Below, one piece after another: positions 1-64,000 of a stretch of 64,000 bases of DNA (position 1 is its first letter; every line of letters starts with the position of its first letter). The stretch spans positions 806,001-870,000 of the forward strand of contig JANVFP010000022.1 of assembly GCA_027919835.1 (NCBI GenBank). The letters run 5' to 3'. Both the position numbers and the translations under genes were made by a program. The notes beneath the pieces are model-generated. The model saw only the letters and a program-made list of their open reading frames with translations, did not search any database and was not told the origin of the DNA. The stretch is from Lentinula raphanica. Its lineage: Eukaryota; Basidiomycota; Agaricomycetes; Agaricales; Omphalotaceae.

Positions 1-456
1 AGCTTCTTGCAACCCCAACCAGCCCCAACCTCGCATCCTATTCGCTCTTACTGCACTCCAAGCATCTCATGTCTCTGTCATTCGAAAGCGGAGGTTGTAT
101 CTCCAGCAACGTTCTTCAAGCTAATATCTGCTACTCGGGGATAGAGCCGTTCATCTCATCTCAAGAATTCTCTGAAGTATTCCATATATGCTGTTTATGG
201 ACTCTGAACTCATCTACCGAGATACCGAGAGACGTAGCTCGAAATGAGGCATCTAGAATGTTGGCATTTGGCATGGTCATAAGAACAACTCTGCTTTGGC
301 TTCATGTGGGGTGACAGCTGGTATGAGCTGTCTACGTCCGAAGAACCAGGTTTCCGGGCGAAGACTTAGATATAGTCCCTCAAATCAGATAAAAGGGTCA
401 AGCTTGTCGATTGATAGATAGAACGCCAGTTTCTCTTCCTTGCCATCTAACTGACG
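1..456. other. Upstream region without a recognisable gene
   Basis: No convincing coding exon was found. The only reading frame of any length (69-314, +) has no family resemblance and no flanking splice signals. The 3' part presumably holds the promoter and 5' leader of the aminotransferase gene that starts at 457. Confidence 0.4.
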
Positions 457-2412
457 ATGCCCAACACACAATCCATTGCACCTGTGCCGATCGACCAGAT
501 CGTTAAGGCTACCAGCATCTTCCAACAGAAGACAGCTCCACCGCAGTTTGGACACGATTTTCTTCCATATTTCAGCTTCAAACAAGGCTATGTTAATCTG
601 AACAATGGTATGGTCATTCTTAAGGTGTCATTCTTTGGTCGAACATCTAACTGAATCCTTCTTTCAAAGGATCATATGGCGCTCTGCCTAAAGTCGTCAC
701 AGAAGCCTGCACTGAGCTAATGGCATGGCAGGAGGAAAATACTGATTTCTACTATCGTATCGGCTTCATCCCACCTCTGATTGACGTACGCGCACAACTC
801 GCCAAGCTCGTGGGCGCGTCCGATGTTGATGAACTTGTCATGGTCGCCAATGCGTCCACAGGGCTTGGTGTCGTTCTCAGGAACTTCTTATGGGAGTCTG
901 GTGATATCATTATCCGCTGTAAGTCTGAGTAGTATACATAATCATTGATAGTCGTGGTCCGATCAACCTGACCTCTTGATAGGCAACACCACGTATGCTA
1001 CAGTTTACAAAACTATCCAGTACATTCACGATGTCACTCCTGGTGTTCAAATCTCCGAGTTCGAACTCCTTTTCCCCACCACTCATCAAGCCATTCTCGA
1101 TGGATGGCAAAAGCACATCGATAATGTGAAGCAGACTGCTCCTCAAAATAAGAAGATCGTCGCTGTCATCGACTCGATCGTTGCCAATCCCGGTGCTGCA
1201 ATGCCCTGGAAGGAAATGGTCAAGATCTGCAAAGATGCGGGGATATGGACCATCATCGACGGTAATTTGTGGTCTTGTCATCCTGCTTTGTCTTTTCAGT
1301 GCTCAAAATCTCATTTTTCAGGTGCCCACTCTGTCGGCCAGGAAGAACTCAACTTGGCTCAATGTGGTGCTGACTTCTTTGTTAGCGTGAGTTGGTCGTC
1401 AATCTCATGTTTTGTGACATACATGATAAGCGTTCCTACAGAATTGTCATAAGTGGCTCAACTCCAAGAGAGGCGCGGCGTTCCTTTGGATGCCCAAAGC
1501 GTATGTTCCCATCATATCCTATCTCTCAAATATCAACATATCGACGGACATAGGTCGCAAAAGATCATGCTGACCACGATTCCTACGTCTGCGTCCTATG
1601 TGACTCCTGGTCCTGACAGGCCCGATACCAACATCATCTCGCAGTTCCAATGTATGTGACCCTTTTATTCATCATCTAGTTCAGCTCATATGACAATCTG
1701 CCACAGACAACGGGACAATCGATTACACCACATACCTGTCCGTTCATGTTGCTCTTCAATGGCGTGAATGGATTGGCGGTGAGACAGCTATTCACGAATA
1801 TTGCAACAACCTAGCCAAAGAGGGCGGTAAACTCCTTGCCCAAACCATGAATACCCAGGTCATGGATCCTGACGGTGAATTCACCAAGGCTATGGTGAGT
1901 TACCCCGCCGTGGATTATCAGCCACTCTGATGTCATGCTAATGATACGCAGGTGAACGTTACTTTGCCTTTCCCTTCTAGCTTCCAGGCCCAATACGATG
2001 CATCAGTCGGAACAGCTCTCAGTAACAAGCTTCTCTCGCAGAACATGTACGCCGTAACTTACTACCACAACAACATCTGGTGGACTAGAGTCAGTGCGCA
2101 AATCTGGAACGAGGTGCGGCGCTCCCCTTCCTCCTGAGCTCGCGATCTCATCATCCATTCTCATAGCTCGAAGATTTTACAACCCTTGCGAACGCACTTG
2201 TTACTATCTGCAGCGAGATCGTCACGGAGCACAGCAATGCAAACATTCCAGCAGACTGTAAAGCTGCTTCTTTCGAATCGTATTTGCAACACCCAATCCA
2301 AGGTGCTGTGGCTCTCGATTCAGATAATGCAATTGGAGCGCCTAAGCCTATCACAACTACGGAGGTCGTACCAGTTGGCTACCATACACAACTTGCATCT
2401 ATTAGACCTTGA
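457..2412 (+). CDS. Class-V aminotransferase-like PLP enzyme (isopenicillin N epimerase-like fold)
   Basis: Nine exons (457-607, 670-918, 983-1261, 1322-1386, 1442-1500, 1554-1651, 1707-1894, 1952-2113, 2167-2412) join to 1497 nt, a 498-residue protein. The start is the first ATG before the N-terminal block. Near the N-terminus the motif LNNGSYGA is typical of class-V aminotransferases of the isopenicillin N epimerase/hercynylcysteine-lyase group. IIDGAHSVGQ carries the aspartate that contacts the pyridine nitrogen, and NCHKWLNS carries the lysine expected to form the Schiff base with pyridoxal phosphate. These residues predict an active cytosolic PLP enzyme. The substrate cannot be told from sequence, since this fungal family covers epimerases, C-S lyases and desulfurases. 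No secretion signal is seen. Phases match across all eight introns. Confidence 0.88.
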
Positions 2413-2674
2413 TCTCTAGTATGTATCATCTTTCTATCATCTTGTACCAGTAGTATGTAAATGCGTAGTACCGCACTGAATGCAATACCGAGATTTCAAC
2501 GCCACACTTAGATATTCCTGAACGATGATTGGTGATGAGCAATCCCGCGCGTTGCGATTGGCTGGCTTGAAATCCTCGGAATTGAAGCCGTCATCGGCAC
2601 CCCACCCTATATAAGCATTCATTTGCTTTGCAAACTTCGATTCGTACTTCCTTGCACCCATCACTCATAGATCA

Positions 2675-3722
2675 ATGTCGGTCGACTCTACGTCTACAAG
2701 TGCTCTCGCCCTTCCCCGCCGTGCAAACGATGGCTCGAAAGCCACAAAACCTCCTATATGGCCAATTACGAACTCTATCACAAATGATTCTGCAACCCCG
2801 CTTAGCTCCAAATGCGACAGAACGTCAAGAGCGGATGGCGTTTGTTGTAAAGAATTGAAGCAGGAGGAACGTACACTTATTGATCCTGATATCGTCCGTG
2901 ATGTGTAAGTAATCACAGTTGAGGTGGCTTGCAATCAAATGAACTTTTTATTAGTATTATAGGCCTTTCAGATGGCCTCACAGTTCCTTTCGCGCTCACC
3001 GCTGGTCTCTCCTCCCTCGGAACGTCAAAGCTAGTAGTGCTTGGCGGAGTAGCAGAACTCATAGCTGGTGCAATTTCCATGGGCATCGGGGGATTTCTTG
3101 CTTCCCAGGCCGAACGGGACCATTTCCGCTTCCTCAAGAAGCAGACCGCCGCTCGGGTCTCAGTCAGCTGTTCGGGAGAAATGGAAAGGGAGGTAGAGGA
3201 GATTCTCGGCCCTCTCGGTGTTGACGAGAAGGCTTGCCGCGTTGTTGCAGAGAGTCTGCGTAAAGCAGGTGGCGAGAACATAACTGATCCTACCTCGGCC
3301 GAAAATCTCAGGCTACGATGGAGCCAGGATGTCGGGTTAACTGCGTTTTTACTCAAATTTGGTGAAGGAATGGGTAGGTACATCCATCTCTCGTCATGAT
3401 TCCCTTATAACGATTTTTTGCAGAGGAAGTTCCAACTAAACGCCTGTATATATCGGCATTCACAATTGGCATGGGATACCTCATCGGCGGTCTCATTCCT
3501 CTACTTCCATATTTCTTCATTGATAAGGCCCAGGTGGCTCTGATCTATTCTTGTGTTGTTACCGGTGTGGTGCTTCTCATTTTTGGTGCTATCAAGGCAC
3601 AAGTTACAGGTGCTAGTGGAGGGGTGGGTGGCATTGTCTGGGGTGCAGCCACTACTCTGCTGGTAGGTGGCATAGCAGCTGGTGCAGCATTTGGCATTGT
3701 ACGAGCTCTAGAGGCAGAGTAG
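2675..3722 (+). CDS. Vacuolar iron/manganese transporter, CCC1/VIT1 family
   Basis: Three exons (2675-2904, 2955-3373, 3424-3722) give 315 residues. The N-terminal 75 or so residues are hydrophilic. Then comes the family hallmark GLSDGLTVPFALTAGLSS in the first transmembrane helix, followed by a second helix (GGVAELIAGAISMGIGG). Next is a charged cytosolic loop (ERDHFRFLKK to the KAG region), which in VIT1 proteins is the metal-binding hub. Three more hydrophobic helices close the protein (LYISAFTIGMGYLIGGLIP, ALIYSCVVTGVVLLIFGAI and the C-terminal Gly/Ala-rich helix). Length and five-helix topology fit yeast Ccc1, which moves Fe(II)/Mn(II) into the vacuole. The gene lies 260 bp downstream of the aminotransferase in the same direction. 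Identification is firm; metal preference is inferred from the family. Confidence 0.93.
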
Positions 3723-3941
3723 TAATTCTTGTTGTATGTTCTTGGGATCAGCTTCTCTATATTATACTTGTACTATTTTACTATTAGGCTACATCTTTGG
3801 TTTTTAAAATATTGGAAAATGCATATCATGAACATTTGTATGCATGATCTCTAGCTGGCCATTATCATAATACTACTGCTACCAGATTCCATTTGTGGTC
3901 AGGCAATAGATATATACCATACTGTACACAGTTCAATTGAA

Positions 3942-4031
3942 GGCGCTATAGCCAAGTGGTTACGGCGACAGATTCGAATAAATGACATCTGTTCCTCTTT
4001 GAGGGCGCAGGTTCAAATCCTGCTGGCGTCG
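3942..4031 (+). tRNA. tRNA-Ser (anticodon CGA) with a short intron
   Basis: A full cloverleaf folds: acceptor arm GGCGCTA/TGGCGTC (3942-3948 with 4024-4030), D arm GCC..GGC, anticodon stem ACAGA/TCTGT with loop TTCGAA, and a T arm GCAGG/CCTGC around TTCAAAT. Anticodon CGA is at 3975-3977. An intron of about 8 nt (about 3979-3986) follows the base 3' of the anticodon, the normal place for nuclear tRNA introns. The long variable arm (CCTC..GAGG) and discriminator G at 4031 are serine identity marks. A- and B-box promoter elements lie inside the gene. Confidence 0.95.
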
Positions 4032-4214
4032 GCGTAGTTTTTTTCTGAATGGATCATCCATACTTTGCGGTGCAGAGTTAATGGATAACGAAGAACATAT
4101 CTCCCGTCCTACGTAAAACAGACAACCAAAATTTCTTCTCAAATGTCTAGAATCTAGATTGAGAAAACACGGTAAGTGTTTGTATCCTCTGGAGACTAGC
4201 TCGATGTCAGCGCC

Positions 4215-6002
4215 CTAATGCGAGTGATGAGCAGGGTTTCTACGCACATCTTCGACCACAACGATGGAATCTTCAGAACACATCACAGCCGCATTTGGAT
4301 GTATGGAAGGCATTGATTTTGCTATCCAACGAAATGGCAAAGAGGTCCTAACCTCTTCCTCAAAAATCTCTCCCGCAGGAAATATAGTAGGAGCCGTTAT
4401 ACAGAAACTCGTGTCGTACTCCAGAAAATCCATGTCCATAACATCAAATTTTCCGCTGACGCGCTGGCCCTGTGTGATGGCGTTCCTCAGGGCTTTCTGG
4501 TTGAAATCGAAAACTTGCAAAGCGAAGGATAGGTCGGTTCGATCACTGCATTCCGACAAGACGAATTTAGTTCCATAATTATGACAAGCCCAGACTTCAA
4601 AAGATGGATCTCGAGTGAATCTCTCTGTTATTCGAGTACCCTGGGGACCCCAAGCTTCCCAAGTCAAGCTGGAATGCGGGTCAATCATTCGCCCTAGCTT
4701 GGGAGGGAGAAGGATGTCTCGGGGCACGAGAAGAGTTAGATGGCGAAGAGAATCTGTTTGCACCCAGATCGAGACGACGAGGAGCTGAGAATCTCTAGCT
4801 TTATGAAATGAAGGCAGGATGTCATCGCGGGGAACCCAAGATGGTGATGGATCCGAGCTTATAGCAAAGCTACGTAACCGGGTTGAGGTATGGAGCGCGG
4901 GGAGAGAGAATTTGAAGCAGTGGGAGATGCTGAGTAGCGTTTGTTCAACAGAGCCCTCTTGTTCAAAATCCACGACAAGGAGTCCAGCTTGATCGTACCC
5001 CTCAGGCGTATCAGATATGACAGACAATAACACATGCCTTTCTGACAGAAGACAGAAAGACTCCATTTCATGGTCTATGAGGTGCTGAAAAGGCATCAGA
5101 CACGGTCAAGGATGACAAATGATTCATGATGAGTGCAAACCAATTTTTTGCGACCTGTTCGCCAATCCCAAATCACGAACTCATTGGATGAATCCATGAG
5201 TGAACGGCGAAAGAATATTGCAAGGTTGTCCGATGAGATCTTGATAGAATAAGATGTACCCAAATCAAAAGTGAATCGAGGATGCTCGATCAATCCTGGG
5301 CCGGAAGCTAAAGGATGTTTCTTCGCTGTTGACATCGTTCGGATGTATATACGATGATGGGCATCCCTTCCTGCTACCCTGAGTGGACAACCATGAAGAT
5401 TTTGAGAACTGATTAACACCTGCTTGCCTCACCATCGAGGTATATCTATCAGCACAAGGAGATCTTGGCTCGGATCTATCCCAAAGTCTCGAACCTCCGC
5501 TGGTGTATCCGGCTTCACCGTCCAAATTCGTTCGGGAATTCCTCGAGATTCGGAAGGTAGTTGTACAAAGGCGAAACTTCCATCCATAGTGTTTTGGGCC
5601 AGAACATTTCCAAACAGCTCCCAAAGACCCGCCCTTGCCATAGGGTAACGTGTCTCTGAACTCCAATCAAGTTCAGTCCATCGCGCCTGCCAGTTTCTAA
5701 GCAGTTCCAACTTCTTCTTTGTACCCAGGTTGTGATTTGTCCCGTCCTCTTGTTCAGCGATGGCCAGTTCAATCTTGTAGGTGAGCCGCGCCGCCTCAGC
5801 AATCATATCGCGAAACTTTCTACAGACCTTGTAGAATCAACCAGTTTGTGAAAAATTGTTGATCATCAGCAACGTGACTTACCAGTCGACATTCTAGCAA
5901 GCTGATTGCATCTAATTCCTCTAAGATATCAATGATGAGTTCGGTGGGAAGTACCTCCAGCAATTTGGAATCTGTGCTCCAGGTTACGTTAGATGTCGAC
6001 AT
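4215..6002 (-). CDS. F-box protein with a C-terminal beta-rich domain
   Basis: Four exons (6002-5883, 5827-5433, 5378-5141, 5084-4215) encode 540 residues. The N-terminus is a typical fungal F-box: LPTELIIDILEELD, then CRLVCRKFRDMI after the first splice. It is expected to bind Skp1 and make the protein a substrate receptor of an SCF ubiquitin ligase. The remainder resembles the degenerate propeller-like half of Agaricomycete F-box proteins, with pieces such as DPSQDLLVLIDIP, FVIWDWRTGRKKL and DHEMESFCLLSERHVLL. The last intron uses a weak donor (GTTTGC), but joining there restores the frame and the conserved pattern, whereas reading through hits a stop. The substrate is unknown; this family is greatly expanded in mushrooms. 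The gene converges on the tRNA. Confidence 0.85.
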
Positions 6003-6234
6003 GAGTGTTCGAAGTGAAAAGGATTAGCAACTTCGGGCCGCAAGATCAATCGTAACAACTCCTCCCGTCTACGTCACAGCCGTCGGGAGTTCTCACTTTT
6101 ACACCTAGCTGCTGCCTGGCTGCAAGATAGTGAAAGGGTATAAGCAATATCATTGATGTGGTGTCCTTTAGATGTACAAACATAGATCAGTCCGAGCTGA
6201 AAACTACTCTACATACATTACTAGTACATAGGCA

Positions 6235-7997
6235 TTAACAGCCTGAATCGTTGTGCTTCATGAAGCTGAGAGACGACAGGATCGACGACATGCTATCTCT
6301 CAGTGATTTACGATGATTTCTATGGTCCATACCGGTAACGTTCACGGTGCGAGGGATATGTGAGGTTGGACGTTCATTTGATTCGTCGCCGACTACATTC
6401 CGTGCATTGAGCTAAGTTCCTTGATAACGCGGAGAGGTTGCTAGGCAAAGCTCACCGTATAGCACAGGCGCGTTAAGCTTCTTATCAAAATAAAAGGTCA
6501 GGTTTCCAGACGTCATGAATTGACCTCCCAATCTTGAGGCTTCACCCAAGGTTGCAACTAAGCATTGGGTAGAGATCCCTTGGATTCTGAGCTTCACTTC
6601 TGTTCCCGCTAGTCGAAAGAACAAGACTGTGCAGTTGGCGAAAGAAGGGAAGATACGGCAGAACTTACGATTGTAGCTGCCTTGATATTTCAACGCTCGG
6701 AGCGTCTCTTGTGACACTGATGATTTCGCGCTTCCAGTATCCAAGATAAAATTGCTCACGACGGACAGTTTCTTGTGCTGTATCACTGATTTTCCTGGCT
6801 GTTTTCGTCTCCATGACCGATCCATTTCCTCTGATTCATCCAATTCGACGATTAACCGCCAACCCATCAAGCCAAGAAGGTTTCCAGACGCGATGCGCAC
6901 ACCGGCGCACGGTATAGAGGATATTTCGGTTGTTGGGACTAGGAGATCGGGACCAAGAACTTCGACCAAGTCTGTTCGAAGGTGCCGCAACGTAGAAGAG
7001 GAAGTGGCCGAGGAGTTGGCCAAGGAGAGGTATCTCGTACTTGAAGATGATTGAAGCTCGTTTTTCTTATTCGTGAACGATGATCCTTCTTGTGATGACA
7101 TAGAGTCGCATTCGCTAAGACTCGGCGCGTATGTACTAGAAGAATCAGATGGAGGTCCAGGGATGGAAGGAGAAGGATACGTGAGCGTGGATTTTGGATG
7201 AAAGGTGTCGTTACTTTCAGCATCGGTAGCATGCTGATCATCCAGGGGAGGGCTACTAGAGACAATACGAAACAAGAATCCCGAAGGCTTTTTGGGAAGC
7301 GATTTTGGGTGAAGAAAAACGGACAAGGAAATCAGAACGTACCATTGAATATAACTCGGGCTTTGCGTTGGTGGTGCCAAATTGTAGTAGAAGGTTCATT
7401 CCTTCGTACTTTCTGCCGATCTCGATTAGAGCAAGACCTTTGTTGAGGAGAATCTTGTCGGCACGCAGCTGGAAGTGAAGCCCAAGTTCCTCATAGTCAC
7501 TAATCAATGGTTCGTTAATGGTGGAGAACCGTGGTGTCTACAAAAAAGAGCTGACACAATATCGTTTCCTCTCATCATAAATTCAGCATCAGAAAAATCC
7601 TGCAACGCCTTGTCCATTGCTTTCAGTTTGTAGTGACATACTCCGCGCTGAAAATAGCTGATTGATTAACATTAGAGCTGAGGTACTTGATTCATTATTA
7701 GAGAAGAACAAACCCCACGGCAAGCGAACGGTCTAGTCTGACCGCATCTACAAATTTTGAGATGGCCAAACCAAAGTTTCCTTGATACATGTGTATAAGC
7801 CCAAGGTTCATTAACGCCTTGGGGTCATCAAACATCTGCTGCAAAGGAACTATCTCAGCTCATCCAAATTGTTGATGTACACTTGAGTCTACCTCGAATA
7901 TGCTCAAAGCAGCATCAAAGTCCTCGGAATCGTATGCTTTGAGTGCTGCATCCCAAGTGTCGAGGTCTTTCTGAGTTCGAGACGAAGGCAAAACCAT
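6235..7997 (-). CDS. NoxR/p67phox-like TPR protein with a retropepsin-like C-terminus
   Basis: Seven exons (7997-7893, 7838-7714, 7657-7556, 7499-7343, 7287-6669, 6608-6456, 6392-6235) total 1419 nt, 472 residues. Residues 1-165 form TPR repeats like those of p67phox and fungal NoxR, the cytosolic activators of NADPH oxidases: TWDAALKAYDSEDFDAAL, LAVGYFQRGVCHY, RGNDIVDYEELGL. They are followed by YSMPSGFLFR, which matches the oxidase-activation motif (FSVPVGxLFRP). After a Ser-rich linker, the C-terminal 200 or so residues lack the usual PB1 domain. Instead they carry NFILDTGSAKSSVSQETL, an aspartic-protease DTGS signature in a retropepsin-like setting, then LRIQG and NLTFYFDKKLNAPVLY. The fusion lies in one uninterrupted exon (7287-6669). 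TPR identity is firm; protease activity is only inferred. Confidence 0.78.
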
Positions 7998-8616
7998 CTT
8001 CGTGACGGTCAAACTTTGAGTGGCTAATAGCTTGGGTAAGTGAAGCAGTGGTGGAGTAAAGGTGATGAGTGTCGAAGAAGAAAGAGATGAAGGCTGTCAG
8101 CGCTGACGGAAGAAGAGCGGCACTGCCTTGGTTGCAGTAGGTGTTCCGGAGCCATCTCGCTTCGGATAATTCGAGTGCCGTTGAATGCACAGTATTAAGG
8201 CCTATTAAGGCCCACGTGTCCGCGATGAAGAGAAATCGAGAAGGTGTACCGTGTAGTGGACCCGACAGCGTTGTTTCCTGTTCTAGTCTAGGTATTCTGC
8301 AGTCCGTGCGCGAGCTCAAGGCCTGAACGTGAACGCTGAGCACCAGTTCAAGGAATAAGCTTGCTGCTTGACGTATTAGCTCCAAGCTGCGCAAGTCACA
8401 TTGGTAAGGATTGATGAACAAGTTGAAGAACAGGCGGCAATTTCCGATGCCGCAGCGAGCACGTGGTCGTGAATCGACGCGCTCGCGAACGACGACCGAC
8501 GTCAGACTTTTTGGGCCACTGATACATGCGTCATTGCTTCATCATGGCTCCTCCTCCAAATCTCTCGTATAAAGACCAAACCAACCAGTCAAAGTCAAAG
8601 TTTCTCCACGTTCATC
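7998..8616. promoter_or_regulatory. Divergent intergenic region between the NoxR-like and Ish1-domain genes
   Basis: About 620 bp separates two divergently transcribed genes, so both promoters must lie here. Frames in this stretch (for example minus 8421-7915) run out of frame into the NoxR first exon and show no family resemblance. A TATA-like TATAAAG sits at 8568-8574, about 45 bp upstream of the + gene start. No operator or riboswitch could be identified. Confidence 0.4.
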
Positions 8617-10653
8617 ATGAAGCTCTACCTTCAAAAACTTGTAATTCTTTCGCTCTTCATATCTTTGCCAGCCTGTGCTTCAGCAGAAGGCTCCTGGTTT
8701 GGCTCTTCGATACACTCTGACTCGGCTGCTTCTCCTTACCCTTCGTCTTTTTCCTCCTGGACACCAGGCCAATATGCCTCCTTCCAGGAAACATTCGACT
8801 CTCTTCGCGATAGTACCTTTGAAGCCTGGGATGAATCTCGCCTCAGGGAGTGGCTTCTGACACAGGGTATAGTGGCACCTAAAGGGCCCAAGGAAGAGAT
8901 CGTTCTCGTCGCCAAACGTCGATGGAGGGACTGGCAGAATGCCAAGGAGCAGTACTTGGCTTCAGCTTCGGAGTCAGCTTCTGCATTTGCATCCGAAGCT
9001 TCTGCTGCAGCTTTTGGAGCTTCATCCACTGTATCGTCCTACGCAGCGCAAGCGACGACGGACGTTTTGCCTGACAGACCGTTTGATGCAACAAAGGACT
9101 ACATTTGGACTACCTGGGACGACACCTCGTTACGCAAGTTTCTCGTCGATGAGGGCGTAATCGACACTCGTACCGCTGCAGGAAAGAAGAGAGATGAGTT
9201 GATTCGTCTGGCCCAAACTCACTACAAAACAGCGAACGCGAAGTCTTGGGCTTTGTGGAGCGATAGTTACATCGTAAGTGGCTAGGCACGCAGTCGAGTC
9301 TGCGGTACTTACCTTGTCTTTGTAGCACGACTGGCTTGCGGCACATAATATCATCGATACTCGCAGCACTGCTCAACGAACTCGAGACGAATACAATACG
9401 CTGATGAGTTCGTATTACTATGACACCAAGCAACGTGTGTGGGACAGCTGGTCCGATAGTGATATGCGCTCCTGGCTCATTGAGAATGGCTTTATGAAGA
9501 GCGATGCAGTCGCAGCAAGGGACGAGTTGCAGAAATCCATTGAGTCAGTATACTTACTCTTTCTCCGTGCCGGTCAATTTGCTCATCATCACCGTTGTTT
9601 GTACAGAAAAAACTTCTATTCTGCACGATCCACTCTCACTTCCGCCTGGTCCGAGTCACAAATGCGCAACTGGCTCATCGAGAACGGGTATATACGAAGT
9701 GATGCCCAGGTGAATAAAGACGAGATAACTTCTCTCTTTGCAGCAAAGTAAGCAGTGCCGTGTAGTGCTGGGTAAATGTAAAGCTTGTAAATTACAAACC
9801 CATTTTTTACAGGTTTTTTACACGTAAATTTACATTTTTTACTGAAACCCCCCAAATTGACCTGTAAAATACCTGTAAAATATCCATCATATCTAGCTCA
9901 GTGCAGGCTGGACAGATATCAAGGTGCATGAATCGCTAGCAGATTATCAGCCAACAAGGGTAGCTATGGACAACAATGAACTCAAGGGGACTCAGGTCAA
10001 TATGTACAGGAGGTAGTCCACTGTGGACTGACATACTTGACACACAAATTTACATTATTTACATCCATATTCTACATGTAAAATTTGTAAAAAAACCTGT
10101 AAAATTTTCCGCGCTGCGCGCGCAATTCTTTACAAACTTACACTGTAAAAAAAGCCTTACAATGGTCCTCGCGGGACCCTTACATTTTTTACTGCCACAA
10201 GTTAAATTTTACCCAGCACTAGTGCCGTGTGCCGTTCCTCGTTGCGGACCAATGATACTATCATTCTGCAGATATAACAATACAGCGGCGGTCCTATCTT
10301 CATACACTGCTCCGTACCTTACCTGGCCCGATGCTCGACTACGAGCCTACCTGCGTGAATCAGGTGTCTCTGAGAGCATGCTACCCACCTCACGGCCCAG
10401 TCTTCTGCAAGAAGTTCGCATTCGCTGGGTACGAAGCACTTCGTCTGCGGAGCGTATGTACGCACGTCTAAAGGAGATTCTTGATGACAACGTTGTCGGG
10501 CCCGTGGAGGACCGGTTGGCTAAGGCATGGGAAGTTTTACAAGGTGCAGGCGGGGATACACAGAAGTACGCAGAAGACACATACGCCGAGTCTCAAAAAG
10601 TATTAGAGGACATGAAAGATAGAGCATCCCAAAAAGTACATGTGGAATTGTGA
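8617..10653 (+). CDS. Secreted/ER-targeted protein with tandem Ish1 (HeH/LEM-like) domains
   Basis: Four exons (8617-9273, 9326-9543, 9607-9747, 10272-10653) give 465 residues. A signal peptide is clear (MKLYLQKLVILSLFISLPACASA). The mature part is a chain of Ish1 stress-response repeats of about 45-70 residues with the consensus W(D/S)xSxLRxWLxxxGIxxxxxxxRDEL, for example SRLREWLLTQG, TSLRKFLVDEG, SDMRSWLIENG, SQMRNWLIENG and ARLRAYLRESG. In S. pombe Ish1 and yeast Msc1, such proteins sit at the nuclear envelope/ER lumen and respond to stress. An Ala/Ser-rich linker (residues 115-150) separates the first repeats. The third intron (9748-10271) is 524 nt because a hAT-like MITE lies in it. Without the insertion it would be 57 nt, and the frame is unaffected. 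Confidence 0.9.
9755..9762 (+). repeat. Left 8-bp target site duplication of the hAT-like MITE
   Basis: GTGCCGTG directly precedes the element; the same octamer recurs at 10222-10229 just after it. Eight base pairs is the duplication size characteristic of hAT transposases. Confidence 0.85.
9763..10221. mobile_element. Non-autonomous hAT-like MITE (459 bp) inside an intron
   Basis: The element has terminal inverted repeats TAGTGCTGGGTAAA / TTTACCCAGCACTA and is flanked by a perfect 8-bp direct repeat GTGCCGTG. Its body is AT-rich, with repeated motifs such as TTTACAxxTTTTAC and CCTGTAAAAT, and has no transposase. It lies wholly inside the third intron of the Ish1-repeat gene; removing it with one duplication leaves a standard 57-nt intron. 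Superfamily assignment rests on duplication length and terminal sequence. Confidence 0.85.
10222..10229 (+). repeat. Right 8-bp target site duplication of the hAT-like MITE
   Basis: GTGCCGTG, identical to 9755-9762, immediately follows the terminal inverted repeat. Confidence 0.85.
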
Positions 10654-10930
10654 AAGCGGAGGACTTAATAGGGGGTTTTCGATTTTCGAATAGCATCTGT
10701 CTACTTAGTTCACCTGTATCATATTACTCTGTACCTTGTAGTACTGCTTTCCAACCCGTTGTAAATGCTATGTGGGAGGATCATCGAAGCAGATTGGAGG
10801 GCGAGTTCGCCAAGTGTAAAATCCCCACTGCCCAGAATTATTATGACACAATCCGACCCTTCGGAGTCTAATTTAACGTTTGCCACTTTTTGTTTATTCC
10901 CTTCATCGTCTTTACCTCTCACTGTAAAGT

Positions 10931-12547
10931 ATGGTCTTGCAAAAGCGTAAAGCCGATGGAACGTATGAAGCAGTGGCTACCAAGAGGTCCCGAACGAAAC
11001 CTGAACCTCCTTCGAGCTCTACTCCAGCACTTGCCGAACCCTCTTCCAGTCAGTTCCAAACCAAGGAGCCACCCAAAAAGGCCCGTAATAAGAAGGAACC
11101 TCAAGAAAAGAGGTTGGCAAGGTTCCGGTCGTCTTGTCCTAACGATATTGCCGTAAGATTGGATCGATATCTGTCCCAAGCCCAAAGGTACTTTCTTGCT
11201 TGAACATGGTCCTCCTCGTTGTGGTACTTAGCAGAACTACTCCTCCGTCATGGTCAGAATCTATCTCATTGAAAGAAATCGGGAAGGAGATGCACTGAAA
11301 GAGGAATTTACGGTGCAAGGCTCAACAGGAAATGTGCGTATACTCCGGCTTCTTGTTTTTTTGACACTATATCTTCGACCCGCAGGTGTATACTGTTACT
11401 ATTGACAATGTGCCTCACTGTAGTTGTGTGCACACATCCTCTTACTAATTCCATCTTGTTCTGAGTGACTTGATATAGGCCCGGACCACCTCAAGGGACA
11501 TCACTGCAAGCATCTGGTGCGCCGTTTGCAGAATGAATTTGACATGTACATATCAGCTTGAACATTCTCCTAGTTGTTCATTTTGCTGAAAGTGCTACAA
11601 ATACCACAAAGCTCGAACTGTTGGTACCAGAAGTGAGTAGGCTCTTTTCTAAAGCCTCCGTTTCCTCTGATCAAAACGTTTTCCTACAGAGCTCTCCTGA
11701 CAAGTATGTACACCCCCCTTCCCAGTACTAGTCCCTTTCCGTTGAGTTTATAACTGTCAGATGAATTGTCGGAAATCTTTTCGACAGCACCACCTCCACC
11801 TCAACTTCGTGGAAGTTTTATTGCTAATCAGAATGTTGTGGGTGCATGGCGAGAGGCCACAGGTCGTGCACCTCCAACTGCGAAGGAAGAATCGACAAGT
11901 AACTTTACGAGATCTCCCCTTCCTCTTCATTTTTCTCACTCATCCGCTCTCCTTGTAGCCTCTGTTGATCCCCGTCGTATACCCACTTCTGAGGACGATT
12001 GTCCGATCTGCTACGACAAGATGAACGAAAACGAACTCGACTTGACTGGATTGAAAAACATCTTGGAGTGGTGCGATTCTTGTCATAATCCTGTACATAA
12101 GGAGTGCTGGACGCAATGTAAGTTTTTCTCATTTTAGATCCAGCCTTTCCAAGGCTCACTTGAGCGCAGGGAAAACAACAAAGCAAAAGCAAGATCAACC
12201 TCTTACGTGCGTATACTGTCGCTCGGATTGGAAAGCTGGTAATGGTATGTGTTCTCATAGTCAGTTCGACTTGCCTTTTCATCGTCTTTTTACAGTGGGT
12301 GGAAGTGCCATTCGTTCTGATGAAGGCTTCCTAAATCTTGCGAGCGTTTCGGGTGTCAGCACTGTGCGCGATACTAGCACTTGTCTGTCCTTTTCTTCTT
12401 ACTCTCCCTGGAGATGCTTATCTTGCAATGACAGATCATAGTAATTCCAGAACGTACTACAACTACTACGGTTCTCGCTACGGTTATAGAGCTCGTTACC
12501 GAAGTAGTTCAAGCTCTTGTATATTCTTCTATGTATGTCTTGGATGA
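10931..12547 (+). CDS. SWIM zinc-finger plus RING-finger protein (putative E3 ubiquitin ligase)
   Basis: Eleven exons, one of only 14 nt (11690-11703), join to 1056 nt, 351 residues. The N-terminus is basic and low-complexity (KRKADGTYEAVATKRSR), possibly a nuclear signal. A SWIM finger follows: CSCPDHLKGHHCKH (CxCx(n)CxH), preceded by TGNVYTVTIDNVPH. Further on is a RING-type finger: CPICYDKM ... WCDSCHNPVHKECW ... CVYCRSDW. SWIM+RING proteins (MEX/ZSWIM2-like) act as E3 ubiquitin ligases. The tail is rich in Tyr, Arg and Ser. The first intron is set at 11188-11257 because this joins SQAQR to IYLIERNREGD in frame. Splice joins are by eye but every phase agrees, and the finger spacing supports them. 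Confidence 0.87.
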
Positions 12548-12680
12548 GATTATACAGGTATACTGTTGATGTGGAAAGCTTTTGGTACATGTCACACAAT
12601 ACAAAGTCCACCATCGAACGGAGTCCTACGGAGTCCCCAGAATCAAAAATTGAGTACCAGAATGGGTAATAATAAAGATG

Positions 12681-15600
12681 TCAATCGATAACTTCGAACC
12701 GGCTCCGTTTTCCTTCCCGTCCATCTTCTTGGTCATCCATCCTTCGTTTCTGATTGTCTGTCCTCAATCCTCCACCTAGAGACGTCTCGTTGCCGTACCC
12801 ACCCATGTCTATGCTTCCTGAAAATGTCTCCCCATTGACAATCCCGGTCAAAATCGCGTTATATTGATCGTCACTAAGACCCATTCCCGCAAGAGGATTG
12901 ATCCTCCCCATATCGTCGTCGTCAGCGTTGATCCCAAGGGTGTTGAATGTGTAAGGTGACGACTGCATATCTGACGAGGACGGTAAGGTCAATGCGCTAC
13001 TAGAGCCTGAAAGTTCATTAGTGTTTGACGTCGAGGCTGTGTTGGCATTCTGGCGAGTGAGTAATGCTGCATTCGAAGTGATAGCTTCTTCGAATCCAGA
13101 ATCTGACAATGGAGGTATACCAAGTGAACGAGGCACTCTCGACATTTGTTGAATGACTTTGAGATGCATGAGATGTTTCTGCAGAAAAAATCAGGAGAAT
13201 AATTTTTCTTTCTCAGCTCATACACACCTCGAGCATATCTAACAAACCCTCTTTCGTGAAGGGTTTGGGCAATATATCATTCATACCTACGGAAGTATTT
13301 GAGGAAGGTCGTAGTTCCGAAAAGGAAGAACGCACCAGAGTGATAGTAGGTCATTATTTCGTTTGGCTTAGAATTGCTGGTCATTGAAATGATTGGCGTC
13401 ATATGGTCGAATTTCCGGATCAGAGATGTCGCTGAAACACCGTCGAGTTTGGGCATAACGATGTCCTACCAGAGAAAAGGTCAAGGCCGCATTCCAAAAA
13501 AACAAATCTTCAATCGTACCATCAACACTAGATCATATTTCTCCAAGTTCATCTTGTTGACGGCACTTACCCCATCGACTGCAACGTCGATCTTGCAGCC
13601 GAATACCTGCAAAAATTTACTACCCAGCTTTCTACTCACTGCATCATCGTCTACGAGAAGTACACGTGGGGAAACCGCCCAACCAGGGACAAAAGCCGTC
13701 CTTCGTACACGAAGTTTCTTGGATCCAGAATCCGATCCAGTGGCTGGGGACGAGGACGAGGGATCAATGATTTGTGATGAAGAGGCCATCATCGGACTTC
13801 CGCCGTCTGCTTTGCGCTCTTGCCCACCCACCAAACTGTTTCCAGAAAAATCGAATTCACTGCCTCCAAACATGGTGGGGTCAAAGCTCCACGTTCCGCT
13901 CATATCATCGATTGCACTCTTGGGCATGAGATGACCAACGGTGTACACCTGCAAACCCTCATGATTAGAGGCATATTCCGGGAAAGGATTGAGCATTGAG
14001 AGCGGGGGCGATGATTGCTGCTCTTGTTGAGGTTGAGATGAGGATAAGTCTTCCTGGGAACCGAATGAGCCTAATGGAGGAACGTTGGGAAGCATCACGT
14101 TCCAGGGCTCAGAAGCGGACTGCATTTCTTGTGAACGCTGCTGCTCTTGTTCTAGCCGGGCATTTGCGACTGTTGATGCTGAAGGCAGAACCGCTTCTTC
14201 GTTCGATACATCCGACATCGAGGATCCGTTATCTCCATAATTTTCCTGAGCTGAATCTTGTGCCAAGTTACTTTTATTTTCAGCACCCGACCCGTAGGTT
14301 CCCATCGCGTTGACCAGTTTCGCAGCGGCATTACTGAGGAATCCTGCACTCGCTGGGCGCATGCGTTGCAGCTCCTCAATTTTGGCAAGCGCGTCGCGAC
14401 GAGATGTAATTTTCGTCGGGCCAACATTGACTCCACCGTTCCAGGAGTCTGGTGGATTTAGAGATGGATTTGAGACAGGAACCGTGTTATTCAACGGATC
14501 TACAAAGGATCCATCAGGGTTGATTAAGCCAGCATTGTTAGCTGCAGCCCATAATCTCGAAGGCGGTCTATCTCCTGCGCCATTCCCTGAATCGAAGGAA
14601 GAATTATTTCCATTAGAGGAAGTGTTGTTACCACCAGAAGTACCTGCTCTTCTTGAAATCTCATTCATCTTCATTAAGGCGGCCCGTCCTACATCGCTGG
14701 GACCTAAATTCATTGGGTTGTTCCCATCTTCAACATAATCGGAACGATACGATGAATTCATGAGTTGTTGCGTGACAGAGGAGGGGACGAAGGGGTTTTC
14801 ATTGGTAAGTGACAATGACGGAGATGAAGCAGAGGTCGACGACGGGGCTATTCTTTGCATCGACGAGGATGAAGAACCCATGGCTTGCGAGGGACCAGGT
14901 TGGGATGTTGTAGAAGCGAAAGCATTGTCAGCCGTTGTCGATGATGAGGATGGGACATTGGCAAGGATGGCAGAATTCCTTGCAGGAGGAGGAAGAGCAC
15001 GCCGTTTGCCTTTGCCTGGGCATTAGAACGGTAGGGTCCAGGCCGTCCGATATTTCAGGAGGAGAAGTCCAGGCCCGCGTGTCCAGATGAAACCCAGAGT
15101 CCAGACCAATTATCATGTACGTGGTATCAGTTTGGATTTTCGGGTTGCGCGCGAAATTTTATGGTTTGATTATGGATATAGAGAAAACGAAGCAAGGTAA
15201 ACGTCAGTACATTATTTTCGATGAGGGGGGTTAAAAATTACAGTACAGAAATCAGAAGGAACAAATGTATCAATTGAGAGACTTGAGAAACGATCAATCT
15301 GAAGAGGGGAAAAGATCAAAGAGAAAGATGCAATTATGGCACGGGCAGATTAAATGTGGAGCACAGTCTAAACCGCGGGTACAACTGGCAATGGCATGAG
15401 GGGAAAAATCACGGAAGAGAAATTGCAGCGAGCGTCAACCCAAAAGATCTCGAAAGAGAACGACGGTCCAAAAAACTCGGAAATTTGAACGATATACCAA
15501 GGATACAAGGGCGACGCAAGAAAATTTCATGGAATCCTACTCACCCTCCCCTCCGGTGCCGCCACCGTGTAGGACCCACTCAATAAGTCCCTGCATGACA

Positions 15601-16835
15601 GAGTCTTGTTGAGCCATATTCCGTTGGAAGCCGACCATTTCGATGAGGACCTAAACGGAGAGTTGAGAATGTCGAGAAGTATTCAGCGAAAAGACTGTAC
15701 GAATGTACCTCATGATAGTTTCGTTCTAAACCACTGAGATTCCTCTCGAGATTTCCAATATTCCGCTCCAGAGAACGTATATGGGAAGAAAGTTCATCGT
15801 GTGAAGCGGTTAAGCGATCGACTTGGGACTGTAATTGCTGAGTGTGGTAATCTGGAGGTGCGGATATTAGGCAGGAAAGAATGGAGGAAGAGGGACACGC
15901 GCTTACCGCTATAGCCGTTACCGCTAGAGCCATAGAATGGTGTTGGGCTTCCGCCTGCACTACCTGACCCACTCGCTAATGGTATTCCGTTACTACCAGA
16001 AGTACCCATTGGTCGAGTGGTGGACGCAGCATTCTGTGCGCCTTGACCTTTCCGCGATGCAGGAACTTTGCGCTTGATGTTCTCGAGCGCATCACGCCTA
16101 TCTGCGTGGAAATCAGGATGTCGGAAGGTCCAAGAATGCTCCCCGAAAGCATTATCATCGGTATTTTTGACCTGGAGGATAAGTATGAGTTAAGAGAAGG
16201 TCTGATTTGATGAGAACAGTACTTTATGAAAGTCATATTTATTGAGCTGTCGAACGAAACTGGCGAAGTTCGAGTGTTTGAACATTCTTGGTAGGATGGA
16301 TTTGGTGAATTCGTTCATGTCCTTAACGACAAAACAATCGCCGTGCGGACCCCAGGATACCACATCCTGGAAGGACTGATCCTCGAGCATTCTGTAAATA
16401 GAAACATTGAACATCGAGCACGCTGAATGCAAAATGGTTTGCGCACTTGTAGAGCTTCTTGACGAAATCACTCGTAGATGGCATTGAATCCTCCATGGCT
16501 GGAGGTACAGGTTGCTGATTGTGATAAAGCAGAGATTCACGTTGCTCGTGTTTGACTTGAAGTTGATGATCAAGTCTGGGTAGTAGTGGAGGTTGATGAT
16601 GAGTTACTTGAGGGTGTATCTCATCCCTTGAGTTCGATGTTCGGTGAACAGAAGGAACCCAGGGACTTTGCGATGGGGGAATCAACGATGGGGAAGTAAG
16701 GGGTGGTAAGTTGGAAGGGTCGGCTGAGTTGTATTGTTGATGATATTCAGGAAGAGGCAGAGAAAGGTCGTTTGTGTGTCTAGAACGGCGGTTCATATGT
16801 TCTCCGGGCAAGAGTTCGCGTTTGAGCAGAGACAT
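12681..16835 (-). CDS. skn7: SKN7/Prr1-type transcription factor: HSF DNA-binding domain, coiled coil and response-regulator receiver
   Basis: Multi-exon gene read from ATG 16835 to stop 12681. After a Pro/Gln-rich leader comes a complete HSF-type DNA-binding domain (SDFVKKLYKMLED...FVRQLNKYDFHKV...HPDFHADRRDAL). A coiled coil follows (QLQSQVDRLTASHDELSSHI onwards), then VLIEMVGFQRNM and WVLHGG. After a long Ser/Asn-rich linker there is a receiver domain: acidic pocket LLVDDDAVSRK, phospho-acceptor Asp in YDLVLMDIVMPKLDG, SMTSNS and the conserved Lys in DILPKPF. This order is diagnostic of Skn7, the nuclear output of the Sln1-Ypd1 phosphorelay that controls oxidative-stress and cell-wall genes. 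A 528-nt intron (15017-15544) separates the coiled coil from the linker, unusual here, where introns are about 55 nt. Confidence 0.93.
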
Positions 16836-16990
16836 TCAATTCCAGTTTACATTCACAATTTCCCATTTTCCTTCCTAAATCGCTTTCCCAGGCTTTTCTT
16901 CCTTTCCTCGCCCATATTTTATACACTTCTTTCATCCATTCTTCCCTTCTTTGGCTTCAAATTCGTTCCAACTCGTCTTCTCACTCAAAA

Positions 16991-17063
16991 TATAGACCAG
17001 TCTAGACCCAATCTAGACCTTTTTAACTTTTTCTTCCTTATACACTTCATCGCGGTCTAGACC
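16991..17063. promoter_or_regulatory. Repeated TCTAGACC boxes upstream of the SKN7-like gene
   Basis: TCTAGACC occurs at 17001, 17012 and 17056, with a near copy TATAGACC at 16991, within 75 bp and about 155-230 bp upstream of the SKN7-like ATG. The spacing of the first three is 10-11 bp, one helical turn. The core TCTAGA is palindromic, so both strands present the same site. No known factor is assigned; a regulatory role is inferred only from clustering and position. Confidence 0.35.
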
Positions 17064-17294
17064 GTTCTACCTTGGCTGCCGATACGGCCGGAGCAACCGT
17101 GGTCCGATTCTTGTTCCGAAATCATCCGCTCTTGCAGAACACATCCTCACCAACAAGTCAAGTAACGATGGTCAACATCTCTCTAATGCCAAATGAATTA
17201 CATCAATACATATGCTTGAACATGAAAAGAGAAAAGTCGTAACAGCGGGCTTGATGGTACTGCACATAATTTAATGTCCTGCATCTACAGTTGT

Positions 17295-20105
17295 TCAGGC
17301 CCTTGAAACATTGGTCCCAACTGGAGATACCCCAAGTTCTGATAACGCAGATATTGAAGAGTTGGTCCTTCGTACAGTAGCATTTGCCGCAGCAACCGCT
17401 CGAAGTAAGTTGCCGTTGCTATGTCTCTTGCCTATACTGCCAGACCGCGTAGCGGCACGTTTGATGAAAGGACTAGGTAGGTTTTCTTCGTCCGTCATGT
17501 CATATTCATCGGCGCCCTCGGTCGTCACAGGTGCAGAATTCGTTCGTTGCATAGTTCTCCCAGTACGTCCAGCGGATAGAGAATTCGCATGATTGTGGAG
17601 ATGAGGATGAGGGAGAGGAAGAGGCTTATGTTGTGATGTCCCAGTCGGGGAAGGTGTCAGGTTACTAGGGTCGGAGACAGATGAGGATATCGGAGCAGGG
17701 AAACTCGGCCTAGAGGAGGCCGACGATCGTATCGATGGTCGTCGGATGCGTGTTGGAGGTGGTTTGGATGAGATTGAGGACGAGGAGGGCCGCTTCGAAG
17801 GAGACACACTACGATCACCACTACTAGCAGCATTCCCCACTCTACGTGGCTTATCCTTTCGATAACTCGGGCTAGGGGGAGGAGATTCTGCCTCATCCGC
17901 GCTTTCCGCGTCAACCCGACCTTTTTTAGAATCGGGATCGAAAATCTTGGTAAAGTCAAGGCCAACCTTGGGGGAATTCACAAAGAGATTTGCAAGGTCG
18001 CCAGGAGCCGGCGTGGCGAGTACTTCGCCCGTTGAAGTGAGTACCACGCCCTTCATTGCTGATGCAGGAGTAGCATGTATAATCCTTCCCAAAGGCCGTG
18101 CCACAGGAGTAGCTATACCCGGGAAAGGACTAGCAGGCCGATATCTGACCTGAGAGTGTGGAGTCGAGTCATCCACAGTAGAGATCTTGTTTTCGAAACC
18201 AGGAGGACTGAGTTTAGTCAACGGTTCAAGAAGATTTTTAACTTCCTCTAATGGTGTCTTCTCCTTACGACCTGGAAAAAATACAGTTGAGAGAAATAAA
18301 GAGAAAGAACTCCAAGGTATATACCTTTGACAGATTTGACTTCCCACTTCTTCGCCTTCTCCTCCAATCCTGATCGAACCTCTTCGAGGCGTTTTTCTTC
18401 GGCAACGAGCTCATTTTCCCGTTCCTGGATCCACCGAACTTTGTCGTCGACTTCTTGCCTGATCTGTTCTTCCCTCATCACCCAAGCCTGATTCAGCTCT
18501 TCCTCCCGCTTGTTCACAGACGCAATAATCTCTTCTTCGCGCTTAGCGATTGCGGCGGCTACCTCTTCTTCTCTTTGGAGTACCAGTACACGAAGTTCTT
18601 CCTCTCGTCGAGATATCGCTTCATGGACCGCGGCTTCAAGCTCCTGCTGGGAATATTGAAGGTGTTGCTTTTGAGCAATTGCGAGATGCAGAGAGGCTAT
18701 CTCTTTGTCCTTCTCCATGACGAGAGCATTTAATCGTTGTTCGCGTTCAACGAGCGCAGCTTCCCGTGCTGTAACGTCTCTCTCGCGAGCAACAATCGTG
18801 TTCTTGTGAGCTTTGACAGTAGCTAACCTGATGAAAATATCAAAACCCAACTCCAAAATTGAATTCGCGATAGGCAACTAACATCTTTTCTGTTTCAGAA
18901 ACCTTGAACACAAGTTCCAGTCGTTCATGCTGTAATAGCTGGGCTGCGGAAGGGCGCATAGCCGGCTGTACCACGAAGATCATTATGTGTGTATGTTCCT
19001 TGTCATGAAATGTCATACGTACATTCAGGTTCAACATGGCTTTAATTACACCGGCTAAAGATTGTGAGTAGCCCTTAGGAAGTGGAGGTATTCTTCCGTT
19101 ACTGAAGGAAGAAAGAATTAAGTGCTTGAGCCTGGTGACAAAAGAGAGACGCCAACCGGACGAGAATACTGAGTTCGCTATGACTCTTGGCTTCATGGAA
19201 AGGCGGCTTGTGCGCACAGAGTTCGTAGATTAAACAGCCAAGAGACCAAATATCGGATTTGGAATCATATGCCTTCTCTTGCATGACTTCAGGCGACATA
19301 TAATAAGGCGTCTACGAGCTAGGGTGAAGACAGTCCTCCAGGAGTTGTGATAAGGAGACATACCCCGACGTATGTGTTGGCAAAATTGGTTTGAAGAAGA
19401 GCCTTGGACAAGCCGAAATCACCCAGCTTTATGGAATTATTCTCATCCAGGAAGACTACGTAGAGTCAAAAAGAGTTGACAACATCCAAGCAAGAAAACT
19501 CACCATTGTCAGGCTTCAGATCCCGATGTAGTATCTGATTTCGCCGTTCTCTCCCCTCAGTCTCCATGCCAGAATTCGAACTTGCACTGCCTGTTCTCCC
19601 GTGGCTATTGGGATGGTGACAATGTTGCAAGGCGAGCAGGAGTTGCATGAAGTAATGCCAAATCGTATCTTCCGGGATCGGTCGATTATGTTTTTGAGCC
19701 TGTTGTATGACCATTGATAAATCCCCACCCCCGCAGTATTCCATTACGATATACAGAATGCCCGAGTCCTTGTCGACATAGCGATCATGGTATTTCACAA
19801 TGTGGTCGTGGTGAAGCTCCTTAAGGATGTTTCTGCGTTTGGATTATTTTCTTGAAGTTCGAAGTCCTGTAATGGAGACGCACACTTCAGCCACAATCTG
19901 CTTTCTATCTCTCTCTTGCATCTTCTCAAACCTGAGCTCCTTGCGCGCGAATATCTGGCGATACTGGTTAACGGTCGTGAATAACACCAGTGGCATTCAA
20001 ACGCACCGTTCCATCTGTTTTCCTTCTGACCTTCCGGATGATACCAAACGCACCATTCCCAATGACATCCAGCGCCTCGTATTGATCCAAAAATAAAGAC
20101 CCCAT
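17295..20105 (-). CDS. nimA: NIMA-related serine/threonine protein kinase
   Basis: The model starts at ATG 20105 ([21 protein letters not shown]) and ends at 17295. The kinase domain is N-terminal: P-loop IGNGAFG, catalytic lysine in [33 protein letters not shown], catalytic loop HRDLKPDN, metal-binding DFG in [11 protein letters not shown], activation segment [11 protein letters not shown] and [25 protein letters not shown], the MEYCxGGDL block and KDSGILYI are typical of NIMA/Nek kinases, which drive mitotic entry. After the kinase is a coiled coil of about 170 residues with heptad repeats ([27 protein letters not shown]), then a 350-residue Ser/Pro-rich basic tail with a possible PEST-like stretch. 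The coiled coil and tail are the usual dimerisation and turnover regions of NIMA. The start codon lies only 170 bp from the left end of the large transposon-like block. Confidence 0.92.
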
Positions 20106-20272
20106 AGATAGAGGAGAGAAAGCAGGATGGGAGACTGACAAGTGATTTCGAACCTTGAAGCTCTATTATTATAGTAGTCAAGTCCGAAAGTCGAGAATAA
20201 ATGAAAAACCATCACATGATCGTAAAATAACGTGATAAGAATATATGCCGAAATGCCGATAACACTAGGACC

Positions 20273-20275
20273 AGG
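20273..20275 (+). repeat. Left AGG target duplication of the candidate giant CACTA-like element
   Basis: AGG directly precedes CACTGCGGCC; the same trinucleotide follows the inverted terminus at 57715-57717. Three base pairs is the normal duplication size for CACTA/CMC elements, but a 3-bp match alone has a 1 in 64 chance. Confidence 0.55.
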
Positions 20276-20808
20276 CACTGCGGCCCGACCTAATTTTTGA
20301 CTTTTCTAAAAGTTTTGCCAAAAGTTTTGCCAAAGATCAATTTTGGCAGTGGGTTTTGACCTTGTAAAAATACTATATATGAGTTTTTCAAATACACTGA
20401 CAATGTAGTCATTTTGCAAAGTAAATGGTATTCTCAGAAAGCTTTGACAAATCTCCTATATTGAGGATTCAAAATCTTCTTTTTTGCAGTAAGTTTAGCC
20501 GTGGCCAAAGACTTTGACATAGGAATTCAATTGCAAAGCTTTTCGACGGAGACAAATATGAATTTTTGCCTCTGCAAAAAAATGTTCAAAAGTTTCCTTT
20601 TTGAAATTTCAAAAGAACATTTTTGGAAATCCAGAAATAAATCGGGTTATCATCGGGAGACGATGGGGAGACGATGGAGCAGACAGCGGGTCCTTGTCGT
20701 ACAACTGACGGGTTTGCAGTGGTTGCCAGACGTGTACGGGCTATGGTCGTGCATTGATCTTGGCTCTCACGTTGCGCTTAGCGCATCTCAAGTTCCGCCC
20801 ATCGACCC
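20276..20808 (+). repeat. Left long terminal inverted repeat (CACTG end)
   Basis: It begins CACTGCGGCCCGACC and stays similar to the reverse complement of 57196-57714 for about 520 bp, with roughly four of five bases identical by eye. It holds subterminal repeats of the type TTTTGCCAAAAG. A short reading frame in its inner part (GYHRETMGRRW..., VYGLWSCIDLG) is also present in the right copy. That is expected from the repeat relationship and is not taken as a gene. Confidence 0.75.
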
Positions 20809-20904
20809 TTCTTCTACACAGCAATCATCTACCATAATCCCCTCTTTCTCTTCTGCCTGTCCACCGCGAATCTTGGAGTGTTCGCAATATACATAAGCTT
20901 GGAA

Positions 20905-21186
20905 CATCAGGAAAAATATTCTCATCTCTAGAGTCCCCAGAGATACCCCCCAATTCCCAGGCTGCTCAGAGATTTTTTTGAGCTTTGAAAGATCAAAAAA
21001 CATCCTAGAGATCCTGAAAGATCCTGAAAGCATCTGAAAGCACCAGAAAGCACCAGAAAGCACCAGAAAGCACCCAGAGAATTTTTAGAAGCCTCAAAGA
21101 ACTCAGATACTCTAGGCTCTCTGAGACTACCTAGGAATTGGGGGGTATCTCTGGGGACTCTAGAGATGAGAATATTTTTCCTGATG
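20905..21186. mobile_element. Small foldback element (282 bp), CATCAGGAAAA family, copy 1
   Basis: Termini CATCAGGAAAAATATTC and its inverse are flanked by AA on both sides (20903-20904, 21187-21188), a 2-bp duplication. The arms are nearly palindromic and include the mirrored block AGATACCCCCCAATTCC / GGAATTGGGGGGTATCT. The centre carries a decamer tandem repeat ACCAGAAAGC (about 21040-21075). No coding capacity. The same family occurs at 23898, 44971 and 46256. Confidence 0.85.
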
Positions 21187-21387
21187 AATCTGTTCTATTG
21201 AGTACCCGGTAGAGTCTCCGATGCATCTGTTATAGTGGCTACAGAAAGGGGTCAAGTATTCACTACACTGACTTGAATATAACCTATGAACCATCCAACG
21301 ATACAATATTCTCTAACCTCCCCTGTTGCCGTATCCTTGGTCTCCCAACGTCCTGTGACGAGATGGGTGCAGTGCGAGGAGCCGTGC

Positions 21388-22834
21388 TCAGATGGAAAAA
21401 ATAGGTGTTGAACGATTTCGAATCGGCCGCTGTTCGATAGCAAGCCCGTCGAGGAGATACAGGTCCCTTTGCCAAAGAGGAGGATCCAGAGTCGCATATG
21501 GAGGAGCTAGATCAAGACAGAGACGAGACGACATATCTAGACAGCCAGTAAGCATGAAGACTGAAATCAGTTTCAGCCGTGCGACTGACCTGCTGCTTGT
21601 TGGGGTTCTATGTGTCTCCGTAAGCTGACGAAAATGGAGCTGGACCCGAGGATGATGAGGAGGGGCACGGTTTGATGTTTTCGTGTACATCGTGGAGATT
21701 CAAAGCTGGGAGTTGACCGAGATCGAGAAATTGATTATCGTTCAAAGGCTGTCGGCGTCATAGACAACGTTGCAAGAATATTGGGATGATTCTCGCGATA
21801 ATGGATGATAACGGGCGAACGTGGACGTCGGGGAGGTGAATATTCGTATTTCCTCACTCGTTCTCCCTTCCGCTTGGAGATGCGAGGTGAGATGCTGGGA
21901 AAACGAGAGGTGATGAGCCAAATTATCACATGTAGTAAACACGTCGATGAAGTAGATGTAGACAACAAGAAGGATCAAAGGGGATTGGTGAAGACTCGGA
22001 CAGTCATTGTCTGTGTTCGGGTGCGATCGCGATCAACGAAGAAATCTCAGGCTGAAGAGGAAATTAGAGAGTGGGAGAGCGGAAGAAAAAAAGACGTACG
22101 CAATGCCTCGGAGCCTTATCCTCCTCTCCTCCTCTGATTTCTTGGGACTCGTGTGGGGAATTGGGGTCAAATCAGAAGGACGAGAAGTCTCCTGCGTCGT
22201 GGATTGTCTGATTTGTTCGGTGGTTGGCCAAATCCTTCACCCACTCCTCTAGCCCTTGGGCTTGAACACGTGAATATCGAAGAAAACAGTTTGGTTTATG
22301 ATGCAGAGTCAGCATCCCTGATAAGGGGGCGAGAACACGTATACGTTAGCTTTTGGTGGGGTGGATAGCAATAGGGTTGGAGCTCCATGGGGTGCGGATA
22401 AGTGTCGAGGGTGAAGGGGTGGAGGGTGAACGGCTCGGGGAGTATTACGCTGATGCGATCAAGCGAGGTAGATTTTGGAAACTGGGCGATGAGATTCCGG
22501 TGCTTTCATGTGTATTGCGAGGACTGGGCGATGAAATTTCGCGGTAGGTTCAAGCCTTCTATTCATGTAGCAGCACAAGGTTGGAAAGCAGTCCGACTGG
22601 TGCCACCATTTGGGCACACATTCTGGATTGTTGAATGCACAGCCCGAGATCGTCCTCAACCATCCACCACTGACATTCTTGAAGTGGAGGAGCGGGAGGG
22701 GGAGAAAATCCGCCTGCGGTTCTGTCAGGCTGTCCTGGTGTGAACGAGAGGGCCTTTAGTAGAGAAAGCTGACAACGGCAGACAAAACCACGCACCTGCT
22801 CATCGTTGTGATCATTGAGAGAAGAAAATCGCAT
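21388..22834 (-). CDS. Possible hypothetical protein gene, poorly resolved
   Basis: The minus strand shows coding-like pieces but no recognised domain. A first exon could start at ATG 22834 (MRFSSLNDHNDEQ), splice over a GTGCGT...AG intron, and continue with ALSFTPGQPDRTAGGFSPPPAP and CQWWMVEDDLGLCIQ. Pro/Ser-rich pieces follow (TLDTYPHPMELQPYCYPP, then SRPSDLTPIPHTSPKKSEE). A last exon would end at 21388 with APPYATLDPPLWQRDLYLLDG and RSTPIF. Splice sites in the middle could not be fixed, so extent and continuity are guesses. It could be a real cargo gene or a decayed one. Confidence 0.3.
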
Positions 22835-23372
22835 GACTCATGTATACAAAATTGAGGCAGTTCGCAAATATTTCGAGACAAGCATGTCGAATACGCCCAA
22901 CAGGAAGTTCATTGCAGCCAACGAAGCCTTGCCTAAATGAGGGGCTGGGCGTCCGTTGGCTGCAAAGAAAAATGTTGAGATCTTGGAACACGTTACCGAG
23001 AAGGCGATTAGATTGCCTTAGGAAAGGGAACGTTTAGATGGGAACGTTTAGATGGAAGCAGAGATATGAGTAGGTTTTATTTTTGTTGGATTTTGGAGAT
23101 GACCGCAAAGGTAGTGGTTTCAACCCGGTTTCAACACAAAGACCGTCGGGCCTATTCGGGAAAGTTCGGGAATCGATTATATGACGGTTTCACGGTTAAC
23201 GTTCAACGTCAACACTTGGCGAGAGCGGTCCGAGTTAAAAAATTCTTTCAACGACGGTCGAGTAATACACAGATTCAGGATAAGAATACATAAGTTCATG
23301 ATATTGCGAATATACAATACACCACCATACACATCTTCGAGACGTTCAAGACTATCAATGAGATACTCAAGT
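22835..23372. other. Stretch with no supported gene
   Basis: No recognisable exon, RNA gene or element end was found. It lies between the putative start of the hypothetical gene and the stop of the large coiled-coil gene. A short imperfect duplication GGAACGTTTAGATG occurs at about 23027-23053. Confidence 0.4.
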
Positions 23373-26300
23373 TCAGAATTCCATGCCAAAACCGCTATCG
23401 CCACTCCCAGACGCAGACGATGGAGTAGGCTGAGTTCCAGATGGTTGGGCGGGGCCGGAAAACGGTTGGTTGGGGTCGAAGCCTACAAAATTGTAGACCG
23501 GAATTTCGATGTTAGATATCTGTAGGTCTGCTCGATCGACTGGATACAGATGCTCCAAGTAGTCCGGACGAAAGTATAACACCGAAAGCCCTACGGGAGG
23601 CGGCCTGAACGTGGCTTCGTCAACTGGGATTCGAAGTATATGGGCGCGGCCAGCTCGATGAAAGATGAGCTTTTCGATTGCAGGAGCACTATCCACGATT
23701 CGGAAGAGATCTTTAAACCAAGGATGGCGCCAATGAAGTACCATGATTTTCTTGACACCGTGGTTCCGGGTAAGTCCTCCAACAGTCATCGGTACCTCCC
23801 CATCCTCTTCATCTGACATACCGTCATGCTTCAAGGTGTCCACAACATGCATAACATAATCCCAGAAAGCTAGACCGTGCGGGTCGTTACGCTCTTGCAT
23901 CAGGAAAAAGTATTTCATCCCTAGAGCATTTAAAGATACCCCCCAAATTTTAAGAACTTTTAGAGTAATCTTTGGAGGCTTAGGTTTTTGAAGTTCTTTG
24001 AGGTTGCCTAGGTGTCTTTGGGGATCTTTCAGGATCTTTCAGGATCTTTCAGGAGCTTTAGGCACTTTGAAGCTGGTTAGGCACTTTGAGGCTGTTCAAA
24101 GGGCCTAAGAATTGAGGGGTATCTTTGAATGCCCTAGGCCTAGAACATTTTTCCTGATGTGGCAAAGACGAGACATTATCGTTGCTATGTCTGCACGCGT
24201 TTGGTATTTCTAGAGAGGATATTAGCTTACACTGGTAATGATGGGCATAATCAAGATAGCCTACAATATGTCGGATAGTCGTCATGCCTTGTTTCCTGTT
24301 CGTTTCGTCATGGTCATTCGCGAGACGAAGAATGCGATCTTCGTGGCTTTCCCCAGGGCGAGGCCGAGATTCCACTTCCCGTCTTAGTACCTTGTTGACA
24401 CGATCTTTGAAGAGGCCCTCCCAGTTGAAGCCCTGATTACCATATTGCCCATTCGGGAACCCTGCAGCCAGTGTACGGGCTCCATCAGCGAGAAGTCGAA
24501 TGAGCGTACGATTCCATGGGGATCGCAAGAGTTCCTTAACAGTCAACGCAGACTTATCGAGGCGAGCGTCCTTGAGATTTGGCTGCTGGGCATTAGGTTT
24601 CTGCTCTATGAACTGCTGCAGAACGTCAGCGGCAACACCATCTTTTGCAAAGACAGCGTTCATAGTCTTGACACCAAAAGCCTTCTTGAATAAGACTCGG
24701 CCCAGGCGCTGTGGAGAAGGATAAGAAGACCTGTCAGTATAGAAACAAACAAAGAAGTAGTACTTACATTAGTATTCTTGCGCACTTGACTCTTTGAATA
24801 GATCGTGGATTCTTGAGGCAGTTGAGCTAGGTTTGCACCACCTTTGATAAGCGTGTTCAAGGTTTCATCGTTATCATCTGAAGAGTCTTCGTCGTCAGCT
24901 TCCCAATCTCAGTTCTCAGGTCTTTTCTCTCTCTGCCTCTCCGTGAGCTGTGAAGACACTGAGCTATATAATCGAGCAACTGTAGAATATACGCACATCA
25001 TCGCCATTGATTCCATGACTGTCATCATCTTGGAACGGGTCATGAATGCCTGTGTTTTGAGAACGACTATCATTGCCACCGACACCGTTAGGCGCTGCGC
25101 CAGGCCGCTCCCGAAACTGATTCGTAGAATCAAGCTATTGCGATTGTACGTGGTGAAGAAGACTTACCGGAGAGCCCAGTATCCCTCCAAGTCTGAGCTC
25201 CAAGTCATCGAGGTTATGAGCAGGTTTCTTTAATGCAGGTTGCGTCAACACTAAAATAGCATCGCTCCATCAGGTGTGCTCACCGCGAAGCGCGAACCTC
25301 GGTCATTTTTCCATGGCTTTCTTGACGGAGTTGATATTGTATCCTATGGATGCGTAAGAATTAAGTTGTTCGCTCTCAGGACAGCGAACTCACGGTCTGT
25401 CCAGGTAGGCACCATTGAGGGTAACTTTTTGCATACGATCTAATTCTTGAACTACTGGTGCTCGCCGCAATGTTGTGCCCAAGCCTTTAACAGCTGCGAC
25501 ATCGTGGAGAACATCCCCGTTCGTAGGGATACCTGTAGTTGGTGTGTGTGGTGATGGCAGATGGGTAGAGGATATGTTTGGAGGAGTAGGTCTTCCAGCA
25601 GCTCCCGATGATCTCTCTCCCTGAAATAACATTGAGACCTTCACAGCGTGTTTGGAATGAAATGAGCACGCACCCGGAGGACATGAATCTCCTCAGTCAG
25701 GATTTCGATATTCAACTGCTTCGACACAATCTGGTCTTGCAAAACTTGAATCGCGTTCGGATCCGAGCGTTTCTGCCAAGACGGTCAGTTCAACGAATCG
25801 CATAGAGGTTTAAGTCGCCTACATCCATCCCCTGGATTTTGCTCTGTAGCTCGGAATTGAGTGCTTGCAAATTTTTGGTTTCCTTTGAGCTTTCATTGCA
25901 CTTGATTTCCGCAGCATTCAACTTCGTTTTGACGGCCTTGATCTCGTTCTCGTAGTTTTTTTGAGCCATATCATGAGTTTCCTACTCCGTCATTAGCATC
26001 GCTGGCGGGTTTTTAGTGGAAGATTGATATACTTGAAGAACAGTCAATTGACGGGCTTTGGCGTCGTAGGTTCCCTAAGCGTTCATTAAGCAGTGTCTGA
26101 TATATCATAAATATCATGCATACCCTGGCTACCCAGTCTAAACTGTTAGGTACCCAATTGTGCGCTTCAGCCTAAGTATACAACACATTACAATCACCCC
26201 AAGTTGACATGAGGCAAAGCTTACCTGAAAGGCAGACACCTTCTGGTTGAGTTCTGCGATGGTTTTTTCGCACCCAGCATGAGCCTGTGTTGTCTGTGAC

Positions 26301-29300
26301 AAGGAATTGTTGAGGTTCTGTATTTCATGACCTTTCTCATACTGTAAATGGGGACGATCCACAGGATACAGTAAAGCTTTTGTAAAAAACACTGATAAGT
26401 TATCGGGTACCTATTGCAAATAGTTGTGATAACCCGGAGGGGGTCCCGGAAATAGCTCCGGAGGGTGGTCATGCCTGTCACCACCTGTCACATATGGCTT
26501 ATATTTACTGTTTTGGGTAATTAATAATCATCCAGATATTAAATAAGCAGTACATTTTCAAAAAAACCCGAAAATTCATAAAAATTCATAAAAAACCTAA
26601 AATGGCCTGATTAGGTCAGATCAGGATATGTAAGCAAATGACCTCATATGATAAAAAATGATGTAGGGTCAATCTAGGTACTAAAAATAGCCCAAAAAAT
26701 CACTAAAAATGCAAAAAATATTTAGGGATGGTATAGAGCCTATTGCAGGCCCAGGCACATCAAAATTACCAAAAAAGGTAAAATTGATCATGATCTCATC
26801 TTGTAGCAAAAAATCTGAAAAAAATCCTAAAAATAGTCAAAAAATTCAGGGGTGCCTTGTTGGCCCTGAAAATGCAAAATAAAAAAAAATACGCAACAAG
26901 TGTAAAAATTTTCATCACTCCAAATCATTCTAAATCCACTATACAGTCAGTATATATGATGTATATGCTATATTTAGCATTCTAGTACCTTTATTGGGCT
27001 AAAAATAGAACTTGATCTCATCTGATAGCAAAAAATCTGAAAAAATCATGAAAAATACTCAAAAAATTCAGGGGTGCCTTATTGGCCCTGAAAATGCAAA
27101 ATAAAAAAATTTACACAACACAATTGAAAAACAACATCACTCCAAATCATACCAAATCCACTACACAGTCAGTATATATCATGTATATACTATTTATAGC
27201 ACCCCTAGTACCCTCAATCACTTATATCACTCAAGAATCATACCAAACTGAATAATTTGGGGAGTAAATATATTGTACATTATATTTTTAGCACACCTAG
27301 TACCCTTGATAACTTAGAACAATTTATATTACTCAATATGTTCAGTACACTTAGCACTTATCACACCTAACACACTAAAACTCATAACAGTACTTATATG
27401 TATTATACTTAACACAGTTGACAATGAAAATACTTAAAACAGTGTTGTCAGTCACTATACTTAACACACTTAACAGTCAAAAAGTCGGAACAATGTTACT
27501 TTATATACATAACACACTCATTGTTATACTATAACACACTTATAACAACGAGTTTTGGGCGCTTATGGGCGCTTATTTGGTGTTTTTGAGTCGAAAATCA
27601 TTAATAGCACACTCAATAATGTTTGTCTGGGCTCTATACTGTGTCAGGATGTTGTCTATATCATATTCTTCTAGATACAATTCAGAGAACTCGAAAATTC
27701 AACCTGTGGGGTTGGCTATATTGTGATCTTTTGAAATATAACAGTGTTTTATGTAAATGTCAATGCATATGTCCATGTAATGCAAGTATACTGATGGTGG
27801 TTCATGAGGGAATCACTCCTACAGTCTACTAGAAGTGTCTGGACATGGTTCAGATACTCACTATGACTATTGGACTCTGTGATATACATGTACATGTTTC
27901 ATGTACACTATAGATGTCTACACTTACATGTAACAATAGATGTCATATTCAATGACCCCCATTACAGATCTCTTTGCTGTATCACATAGGGTTAGCATAG
28001 AATAGGTTGTAGGATGACTCTTCTCATGACCCAGTAGCAGTTTGACTTCATAACATGGGTGTATGCATTGACATTTACATAAAACACTGGTATATCACAA
28101 AAGATCACAATATAGCCAGTCCCAAAAGCTGTAATTTTGAGTTCTCCGAATTGTATCAAGTGTAGTATGATATAAACAACATCCTTACACAATATAGAGC
28201 CCACACAAAAATTATTGAGTGTGCTATTAATGAATTTCGACTCAAAAACACCAAATAAGCGCCCATAAGCGCCCAAAACTCGTTGTTATAAGTGTGTTAT
28301 AGTATAACAATGAGTGTGTTATGTATATAAAGTAACATTGTTCCGACTTTTTGACTGTTAAGTGTGTTAAGTATAGTGACTGATAACACTGTTTTGAGTA
28401 TTTTCATTGCCTAAGCTATACTCAGTGATTGAAGGTACTAGAGGTGCTAAAAATAGTATATACATGATATATACTGACTGTATAGTGGATTTGGTATGAT
28501 TTGGAGTGATGTTGTTTTTCAATTGTGTTGTGTAAATTTTTTTATTTTGCATTTTCAGGGCCAATAAGGCACCCCTGAATTTTTTGAGTATTTTTCATGA
28601 TTTTTTCAGATTTTTTGCTATCAGATGAGATCAAGTTCTATTTTTAGCCCAATAAAGGTACTAGAATGCTAAATATAGCATATACATCATATATACTGAC
28701 TGTATAGTGGATTTAGAATGATTTGGAGTGATGAAAATTTTTACACTTGTCGCGTATTTTTTTTATTTTGCATTTTCAGGGCCAACAAGGCACCCCTGAA
28801 TTTTTTGACTATTTTTAGGATTTTTTTCAGATTTTTTGCTACAAGATGAGATCATGATCAATTTTTACCTTTTTTGGTAATTTTGATGTGCCTGGGCCTG
28901 CAATAGGCTCTATACCATCCCTAAATATTTTTTGCATTTTTAGTGATTTTTTGGGCTATTTTTAGTACCTAGATTGACCCTACATCATTTTTTATCATAT
29001 GAGGTCATTTGCTTACATATCCTGATCTGACCTAATCAGGCCATTTTAGGTTTTTTATGAATTTTTATGAATTTTCGGGTTTTTTTGAAAATGTACTGCT
29101 TATTTAATATCTGGATGATTATTAATTACCCAAAACAGTAAATATAAGCCATATGTGACAAGTGGTGACAGGCATGACCACCCCCCGGAGCCATTTCCGG
29201 GACCCCCTCCGGGTTATCACAACTATTTGCAATAGGTACCCGATAACTTATCGGTACTTTTTACAAAAGTTTTACAGTATCAGCTGGATGACAGTATTCT

Positions 29301-31251
29301 CGTCGATTACCGCATTCAGAGAAACCTTTGCGTTTCAAGTCACGTCGTTGTCCTCGGTTGCTAGAGAACACATTGCTGTCTGAAAGTCTTCGATTCTTGT
29401 GTTATGCTCCGCATCCTTGTCAGCCAATGTCCGCTGACTCTCAGTCTACAGAATGTGTATGAGTGACTACGGTGAATAGTCATTTCCTTTTGCTATGGAA
29501 AGACTGACTTTTGCAGTTTCTAGCAGTTCTTTGTATTCCTCGATCTTTTGAGATAATGTATCTCGTTCCTGGAGCAATCTTGCAACCGTTTCCTCTTTTT
29601 CTCCGATGGAATCCTGAAGTGGCCATGAGATTCCGATTGACGCACTGAGATAGAGGGACAACGATACATACTTCTGTAGCTGATTTTATTACCGGTAGTT
29701 CTTCGTAGAGCGTTGCTGCTTTTTCCAACTGGGATTCTTTTTGTTCGAGCGAATCCTACAAAACGGAAATGATTGAGACCTGTTAAACAACAACACATGC
29801 GTCACAAACTCACCTTCAAATTCTTCTGCTCCACTAAGAGTTGGGAATTCGATGATTCGGCCTTTGCCAACTGAGAGTCTTTCTCTGATAGAGAGTGCTG
29901 GTAGAAGGGATCGAGATGTGAGGGAAAAGAACCTGTGCCGAGAACAATGAACTCACTTCGAACAACTGAACTTGTTTTTTAAGACGATCAATCTTGCCTT
30001 TGTATTCCTGCTTTACTGCTGTGGAATCCTATTGGAGGAATGAGCGCGGCTCGTGATGAATGTAGACAATCTCTACCGTCAGCTTTTCTAAAGCGGAAAT
30101 CTGGCGAAACCAATAAGACATGAGAGATGGGCAGTTGGCAGAAATGGACTCTACCTTTCTGTCATATTCGTTCACAGTTTGCTGAAGTCGAGTGTTCAAT
30201 GAGGAGATCTGGAGCTCTGAGGTGCTAACTGCTGTCTGATGGGCCTTCCTCTCTTCTGCAAGCTCAGCTTCCATAGACTTGTTTTGTCCCACGTAAGATC
30301 TCTGTCGTTCCTGAAGACGTTCTCAATGATGTGAGTGAAAGGATGAACTGCTGATATACAGACCTCCAAGACAGCTCTCTCTTTCTGTAACGTAGTGTGT
30401 TTAGCCTCCCATGCATCCCGCTCTTTGCGAAGGGTTTGACATTCAGTCTGAAACAAACAGAAAGTTATATCTCTGTGATGCACCCCGGAGAAGAAAGGCA
30501 TCATACACAAAGGCTCTTCTCTGAAGCCTGGAAATTCTCTTCCTTTTCCGCAACAAACAGGTTCAGCTCTTGCCACTTTATTTCGATGTTGCTACGTGTG
30601 AGTATCTCTACTTCAAGTTCCTTCTTAGCCTGGTACACATATCCAACAAGCATTCGATAAGACGACAAGTTGAGAACTTCCTGAGAAATAACATACCGTC
30701 TTATATCAATGGTCGAGTTGGATCGCTGCACCTTGAGATCCCTCCAGCTCCCGCGACTTAGCTTCTACGGTGTCTTCGAGATCCTCGATTTGTTCTTTCT
30801 GATTCTTGATGTGTTCTTCTTGCCGTTCGATCTGCTCTTGCTGCTTCTGTGCCAGATTTGTTTTGAGGTCTAACTGCGCCCTCTGATAGTCTAGGTCTTT
30901 CTCCAACCAAGTTATGTGTCGTTTGTGGTGATCAGGTATATCGGCTATCTCTCGTGACTGTAGACGCCATTTGCGAGGTCGTTGATCAAGTTCGGCAGAA
31001 TCACTCGGAGGACCCTGTACACAAAGTTAACATCATATATATTTCGAAGAAGACTTCGACGCACTAGGTCCAGCATTGAACGATCACTGTTCAGCCGGGC
31101 GACAGTTGGCCGTGGTGTCTAAATTTGCCAATGAGCATATCATTGGGATAGGGATTGTGGCCACTCACGATCGAACGCATAGATACCTCGAGCATCTCAG
31201 TACTCCTCATTCTTTTGCCTATCGAGCTTGTTGTATCCATTGACAGAGGCG
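23373..31251 (-). CDS. Large coiled-coil protein of unknown function, with a palindromic element in an intron and a foldback in an exon
   Basis: Many small exons run from ATG 31251 (MGTPLSMDTTSS; an upstream ATG at 31435 is possible) to stop 23373. The first half is a long coiled coil, e.g. LAQKQQEQIERQEEHIKN, EDLEDTVEAKSREL and EIQNLNNSLSQTTQAH. A disordered Pro/Thr-rich part follows (HLPSPHTPTTGIPTNGD), then an acidic stretch (EADDEDSSDDND). The C-terminal region contains LLRSPWNRTLIRLL, GFNWEGLFKDRV, GLAFWDYVMHVVDTL, GMSDEEDGE, VLHWRHPWFKDLF and LIFHRAGRAHILRI. It is paralogous to the gene ending at 52085. No function is known to me. Palindrome A (26361-29286) lies in an intron, with donor GTGACT and acceptor TTTACAG outside it. 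The small foldback at 23898-24159 splits the last coding part; deleting it with one TG restores the frame, so the gene may now be inactive. Confidence 0.6.
23898..24159. mobile_element. Small foldback element (262 bp), CATCAGGAAAA family, copy 2
   Basis: Ends CATCAGGAAAAAG and its inverse, flanked by TG at 23896-23897 and 24160-24161. Precise removal of the element with one TG joins IATIMSRLC to QERNDPHGLAFW in frame on the minus strand. This supports the 2-bp duplication and an exonic insertion. The body contains the repeat GGATCTTTCA three times. Confidence 0.88.
26361..29286. mobile_element. Giant palindromic element A (2.9 kb)
   Basis: The whole element is a long imperfect palindrome centred near 27.8 kb, with arms of about 1.4 kb. 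Left end ACAGGATACAGTAAAGC, right end GTTTTACAGTATCAGCTG. Both ends carry the mirrored GC-rich block CCCGGAGGGGGTCCCGGAAA. The arms are AT-rich with many homopolymer runs and share peptide-like frames only because they are inverted copies. No transposase. It is nearly identical in layout to elements B and D. A flanking duplication is not recognisable here (GACGATCC versus GATGACAG). It sits inside an intron of the large coiled-coil gene. Confidence 0.85.
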
Positions 31252-31435
31252 TACCCATTGTACAGAGAGACCAGAGCGATCCTGTAGGCTTTAACTTGGG
31301 GTCGAAGTGGAGGAAGGATGGAGAGAGTGGAGATGGAAGAGACAAAGACAAGTTGAAATATATTTCATGATATTCATTGTGCACGGACCGTCCCTCCGAG
31401 CGGGCAATCTCCTCAACAAAGGATTCGTAGCGCAT

Positions 31436-32057
31436 GTTTTGACACCGTTAACAGAGTGATGAGATCGAGTTACATCCGACGTAGTATTTGAGCCAGTTTC
31501 AGATGCAGATGTATATTGGCAGATACGCAGCAGCTAATAAGTGATCCGAGGCAGGTTGAGAATGTGGTGGCGGAATTCGAATACTGGCGGTTCGAATGCT
31601 GGCGGTTCGAATGCTGGCGGTTCGAATGCTGGCGATTCGAGACGAGGAACAAGCATACGAGCTGATACTAAGTAGTAGTAGTACTAGCGAGAAAAATCAA
31701 ACGACCAGCGCTAAACATTATCGCGCGAAGCGCCCGTGCATTTAGGGATGGTGTATTTCGACAATCATGGTACAAACAAAAATCATTATTCAGCGAGTGT
31801 GTACGATTCAAAAAGAGGAGAAAGAAGGGGAAAGGAAAGAATGTCATTCCTCTGGGGAATGAAAAGAGAAAAAGCAATACAATTTTGAGAATTCATACGT
31901 TCGTTGTACTCATAAGCGCCCCTCCAAACCAAGAAAGCACTGTGCCGCAGTGGGTGAGAGCGAGAAGCAAAGATTGAGCTACCGAGGATTGCGAGAAGGT
32001 GTTCAAGGAGGCTGATAAGGAGTGAAGCTCGATGATTATGAGGATTGCCTTTGGACC
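31436..32057. other. Intergenic stretch between the coiled-coil and RING genes
   Basis: Contains the upstream region of the minus-strand coiled-coil gene and the 3' flank of the RING gene. Apart from the 15-bp tandem repeat at 31568-31640 and a polypyrimidine-like stretch near 31795-31875, I see no gene or structured element. Confidence 0.4.
31568..31640. repeat. 15-bp tandem repeat (TGGCGGTTCGAATGC, about 5 copies)
   Basis: Units start at about 31568 (degenerate), 31585, 31600, 31615 and 31630 with period 15. Each contains TTCGAA, a palindromic hexamer. It is located 130-200 bp upstream of the possible first ATG (31435) of the coiled-coil gene. Confidence 0.8.
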
Positions 32058-33430
32058 TCAATCCCACTTGGGAGGAGTTATCGCGGGAGATTTGAACTTC
32101 CTTGGCCACTCGTATGTGATATCATCCGGTTCTACGACCAAGGAATGATCACCTCGATGCATATCTGCAATGTCGTTCTTGATGTGGAGAGGTACGAATG
32201 GTGAGAAACACCCGAGCTCCTTGCGACATTTGGGGCAGTGAGGATCGATCTTTTTGGCGAGTAGATAATTCCCCCATTCGGTCATACAAGGTCCACAGAA
32301 CGCGTGGCCACACGTTAGCCTGAGTCGGAAGAGAATGAACAATGACAGAAGAAGCCCCGCAGATACGAAGAACGCTCACATATAAGGGGTATTGAAGATT
32401 TTGAAGCAGATTTTGCAAGTGTTGCGCTCGACCGCAGCGTCACGAATACTCTGCAACTTCTTCTTGGTCCTCTTTAACTCTCTCTTCACGGCCCTGAGTT
32501 CGATGCTAATTTTCTCTTCAGCAGTGAGAACGGGTGCCTAGGAGAAGCTTCAACATTGGGAATCATGAGATCAAGAGCGTCACTCACCTTATTAAGAAGG
32601 ACAACGTCGTCATCATTGGAAAGACTATCATTGATGGAGGTGCTTCCCTTCGAATTCGAAGCGAAGCCAGCAGGAGCCTTTAGGAGAAGCAATTCTCAAC
32701 CTTTGGAATCATGAACTCAAGAGCGTCACTCACCTTCTTGAGAAGGACAACCTCATCATCATCACGGAGGTCATTATTGATGGGAGTGCTTGCCTTCAAA
32801 TTCGAAGCGGAGCCAGCAGGAGCCTTTAGGAGAAGAAATCCTCAACCTTGGAGTCATGAACTCAATGATCTCAAGAGTGTCACTCACCTCCTCAAGAAGG
32901 ACAACCTCATCATCATTGGTAGCGCTGTTGTTGTTAGAAGGCCCCGCCTGTGGGGAGCCAGCAGAACCGTTCAGGAGAAGCAATCCCTGGCATGCCTGAT
33001 CGAGAAGAACGACCTCGTCGACGTCGTCAGGGAGGCTCGAATGTATGTTGGACTCAGCCGAATCAGAACCACCAGCGGCGCCACTTGAGTTAGTATTGGT
33101 CAAAGAATCCGAATTCGCTATGGTATCTGCCACGAGAGCTGCGTTAGAAAACCTATCATCTCCACCGCTGGAGTTCCCGACATTCCCAGTGCCGGAAGCA
33201 GAGGTACTGCCACTGGAAGGTCCATCACGAGCGGCTCCGTCAGACTGAACTTGAAGCTCATTGTCGTAAGCACGGATCAATTCAAGGAGATAATGTCCAG
33301 TGGCGGTCGACTGTGTAGGGACATTGAGACGGTCCGCACAATTTGTTACTCGAGAAGCAGAGTACACTGCGGCGTTGGCGAGCATACGCGCATGGCTGAT
33401 AGAGCGGGATGAGCTAGCGTCGGCAGGCAT
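32058..33430 (-). CDS. C-terminal RING-finger protein with tandemly duplicated exons
   Basis: Five exons (33430-32888, 32823-32734, 32677-32588, 32537-32380, 32319-32058) join to 1143 nt, 380 residues. Start MPADASSSRSISHARM; an in-frame ATG at 33442 and an upstream spliced exon ending SFVKHSK (33773-33487) are alternatives. The middle is acidic and Ser/Asn-rich. Three exon ends repeat a NDDEVVLLxx motif, and exons 2 and 3 are each exactly 90 nt and homologous. A basic coiled coil (ISIELRAVKRELKRTKKKL) leads into a C3HC4-type RING: CKICFKIF, LTCGHAFCGPC and CPKCRKEL. This predicts an E3 ubiquitin ligase. It lies within the candidate giant element, so it may be cargo. Confidence 0.82.
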
Positions 33431-34158
33431 CCTGCGAAACATTGAGATGACGATCTTTGAGTGAAAAAAGCGGAGAGACGTACTTCGAATGTTTCACAAA
33501 AGAGGACGAAGTTCTGGAGCGGTTGTTGTTGGAGGTAGTAGAAGAAGCGCGACAGGAGAGTCGATAAAGAGAGACGGGGAATGAAAACGATCCTCCTGGG
33601 TTATAAGTGGTCGCTGGATGTACAGGAACATTTTCAGTCTTCAAAGAGTCCTTTGTCTGGTAATGAACTGGCTCCTTGCACGATTGGATTCCGGACAAAG
33701 AGATAGGAGAAAACTGGGAGAACATTACCCAGAACTTCGGATTTCCACAGACTCGTGATGCGACATCCACCATTTCAATTCATCGATGAGTGTTGAAAAG
33801 AGAAGGCCGAGATGGTGGAGTAAGAACGTGTAGAACGCGTGCCTATTAGATGACTGAAAGGTGATAACATGGAAAATGATGTGATTGATTGTGATTGATG
33901 TGATTATAGTCAAAGACTCAGAGGGTTTTCCAAAAAGTCATATCGTGTACTTATCACCTGATCGCGAGTGTGACTGTGACAAGCAATTCGGATTCACTCT
34001 GATGAAAAGGGCCATGTCAAGACGTTATTATCGAGTATGTACTTATGTTAAGTACGAACATGGTCTACAAGCCCTGTCAGCATTACATGAACGTCTCTCA
34101 CAGCTTTCAGCCATTCTTGTCTCCTTTCACCGCCATCATTCCCGATATAAACTCCCCA
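33431..34158. other. Intergenic stretch upstream of the RING gene
   Basis: May contain a 5' exon of the RING gene on the minus strand (33773-33487, ending SSSFVKHSK before a GTACGT donor). The remainder up to 34158 shows no supported feature. Confidence 0.35.
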
Positions 34159-37100
34159 CTATTTTAGACAGGCTAACACGCTAAGCCAGCCATTCTTCCC
34201 GTGAATGTTCAATGTCTTCCAGTCGGAACCATAGCAAGAAACGGGGGCCGGTCTACTTCCCATATCGAGACCCCTCCACTCAGGCTGAATCGATGCCCAC
34301 CAGTTCCAGAACTTGTCGATGAACTCCACAAACGAAAGATCATCAAATACAGGTTCGCTACCTTTTCGTTCATACCGACAATTACCGATCCAGTGAGAAA
34401 GCTCTTTGGGTCGCAAGAGAGCTGGGAAGGCACGGGGACGGTGGCTCGGAGTCTTTGCCCAACCGAATACTCGCTCAAATTCCACCCAGGTGGTGACGAC
34501 TTCCCTCCATTGTGGGCCCAGATCGATGTTGAGGTAAGAAAACGCATCCGCGAACCATTCTCGAGAGCGAGGGGGTTGCAGGGCATCTGGAGGGAATGGC
34601 AAAAGCTGGATATACTTTCATCAGACAGACGATACAAATATGGTGAAACGTTGAAACTTACATTGTCAGGTCCAGAGGAGGTAGCAGGGGATTGGCTAAC
34701 ATGCTCTTGCCAGCTTACCGATGGAGTGGTCATGCTACCGGGTTCAGTCTAAGATACAGCGATGAATGATTCGTGAGCATGACAGCTGATACTGTAAAAC
34801 TTTTGTAAAAAGCACCGATGAGTTATCGGGTACCTATTGCAAAAAGTTGTGATGACCCGGAGGGGGTCCCGGAAATGGCCCCGGGGGGTGGTCAGGCCTG
34901 TCACTACCTGTCACATATAGCTTATATTTACTGTTTTGGGTAATTAATAATCATCCAGATATTAAATAAGCAGTACATTTTCAAAAAAAACCCGAAAATT
35001 CATAAAAATTCATAAAAAACCTAAAATGGCCTGATTAGGTCAGATCAGGATATGTAAGCAAATGACCTCATATGATAAAAAATGATGTAGGGTCAATCTA
35101 GGTACTAAAAATAGCCCAAAAAATCACTAAAAATGCAAAAAGTATCTAGGTATGGTATAGAGCCTATTGCAGGTCCAGGCACATCAGAATTACTACAAAA
35201 GGAAAAAATTGATCATGATGTCATCTTGTAGCAAAAAATCTGAAAAAAATCCTAAAAATAGTCAAAAAATTCAGGGGTGCCTTGTTGGCCCTGAAAATGC
35301 AAAATAAAAAAAAATACGCGACAAGTGTAAAAATTTTCATCACTCCAAATCATTCCAAATCCACTATACAGTCAGTATATATGATGTATATGCTATATTT
35401 AGCATCCTAGTACCTTTATTGGGCTAAAAATAGAACTTGATCTCATCTGATAGCAAAAAATCTGAAAAAATCATGAAAAATACTCAAAAAATTCAGGGGT
35501 GCCTCATTGGCTCTGAAAATGCAAAATAAAAAAATTTAGACGACACAATTGAAAAACAACATCACTCCAAATCATACCAAATCCACTATACAGTCAGTAT
35601 ATATCATGTATATACTATTTTTAGCACCTCTAGTACCTTCAATTACTGAGTATGGCTTAGGCAATGAAAATACTCAAAACAGTGTTATCAGTCACTATAC
35701 TTAACACACTTAACAGTCAAAAAGTCGGAACAATGTTACTTTATATACATAACACACTCATTGTTATACTATAACACACTTATAACAACGAGTTTTGGGC
35801 GCTTATGGGCACTTATTTAGTGTTTTTGAGTCGAAATTCATTAATAGCACACTCAATAATTTTTGTCTGGGCTCTATACTGTGTCAGGATGTTGTCTATA
35901 TCATATTCCTCTAGATACAATTCAGAGAACTCAAAATTCAAATTGTGGAGCTGGCTATATTGTGATCTTTTGAAATATAACAGTGTTTTATATAAATGTC
36001 AATGCATATGTCCATGTAATGCAAGTATACTGATGGTGGTTCATGAGGGGATCACTCCCACAGTCTACTGGAAGTGTCTGAACATGGTTCAGATACTCAC
36101 TATGACTATTGGACTCTGTGATATACATGTACATGTTTCATGTACACTATAGATGTCTACACTTACATGTCACAATAGATGCCATATTCAGTGACCCCCA
36201 TTACAGATCTCTTGGATGTATCACATAGAGTTAGCATAGAATAGGCTGTAGAATGACTCTTTTCATGACCCAGTAGCAGTTTGACTTCATAACATGGGTG
36301 TATGCATTGACATTCACATAAAACACTGTTATATTTCAATAGATCACAATATAGCCAGCCCCACAGGTTGAATTTTCGAGTTCTCTGAATTGTATCTAGA
36401 GGAATATGATATAGACAACATCCTGACACAGTATAGAGCCCAGACAAAAATTATTGAGTGTGCTATTAATGAATTTTGACTCAAAAACACTAAATAAGTG
36501 CCCATAAGCGCCCAAAACTCGTTGTTATAAGTGTGTTATAGTATAACAATGAGTGTGTTATGTATATAAAGTAACATTGTTCCGACTTTTTGACTGTTAA
36601 GTGTGTTAAGTATAGTGACTGATAACACTGTTTTGAGTATTTTCATTGCCTAAGCCATACTCAGTAATTGAAGGTACTAGAGGTGCTAAAAATAGTATAT
36701 ACATGATATATACTGACTGTATAGTGGATTTGGTATGATTTGGAGTGATGTTGTTTTTCAATTGTGTCGTCTAAATTTTTTTATTTTGCATTTTCAGAGC
36801 CAATGAGGCACCCCTGAATTTTTTGAGTATTTTTCATGATTTTTTCAGATTTTTTGCTATCAGATGAGATCAAGTTCTATTTTTAGCCCAATAAAGGTAC
36901 TAGGATGCTAAATATAGCATATACATCATATATACTGACTGTATAGTGGATTTGGAATGATTTGGAGTGATGAAAATTTTTACACTTGTCGCGTATTTTT
37001 TTTTATTTTGCATTTTCAGGGCCAACAAGGCACCCCTGAATTTTTTGACTATTTTTAGGATTTTTTTCAGATTTTTTGCTACAAGATGACATCATGATCA

Positions 37101-38764
37101 ATTTTTTCCTTTTGTAGTAATTCTAATGTGCCTGGACCTGCAATAGGCTCTATACCATACCTAGATACTTTTTGCATTTTTAGTGATTTTTTGAGCTATT
37201 TTTAGTACCTAGATTGACCCTACATCATTTTTTATCATATGAGGTCATTTGCTTACATATCCTGATCTGACCTAATCAGGCCATTTTAGGTTTTTTATGA
37301 ATTTTTATGAATTTTCGGGTTTTTTTGAAAATGTACTGCTTATTTAATATCTGGATGATTATTAATTACCCAAAACAGTAAATATAAGCTATATGTGACA
37401 GGTAGTGACAGGCCTGACCACCCCCCGGGGCCATTTCCGGGACCCCCTCCGGGTTATCACAACTTTTTGCAATAGGTACCCGATAACTCATCGGTGTTTT
37501 TTACAAAAGCTTCACTGTATCCTGTGAGCATGAGTCATCAGTCCGAAACAAACAAAACCCATACCGAGAAGGATTGAGACCCATGATTCTCATCAGACAC
37601 ACCACGCACGAGATGATTGACCTCCGAGTCTTGTTGTGGAGAACTATCACAAGGCTGAGCGTGCTCATTGACAGCTTGTGGTACCTGGGAATGGTGAATG
37701 AATGCGAGAGCTTCTCTAAAAGACCAAGTCGACTTACGGGAGCGAGATGGTGGACCTCCGAGTCTTGTTGCGGAGACGTAGCACAAGGCTGCACAGGCTC
37801 ATTGACAGCTTGTGGTACCTGGGAACGGTGAATGAATGCGAGAGCTTCTCTAAAAAAACCAGGTCGACTTACGGGAGCGAGATGGTCGACTTCCGAGTCT
37901 TGTTGCAGAGATGTAGCACAAGGCTGCGCAGGCTCATTGACAGCTTGTGGTACCTGGGAATGGTGAATAGAGGCAGCGTCTCTGAAGAAACCAGGCCGAC
38001 TTACGAGAGCGACGTCATTGATACTAAGACCCTCAAATTTACATTCTACGAGTATACTTTCTAGTTCTTGGATACGAAGTTGGAGGCAGCTAATGTGGAC
38101 TTTGCAATGTTGTCGATCTCGAAACAGCCCCTCTCGTTCTTCCTCTAGAGTTTGTATACGATCCGAGTCCGAACTCTGTACGAATAGAAGCGAATGAGTA
38201 CTGGCACTGGTGGATGGAACAAGCCACTCACTATCAGACGATCGAGTTCCTGTTCGTTCTCTGCCAGTTGAACGTCCTTGCGCGCGATGTCGACATCTCG
38301 ACGGACTATCTCTCGCTCTTTCTCTTTCAACATGGCCTCCATCTTCTCGCATTTCGCAGTGAGGAGACTGATTTGAGCATCTTTGGCTTCTTCCAGTTGC
38401 CTCAATTCCTGGCGAAATGACCAGGTCCTTTGGGGTACCAATCGTACCCTCTAAGTTCAAGGATCAGAGCATGAATAGTTTGGGATGAAGGCTTGACTTC
38501 ACTATGTGTTGTTGACCAGAGATGCTGGACATTTGCGACGATGATGGTGTTGGAGAACGACTCCGGCATACCATGGCGAAGTCTAAGTGATGGATAGCAA
38601 GAAAGAGAGAGGCAGTGTTCAGGTGGCAGGATGTCACATTTTCCAAACACGCGAGCAGACAAAGAGCCTATTCAATATATTCGACAAAGGAAATCGGATA
38701 TGAGGTTATATAACATACCTTGAAGGATAAACCTCCCCCACTTCTTTATCGTCGACCATACCAT
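34159..38764 (-). CDS. Coiled-coil protein with tandem 45-residue repeats and an unknown C-terminal domain; palindromic element B in an intron
   Basis: Read from ATG 38764 (MVWSTIKKWGRFILQG) to stop 34159. The N-terminal part (LPPEHCLSLSCYP, SSQTIHALILELRG) splices into a coiled coil (QLEEAKDAQISLLTAKCEKM, RRDVDIARKDVQLAENEQEL, then RIQTLEEEREGLFRDRQ). Three tandem repeats follow (37621-38022) with core SQVPQAVNEPxQPCATS and SRPGFFREA. An intron containing palindrome B separates them from the C-terminal domain (SREWFADAFSYLNIDLG, VEFERVFGW, RPKELSHWIGN, DDLSFVEFIDKFWNWWASI). No family name is known to me. One base is missing between the last two repeats (GGTCTTTTAG against GGTTTTTTTAG), which shifts the frame. 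Either that is a real lesion or a small intron compensates. The start region overlaps a divergent + reading frame, so the 5' end is uncertain. Confidence 0.5.
34775..34782 (+). repeat. Left 8-bp target duplication of palindromic element B
   Basis: GAGCATGA immediately precedes the CAGCTGATACTG end; a perfect copy lies at 37526-37533 after the opposite end. Confidence 0.85.
34783..37525. mobile_element. Giant palindromic element B (2.7 kb)
   Basis: Long palindrome with roughly 1.35 kb arms around a centre near 36.15 kb. One end is CAGCTGATACTGTAAAAC, the other GCTTCACTGTATCCTGT; it is inverted relative to elements A and D. A perfect 8-bp duplication GAGCATGA flanks it. It lies in an intron of the surrounding minus-strand gene: removing it leaves a 65-nt GTATGG...CTTAG intron with both exons in phase. 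No protein-coding capacity beyond mirror-image short frames. Confidence 0.9.
37526..37533 (+). repeat. Right 8-bp target duplication of palindromic element B
   Basis: GAGCATGA, identical to 34775-34782. Confidence 0.85.
37621..38022 (-). repeat. Three tandem 134/135-bp coding repeats
   Basis: Copies begin at 37621, 37755 and 37890 on the plus strand, each starting C(C/T)TCCGAGTCTTGTTG. They encode a 45-residue unit on the minus strand. The first interval is 134 bp and the second 135 bp, so one base is missing and the frame shifts at that boundary. Confidence 0.85.
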
Positions 38765-39252
38765 GGGGATGCATCAGATCAAAGAACCGTCCACCGCACG
38801 AGTAAGTGATTGGCCAGTGATTCCCTACAAACAATGTACTGACCGAAGAGCGTCAGACTGTTGTCAAAGGAATAAGGGCGCGTCTTTATGCAGCGGAAGG
38901 TCCTCGTCCCCAACGCACTGTCGTGTACTACAAAGAGAATCGCCCTCGGAAAGGCCATCGACCTGCATTTCAGAACCGTTTTGTTTACGCGTCCGATCTC
39001 CTCTCTGAAGCGAGACTGCAGCCCTTTGTGCACGACGTCGTGGTCTCTGTACGCCACCGACAGAAGACGTATAAGTTCCGCGTCTTTCTCAAACGTCATG
39101 TACAGCTTCCGGCCAACTAGACCATCCAGAACATGGGGATAAACGGTATGGAAGGCGACGTGTTGCTTGTAGCCGTAGGAAAGCAGGTGGCGGCTCGAAA
39201 CATAACCTTTGGACTGGAAGAGCGCGCTGCGGACAAAGCCATTCAGAAGTAA
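38763..39252 (+). pseudogene. Small conserved fungal protein gene with an in-frame stop
   Basis: Two exons are suggested: 38763-38801 (MGMHQIKEPSTAR) before a GTAAGT donor, then from about 38851 RQTVVKGIRARLY, VVYYKENRPRKGHRPAFQ, DLLSEARLQPFVHDVVVS and FRVFLKRHVQLPAN. At that point a TAG (39118-39120) interrupts the frame. The frame continues as TIQNMGINGMEGDVLLVAVG and ends AADKAIQK at 39252. The continuing half looks coding and of the same domain, so the TAG is most likely a nonsense mutation. The fold resembles short hypothetical proteins common in Agaricomycetes; no function is assigned. Its ATG overlaps the putative ATG of the opposite-strand coiled-coil gene. Confidence 0.5.
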
Positions 39253-40171
39253 GCATTCTCTAGCTCAATCATAAGTTGATGACCAAACCTTTCTCCAGAC
39301 TTGCCCGAAGAATTGCCCCAGTTAGGATCCGTCCCCATATCCCTCGTACTATCTGATACGACGCATGACGATTGATTGTCCTTCATACCCCTTCATGCAT
39401 TCTGACTGTTGACGACCTTCGATGATTGTGTATATGTCGTTCGTTTCGTGTGTCATTGTAGAATATCATGGGTGGTTGGGGCGAAGAAGCTGAATTTGTA
39501 TGAGTAGAACACATGTAGAACTATTGCAGAACTCCATTGAGACCGATCACCTATGAGATGAAGCAAGCAGACACGAGCCATGAACATCGTCTCATAGACT
39601 CAAACAATGAAATGAGAACCTACTTTAGCCGTAGAATCTGTGTTCCAAGTCCAGCGGTTGGAGATCCAGCACAAGCTCTACTGCACATCTCTACGAACCC
39701 AGCGTATGCCGACTCTATATTGAATTGGCAGATATCGTACTTGTGAGTGCGTACCGGTTGATGGGCCCTCAATAAATGACAGATAGAACATTGACTAAAG
39801 TGCGGTCAGAAGAGACGTAGGTCAAGTATAACTCTGGAGGACTCACCCGGTGGTTTTTGTACACGTCTACGTTGAGAACTTCAACGACAGAGAGCTGAAG
39901 GCTGCGTCGGCGTCAAAGAGCGTCGAAGGAGAGTTGTGATCAACTTTCGCACGAAATTTCGACGGATCCGGACGTCGGATAGCAGGTATAGCGTATAGCT
40001 GAAGAACCGGGAATTCAAATAACCGGGACGCGTATGTCGGGAACTCATATAACTGGGATGCGGATGGCAATACCAGACTATCAGTAACATTGACGTATCG
40101 ACAGTAATATTATACGTAGTGTGTACAAACGAAGAAGAGTGCTATGTAGCCCGACTGTGAATCCAAACGGC
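39253..40171. other. Stretch with no supported gene
   Basis: A minus frame at 40090-39867 reads PSASQLYEFPTYASRLFEFP with an internally repeated (Y/F)EFP motif. It lacks a convincing start, splice context or family, so it may be a decayed fragment. Nothing else was recognised. Confidence 0.4.
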
Positions 40172-42087
40172 CTAATAGCCTGCATTTTCAGCAGGAGGAA
40201 GAAGATAGATCGAACTTTGAGCTGGCTTCTCCGAGAAGGTGACCCGCGGCAAGCAACTAGTGACACTACTTCGGACTACTGGAAGAGATGAAGGAAGGTG
40301 CACCTGCTTCTCCGTGGTAGCCTGCGGCCTATGATTGACAACACTATGCTGTACACCTCTAAGAGATGCAGGATGGTTCGAAGGATGGTCCGAGAAAACA
40401 TTGGATTCCGTAAAGACAGGTTTCGCATCGAAGTTCCTGTCGATGATTGGGGTAAAAGCCATATTGCCATATGCAGGGTGGTTCGAAGGATGGTTCGAAA
40501 TATCATCGGATTCCGTGAAGACAGGCTTGGCATCAAAGTTCTTGTCGATGACTGCATTGAATAAGGTGGACTGCACACAGTTTAGATCAACGTGAAAAAC
40601 AGTGAAGGTTACTGGATACTAACCTTCGTCCAATTCTGACAGTTACTGCATTTGAGATAGAGGAGAACGAGGCCAGCAACAAACAAGGAGACAGCCAGAA
40701 TGGGCCGTATGATTCTCCAGCCACTCTTGGATGTGTAAAACCCCGCACCAACATGGACCAAGGATTTCGGATCCACGGAGGTTAGATCAAGCAGGGACGA
40801 CTTTGAGAAATCTGTCTTAGTTTTCGAGTCCGAAGAGGCTTTGAAAGCGGGCTTCTGAAAAATCAGAACGTCTGCAGATTGATGCCGTGTAGAACCTGCG
40901 ATGGCGACGAGATGAGTTTCCTCGAGCGAGATAGTCTGGAAAGAAGTTAGGTATGCGATTCAACGTTGTTAGATATCCACGCACCGATACATGTTGTACA
41001 AGCCCGCCCCGAGGATAAGCCAAGGTTTGCATGACAGTACCAGTGCTAACGTTGTACACCAAAGCACAACCACGATCTGTACCACCAATAATGACATGAT
41101 CTTCCTCTCCAAAAACGACGTGCTTGGGAAAATGCACGATGGGATTCTGTGTCTCGAAGTTCTGGATAAGCTCCAGACTCTCGAGATCATGAATCTGGAA
41201 GCCCTCAGTTGTCCATGCGACGAAGTATTTGCTGCTCTGGTCCAATGCAACCGATCCCCTGAAACGACGTTAGTAGAGGAATTCGGACCAGGACGTGCCA
41301 CTTACATGGTGCTAGGCGCATGGCTTTTGCGTTTCTTGACCTGACCAGTTTTGTAATCCAATCTCACGCTGTTACGAGGATTGAGAATCGAGATGATTGA
41401 GTATACCATGAACTTACATCAAGCCGCCTGAGCGTGCAAAAACAAAGACGTCTCGAGTGTTGCCACAGAAACGAACCACCTTTGGAAGAAACATGTCCTC
41501 GAGATTGCAGGAGAATACTTGAGTGCAGTCACCAACAGCAGTGAGAGCCCAAACGGTGACACATCCATCGATGAAAAGAGCAGCTATTCTGCCACGACGG
41601 CCCGATGATACCTCCCGCCGATAGACGTCAAGAGATATCACTTGGCGCATAGCATTCACAGAAGGAAATCGATGAAGGATTTGGAACTCCTGCGAAACTA
41701 TAAGAAGCCGCGGCAAGAATCCGTGAAGAGAACGAACCTTTCCCTCCGGATCGTACTTCCATAGCATGAGATCACCGCGTAGCGTACCCAGTACCAGCAC
41801 ATGGGTCTTGGTTTTCGAAAAGTACAGCCAAGTGGAGGATGATACCACGTATTTTGGATTTTGAGGTGTATATTTGAGTTGTGGTAGTGGAACTAGTGCT
41901 GCAGTGCACAGATCCCATACAGAAACACCGCCATAGCCTAACCTCGATTGAGCATGATATCAGGAAGTGAGTGGTGTCACAGCTTACCAGTAGCGGCAAC
42001 GAACTTCCCTCCAGCAGAGAATGAAACTGACAAAACGGCATCGCGCATACCGTGCAGCGTGAGATGGTGTTTGTAACTGACAGACAT
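40172..42087 (-). CDS. WD40-repeat protein with a C-terminal transmembrane anchor
   Basis: Several exons run from ATG 42087 (MSVSYKHHLTLHGMRDAVLSV) to stop 40172. Beta-propeller blades can be seen: SFSAGGKFVAATGYGGVSVWDL, HVLVLGTLRGDLMLWKY, RIAALFIDGCVTVWAL, YFVAWTTEGFQIHDL and HVIIGGTDRGCALVYN, each with the end-of-blade hydrophobic-Trp/His pattern. After the propeller comes a single hydrophobic helix (IIRPILAVSLFVAGLVLLYL) followed by KCSNC. The Ser/Pro-rich tail contains a duplicated unit (D(K/R)NFDAKPVFTES ... HPSNHPA). The protein is likely a membrane-tethered propeller scaffold; ligand unknown. It lies in the candidate giant element and may be cargo. It is divergent from the gene at 42510. 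Confidence 0.8.
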
Positions 42088-42509
42088 GTATGTTGATAGA
42101 AGCAGGCAGTGAGTCGCTCGAGATGATGAAGAAGAGGATAGTTCGAGGAAGTTGAGTTAGAAGGATCGTTTCTGCATCCTGAATTTAAGTCAAGACACGA
42201 TGTATTGGACGGGGAACGAGGCAGAGGTCAAAGGTGACTTGGTTCAAGTCTTGTGAAAGGGGTTGATTGGTAAGCAGAAGCGCTCACGGAGCGCCCTCTC
42301 ATTGCTTTGTTCTAATCCCATTCTGAAATCATTCTCCTTTGTTCGCTAAAAGATGCAACGAGTCGTCTTTGATTCCTTCTTTTTTTCAACTCACCTACTT
42401 CTGACTCTACCTCGATCTCGGAAGCGTAAACGAAAGCAAAGTTCGAAAGGCAAGTGTTCTATCCGGTGTCCTGATGGAGAATGTGCTCTAACATTCCAGT
42501 GATCAGCAA
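42088..42509. promoter_or_regulatory. Divergent intergenic region
   Basis: Separates the WD40 gene (minus) from the broken + gene, so it should hold both promoters. CT-rich tracts near 42320-42420 precede the + gene. No terminal inverted repeat was recognised here. Confidence 0.35.
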
Positions 42510-42753
42510 TGATGGCCCTTCCCACTAATTATGCCGAGTCCATCGACTACATCGAACTCTATCCTGCACCTCATATGGTAGTCTCTATTGACCAAGATGA
42601 GGCTCTGTGGACAGGTCATACTGGTCCTATTTGAACTCCTCGTGGATCGCGCCGCTCAAGCCCATATCCTCCGTCTTGTACACATCTGTCTACTCTTCGT
42701 TCATCTTCTCCAAATGGCCTACGCTATAAACGCTCTAGAGCCGCTTCTACTTC

Positions 42754-45700
42754 CACCCGTAGCTGTAGAAACTTCGCGAAGTAATCCGATAAGTTCCCAC
42801 CACAGCTTCGCGAAGTAACAGGACTTGCTCTCGAAGCTTAAAAAACCCTTCCGGGTAGGCCAGTAGGGCTCCGGAGGGTGCTCGGCTATTTAGTATATTT
42901 AATAATATTTAATAATTCTTTTATTATTTAATAGGTATATTATAATAAATTTACTTTGCGAAGCTATACTGCACTTCACGAAGTGACTACGTTTACGGCA
43001 ATCATGAAATCAGGTAAATTAGGGTTAGATCATTACGTCATTGATTTCCTTTTTGGGTTATGATATTTTTGAATAGAAAAAAGCATAGAATGATATTATT
43101 GACCTTGAGGTGCTAAAACATGACAGAGGAAACCAAAAATAGCTACAATGAGGTATTGGCTACCTCAGGCACATCAAAATTGCCTAAAAAGGAAATTGGT
43201 CCAAAAATAGAACTTGATCTCATCAGATAGCAAAAAATCTGAAAAAATCATAAAAAATACTCAAAAAATTCAGGGTTGCCTCATTGGCCCTGAAAATGCA
43301 AAATAAAAAAAAATACGCGACAAGTGTAAAAGTGTTATCACTTCAAATCATACTAAATCTAGGTATATATAATGTACATGCTATTTTTAGCACACCTAGT
43401 ACCCTCAGACACTTAGAATGACTTATATCATTCAATATATTCAGCACACTCAATGCTTGTTAAACTTAACACACTTGTTAATGAAAAAACTCAGAACAGT
43501 AGTAATGTATATTATACTCAATACACTTAACACACTCAACAATGAAAAACCTCAAAACAGTGTCCATATGTGTTATACTTAAAACACATAATACACTTAA
43601 CAATGAAAAGTCTCGGAACAATACTAATGTATATCATACTCAACATATTTAACACACTCAACAATGAAAACCCTCAAAACAGTGTTCATGTATGTTATAC
43701 TTAAAACTCATTATACACTTAACAATGAAAAGTCTCAGAACAATACTAATGTATATCATGCTCAACACACTTAACACACTCAACAATGAAAAGCCTCAAA
43801 AAAGTGTTCATGTGTGTTATACTTAAAACACATAATACACTTAACAATGAAAAGTCTCAGAGCAATATTAATGTATATCATGCTCAACACACTTTACAAT
43901 GAAAAAAGTCGGAACAGTGCTCATGTGTATTATACTTGATACACTTCATCAATCAATATAACACACTTAACAATAAAAAATCAGAGTAGTGTAATCACTC
44001 ATAACACATATCACACTGAACACACTTCATCAGTAAGAATAACATACCTTTAATAGGACATTGTTATGCTATATAACACATATAACAACGAGTTTTGGGC
44101 GCTTATGGGCGCTTATTTGATGTTTTTGAGTCGAAATTCATTAATACCTAACTCAATTATTTTTGTGAGGACTTTCTGTTGTGTCAGGATGTTGTATACA
44201 TCATACTCCCCTAGATACAACTCGGAGAACTCAAAATTACAGCCTGTAGGGATAGCTATATCATGATCTTTTATGATTTAACAGTGTTTTAGGTAAATGA
44301 CAATACATATGTCCATGTATTGCATAGATTCCAAAGCTGTCTCATGGGGAGAGCACTCCTACAGTCTACTAGCAGTGTATGAACATGATTCAGATACTCA
44401 CCATGACCATTGGACTCTGTAATATACATCTACATATTTCATGTATATTGGTGATATGTATACTTGCATGTAACTACAGATGTCATACTCAATGACTCCC
44501 ATTGTGAGTCTCTTGGCTTTATGACACAGAGTAAGCATAGAATAGGTTGTAGGATGTCTCTTTTCATTGCCCAGAAGGAGTTTGACTTCAGAACATGGAT
44601 GTATGCACTGTGATTTACACAAAACAGTGTAAAATCATAAAAGATCATCATATATCCAGCTCTATAGGCTGTATTTTTTGGTTCTCCAAATTGTATCTAG
44701 GAAGGTATGATATACACAACATTCTGACACAATATAAAGCCCACATAAAAATTATTGAGTGTGTTATCAATGATCTTCGACTCAAAGACACCAAATAAGC
44801 GCCCATAAGTGCCTAAAACTCGTTGTTATATGTGTGTTATAATATAACAATGTCCCATTATAGGTGTGTTATACTTACTGATGAAGTGTGTTCAGTGTGA
44901 TAAGTATAATGAGTCATTACACTACTCCAAGTTTTTGATTGTGAAGTGTGTTATATTGATTGATGAAGTGCATCAGGAAAAATATATCTAGGCCCAGGTT
45001 GCCTGGAGTTGCCTGGAGACACCCCCAAAATCCCAGGCAGTTTGAAGACTTTGAAATTATTTCAAGTCAACCTAGTGTCTTCAGGCTTACCTGAGCTGCT
45101 TTGAGAATCTTTGGAAATCTTTGAGTATCTCTGGGACGCCTGGGCTTTTGGGGGGTGTCTCTAGGCTCTCTGGGTTGAAGGTATTTTTCCTGATGTGTAT
45201 TAAGTATAACACACATGAGCACTGTTCCGAGTTTTTTCATTGTGAAGTGTGTTGAGTATGATATACATTAGTATTGTTCCGAGACTTTTCATTGTTAAGT
45301 ATATTATGAGTTTTAAGTATAACACACATGAACACTGTTTTGAGGTTTTTCATTGTTGAGTGTGTTAAGTGTATTGAGTATAATATACATTACTACTGTT
45401 CTGAGCTTTTTCATTGTCAAGTGTGTTAAGTTTAATAAATTGAATGATAGTATAAGCCATTCTAAGTGTCTGAGGGTACTGGGTGTGCTAAAAATAGCAT
45501 GTACATCATATATACCTAGATTTAGTATGATTTGGAGTGATAATACTTTTACACTTGTCGCGTATTTTTTTTTATTTTGCATTTTCAGGGCCAATGAGGC
45601 AACCCTGAATTTTTTGAGTATTTTTTATGATTTTTTCAGATTTTTTGCTATCTGATGAGATCAAGTTCTATTTTTGGACCAATTTCCTTTTTAGGCAATT

Positions 45701-46124
45701 TTGATGTGCCTGAGGTAGCCAATACCTCATTGTAGCTATTTTTGGTTTCCTCTGTCATGTTTTAGCACCTCAAGGTCAATAATATCATTCTATGCTTTTT
45801 TCTATTCAAAAATATCATAACCCAAAAAGGAAATCAATGACGTAATGATCTAACCCTAATTTACCTGATTTCATGATTGCCGTAAACGTAGTCACTTCGT
45901 GAAGTGCAGTATAGCTTTGCAAAGTGGATTTATTATAATATACCTATTAAATAATAAAAGAATTATTAAATATTATTAAATATACTAAATAGCTGAGCAC
46001 CCCCCGGAGCCCTACTAGCCTACCCGGAAGGGTTTGTTGAGCTTCGAGAGCGAGTCCTGTTACTTCGCGAAGCTGTGGTGGAGACTTATCGGACTACTTT
46101 GCGGAGTTTTTACAGCTTCAGCTG
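42754..46124. mobile_element. Giant palindromic element C (3.4 kb), divergent member
   Basis: Palindrome with arms of about 1.6 kb centred near 44.4 kb. Right end GTTTTTACAGCTTCAGCTG, close to the TTTTACAGTATCAGCTG end of A, B and D. Both ends have the inverted block CTTCGCGAAGTAACAGGACT and a CCGGGTAGG/CCTACCCGG pair. A 7-bp duplication CTACTTC (42747-42753, 46125-46131) flanks it. The interior shares GAGTTTTGGGCGCTTATGGG with the other palindromes, but the arms are otherwise diverged and carry TTAACACACTCAACAATGAAAA-type repeats. A small foldback is nested in its right arm (44971-45195). It disrupts an exon of the + gene. Confidence 0.82.
44971..45195. mobile_element. Small foldback element (225 bp), CATCAGGAAAA family, copy 3 (nested in C)
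   Basis: Ends CATCAGGAAAAATAT and its inverse, flanked by TG at 44969-44970 and 45196-45197. The mirrored block ACACCCCCAAAA/TTTTGGGGGGTGT is present. It lies in the right arm of palindrome C and is absent at the matching place in the left arm, so it inserted after C. Confidence 0.88.
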
Positions 46125-46255
46125 CTACTTCTTCCTCATCCTCATCCTCTGAGTCTTCTCATGACTTCGACTCCAATGCGAGTTCCGATTCACTACCTCA
46201 TCTGGATGTGCCCTTGGCTACTCGATCCAGTGGAACACAAACACCGTCTAGACTT

Positions 46256-46480
46256 CATCAGCAAAACTGACCTGGTGCCTAGGCTGCCTAGAGATACCCC
46301 CAAAAACCCCAGCAGTTCAAAAACTTTGAATTTGCCTGAAAAAGCCTGAGCAAGCCTGAGTTTGCCTGGAAAAGCCTGGGCAAGCCTGAGTTTGCCTCAG
46401 ATTTCTTTGGGTGCTTTGGGAGAGCCTAGGTTTTGGGGGGTATCTCTGGGTTACCTAGGCCAAGGGTACTTTTCCTGATG
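46256..46480. mobile_element. Small foldback element (225 bp), CATCAGGAAAA family, copy 4
   Basis: Ends CATCAGCAAAACTG and CTTTTCCTGATG, flanked by TT (46254-46255, 46481-46482). Removing it with one TT joins TQTPSRL to DCTPNSDTDSG in frame, which confirms the 2-bp duplication and an exonic insertion. GCCTGAGTTTGCCT repeats lie in the centre. Confidence 0.88.
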
Positions 46481-47441
46481 TTGATTGCACTCCCAACAGC
46501 GATACGGATAGCGGGCATACTGGTCGTGGGGATGAGTCGGCAAGGCCACAAAGAAGACAAAAGTCGAACTTTGCCTATGAGAGTGATGAGGAAATCATTC
46601 GAGCAGGCTTGGGGGCTACAGGGCCGACTACTGGCATCGGTGCTGGTACCACGGAGGTCAAAAACCCTGCGAAACAGAAAACGAAACGTGTTACGCTCGT
46701 GATTAAGGATGCTGGTGGCAGTGGAACCAAGAGTAAACAGATCACTTCGGTTGTTGGCTCAGACGATGAAGACGATCTCATTCCGAAGCCTCCTGGCGGG
46801 GTTGGACGCCCGAACCGTGGTGGCTATAACCTCTGCGACGCGTTAGGATGGCCCAAGGATGAGTACAAAACTGTTCAGGTGCGTTAGTCTCTTCTGACCT
46901 TCGAACACTTGCTCAAACTCAAAGGTTCAGAAATTCATCAACAAAGCAGTGGAAGATAATCTCGTCTGTGACTTGCCCATGAAACAACAATCTTTACTGT
47001 CTCTCAAGAAAGTTCGGGACCTGGTAAGCGGTAAAACCTGCACTAGGTTGCAACGAATGACTAACACAAAAGCCAGGCTGTCAAGAAATATCCTAACTTA
47101 AAGAAGTACAAAGATCTTTGGGCAGTTGACGATTTCATTCGGAGTCATTTGAAGTATCGAAAAGCGGCCCTCAGGACTGAGAAGCTGGAAAAAGTTGCCG
47201 CGGATTTGAAGAAACAACTGGCATCCAAGACGTCTCACCCTACTGCGAGCTCTTCGCGTTCCTAAACGTACTGCATACAAGACCTATAGATTTGCTGTTG
47301 CGGGTCGTAGTCCACTCAGAATGTTCATACCTTCCCAAATATATATCTGAGATTCTCTCAAATTGACTCATTCATTATCCAACGACACAAGGAACAGTCA
47401 AAGTTCGAGATATGATTACAGATGCAGTACTACAAATGCGT

Positions 47442-50400
47442 TTAAGAGAGGCTCAAACTGAGTACGACAACTACGTGTTCAGAAATATTCCACCTTGCAC
47501 TGTGCGCAATAACGTCCGAGAAAGGTATGATCTCGAGTTGATCTGAGAATTGATCTGAGACCGTCTTCACTTCGAAACCATCATCCCAAAACCTCGAAAA
47601 TTGTTCCAACTTCACCTCAAGGGAACGCTTGACGATAAATGACAGTGGACCACCTTTGTGCTTCCTGAAGATATGCTGGATTTGACCAGCAACCCATCGC
47701 CCATCTGATGTCCCGCCATTTGGATTGAAGCAGATGTAACTGTTTCCAGGTGCAATACCACGTGGAATCGTGTAGTCGCCTCTTTCGGCCGGAGTTCGGG
47801 TTAGACACTCGACGTCGGCGGAGCCGACCACCTGGATAACTTCAGGTGGAGTAGGAAGGGCATGGAATGATCGAGAAGACGGAATTGAATCGTCGGGAAG
47901 GAGTTCATCCTCATCCAATTCAGCATCCGTTTCATCGTCGTCTTCTCGGGAATTGTAATTGTAAGCCTTATCTAACAGCTTGAGGCAGTATCGAAGTAAG
48001 GGTGGACAATCAGGCCGAAGTAACCACTGACGATAGGACGAACTCTTGCAGTATGAATGGTGTATAGTGCTTTGTTTCTCCCCTATGAATCAATTCAATT
48101 GAGCAGTAGAGATGATCTTGTGTTTACTCTTACCTGCTTTATGGTTTGTCTGAATACGTTGAAGCTTTCCACCAAGGCTTTCGAATGGCATGCTCCACCA
48201 GTGCCAAACACCACTGAACTCTTCCATAAAGTCAGAGATGTGAAGGCTAAGGTGATGACTTGGGAATATAAAGCCACCAAAGTGTTGCTTGATGCCTTCT
48301 ATGTGTTGTATAAGGTGGTTTCGGAATTGCTCGCGACGTTCCAAACTAAGCAATAACTTGGACATAAGGATGGCCGCGCAGGTCAGATGCATGGTTGTTT
48401 CAAGCGCCGGAACCATGAGGTGAGCGTTTCCGGCAGCCGAAGGAGATTGCTCATTCCAAAGGCTAAGCATTGCCAATGGGAGATGGATCTCAATCAATCG
48501 TCTCCAATGGTCAGCTTTGAGAGTACCTGCGGCAGGTGTTCCTACGTCGGGAGGAGGCTTTGATAACCATGATGGTGTTGTGACCTCCCTCACTGCTTGC
48601 TGCAGTCGATGCAGCAACCCAGGAGAATCGATCTTCAAGGGTTCCAATGGAGTGCGGGGCATAGCGAGGCGCTATTAGACTCCATGTGAGATATTATATG
48701 ACTGGGGGCTGGGGTGGTGATGCTTACCCATGTTACGAGTTCATGAATCAGAACCGATTTTGAGCATTTAGCCACTGGTGATCGTCCAAGGTCCACGCAA
48801 ACATACATCAATGCATCAAACGTGGCATCATCTAAGAGACGTCGCAGATGACTGTGATCATCACCCAAAGGCTGGGATAGGAAACGATGAATGTCGCCCA
48901 CACGATAAGCCGACCTTTGATTCATTGACCGGGAAAGTTCATTGAGTTTATGACGTCTTTCTTCGGGTGAGAGAACATGACAGGCTCCAGAACCTGAGGC
49001 AGCGAAGTTGATAGATGGTGGAGGTCCCGCCCAGGGTGCGACCAGTGGAGGCATGGAGGTTGGTGTGAAATGAGGCCACATAAATTCGTCCACTTCGACA
49101 TGATTGACGCGCTTTCAAGAAGGATCAGAAAGACTATTTATATGTGTACATTCACCACATACCCAATCTAAAAGCATAGCTGCCATGTCTTTCCTCTTCA
49201 CATCGCTGTTTTTGAAATCTGTTTTTCTCCACAAAGCGTCTGGGCCATGAGGGTCAGGGAAAATAGCGAGATTCTGGCAGACATATAACAATGTGATCCA
49301 CTTTCGATTTGAGAGACGATGTAAGAACAGTGTTTGTTCAGTAATAGTTTTGGGAGCTGTTTCGGAAAGATCTATCAATACTCTCCTCACATCTTCATGA
49401 GCTTTGACATCAGCGATGACGTCGGATTTGAGGCTTTCTAGACGTGTAAGACGAGTTGTGTTGTATTCAGCAGGCAGATGGGACCAGAAAAGAACCGAAA
49501 GACGATGTTCATCGGCAGGAGGATGTTCGATACTGGAAGCCAAGCTCGCTCTGTCTTCCTGAGAGTCAGCACCACGCAATTGAGAAACACTAGAGAGTGC
49601 AGGAGGAGGCTCGAAAGGGTAATAGAAACACCGCGTGTATTTGGGCATTTTGTGGACTTTCTTCTTGTCATTGGGATTGTCCAGACCCAAGATTTCCCTG
49701 CAATAGCGTTGGACCACATTGAGGTATACTGTGTGCATCGGTTCTGACACAGCCTGTCGACTTGGCTTCCAGTATGGCAAGCGCCAGAGCTCTGACGCCC
49801 TAGTGCCAAAGCAATCCTCAACAAACTTCCGATCTTCGGAAAATTCTGCATCCTGCCACAGCTGAGCACCTTTTCGCAAATATTCGTTGTCTATATCAAC
49901 CCAGTTACGACAATCAGTTCGGCCTCCGTGGAAAGCATGCCAGCAGTTGCATCTATGACAGAAAATGTGCGACGTAATGTCAAGGAGGCCGTTGGCGGGT
50001 TTGGCAGCTTTGGAATCCATCGTACCATTGGAGATGGCAAACTTGAACACGCAGCTATAGGGGTCTTCCTGGGCTTTCTGAGACTCGTGTGTGCTGTACG
50101 GCCGAACTCCACGAGTGTAACCAACGAGAAATTCATCGACGAGTGGTTTGAGAAAATGCCGAGTTTCTGCGTTCTTGGAGTCAGGTTCGTGTCCGTCCTT
50201 GCAATGATACAGCGCAGGGATATAGACAAAAGCAGGGTCGTTGCGCATGGATAGAGGTAGATTGAGACATGACATGGCCATCAATCCTGTTGAGAAACTA
50301 CGGCCACGATTCCGGTTTCCTTCAACATTGAAGTAATCTAGACTGAGGACGAATAACCACCGACCCTCCCCTCCTCGCTCAGATATGAAGAGTTTCCCAT

Positions 50401-51781
50401 CTGCTCCACGGAATTCATGAACAAATCTACCATCGGTCGCGTCACGTTTAGTAGAGGGTACCTCTCGATGGGAGGATATCTCTTCACAGAAACGTTCCCC
50501 ATATTTCTCGATCCCCGGAAGAGCGATGAAATGACCGAACCAGTCGAAGAAAGAGTAGTAATCAAAAGAGATGATCGGTTTTCCGTAACAGAGAAGTGGT
50601 TCCCCGCATACTGGTTGTTCGTTGGGGGCGTCCTTCCGCTTGAGAACCCTGCGTTCATCACATAGTTTGGGGTAGACAGGAAGGGTTCCAGGACCGTCGG
50701 GATACATGGGGGGATATGAGTGGTTACAGCGGGGGCAAATCGCATATGGAACGAAATCGACATCTAGGTTGAATTTCTTCTCTACCGTTCGTATTGATTC
50801 AGGAATGTTGGATAAGGTGGCACGCTGTTCTAGAGTGAGGCCATCACCTCCGAGAGTTACCAGAGACATTCCGAACAATTTTGTCATCTTAAGGACCAAG
50901 CTAGCACCACGTCGGGCGGTGTTCTCGAAGATCCGCACAGCAAGTGCAAGACAGTACAAAATAAGGGCTGGGGTATTCTTGCCATCAGCAGGATCTATGA
51001 ATGCTTTTCCTGATGTGCGATGAATTTGTGAATGTGATTGGCGAAAGAGGGACTCACGATTATCGATTCGAATAGGGGAGACATCAGGATAGATATTCCG
51101 CCATGCACGAAGGGTTTTATGCACAAGGTCGACCATATCCCGTACTTGGTTGACTTCGTCTTTGATTCCTTCCGCCTTGATCGATTGAAGATCTTCCTCG
51201 GCTACCTGAATTGCGCCCTCTACTTCTTCTAGTGTCGCATGGACGCTTGGTGCAGGGAAATCGCGGGAGAGACCATCTAACTTCGCCTGCAATCCTGAAA
51301 TACCATCCCCGAGTTTTGATCCAGTATGCAACACCCTGATTGTGTGCTTGCTACGAGAGCGAGGATCACCAAAGAGCATCAATTTCCCATCCTTATCAGG
51401 TTCCAATAAGACCTCCAGTGAATCTGAACCTGCGGCAGACTTCTCTACCAACTTCCGAATCTGCGAGAAAGACATAATCACTATCGTAGGGCTAGAGCTA
51501 TATGTTATCGTGCTTACGATTCCTTGTCGAATGCCTGTTGAGAAATCTTCAAAGCCAGAAGGTGCAATTGTAGAAGAAGGCGAAGAAGCTATTGGACGAG
51601 CGCTGTAGTCTGTTGCTGTTGCTGTAGAAGCATTGGAGAGGAGCGCTTGATATTTGGAAAGTGAAGACTTCTTATCAGATGCCGGTGAAACTCCGAGGTT
51701 TGTTTGATTCCTGGGTGTAGACGAAGATGACTGCTGAGAAGGATCTTTGAGCTGAGCCAGTACATCAAGGTAGCGACTCAT
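47442..51781 (-). CDS. Tnp2/CACTA-like (Plavaka-type) DDE transposase
   Basis: Starts at ATG 51781 (MSRYLDVLAQLKD) and runs over several exons to stop 47442. An N-terminal Cys cluster (CPRCNHSYPP ... CGEPLLCYG) is followed by DYFEWFxxFI-like SFFDWFGHFIALPGIEKYG. The catalytic core matches fungal Tnp2-type transposases: LSLDYFNVEGNRNRGRSF, SMRNDPAFVYIPALY, HFLKPLVDEFLVGYTRGVR, a D in TMDSKAAKPANG at the second catalytic position, FCHRCNCWHAF, then LPYWKPSRQAVSEPMHTVYL with the candidate catalytic Glu. The C-terminal exons keep LKADHWRRLIEIHLPLAMLSLW, HLSLHISDFMEEF and WWSMPFESLGGKLQRIQTNHK. No internal stop was seen in the long exon (51508-49115). It is the only transposase in the window and the best candidate to mobilise the CACTG-ended elements. 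Confidence 0.82.
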
Positions 51782-52084
51782 GGATATTGAATATTGAAAT
51801 ATTGAAGCTGAAAGCGGTTTGGAACTTGGAAGGTAAAACTAGTTGTTCCCACGTTCAACGTCCAACGTCCAATGTTCGTTCCGTTCAAAAATGTAAACTC
51901 ACGCATATTACAATAGACAACGATATGAATATTCATGACATTTTGACACTAGATATGCATTGATAATACTACAAAGGTTTTACACAACATGAAAGCATAT
52001 TCTGCCTAAAGTTTGGTGAGCTTTAACGAAGGTCAGGATGACAAATGGACCTTACATGGTCGGTTTACCACTTGTACGACAAGT
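51782..52084. promoter_or_regulatory. Intergenic region upstream of the transposase
   Basis: About 300 bp between the transposase start and the stop of the next minus-strand gene. It includes the repeats CGTTCAACGTCCAACGTCCAATGTTCGTTCC at about 51852-51882, of which CGTCCAA(C/T)G is tandem. No terminal repeat was recognised. Confidence 0.35.
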
Positions 52085-52638
52085 TCACGATGTTCGGTAC
52101 CCATCACGGAAATACGCAGTTGGCAAGCTTGGAGGAGGAATACGTTGAACAGTTTCTTCACCACGCATACGAGGAATCCTAGGGCGTCCAATGCCCGGGA
52201 AGAGTTTGGCCTGTGTAGCAGGCATGCGGTCTACCTGATCGAAGAACTGCTCGAACTTGGGGTGCCTCCACTGCGGAGAAAGCACTTTTAACACTCTATG
52301 TCCATCAGCATCAACCGAATCCTCATCATCTGACATCCCTGCAACATCGAGGTGGGACAAAGCTTCCAGCATGTTATTCCAGAAAGCGACAGCATGCGCG
52401 TCGTCCTGATTGTGTTTGGCCATGATGTCGCAAATCTTGAGTCGCCGTCGTAGTTTCTATATGCGGTGTGAGCATTCATTGTGACAACAAAAGACAAAAG
52501 ACTACATGCATTAACCCACATGCTCTGTAAGAGGCTGGCCTTCTTCTTCGCCTCATACTCATTTTTCAACTTGCCATCCCGCGCCTTCTGCATAACGAGC
52601 AAATGTTCATACATACGTTCCCTGAATAGCTCTTTCCA

Positions 52639-52645
52639 CTCGATC
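52639..52645 (+). repeat. Left 7-bp target duplication of palindromic element D
   Basis: CTCGATC, repeated exactly at 56434-56440; an eighth position differs (T versus A), so the original may have been 8 bp. Confidence 0.75.
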
Positions 52646-52646
52646 T

Positions 52647-55600
52647 ACAGGATACAGTAAAGTTTTTGTAAAAAACACTGATAAGTTATCGGGTACCTAT
52701 TGCAAATAGTTGTGATAACCCGGAGGGGGTCCCGGAAATGGCTCCGGGGCACTGCGGCCCGCCCTAATTTTTGATTTTTCAAAAAGTCTTGCAAAAAGAT
52801 ATGTGAATTCTAAGAAATGGTAGTGAATTTTGAGGCTGTGATAACTTGACTTTGGACTTTTTTGAATGTTCTGAGAATTCTCTCATTTGTCAGTACATTT
52901 TGCATTTTCCAAATGTCCTGGGATATGACCTGTTTCGAGGATTCTAAAGGACCATTTTTGAGAATTGAAAAAACTCAATATAGATCTTGCAATATTTACC
53001 TTTTTGAGTATCAACAAAAAAACAAATTTTGAACTCAAGAAACAAATCGGGTTATCATCGGGAGATGATCGGAGACCCTTGGACCCGATTTGTTTCTTGA
53101 GTGCAAAATTTGTCTTTTTTCACACTCAAAAGGGTAAAATTTTCACATCATATTGCAAGATCTATATCAAAATTTTCCAATTCTCAAAAATGGACCTTTA
53201 GAATCCTCGAAACAGGACATATCCCAGGACATTTGGAAATTGCAAAATGTACTGACAAATGAGAGAATTCTCAGAACATTCAAAAAAGTCCAAAGTCAAG
53301 TTATCACAGCCTCAAAATTCACTACCATTTCTTAGAATTCACATATCTTTTTGCAAGACTTTTTGAAAAATCAAAAATTGGGGCGGGCCGCAGTGGGGGG
53401 TGGTCATGCCTGTCACCACCTGTCACATATGGCTTATATTTACTGTTTTGGGTAATTAATAATCATCCAGATATTAAATAAGCAGTACATTTTCAAAAAA
53501 ACCCGAAAATTCATAAAAATTCATAAAAAACCTAAAATGGCCTGATTAGGTCAGATCAGGATATGTAAGCAAATGACCTCATATGATAAAAAATGATGTA
53601 GGGTCAATCTAGGTACTAAAAATAGCTTAAAAAATCACTAAAAATGCAAAAAATATTTAGGGATGGTATAGAGCCTATTGCAGGCCCAGGCACATCAAAA
53701 TTACCAAAAAAGGTAAAAATTGATCATGATCTCATCTTGTAGCAAAAAATCTGAAAAAAATCCTAAAAATAGTCAAAAAATTCAGGGGTGCCTTGTTGGC
53801 CCTGAAAATGCAAAATTAAAAAAAACTCGCGACAAGTGTAAAAATTTTCATCACTCCAAATCATTCTAAATCCACTATACAGTCAGTATATATGATGTAT
53901 ATGCTATATTTAGCATCCTAGTACCTTTATTGGGCTAAAAATAGAACTTGATCTCATCTGATAGCAAAAAATCTGAAAAAATCATAAAAAATACTCAAAA
54001 AATTCAGGGGTGCCTTATTGGCCCTGAAAATGCAAAATAAAAAAATTTACATGACACAATTGAAAAACAACATCACTCCAAATCATACCAAATCCACTAC
54101 ACAGTCAGTATATATCATGTATACTATTTATAGTACCCCTAGTACCCTCAATCACTTATATCACTCAAGAATCATACCAAACTGAATGATTTGGGGAGTA
54201 AATATATTGTACATGATATTTTTAGCACACCTAGTACCCTTGATAACTTAGAACAATTTATATTACTCAATATGTTCAGTACACTGGCACTTAGCACTTA
54301 TCACACCTAACACACTAAAACTCATAACAGTACTTATATGTATTATACTTAACACAGTTGACAATGAAAATACTTAAAACAGTGTTGTCAGTCACTATAC
54401 TTAACACACTTAACAGTCAAAAAGTCGGAACAATGTTACTTTATATACATAACACACTCATTGTTATACTATAACACACTTATAACAACGAGTTTTGGGC
54501 GCTTATGGGCGCTTATTTGGTGTTTTTGAGTCAAAATTCATTATAGCACACTCAATAATGTTTGTCTGGGCTCTATACTGTGTCAGGATGCTGTCTATAT
54601 CATATTCCTCTAGATACAATTCAGAGAACTCAAAAATTCAACCTGTGGGGTTGGCTATATTGTGTTCTTTTGAAATATAACAGTGTTTTATGTAAATGTC
54701 AATGCATATGTCCATGTAATGCAAGTATACTGATGGTGGTTCATGAGGGAATCACTCCTACAGTCTACTAGAAGTGTCTGGACATGGTTCAGATACTCAC
54801 TATGACTATTGAACTCTGTGATATACATGTACATGTTTCATGTACACTCTAGATGTCTACACTTACATGTAACAATAGATGTCATATTCAATGACCCCCA
54901 TTACAGATCCCTTTGCTGTATCACATAGGGTTAGCATAGAATAGGTTGTAGGATGACTCTTCTCATGACCCAGTAGCAGTTTGACTTCATAACATGGGTG
55001 TATGCATTGACATTTACATAAAACACTGTTATATCACAAAAGATCACAATATAGCCAGTCCCAAAAGCTATAATCTTGAGTTCTCTGAACTGTATCAAGT
55101 GTAGTATGATATAAACAACATCCTTACACAATATAGAGCCCACACAAAAATTATTGAGTGTGCTATTAATGAATTTCGACTCAAAAACGCCAAATAAGCG
55201 CCCATAAGCACCCAAAACTCGTTGTTATAAGTGTGTTATAGTATAACAATGAGTGTGTGATGTATATAAAGTAACATTGTTCTGACTTTTTGACTGCTAA
55301 GTGTGTTAAGTATAGTGACTGATAATACTGTTTTGAGTATTTTCATTGTCAACTGTGTTAAGTATAATACATATAAGTACTGTTATAAGTTTTCATGTGT
55401 GAGGTTTGATGAGTGTTAAGTGTACTGAACATATTGAGTAATATAAATTGTTCTGAGTCATTAAGGGTACTAGGTGTGCTAAAAAGATCATGTACATTAT
55501 ATTTACTGAATGTTGTCAGTCTGATATGATTCTCAGTGATATGATGCTCAAGTGATATAAGCTATACTGAGTGATTGAAGGTACTAGAGGTGCTAAAAAT

Positions 55601-56433
55601 AGTATATACATGATATATACTGACTGTGTAGTGGATTTGGTATGATTTGGAGTGATGTTGTTTTTCAATTGTGTCATGTAAATTTTTTTATTTTGCATTT
55701 TCAGGGCCAATAAGGCACCCCTGAATTTTTTGAGTATTTTTTATGATTTTTTCAGATTTTTTGCTATCAGATGAGATCAAGTTCTATTTTTAGCCCAATA
55801 AAGGTACTAGGATGCTAAATATAGCATATACATCATATATACTGACTGTATAGTGGATTTAGAATGATTTGGAGTGATGAAAATTTTTACACTTGTCGCG
55901 TATTTTTTTTAATTTTGCATTTTCAGGGCCAACAAGGCACCCCTGAATTTTTTGACTATTTTTAGGATTTTTTTCAGATTTTTTGCTACAAGATGAGATC
56001 ATGATCAATTTTTACCTTTTTGGTAATTTTGATGTGCCTGGGCCTGCAATAGGCTCTATACCATTCCTAAATATTTTTTGCATTTTTAGTGATTTTTTAA
56101 GCTATTTTTAGTACCTAGATTGACCCTACATCATTTTTTATCATATGAGGTCATTTGCTTACATATCCTGATCTGACCTAATCAGGCCATTTTAGGTTTT
56201 TTATGAATTTTTATGAATTTTTGGGTTTTTTTTGAAAATGTACTGCTTATTTAATATCTGGATAATTATTAATTACCCAAAACAGTAAATATAAGCCATA
56301 TGTGACAGGTGGTGACAGGCATGACCACCCCCCGGAGCCATTTCCGGGACCCCCTCCGGGTTATCACAACTATTTGCAATAGGTACCTGATAACTTATCG
56401 GTACTTTTTACAAAAGTTTTACAGTATCAGCTG
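52647..56433. mobile_element. Giant palindromic element D (3.8 kb including a nested insertion)
   Basis: Left end ACAGGATACAGTAAAG, right end GTTTTACAGTATCAGCTG, the same orientation as A and nearly identical to it in both arms. Without the nested 646-bp element it is about 3.1 kb and palindromic around 54.8 kb. Flanks carry CTCGATC directly repeated. Its insertion splits the coding region of the coiled-coil paralogue. No transposase inside. Confidence 0.88.
52750..53395. mobile_element. CACTG-ended foldback element (646 bp) nested in palindrome D
   Basis: Begins CACTGCGGCCCGCCCTAATT and ends with the inverse, GGGCGGGCCGCAGTG. The two arms of about 300 bp are near-perfect inverted copies around a centre ATCGGGTTATCATCGGGAGA. 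Four G's precede and five follow, while other palindrome copies have six at this place, so a GGG duplication is implied. The first 12 bases and the central motif equal those of the 20276 and 57714 termini, so it is a non-autonomous relative of the candidate giant element. Confidence 0.88.
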
Positions 56434-57195
56434 CTCGATCACGAATCCCGGCTTGGCATAGTATGCGGGATTCTGCGCGGAGACAGTGGATGCCTGAGAC
56501 GCCAGCTCGCGAATGATGTATCGGTTCCATGGAGACTTCGCCATTTCGGCTGCAGTGGCAGCGGTTGTATCGAGACCTTCTTTGGGCTGAGGATGATAAC
56601 GTTCTGGATCTACCTGATATTGGTGAAGACGCTCCTCGCTGGTCGAATACATGTTCCAGTTGACCAGTTCCATAGAATCAGTGATACCAATGTATTGGTC
56701 CATTATCTGTCTGCCCAAGTTCTATGATTCGTTGAGAAGGAGAGCTGAAATTCAATAAGGAAACTGAGCACGGACATTGGTATGGTTTTGTAGCATAGAA
56801 GGCGTATAAGACCTGTAAGCAATACCACATCAGTAGAACTTCGAATATAAGTGCTTGCAGAGACTCACATAGCTGGCAGAGAGGGTGTAAGATTTATGAC
56901 TGATGAGAAGGAAGAGGAATGAGGTGAGTGCAACAGCAGGGTCGCGTTCAATTTGCCCCGAAATTGAGCTGATATCGATGAGATACAATCTGTGATTGGT
57001 CATCTGGGACTAATTATTCTTGTCATTTTCTGAGAGTGTAACATACAAACATCCGATCCATGGGAGTTCAGAACGTTCATGGGTTGCAAACGGGTTTGGA
57101 GCGTCGGGATGGTAGAGACTGAGTGACTTGGAGTGACTTGGAGTAGATGATCACAAAGGATAAGAAAGTCTGAAGAAGCTGAGCCGAAAGTACAG

Positions 57196-57714
57196 GTCGA
57201 TGAACAGGAATTGAGAATCACTAAGCGCGATGTGAGCGCCAAGATCAATGCGCGACCATAGCCCATACACACCTGGTACCCGCTGTGAACCCGTAAGATG
57301 TACGATGAAGACCTGCTGCTTGCCCCATCGTCTCCCCATCGTCTCCCAATGATAACCCGATTTATTTCTGGATTTCAAAAAATTTTCTTTTGAAATCTTA
57401 AAAAGGCAGTTTTCTCACATTATTTTGGAAAGTCAAAAATTTGCCTTTGTCATCGTCGAAAAGCTTTGCAATTGGAGCCTTATGTCAAAGCTTTTGGCCA
57501 CTGCTAAAGCAACTGCAAAAAAGCAGATTCCGAAGTGGCAATAAAGGAACTTTCTCAAAGCATTTTGAGAATACAATACTCTTTGCAAAATAATATCATT
57601 GTCAGTGCATTTGGAAAACTCGAATATACTATTTTCACAAGATCAAAATTCACTGCCAAAATTGACTTTTGGCAAAACTTTTAGAAAAGTCGAAAATTAG
57701 GTCGGGCCGCAGTG
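57196..57714 (-). repeat. Right long terminal inverted repeat (CACTG end)
   Basis: Reverse complement begins CACTGCGGCCCGACC and follows the left terminus for about 520 bp, through the ATCGGGTTATCATTGGGAGA motif and a GGGCTATGGTCG block. It is directly followed by AGG (57715-57717), as at the left end. Divergence from the left copy, about one base in five, suggests age or independent origin. Confidence 0.75.
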
Positions 57715-57717
57715 AGG

Positions 57718-58831
57718 CTCGAACGCGCCAACTTTTCCCATTCGCTCGAAAACGATGGTCATTGGTGGTTTTTGGTGGCCCTATGAGGCCCTATGATGGT
57801 GGCGGAGGAATGGGATCTGTGTCTTCGACAATCTATAATAGTGTTCGATCAAAGGAGCTGGGTTGCCTACTACTTATGTTGTCTATGTAGTTTGAGAGAC
57901 TCAGTTCTATGCCGACCCCCCCTGTAACGTCTAGACAAGGAGTATGTATATAGCTCTTCGAGTTGGCACACCGTCACCGTGTGATTCTCCCAAGCCACAA
58001 TCGTGGGCAATGTCATTATGTACGACTCAGATACGAGTGGGATTTAACAGACAACTCTCGTAGTCCCGGATAGTGCACGGATCGCGATTCGCAGGCATTA
58101 AATATTTGTCTGCGCTGGCCGATGAAAGTCAAGTCGAGTCTCAGCCAGCCTAATTTAGTATCCACCAATCGCTGAATGGGTTTCTTTCCATATTCCAATG
58201 CGCTTCATCAAAATAAACCGGGAGGGCCCGATCGCGATGTAGAAGATCGACTCAGGACTGCCTATCGCCTCCTATTGCACCGACTTGCGCAGCTCAAGAT
58301 AAAGAGGAAGATAACGAGCAAGCAGTAATGATAGGAGCCAGCTGCAGGTTGTATAATATCACCGCCGGACGTCGCACTATAGGCTTGAAGTTGGTGCCGG
58401 AGTAGTAGGAGAAGAGGCTGCTCTGCCCATTATACTGGCACCATCTGTACTCAGGCTAAGTACATGGCAGTACACAGTGTGATCTCCGGGTCTCACTGTC
58501 CATAGGGTTTGGCCTGTATACATAACAGACATCATTTCCTTCAATTGTATTCGAGAGGAATTCTCAAATTCGAACCCAAAACATATCACTGATCTAACTT
58601 GATTGAAGTTGAAGTACAGTGATCCTGCTGCTTGCAACTTGGTGCAATAGCAGCCTATCGCAACAGGAGTGGTAGCCTGTGGAACGTCTGAAGAGAGCCA
58701 GAAACTGTCATAGTTACAACATCTATTCTAGAACAAGTTTGATACAATTGATTATTGGAGTTTGTCGTACATGAACCAGCAGTTTCTCAGAGATGGTCCC
58801 GTCACGAGTAGTGAGGTTCAAGTTTGTTCAA
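57718..58831. other. Stretch with no supported gene
   Basis: About 1.1 kb between the right transposon terminus and the first desaturase stop. Short frames only, with no family resemblance, RNA gene or element end. It includes a palindromic-looking CACCGTGTG region near 57970 that I could not interpret. Confidence 0.4.
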
Positions 58832-60803
58832 TTACTCAACAATCATTTCCTCTTGCCCAGCACCGTCCACCTTGCCAGTTGACTTACTTTTGACCTTCTC
58901 ATCTATATCTGTGATAGCTTCACCATAACGGTTCTTGTAGAAAAGAATGTCCCCTTCATCCTCGATGAAAACACATTGAGTGAACGAACGCCATAGAGCC
59001 GCGATAACACCCTGGGTGGGGTATGAGTGATTGTCGTATAGAATGTTCAGATACTCACCGTTGAATCGTAATTATAATACTCTCCGAGAACAGGCTTGAT
59101 GGCCTTTGTCACTTCAGGAAGGTTATCTGGACCGTAATCAGAGCACATCAAAACACAACTAGTCAAAACTTACAGAAAGGAATCGTCGAGAAGAAGTGGT
59201 GAGCCAAATGATCAGTAGCAATCTGGAAGATCTTTGAGTTGGCGGATAAACTGATCCTTCTGAACATGGACATACGTTGTACAGAAGTAGCCTCCCAGCC
59301 CATCCGAATACGGGTCTGTCGACGGTGGCAAGAGCACCTCGTACAAAAGTCCACTCATTCTACATAAGCCGGAGAAGAGTTAGCAAATCTCTACGGGAAA
59401 CAATTTGTCCTACCTTGCGGTAGTACGGAATTGTGGGGTCACTGTGCTGCAGATACGTGAACATGACCATCCTTGAATCATATTTGAGCATGGCCGCAAA
59501 CTTGTCATTGGATAGACACCTACCAGTTGTGTTGGAACTGAAGTTCGAAGACGACATGATTAGACGCACAAATATAGCTTAGGTTGTACTCACAAACCAA
59601 GGCATGAAGTAGTACTTCATAGCATTCCCCCATCCGTAACGTTTGACGTACATACTGATCAAGGTATACATCACGAGGAGAGAGATATTCGAGAGTATTA
59701 TGGCCGGTCCTGCAGATAGAGTAAGGGTATAGATCTTGTTTGGACCTAGAAAAGATCGTACGTTCTGATGGCTTGAACAGTTGAGAACTTGGTCGGTAAT
59801 GCTATGAGATTACATATGTCATCGATAGGTCGAGTAAAGAAGAGTATTGTAAACTCACACTCGTGTAAGGAGGATATCTTCGATTGCCTTTACGATTGTG
59901 CCTGTGCAAAATCTGAGTTATACTCTAAAAACTGACAAACTACGGGACGTACAAAAGGTAGAGCTGAAAGCCACTAGAGATGAATGAGTTAGCGTTACAG
60001 TGATTGTTGTGGACGTCATCGACTCACAAGAATTGTCGCACGAATAGCCTAAACAGGGTGAAGGCTGGAGTCTCCTCCAAAATTTCTGTATAATCCATGC
60101 GTACTGCGACTTTGCCATTAGGAAGTTTGAAATCGCTCCTAGTGAAAGGCATGAAGGTCTCATCGCGTTCGAGGCTTTGAGTGGCTTTCTATGACACAAA
60201 CAACGTGAGAACCTTATCAATGTGAAGGAAGATAATTTCTACATGGTGAGCACGATGCGTAAACCTCCAGGCATGGTAAGGTGTGAGCACAGCTGCATGC
60301 AGGGCCAGCCCGATGATGTCGTTGATGATCCCGTAGTCAGAGAGAGCGCCATGACCGGCCTGTAACGACGATGCCATTTGAGTACGACCGAAGTTTTGCG
60401 TGCGCAAATGATACGTACATCATGGCCTATCGTTGAGCAAACGTTAGCGAAATCACCTTCAAGTAACGATATATGCTTCACCTATGCACCAAATTCCCGC
60501 GAATGCAAATCCCTGGAAAGACCAGTATGCTGCCCAGCATACCACCTTCAAGACCTGCCTTGCTAAAGGCGTTCCACCGACAGAAGACACGATTAGATCG
60601 ATGTTTTGAGCAAAGGCATAGAACAAGTAAGTGATTAATAAATGTCTGGCGATGTAAAACAAGCTCTTTGCGAGACTCTTCTTGAAGAGATGCTTCGGGA
60701 CAGCCTCCCAAACCTCCTTGATCGTAATATTCGGAGGGACGAAAGGTTTGCCTGCACGAGCTTCATATTCAATGCCGTCCGAGAATATTTGGTACCAGAG
60801 CAT
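58832..60803 (-). CDS. Delta-12-type membrane fatty acid desaturase (variant first histidine box)
   Basis: Many short exons from ATG 60803 (MLWYQIFSDGIEYEARAGKPF) to stop 58832. PPNITIKEVWEAVPKHLFKKS is the usual start of FAD2-like desaturases. Histidine boxes: HDAGHG (first), HRAHH (second, in AWRFTHRAHHKATQSLERDE) and HLAHHFFSTIPF (third). These eight or so histidines bind the di-iron centre that inserts the double bond in an acyl-lipid at the ER membrane. Hydrophobic pairs around LITYLFYAFAQ, VVCWAAYWSFQGFAFAG and ILSNISLLVMYTLISM fit four helices. The C-terminus is FIEDEGDILFYKNRYGEAI. The first box is built from three exons, including an 8-nt exon (GCCATGAT). HDAGH replaces the HECGH of the neighbour, so regioselectivity may differ. 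Confidence 0.88.
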
Positions 60804-62274
60804 GGTGTGTGAAGTGCTAAGAAAGAGGGAGAGCAGCTAATTTCTTCGTTCTTTTCAAGCTTTGATCCTGTTTCCAATGAGGTGTCTGGGCAGAGAAGAG
60901 TTAAATGCGGGATTCAGATTTAATTATCTGGTCACAGCCCAGAATTATCTACTAGAGCTGAGTGAGAGGTCGATGCTTTTACCCGAGTCCATGAAGGTAT
61001 TGAGCGCATTCGCCAATCGAATTTGAGTATGAACCGGTTCAATTTTACAATCAACCTCCGAGACGTTCGCACGGTAAATGCAATATCTGTGGCGCAGTAT
61101 CCATAACAGGCTGCGAAACCCAAGGGCAGTGTGCCCATGCAAGGACATACCTAGATTACTCTAGGACGCTCAAATACTGGCGATAGGCACCCAGTGCCCG
61201 GACTCAGGTAGTGTGGAGCATCTGTTATTCCACAAGATCAAGATCATCCTTGAATGCACACAGCACCGATCTTGTCTGCAGTCGAATTCACAGTTCTCGT
61301 ACAAAAGCACCGGGTACTATTTCAAGTCCTCATGCACATGCATCACATTAGAAGAGTTTCACCTGAGGTCAAGAAACAGCCTTTCCAAGAATTGACTTTC
61401 AACAGCTTAAGATAGTATAGGTTCAAGGGCCTCAGGTAAAATCGAGATTCGCAGCTGTCACTGGCATCATGACGAGTGCAAACCGAGAACTTGTCGATCA
61501 GACGAGTCTCGAAGGGGGATACTTAGTAGACATCGCGGTTAAACTCTGCTTGATGCGCTGCTCAGGTTGTTATACTTAGAAAGGCAAATAAGATGTATTG
61601 ATGCTAAGTATTGAGTGGGGAAACCTCGAAACTTTGCATGAGTAGAGTGTCTTTCCTGCTAGGCTTGGCCACCGCGCGTGTGTCCGATCTTCGAAAAATT
61701 CCTGCCGTGCAGTGGGGGAAGGGGGGCCGGTAAGAATTCATCCTACTACTATTCAAACTACTGGCATTCCACTACCAGCCTAATGTTTTCTCTGGTCATA
61801 AAAATACTTCCTCAGGACGAATGTCATGACTCATATTTGAGCGTGAAATTTCGAGTTAATCAATTTCGAAATTTCTTCTGCCCTTCTAAGGAAAGCTACT
61901 ACCAACTGTTCAAAAGGAGGTGTATATGATACGTCAACGACAAGAAACGAATTTCGACCTGCTCGATGTTTCATACATCCAATGGCCATATGCATAATGA
62001 CATGAGCGTTGCAGTAGGCTGGATTGTGCGAGGTTGCGTGATTTTTAAACCTGAATAAGTTCTCTAAGTCGAGGTTGGACAATTTCACAGATCGATTTCA
62101 GACTGACTACGAGATATCAGTCATACAACAGTTACATTTGACAGTCAATGCTATAGCACAAAATCAAATTCTAGCTTCTACAAAATGAGAAAAGAGCGAC
62201 GGAAAGTAGATCCACGGGCTTCTATCGCACGAAGGTCAGGAAGATAGCCCTGGAAGCATGTGCCTTATCATCCT
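60804..62274. other. Intergenic region between tandem desaturases
   Basis: About 1.47 kb containing the promoter of the 60803 gene and the 3' flank of the 63950 gene. No credible exon, repeat or element end was found. Short frames here (e.g. minus 62088-61831) have no family features. Confidence 0.4.
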
Positions 62275-63950
62275 TCACTCAACCTTGGTGGACTTCTTCC
62301 CCAAAAAGTACGGGTCGGTAGGGCGGCGAACCGATTTTCCTTGTTTGTCGCGGTAGAAGATCACATCGCCCTCGTCTTCAACAAATTGACAGGAGTTGTA
62401 GTTATCCCAGAGCGCCTTGAAGATAGGCGTGTCAGACCAGATGTAATGTTCACCGATGAAGGCCTTGAGATAGTCAGTAGCCTCTGGGCCATGGTAGAAA
62501 GGCATTTTCGGGAAGAACTAAACATGCAAATTGAGCTATGGGGCGAAAGCAAAAGTAAGCGGCTTACGTGGTGAATGACATGGAAGTGAGCCACATCGTG
62601 GAGGAAGAAGCGTCCTTGCCAGCCAAGGAAAGGTCTGTCGACTGTAGCAGCAGCTCCGCGCTGGAAGTTCCATTCCTTGCCGCGGTAATGAGGCATGATG
62701 GGATCCGTGTGGTGAAGATACGTGATCATGATAACTGAAGAAAGTCAAATGGAGGTCAGATGTGCTGGACATTTCACTTACACCAGTGAGTGACGAGGAA
62801 CCAAGGAAGACCGTAGTATTTGAAGACATTCGCTCCACCCCAGATTTGGCAGGATTTCCAGACACCCCAGATCATGAACGCGATACCTGCGTTGGAAATC
62901 ATGACAATGCCACGCTGACTTTTGGTGAAGAGCACAGAGTTCGCTGGATGACGGTGTAAGCTAGGTGCATTGAAAATTGAAATCAGGACGACTCACGATC
63001 GAAGTGGTTGGTCCATTTGGGATAATGCTTTTGACCAGAGACGTTCCACACTGTATGCAGGTTAGGAAAATCCATAGCGCATACTGGATTTGGACTTACA
63101 CAGATACGCGGGGAAAGCGAGAAGCTGTTGCCTCACGAGCATGTAAAGCGTGAAGATAGGAGTGTCACCGAAGAGCTCGTCCCAGTCGAGAGGCTCCCAC
63201 TGCTCTTTTTCAGGAGGGATTCCAAGATCACTGCGAGTTTTAGGAACATAAACTTCATCTCTTTCCATCGAAGCATGGTTGCTGTGGTGGCGATGGTGCG
63301 AGATTCTCCAGCTGAAGAACGGAGTCCAAAGGAAGGTATGTGTGATCTGGAAAGAGCATGAGCTTAAGCGTAGACTAGTCATCGCAGTAGCGTACGAAGC
63401 CCAAGATATCATTAACCCATTGGTTCTCAGAGAACGCTCCGTGGCCGCACTAAAGTTAGAGGCAGTGGATCAGCAATGATTCTTCATATGAGAATCACGA
63501 TCGTACCTCGTGTCCAATAACCCAAATACCGGTGAAGACCAAGCCTTGGAACCACCAACTAACAACAGATAAACGGAGGCCAAGAACGAGAAGTGTGAAC
63601 TCCACTCACTAAACAGACCAGGAAGCCCATCGTGCGACTTCAGCGCCAATGGGAGAAAACTTCTCAATTACTTCGGCCTTAGCGAAGTATGGATCGATGT
63701 AAGTTGCGGCAGTCCAGAGAGCCGTCGACATGGCTAGATCGCGAGCGAAGTAACGGAGACCTAGAGCGGTATCACGTTTGAACAGGCGAGCAGGAATGGC
63801 ATCCCTGATCTCTTTCAAAGACCTGCGAAAGCGTTTGCAAGGGTTCAGTCTGGTAAAGGGCAAGAAGGTTTACCAGGGCATCGGCTCGAATTGAGGGAGG
63901 TCTGCCTCATTATAATCGTCCTTGACTTGAGGTTTCGTTGCTGCAGACAT
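62275..63950 (-). CDS. Delta-12 fatty acid desaturase (canonical)
   Basis: Read from ATG 63950 ([20 protein letters not shown]) to stop 62275 over many exons. [18 protein letters not shown] is the conserved N-terminal block of oleate delta-12 desaturases. The histidine boxes are canonical: HECGHG (an intron falls between HE and CGHG), HHRHH in [19 protein letters not shown], and HVIHH near [19 protein letters not shown]. The end is [21 protein letters not shown]. It should convert oleoyl to linoleoyl lipids in the ER membrane. Tandem same-strand position with the 58832-60803 gene indicates an old duplication with clear divergence. Confidence 0.92.
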
Positions 63951-64000
63951 TGTTGTGCTACCGTTCTATTGCTGTTTCGAATAGAGCTTGAGCTGAGATC
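63951..64000. promoter_or_regulatory. Start of the upstream region of the canonical desaturase
   Basis: Only 50 bp remain before the window ends; they belong to the 5' flank of the minus-strand gene. No element can be named. Confidence 0.3.

Follow-up and report, generated by a model that had tools for sequence, protein, structure and literature searches.

The genome of the mushroom Lentinula raphanica, a relative of shiitake, harbours a DDE transposon of the CACTA/EnSpm type that has moved as a unit between its two termini. The copy described here (copy A) spans positions 20276–57714 of the window, i.e. the whole 64,000-nucleotide stretch of DNA analysed, and lies on contig C22 of the 49.06-Mb assembly. 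It is read as a cut-and-paste CACTA/EnSpm element (CMC group), in which a Tnp2-like DDE transposase inserts a unit of ~25.8 kb with a 3-bp duplication; the probability of this reading is put at roughly 0.9. To our knowledge, discussion of giant gene-carrying elements of fungi has centred almost wholly on Starships, which use a tyrosine recombinase. Three clean-ended copies indicate that, in a mushroom, a DDE CACTA-type transposase is able to carry several genes together as a 26-kb unit, and that mushroom genomes too can hold large multi-gene transposons.

The left terminal inverted repeat (20276–20807, plus strand) starts with CACTGCGGCCCGACC; the reverse complement of this sequence ends at 57714, in the right repeat (57195–57714, minus strand). 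Compared in inverted orientation, 20276–20807 and 57714–57195 are 80.6% identical over 532 columns (E 2e-142), in agreement with the ~520 bp of inward similarity given in a preliminary description of this DNA, and 49/50 of the outermost bases agree. The exact terminal 15-mer occurs seven times in the 49.06 Mb, and the pattern read backwards, used as a control, 0 times. Within the terminal 350 bp there are four occurrences of TTTTGNCA at the left end and three at the right, with 0.1 expected from its density in the window; all are confined to the first 75 bp of the ends. It is a candidate for the short subterminal repeats, in both orientations, of CACTA/EnSpm elements. The preliminary description had regarded the difference of ~20% between the termini as a caveat. 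The figure is correct, but the difference is a fixed asymmetry, because each end type is conserved among the three copies: left ends share 99% identity (C17:1101543 and C4:1871395 against the window) and right ends 95–97% (97% at C53:160385, 95% at C57:111782).

CACTA/EnSpm elements of the CMC group end in CACT(A/G)..(T/C)AGTG, and the window element runs from CACTG to CAGTG. Fungal EnSpm elements are defined in section 3.1.5 of PMC12730594 by CAC..GTG ends and 3-bp duplications. Such duplications are present at three sites (AGG, AGC and TCA), two of them via contig pairing. In the window, AGG flanks the element at 20273–20275 and 57715–57717, as previously described. Other copies with different 3-bp flanks had been suggested as a check, and two were found: the same ends bound copies B and C, whose interiors are 96–99% identical to that of the window copy and which are each split over two contigs and joined by inference. 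Their repeats are AGC (C17 with C57) and TCA (C4 with C53). The pairing of C17 with C57 has independent support, with 5 mismatches in 13,564 columns versus 32 in 13,563 for C17 with C53. Assuming uniform bases and allowing either pairing of contig ends, all three 3-bp pairings would arise by chance with a probability of ~7.6e-6 (~1 in 130,000). Since three copies have the same ends, differing 3-bp repeats and like interiors, together with a CMC-type transposase, the element is of the CACTA/EnSpm type and moved as a unit.

Alternatively, two independent smaller CACTG elements or MITEs could flank an ordinary gene-bearing interval, with AGG as a coincidence. CACTG-ended MITEs of 646 bp do occur at 52750–53395 and elsewhere, and AGG by itself has a chance of 1 in 64. 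Yet the interval holds no separate partner end for either terminal inverted repeat, and the two end types, left and right, turn up separately and with the same interiors at three sites, each of which has a matching 3-bp pair; an origin by chance or from two MITEs was therefore rejected as highly improbable, being in substance refuted by copies B and C. Segmental duplication is just as hard to credit as the source of the three copies. Copies B and C differ by only ~0.2%, but the similarity shared by copy A, C17, C4, C53 and C57 breaks off at precisely the CACTG base on either side, the flanking sequences are unrelated, and each site has its own 3-bp duplication. The window copy is older than copies B and C. 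A search of the same assembly for the joined flanks (the empty site) found just the two separate halves, each at its original position.

The preliminary description proposed that the whole 37-kb interval moved, or can move, as one unit. Movement between the termini stands, given three copies, exact ends and three duplications; the size does not, and a 37-kb mobile unit was rejected, since the other copies lack nested insertions. The span in the window is 37.4 kb including these insertions, and the unit common to the copies is ~25.8 kb. Two MITEs have CATCA..TGATG ends, which is the PlavakaB end type of section 3.2.2 of PMC12730594. One (20905–21186, 2-bp AA duplication) is absent from copy B and, of the two copies compared, occurs only in copy A; at the position of the other (23898–24159, 2-bp TG duplication), C17 and C7 have uninterrupted sequence. 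Larger insertions comprise a palindromic foldback element of 2.9 kb (26360–29284), at whose position copy B contains 994 bp of different sequence; a palindromic foldback with a 10-bp duplication, GTGAGCATGA (34783–37523), whose site is uninterrupted in copy B; a repeat with inverted arms (42754–46480), replaced by ~120 bp in copy B; and a further palindromic foldback (52645–56434), which itself contains a CACTG MITE. The latter is a 646-bp foldback MITE with CACTGCGGCCCGCCC ends (52750–53395), whose flanks are consistent with a 3-bp GGG duplication; a paralogous uninterrupted site lies at 26440–26480. At the junction 21703/21704, an additional ~1.0 kb that includes a T5orf172/MUG113-like reading frame is present in copies B and C. 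This segment is also kept in a diverged relative on C7, and was therefore probably deleted from the window copy.

The Tnp2/CACTA-like transposase noted earlier is encoded at 47445–51781 on the minus strand and is 98% identical to NCBI P0001 (1374 aa, the copy on C57). A protein search gave 16 homologues besides one that is 96% identical. P0001 itself matches no Pfam family at E<=1; among its relatives, P0017, which aligns with the window protein at 28% identity, reaches 47.2 bits for PF02992 (Tnp2/EnSpm transposase), over the cut-off of 28.6, and P0006 reaches 16.4 bits, under the same cut-off. Candidate DDE residues in the alignment are D501, D608 and E699, the last being D in most of the relatives aligned, with a putative CHRC motif after D608. 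A structure model (mean pLDDT 56.5) gave three Foldseek matches at E<=0.001, namely RAG1, BbRAGL and RAG, with TM-scores of 0.17–0.29 and rmsd of 24–27; the best 50 matches of a second structure aligner did not include RAG and comprised instead helical bundles at residues 157–273. The protein thus appears CMC-type and Tnp2/EnSpm-like in sequence, with a weak RAG1-like match of the predicted fold. Encoded near the right end, it would act on the two CACTG-terminated ends, and the whole ~25.8-kb unit would be inserted with a 3-bp duplication; the window element may accordingly have been moved by its own transposase. For the transposase alone, copies A and C differ by 24 nonsynonymous and 11 synonymous changes (ratio 0.65, P 0.23), i.e. 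no significant constraint.

Plavaka elements, which end in TGT..ACA or CATCA..TGATG according to sections of PMC12730594, were considered and rejected as an identity: the ends here are CACTG..CAGTG, and a genome search gave no match inside the element to PF18759, the family of the Plavaka transposase. The preliminary description had treated giant cargo elements as an ascomycete matter. This is incomplete, as Starships of 42–606 kb are reported from the basidiomycete Tremella fuciformis in part of PMC13066641. Like these, the Lentinula element is a giant fungal element with accessory genes, and its size, its extra genes and the report from one basidiomycete might suggest a Starship-like tyrosine-recombinase element. 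Starships depend on a tyrosine recombinase (the captain) encoded at one end, however, whereas the element here combines long terminal inverted repeats and CACTG termini with 3-bp duplications that differ between sites and with a Tnp2-like, DDE-type transposase, and the probability of this identity is next to nil. No tyrosine recombinase family was found in a Pfam scan of a subset of all open frames.

RING, WD40 and coiled-coil-like coding stretches, also part of the earlier account, do lie inside the interval, all on the minus strand. They include a RING-finger gene (32061–33442; PF00097 39.5 bits, cut-off 21; exon structure approximate), a WD40 gene (40612–42087; NCBI P0018, 411 aa) with a predicted beta-propeller and C-terminal hydrophobic helix, and coiled-coil coding stretches of tentative exon structure (29338–31026). 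An open frame of 152 aa (34162–34617, minus strand) matches no Pfam family above its cut-off. In addition, there are two paired, related genes: pORF-L (23376–24768, minus strand), for which a protein search found only two proteins, both from L. raphanica, and pORF-R (52088–56703, minus strand; exons 52088–52423, 52519–52644 and 56434–56703). The former is interrupted by the MITE at 23898–24159 and the latter by the foldback at 52645–56434; in copies B and C, pORF-R is continuous. As both genes are interrupted and nested elements swell the window copy, it is probably no longer autonomous.

Between copies A and C, the non-transposase genes pooled show 13 nonsynonymous and 17 synonymous changes (ratio 0.23, P 6e-5); together, the accessory genes are under purifying selection. 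The RING gene alone shows no significant constraint in this comparison. A frame at 38463–37522, considered as a coiled-coil gene, has 9 nonsynonymous to 1 synonymous change, is probably non-coding as read there, and was excluded from the final count.

The term 'cargo genes' had implied captured passengers. The RING, WD40 and paired genes fit this description poorly, because their relatives cluster with transposase relatives genome-wide. Loci were collapsed by hand from the exon rows of searches of this genome. For the transposase, 34 of 123 candidates were scored, and their 46 rows gave at least 26 loci; the other sets comprise 33 WD40 loci from 98 rows, 22 RING from 32, 45 pORF from 83 and 80 Plavaka from 129. 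Focal copies and close remnants were dropped (4 transposase, 6 WD40, 4 RING and 7 pORF; the WD40 loci include a remnant on C7 and one at C53:158006). Within 30 kb of the remaining 22 transposase-relative loci, a WD40 relative was found at 17 (expected 0.73), a RING relative at 10 (expected 0.48) and a pORF relative at 17 (expected 1.02), with 0/22 for the Plavaka control (expected 2.15); the binomial P values ignore relatedness between loci. In our reading, these elements form a lineage of giant CACTA-type transposons that carry several genes, the accessory ones being resident.

Host passengers captured once or several times, with clustering due to TE-rich islands or to host clusters invaded by transposons, would be a competing though unlikely explanation. 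Several loci are interrelated and hence not independent (C24 to C11, C28 and C17, at 72–85% nucleotide identity), and the relatives' clusters are known by gene content, not by element boundaries. Moreover, a transposase relative is lacking within 40 kb of 4/27 WD40, 4/18 RING and 2/38 pORF loci. Against capture stand the empty Plavaka control and the fact that WD40 and transposase genes apparently share a contig both in L. edodes (P0011, P0024) and in a second L. raphanica genome, where their tags are neighbours (P0016, P0042). Further, RING lies directly upstream of the transposase in gene models of L. edodes and L. lateritia, and all DNA-level matches of the 29284–34782 block (4/4) fall inside the copies. 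On the other side, a search for CACTG-type termini with up to two mismatches gave 43 matches versus 25 for the reversed control, with no clear pairs at the relatives; gene order in the four most alike relatives is unlike that of the focal element.

For the resident set, the paired pORF proteins may assist the transposase at the element ends, and the RING and membrane-type WD40 proteins might work on behalf of the element and not of the host, in protein turnover, counter-silencing or dosage control; ubiquitin-based control of silencing or transposition is our guess at their function. A broader proposal is offered tentatively, with odds somewhat against it: a genus-wide giant CACTA-type lineage (Lentinula, perhaps Gymnopus), as a DDE counterpart of Starships, whose core set would combine its own ubiquitin module (RING and membrane-anchored WD40) with a duplicated end-binding-like pair; the element would use these to keep host silencing at bay or to regulate how often it transposes. 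If the accessory set is the element's own, hundreds of kilobases of Lentinula RING/WD40 'host' genes would be transposon genes, and the reason for which a DNA transposon retains RING and membrane WD40 proteins becomes open to testing.

Gene-carrying CACTA elements have precedents. In plants, Tgm-Express and Pack-CACTA are CACTA elements with captured gene fragments. The plant elements covered in part of PMC8978399 likewise combine CACTA ends with extra internal sequence, but carry mostly captured gene fragments, whereas the Lentinula element has open genes under constraint and a family-wide association. Fungal EnSpm/Plavaka elements in sections of PMC12730594 share CAC..GTG ends, 3-bp duplications, an EnSpm/Plavaka-type transposase and an extra gene inside; in EnSpm (CACTA) elements of Puccinia and relatives this is a TET/JBP gene, unlike the RING, WD40 and paired genes and the T5orf172/MUG113-like frame (two copies) of Lentinula. 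The terms Lentinula, WD40 and RING finger are absent from the main text of that article. In the red alga Chondrus crispus, En/Spm families are reported to be enlarged to 16–20 kb with 4–5 ORFs (part of the review PMC6431247), a precedent for a giant multi-ORF CACTA element, albeit smaller and from another kingdom.

The element starts at 20276 on the plus strand with the left terminus CACTGCGGCCCGACC and ends at 57714 with the same sequence reversed, with AGG on either side. The inverted ends, described preliminarily from about 520 bp of similarity and the AGG flanks, are indeed present: they are 80.6% identical across 532 columns, and 49 of the 50 outermost bases agree. The exact 15-mer of the terminus occurs seven times in the 49.06-Mb, 75-contig assembly (window: G000:C22:806001-870000; C-numbers denote its contigs) versus zero for the backward control. 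The left end is found again at C17:1101543 and C4:1871395 (99% identity) and the right end at C53:160385 (97%) and C57:111782 (95%), while the left end is 81-83% identical to right-type ends; each end type is thus constant across copies, and left and right differ.

Similarity between C53 and C57, and likewise between C17 and C4, starts precisely at the CACTG base. The flanks are AGG/AGG at the window copy (copy A), AGC at C17 and, outward, at C57, and TCA at C4 and, outward, at C53; the chance of three such matches is about 7.6e-6 (uniform bases, with the four loose ends free to pair either way). Independently of the flanks, the C17/C57 overlap has 5 mismatches per 13,564 columns and the C17/C53 overlap 32 per 13,563. 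Because of these flanks and mismatch counts, C17+C57 and C4+C53 are read as copies B and C, each apparently split by the assembly. Further copies with other 3-bp flanks, which the preliminary description had proposed to look for, are therefore found, although each is joined from two contigs. Between copies B and C there are 49 substitutions over about 23 kb (0.2%), and between copies A and C 175 over about 18.2 kb (1.0%); counting gaps, the blocks that A has in common with the other copies show 96-99% identity. At C7:781992-790315 there is a divergent relative that has lost part of its sequence; its right end is exact, but on the left its similarity sets in only at terminus base 154. Two old remnants, one at C53:155363-158646, adjoining the right flank of copy C, and one at C53:81514-84461, contain pieces that resemble the ends and WD40 at 70-77%.

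The 37-kb unit of the preliminary description stands as a bounded interval, but it is inflated by nested insertions, defined by absence from copy B or copy C. Copy B measures 25,848 bp, or 43,191 bp including a 17.3-kb insert of its own (C17:1106230-1123577) with two identical, LTR-like direct repeats of 1,701 bp; this insert breaks the pORF-L gene, which is uninterrupted there in A and C. Copy A contains three palindromic foldbacks of one 2.7-2.9-kb family, at 26360-29284, at 34783-37523 (with a 10-bp duplication) and at 52645-56434, the last enlarged by a 646-bp MITE; the 10-bp duplication is like that of Mutator-like foldbacks. A further repeat occupies 42754-46480. The 646-bp MITE (52750-53395) is a nearly perfect foldback with CACTGCGGCCCGCCC ends; its flanks, compared with a paralogous uninterrupted site, are consistent with a 3-bp duplication, and copies of equal length lie at C1:223397-224042 and C28:363669-364314. 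It is likely non-autonomous and related to the ends of the element. Two MITEs with 2-bp duplications (20905-21186 and 23898-24159) have CATCA..TGATG ends, matching the PlavakaB end type given in PMC12730594.

Besides the transposase, the element carries several genes. The WD40 protein P0018 (an NCBI model; 411 aa; 40612-42087) is predicted to fold as a beta-propeller (mean pLDDT 81.7; top PDB matches G-beta and WDR5) and has a hydrophobic segment at its C terminus; in 18 of 27 WD40 homologs, some of them partial models, mean hydropathy over 19 residues reaches 1.6 or more somewhere in the last 90. The RING gene matches PF00097 (39.5 bits; cut-off 21). Two related proteins of unknown family lie one by each end (pORF-L and pORF-R), the left one detected by tblastn with the right. 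Coiled-coil stretches are found at 29338-31026, and a tryptophan-rich frame of 152 aa (WNWWASIQPEWRG; 34162-34617, minus) has no Pfam family above its cut-off. Tandem copies of about 135 bp lie within an open frame at 37609-38012. Copies B and C contain about 1.0 kb that is absent from copy A, with a frame (C17:1103151-1103498, minus) just below both cut-offs for MUG113 (21.7 bits; 22.3) and T5orf172 (19.2 bits; 20). The C7 relative has kept this frame (80%), as has a remnant at C53:156157-157272 (77%). The copies therefore differ in gene content, a comparison that the preliminary description had also suggested.

The RING, WD40 and pORF genes are probably residents of the element, not random cargo. 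Relatives of all these proteins and of the transposase were mapped across this genome, and 22 transposase-relative loci were considered (four focal loci excluded; 34 of 123 transposase candidates scored). Within 30 kb, a WD40 relative was present at 17 of the 22 (expected 0.73), RING at 10 (0.48) and pORF at 17 (1.02); within 15 kb the counts were 12, 9 and 13. The control, 80 loci of the Plavaka transposon group, gave 0/22 within 30 kb (expected 2.15) and 1/22 within 40 kb. Conversely, with the same 34 of 123 candidates scored, no transposase relative lay within 40 kb of 4/27 WD40, 4/18 RING and 2/38 pORF loci. The RING and WD40 genes listed as cargo in the preliminary description are inside the element, but probably not as random passengers. 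Four clusters (C17:281-306k, C11:595-614k, C24:24-42k and C28:554-572k) share the order RING(+), pORF(-), pORF(+), transposase(+), WD40(+); unlike these, the focal element has all genes in one direction and RING beyond WD40. Since the C24 cluster is 72-85% identical in DNA to the other three, the four are one old family, not independent cases. Element ends were searched for around the transposase-relative clusters and not found, which also counts against the resident reading. In L. edodes, a transposase relative and a WD40 relative (P0011 and P0024) are on contigs of equal length (19,629), and in another L. raphanica genome so are P0016 and P0042 (EV360DRAFT_87778 and 87781; 20,872); in P0006 and P0014, RING immediately precedes the transposase within one gene model.

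Nonsynonymous and synonymous changes were counted between copies A and C: 2 and 7 for WD40 (ratio 0.09, P 0.001), 3 and 5 for pORF-R, and 8 and 5 for RING, which alone is not significant. As the pooled ratio is 0.23 (13 and 17; P 6e-5), the accessory genes have stayed functional since the two copies parted. By the same count (24 and 11; ratio 0.65, P 0.23), the transposase shows no clear constraint.

The transposase model P0001 (1,374 aa, from the copy on C57) maps onto 47445-51781 and matches no Pfam family at E<=1. Of its relatives, P0017 matches PF02992 (Transposase_21, tnp2) with 47.2 bits, and P0006 with 16.4, under the cut-off of 28.6. The aligned acidic residues are D501, D608 (followed by a CxxC) and E699, where most aligned relatives have D. 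Overall confidence in the AlphaFold2 model is low (mean pLDDT 56.5); only three PDB matches reached E<=0.001 in Foldseek, RAG1 (1.2e-4), BbRAGL (4.3e-4) and RAG (4.6e-4), all with low TM-scores, and the 50 matches listed by a second aligner were helical bundles of residues 157-273 only. The CAC..GTG ends and 3-bp duplications are shared with fungal EnSpm elements, whose transposase is weakly similar to EnSpm and Plavaka according to PMC12730594.

Most likely, the transposase would recognise the CACTG ends plus short subterminal repeats; TTTTGNCA has four copies in the outer 75 bp of one end and three in the other. Here the pORF proteins would perhaps take the role that TnpA plays in plant elements. 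The unit would move by cut and paste, inserting with a 3-bp stagger. RING plus WD40 suggests protein turnover, with a host silencing factor and the transposase among the possible targets.

Large multi-ORF En/Spm elements (16-20 kb, 4-5 ORFs) are described for Chondrus in PMC6431247, gene-carrying EnSpm for rust fungi in PMC12730594, and Starships for one basidiomycete in PMC13066641. A search of open-licence PMC papers found none describing a giant CACTA-type element in a mushroom that carries RING and WD40 genes. Outside the element, a tRNA gene lies at 3942-4031 (Rfam RF00005, 49.7 bits). Copy A sits upstream of a gene with an HRDLKPDN motif (19469-19843, minus), which is presumably kinase-like.
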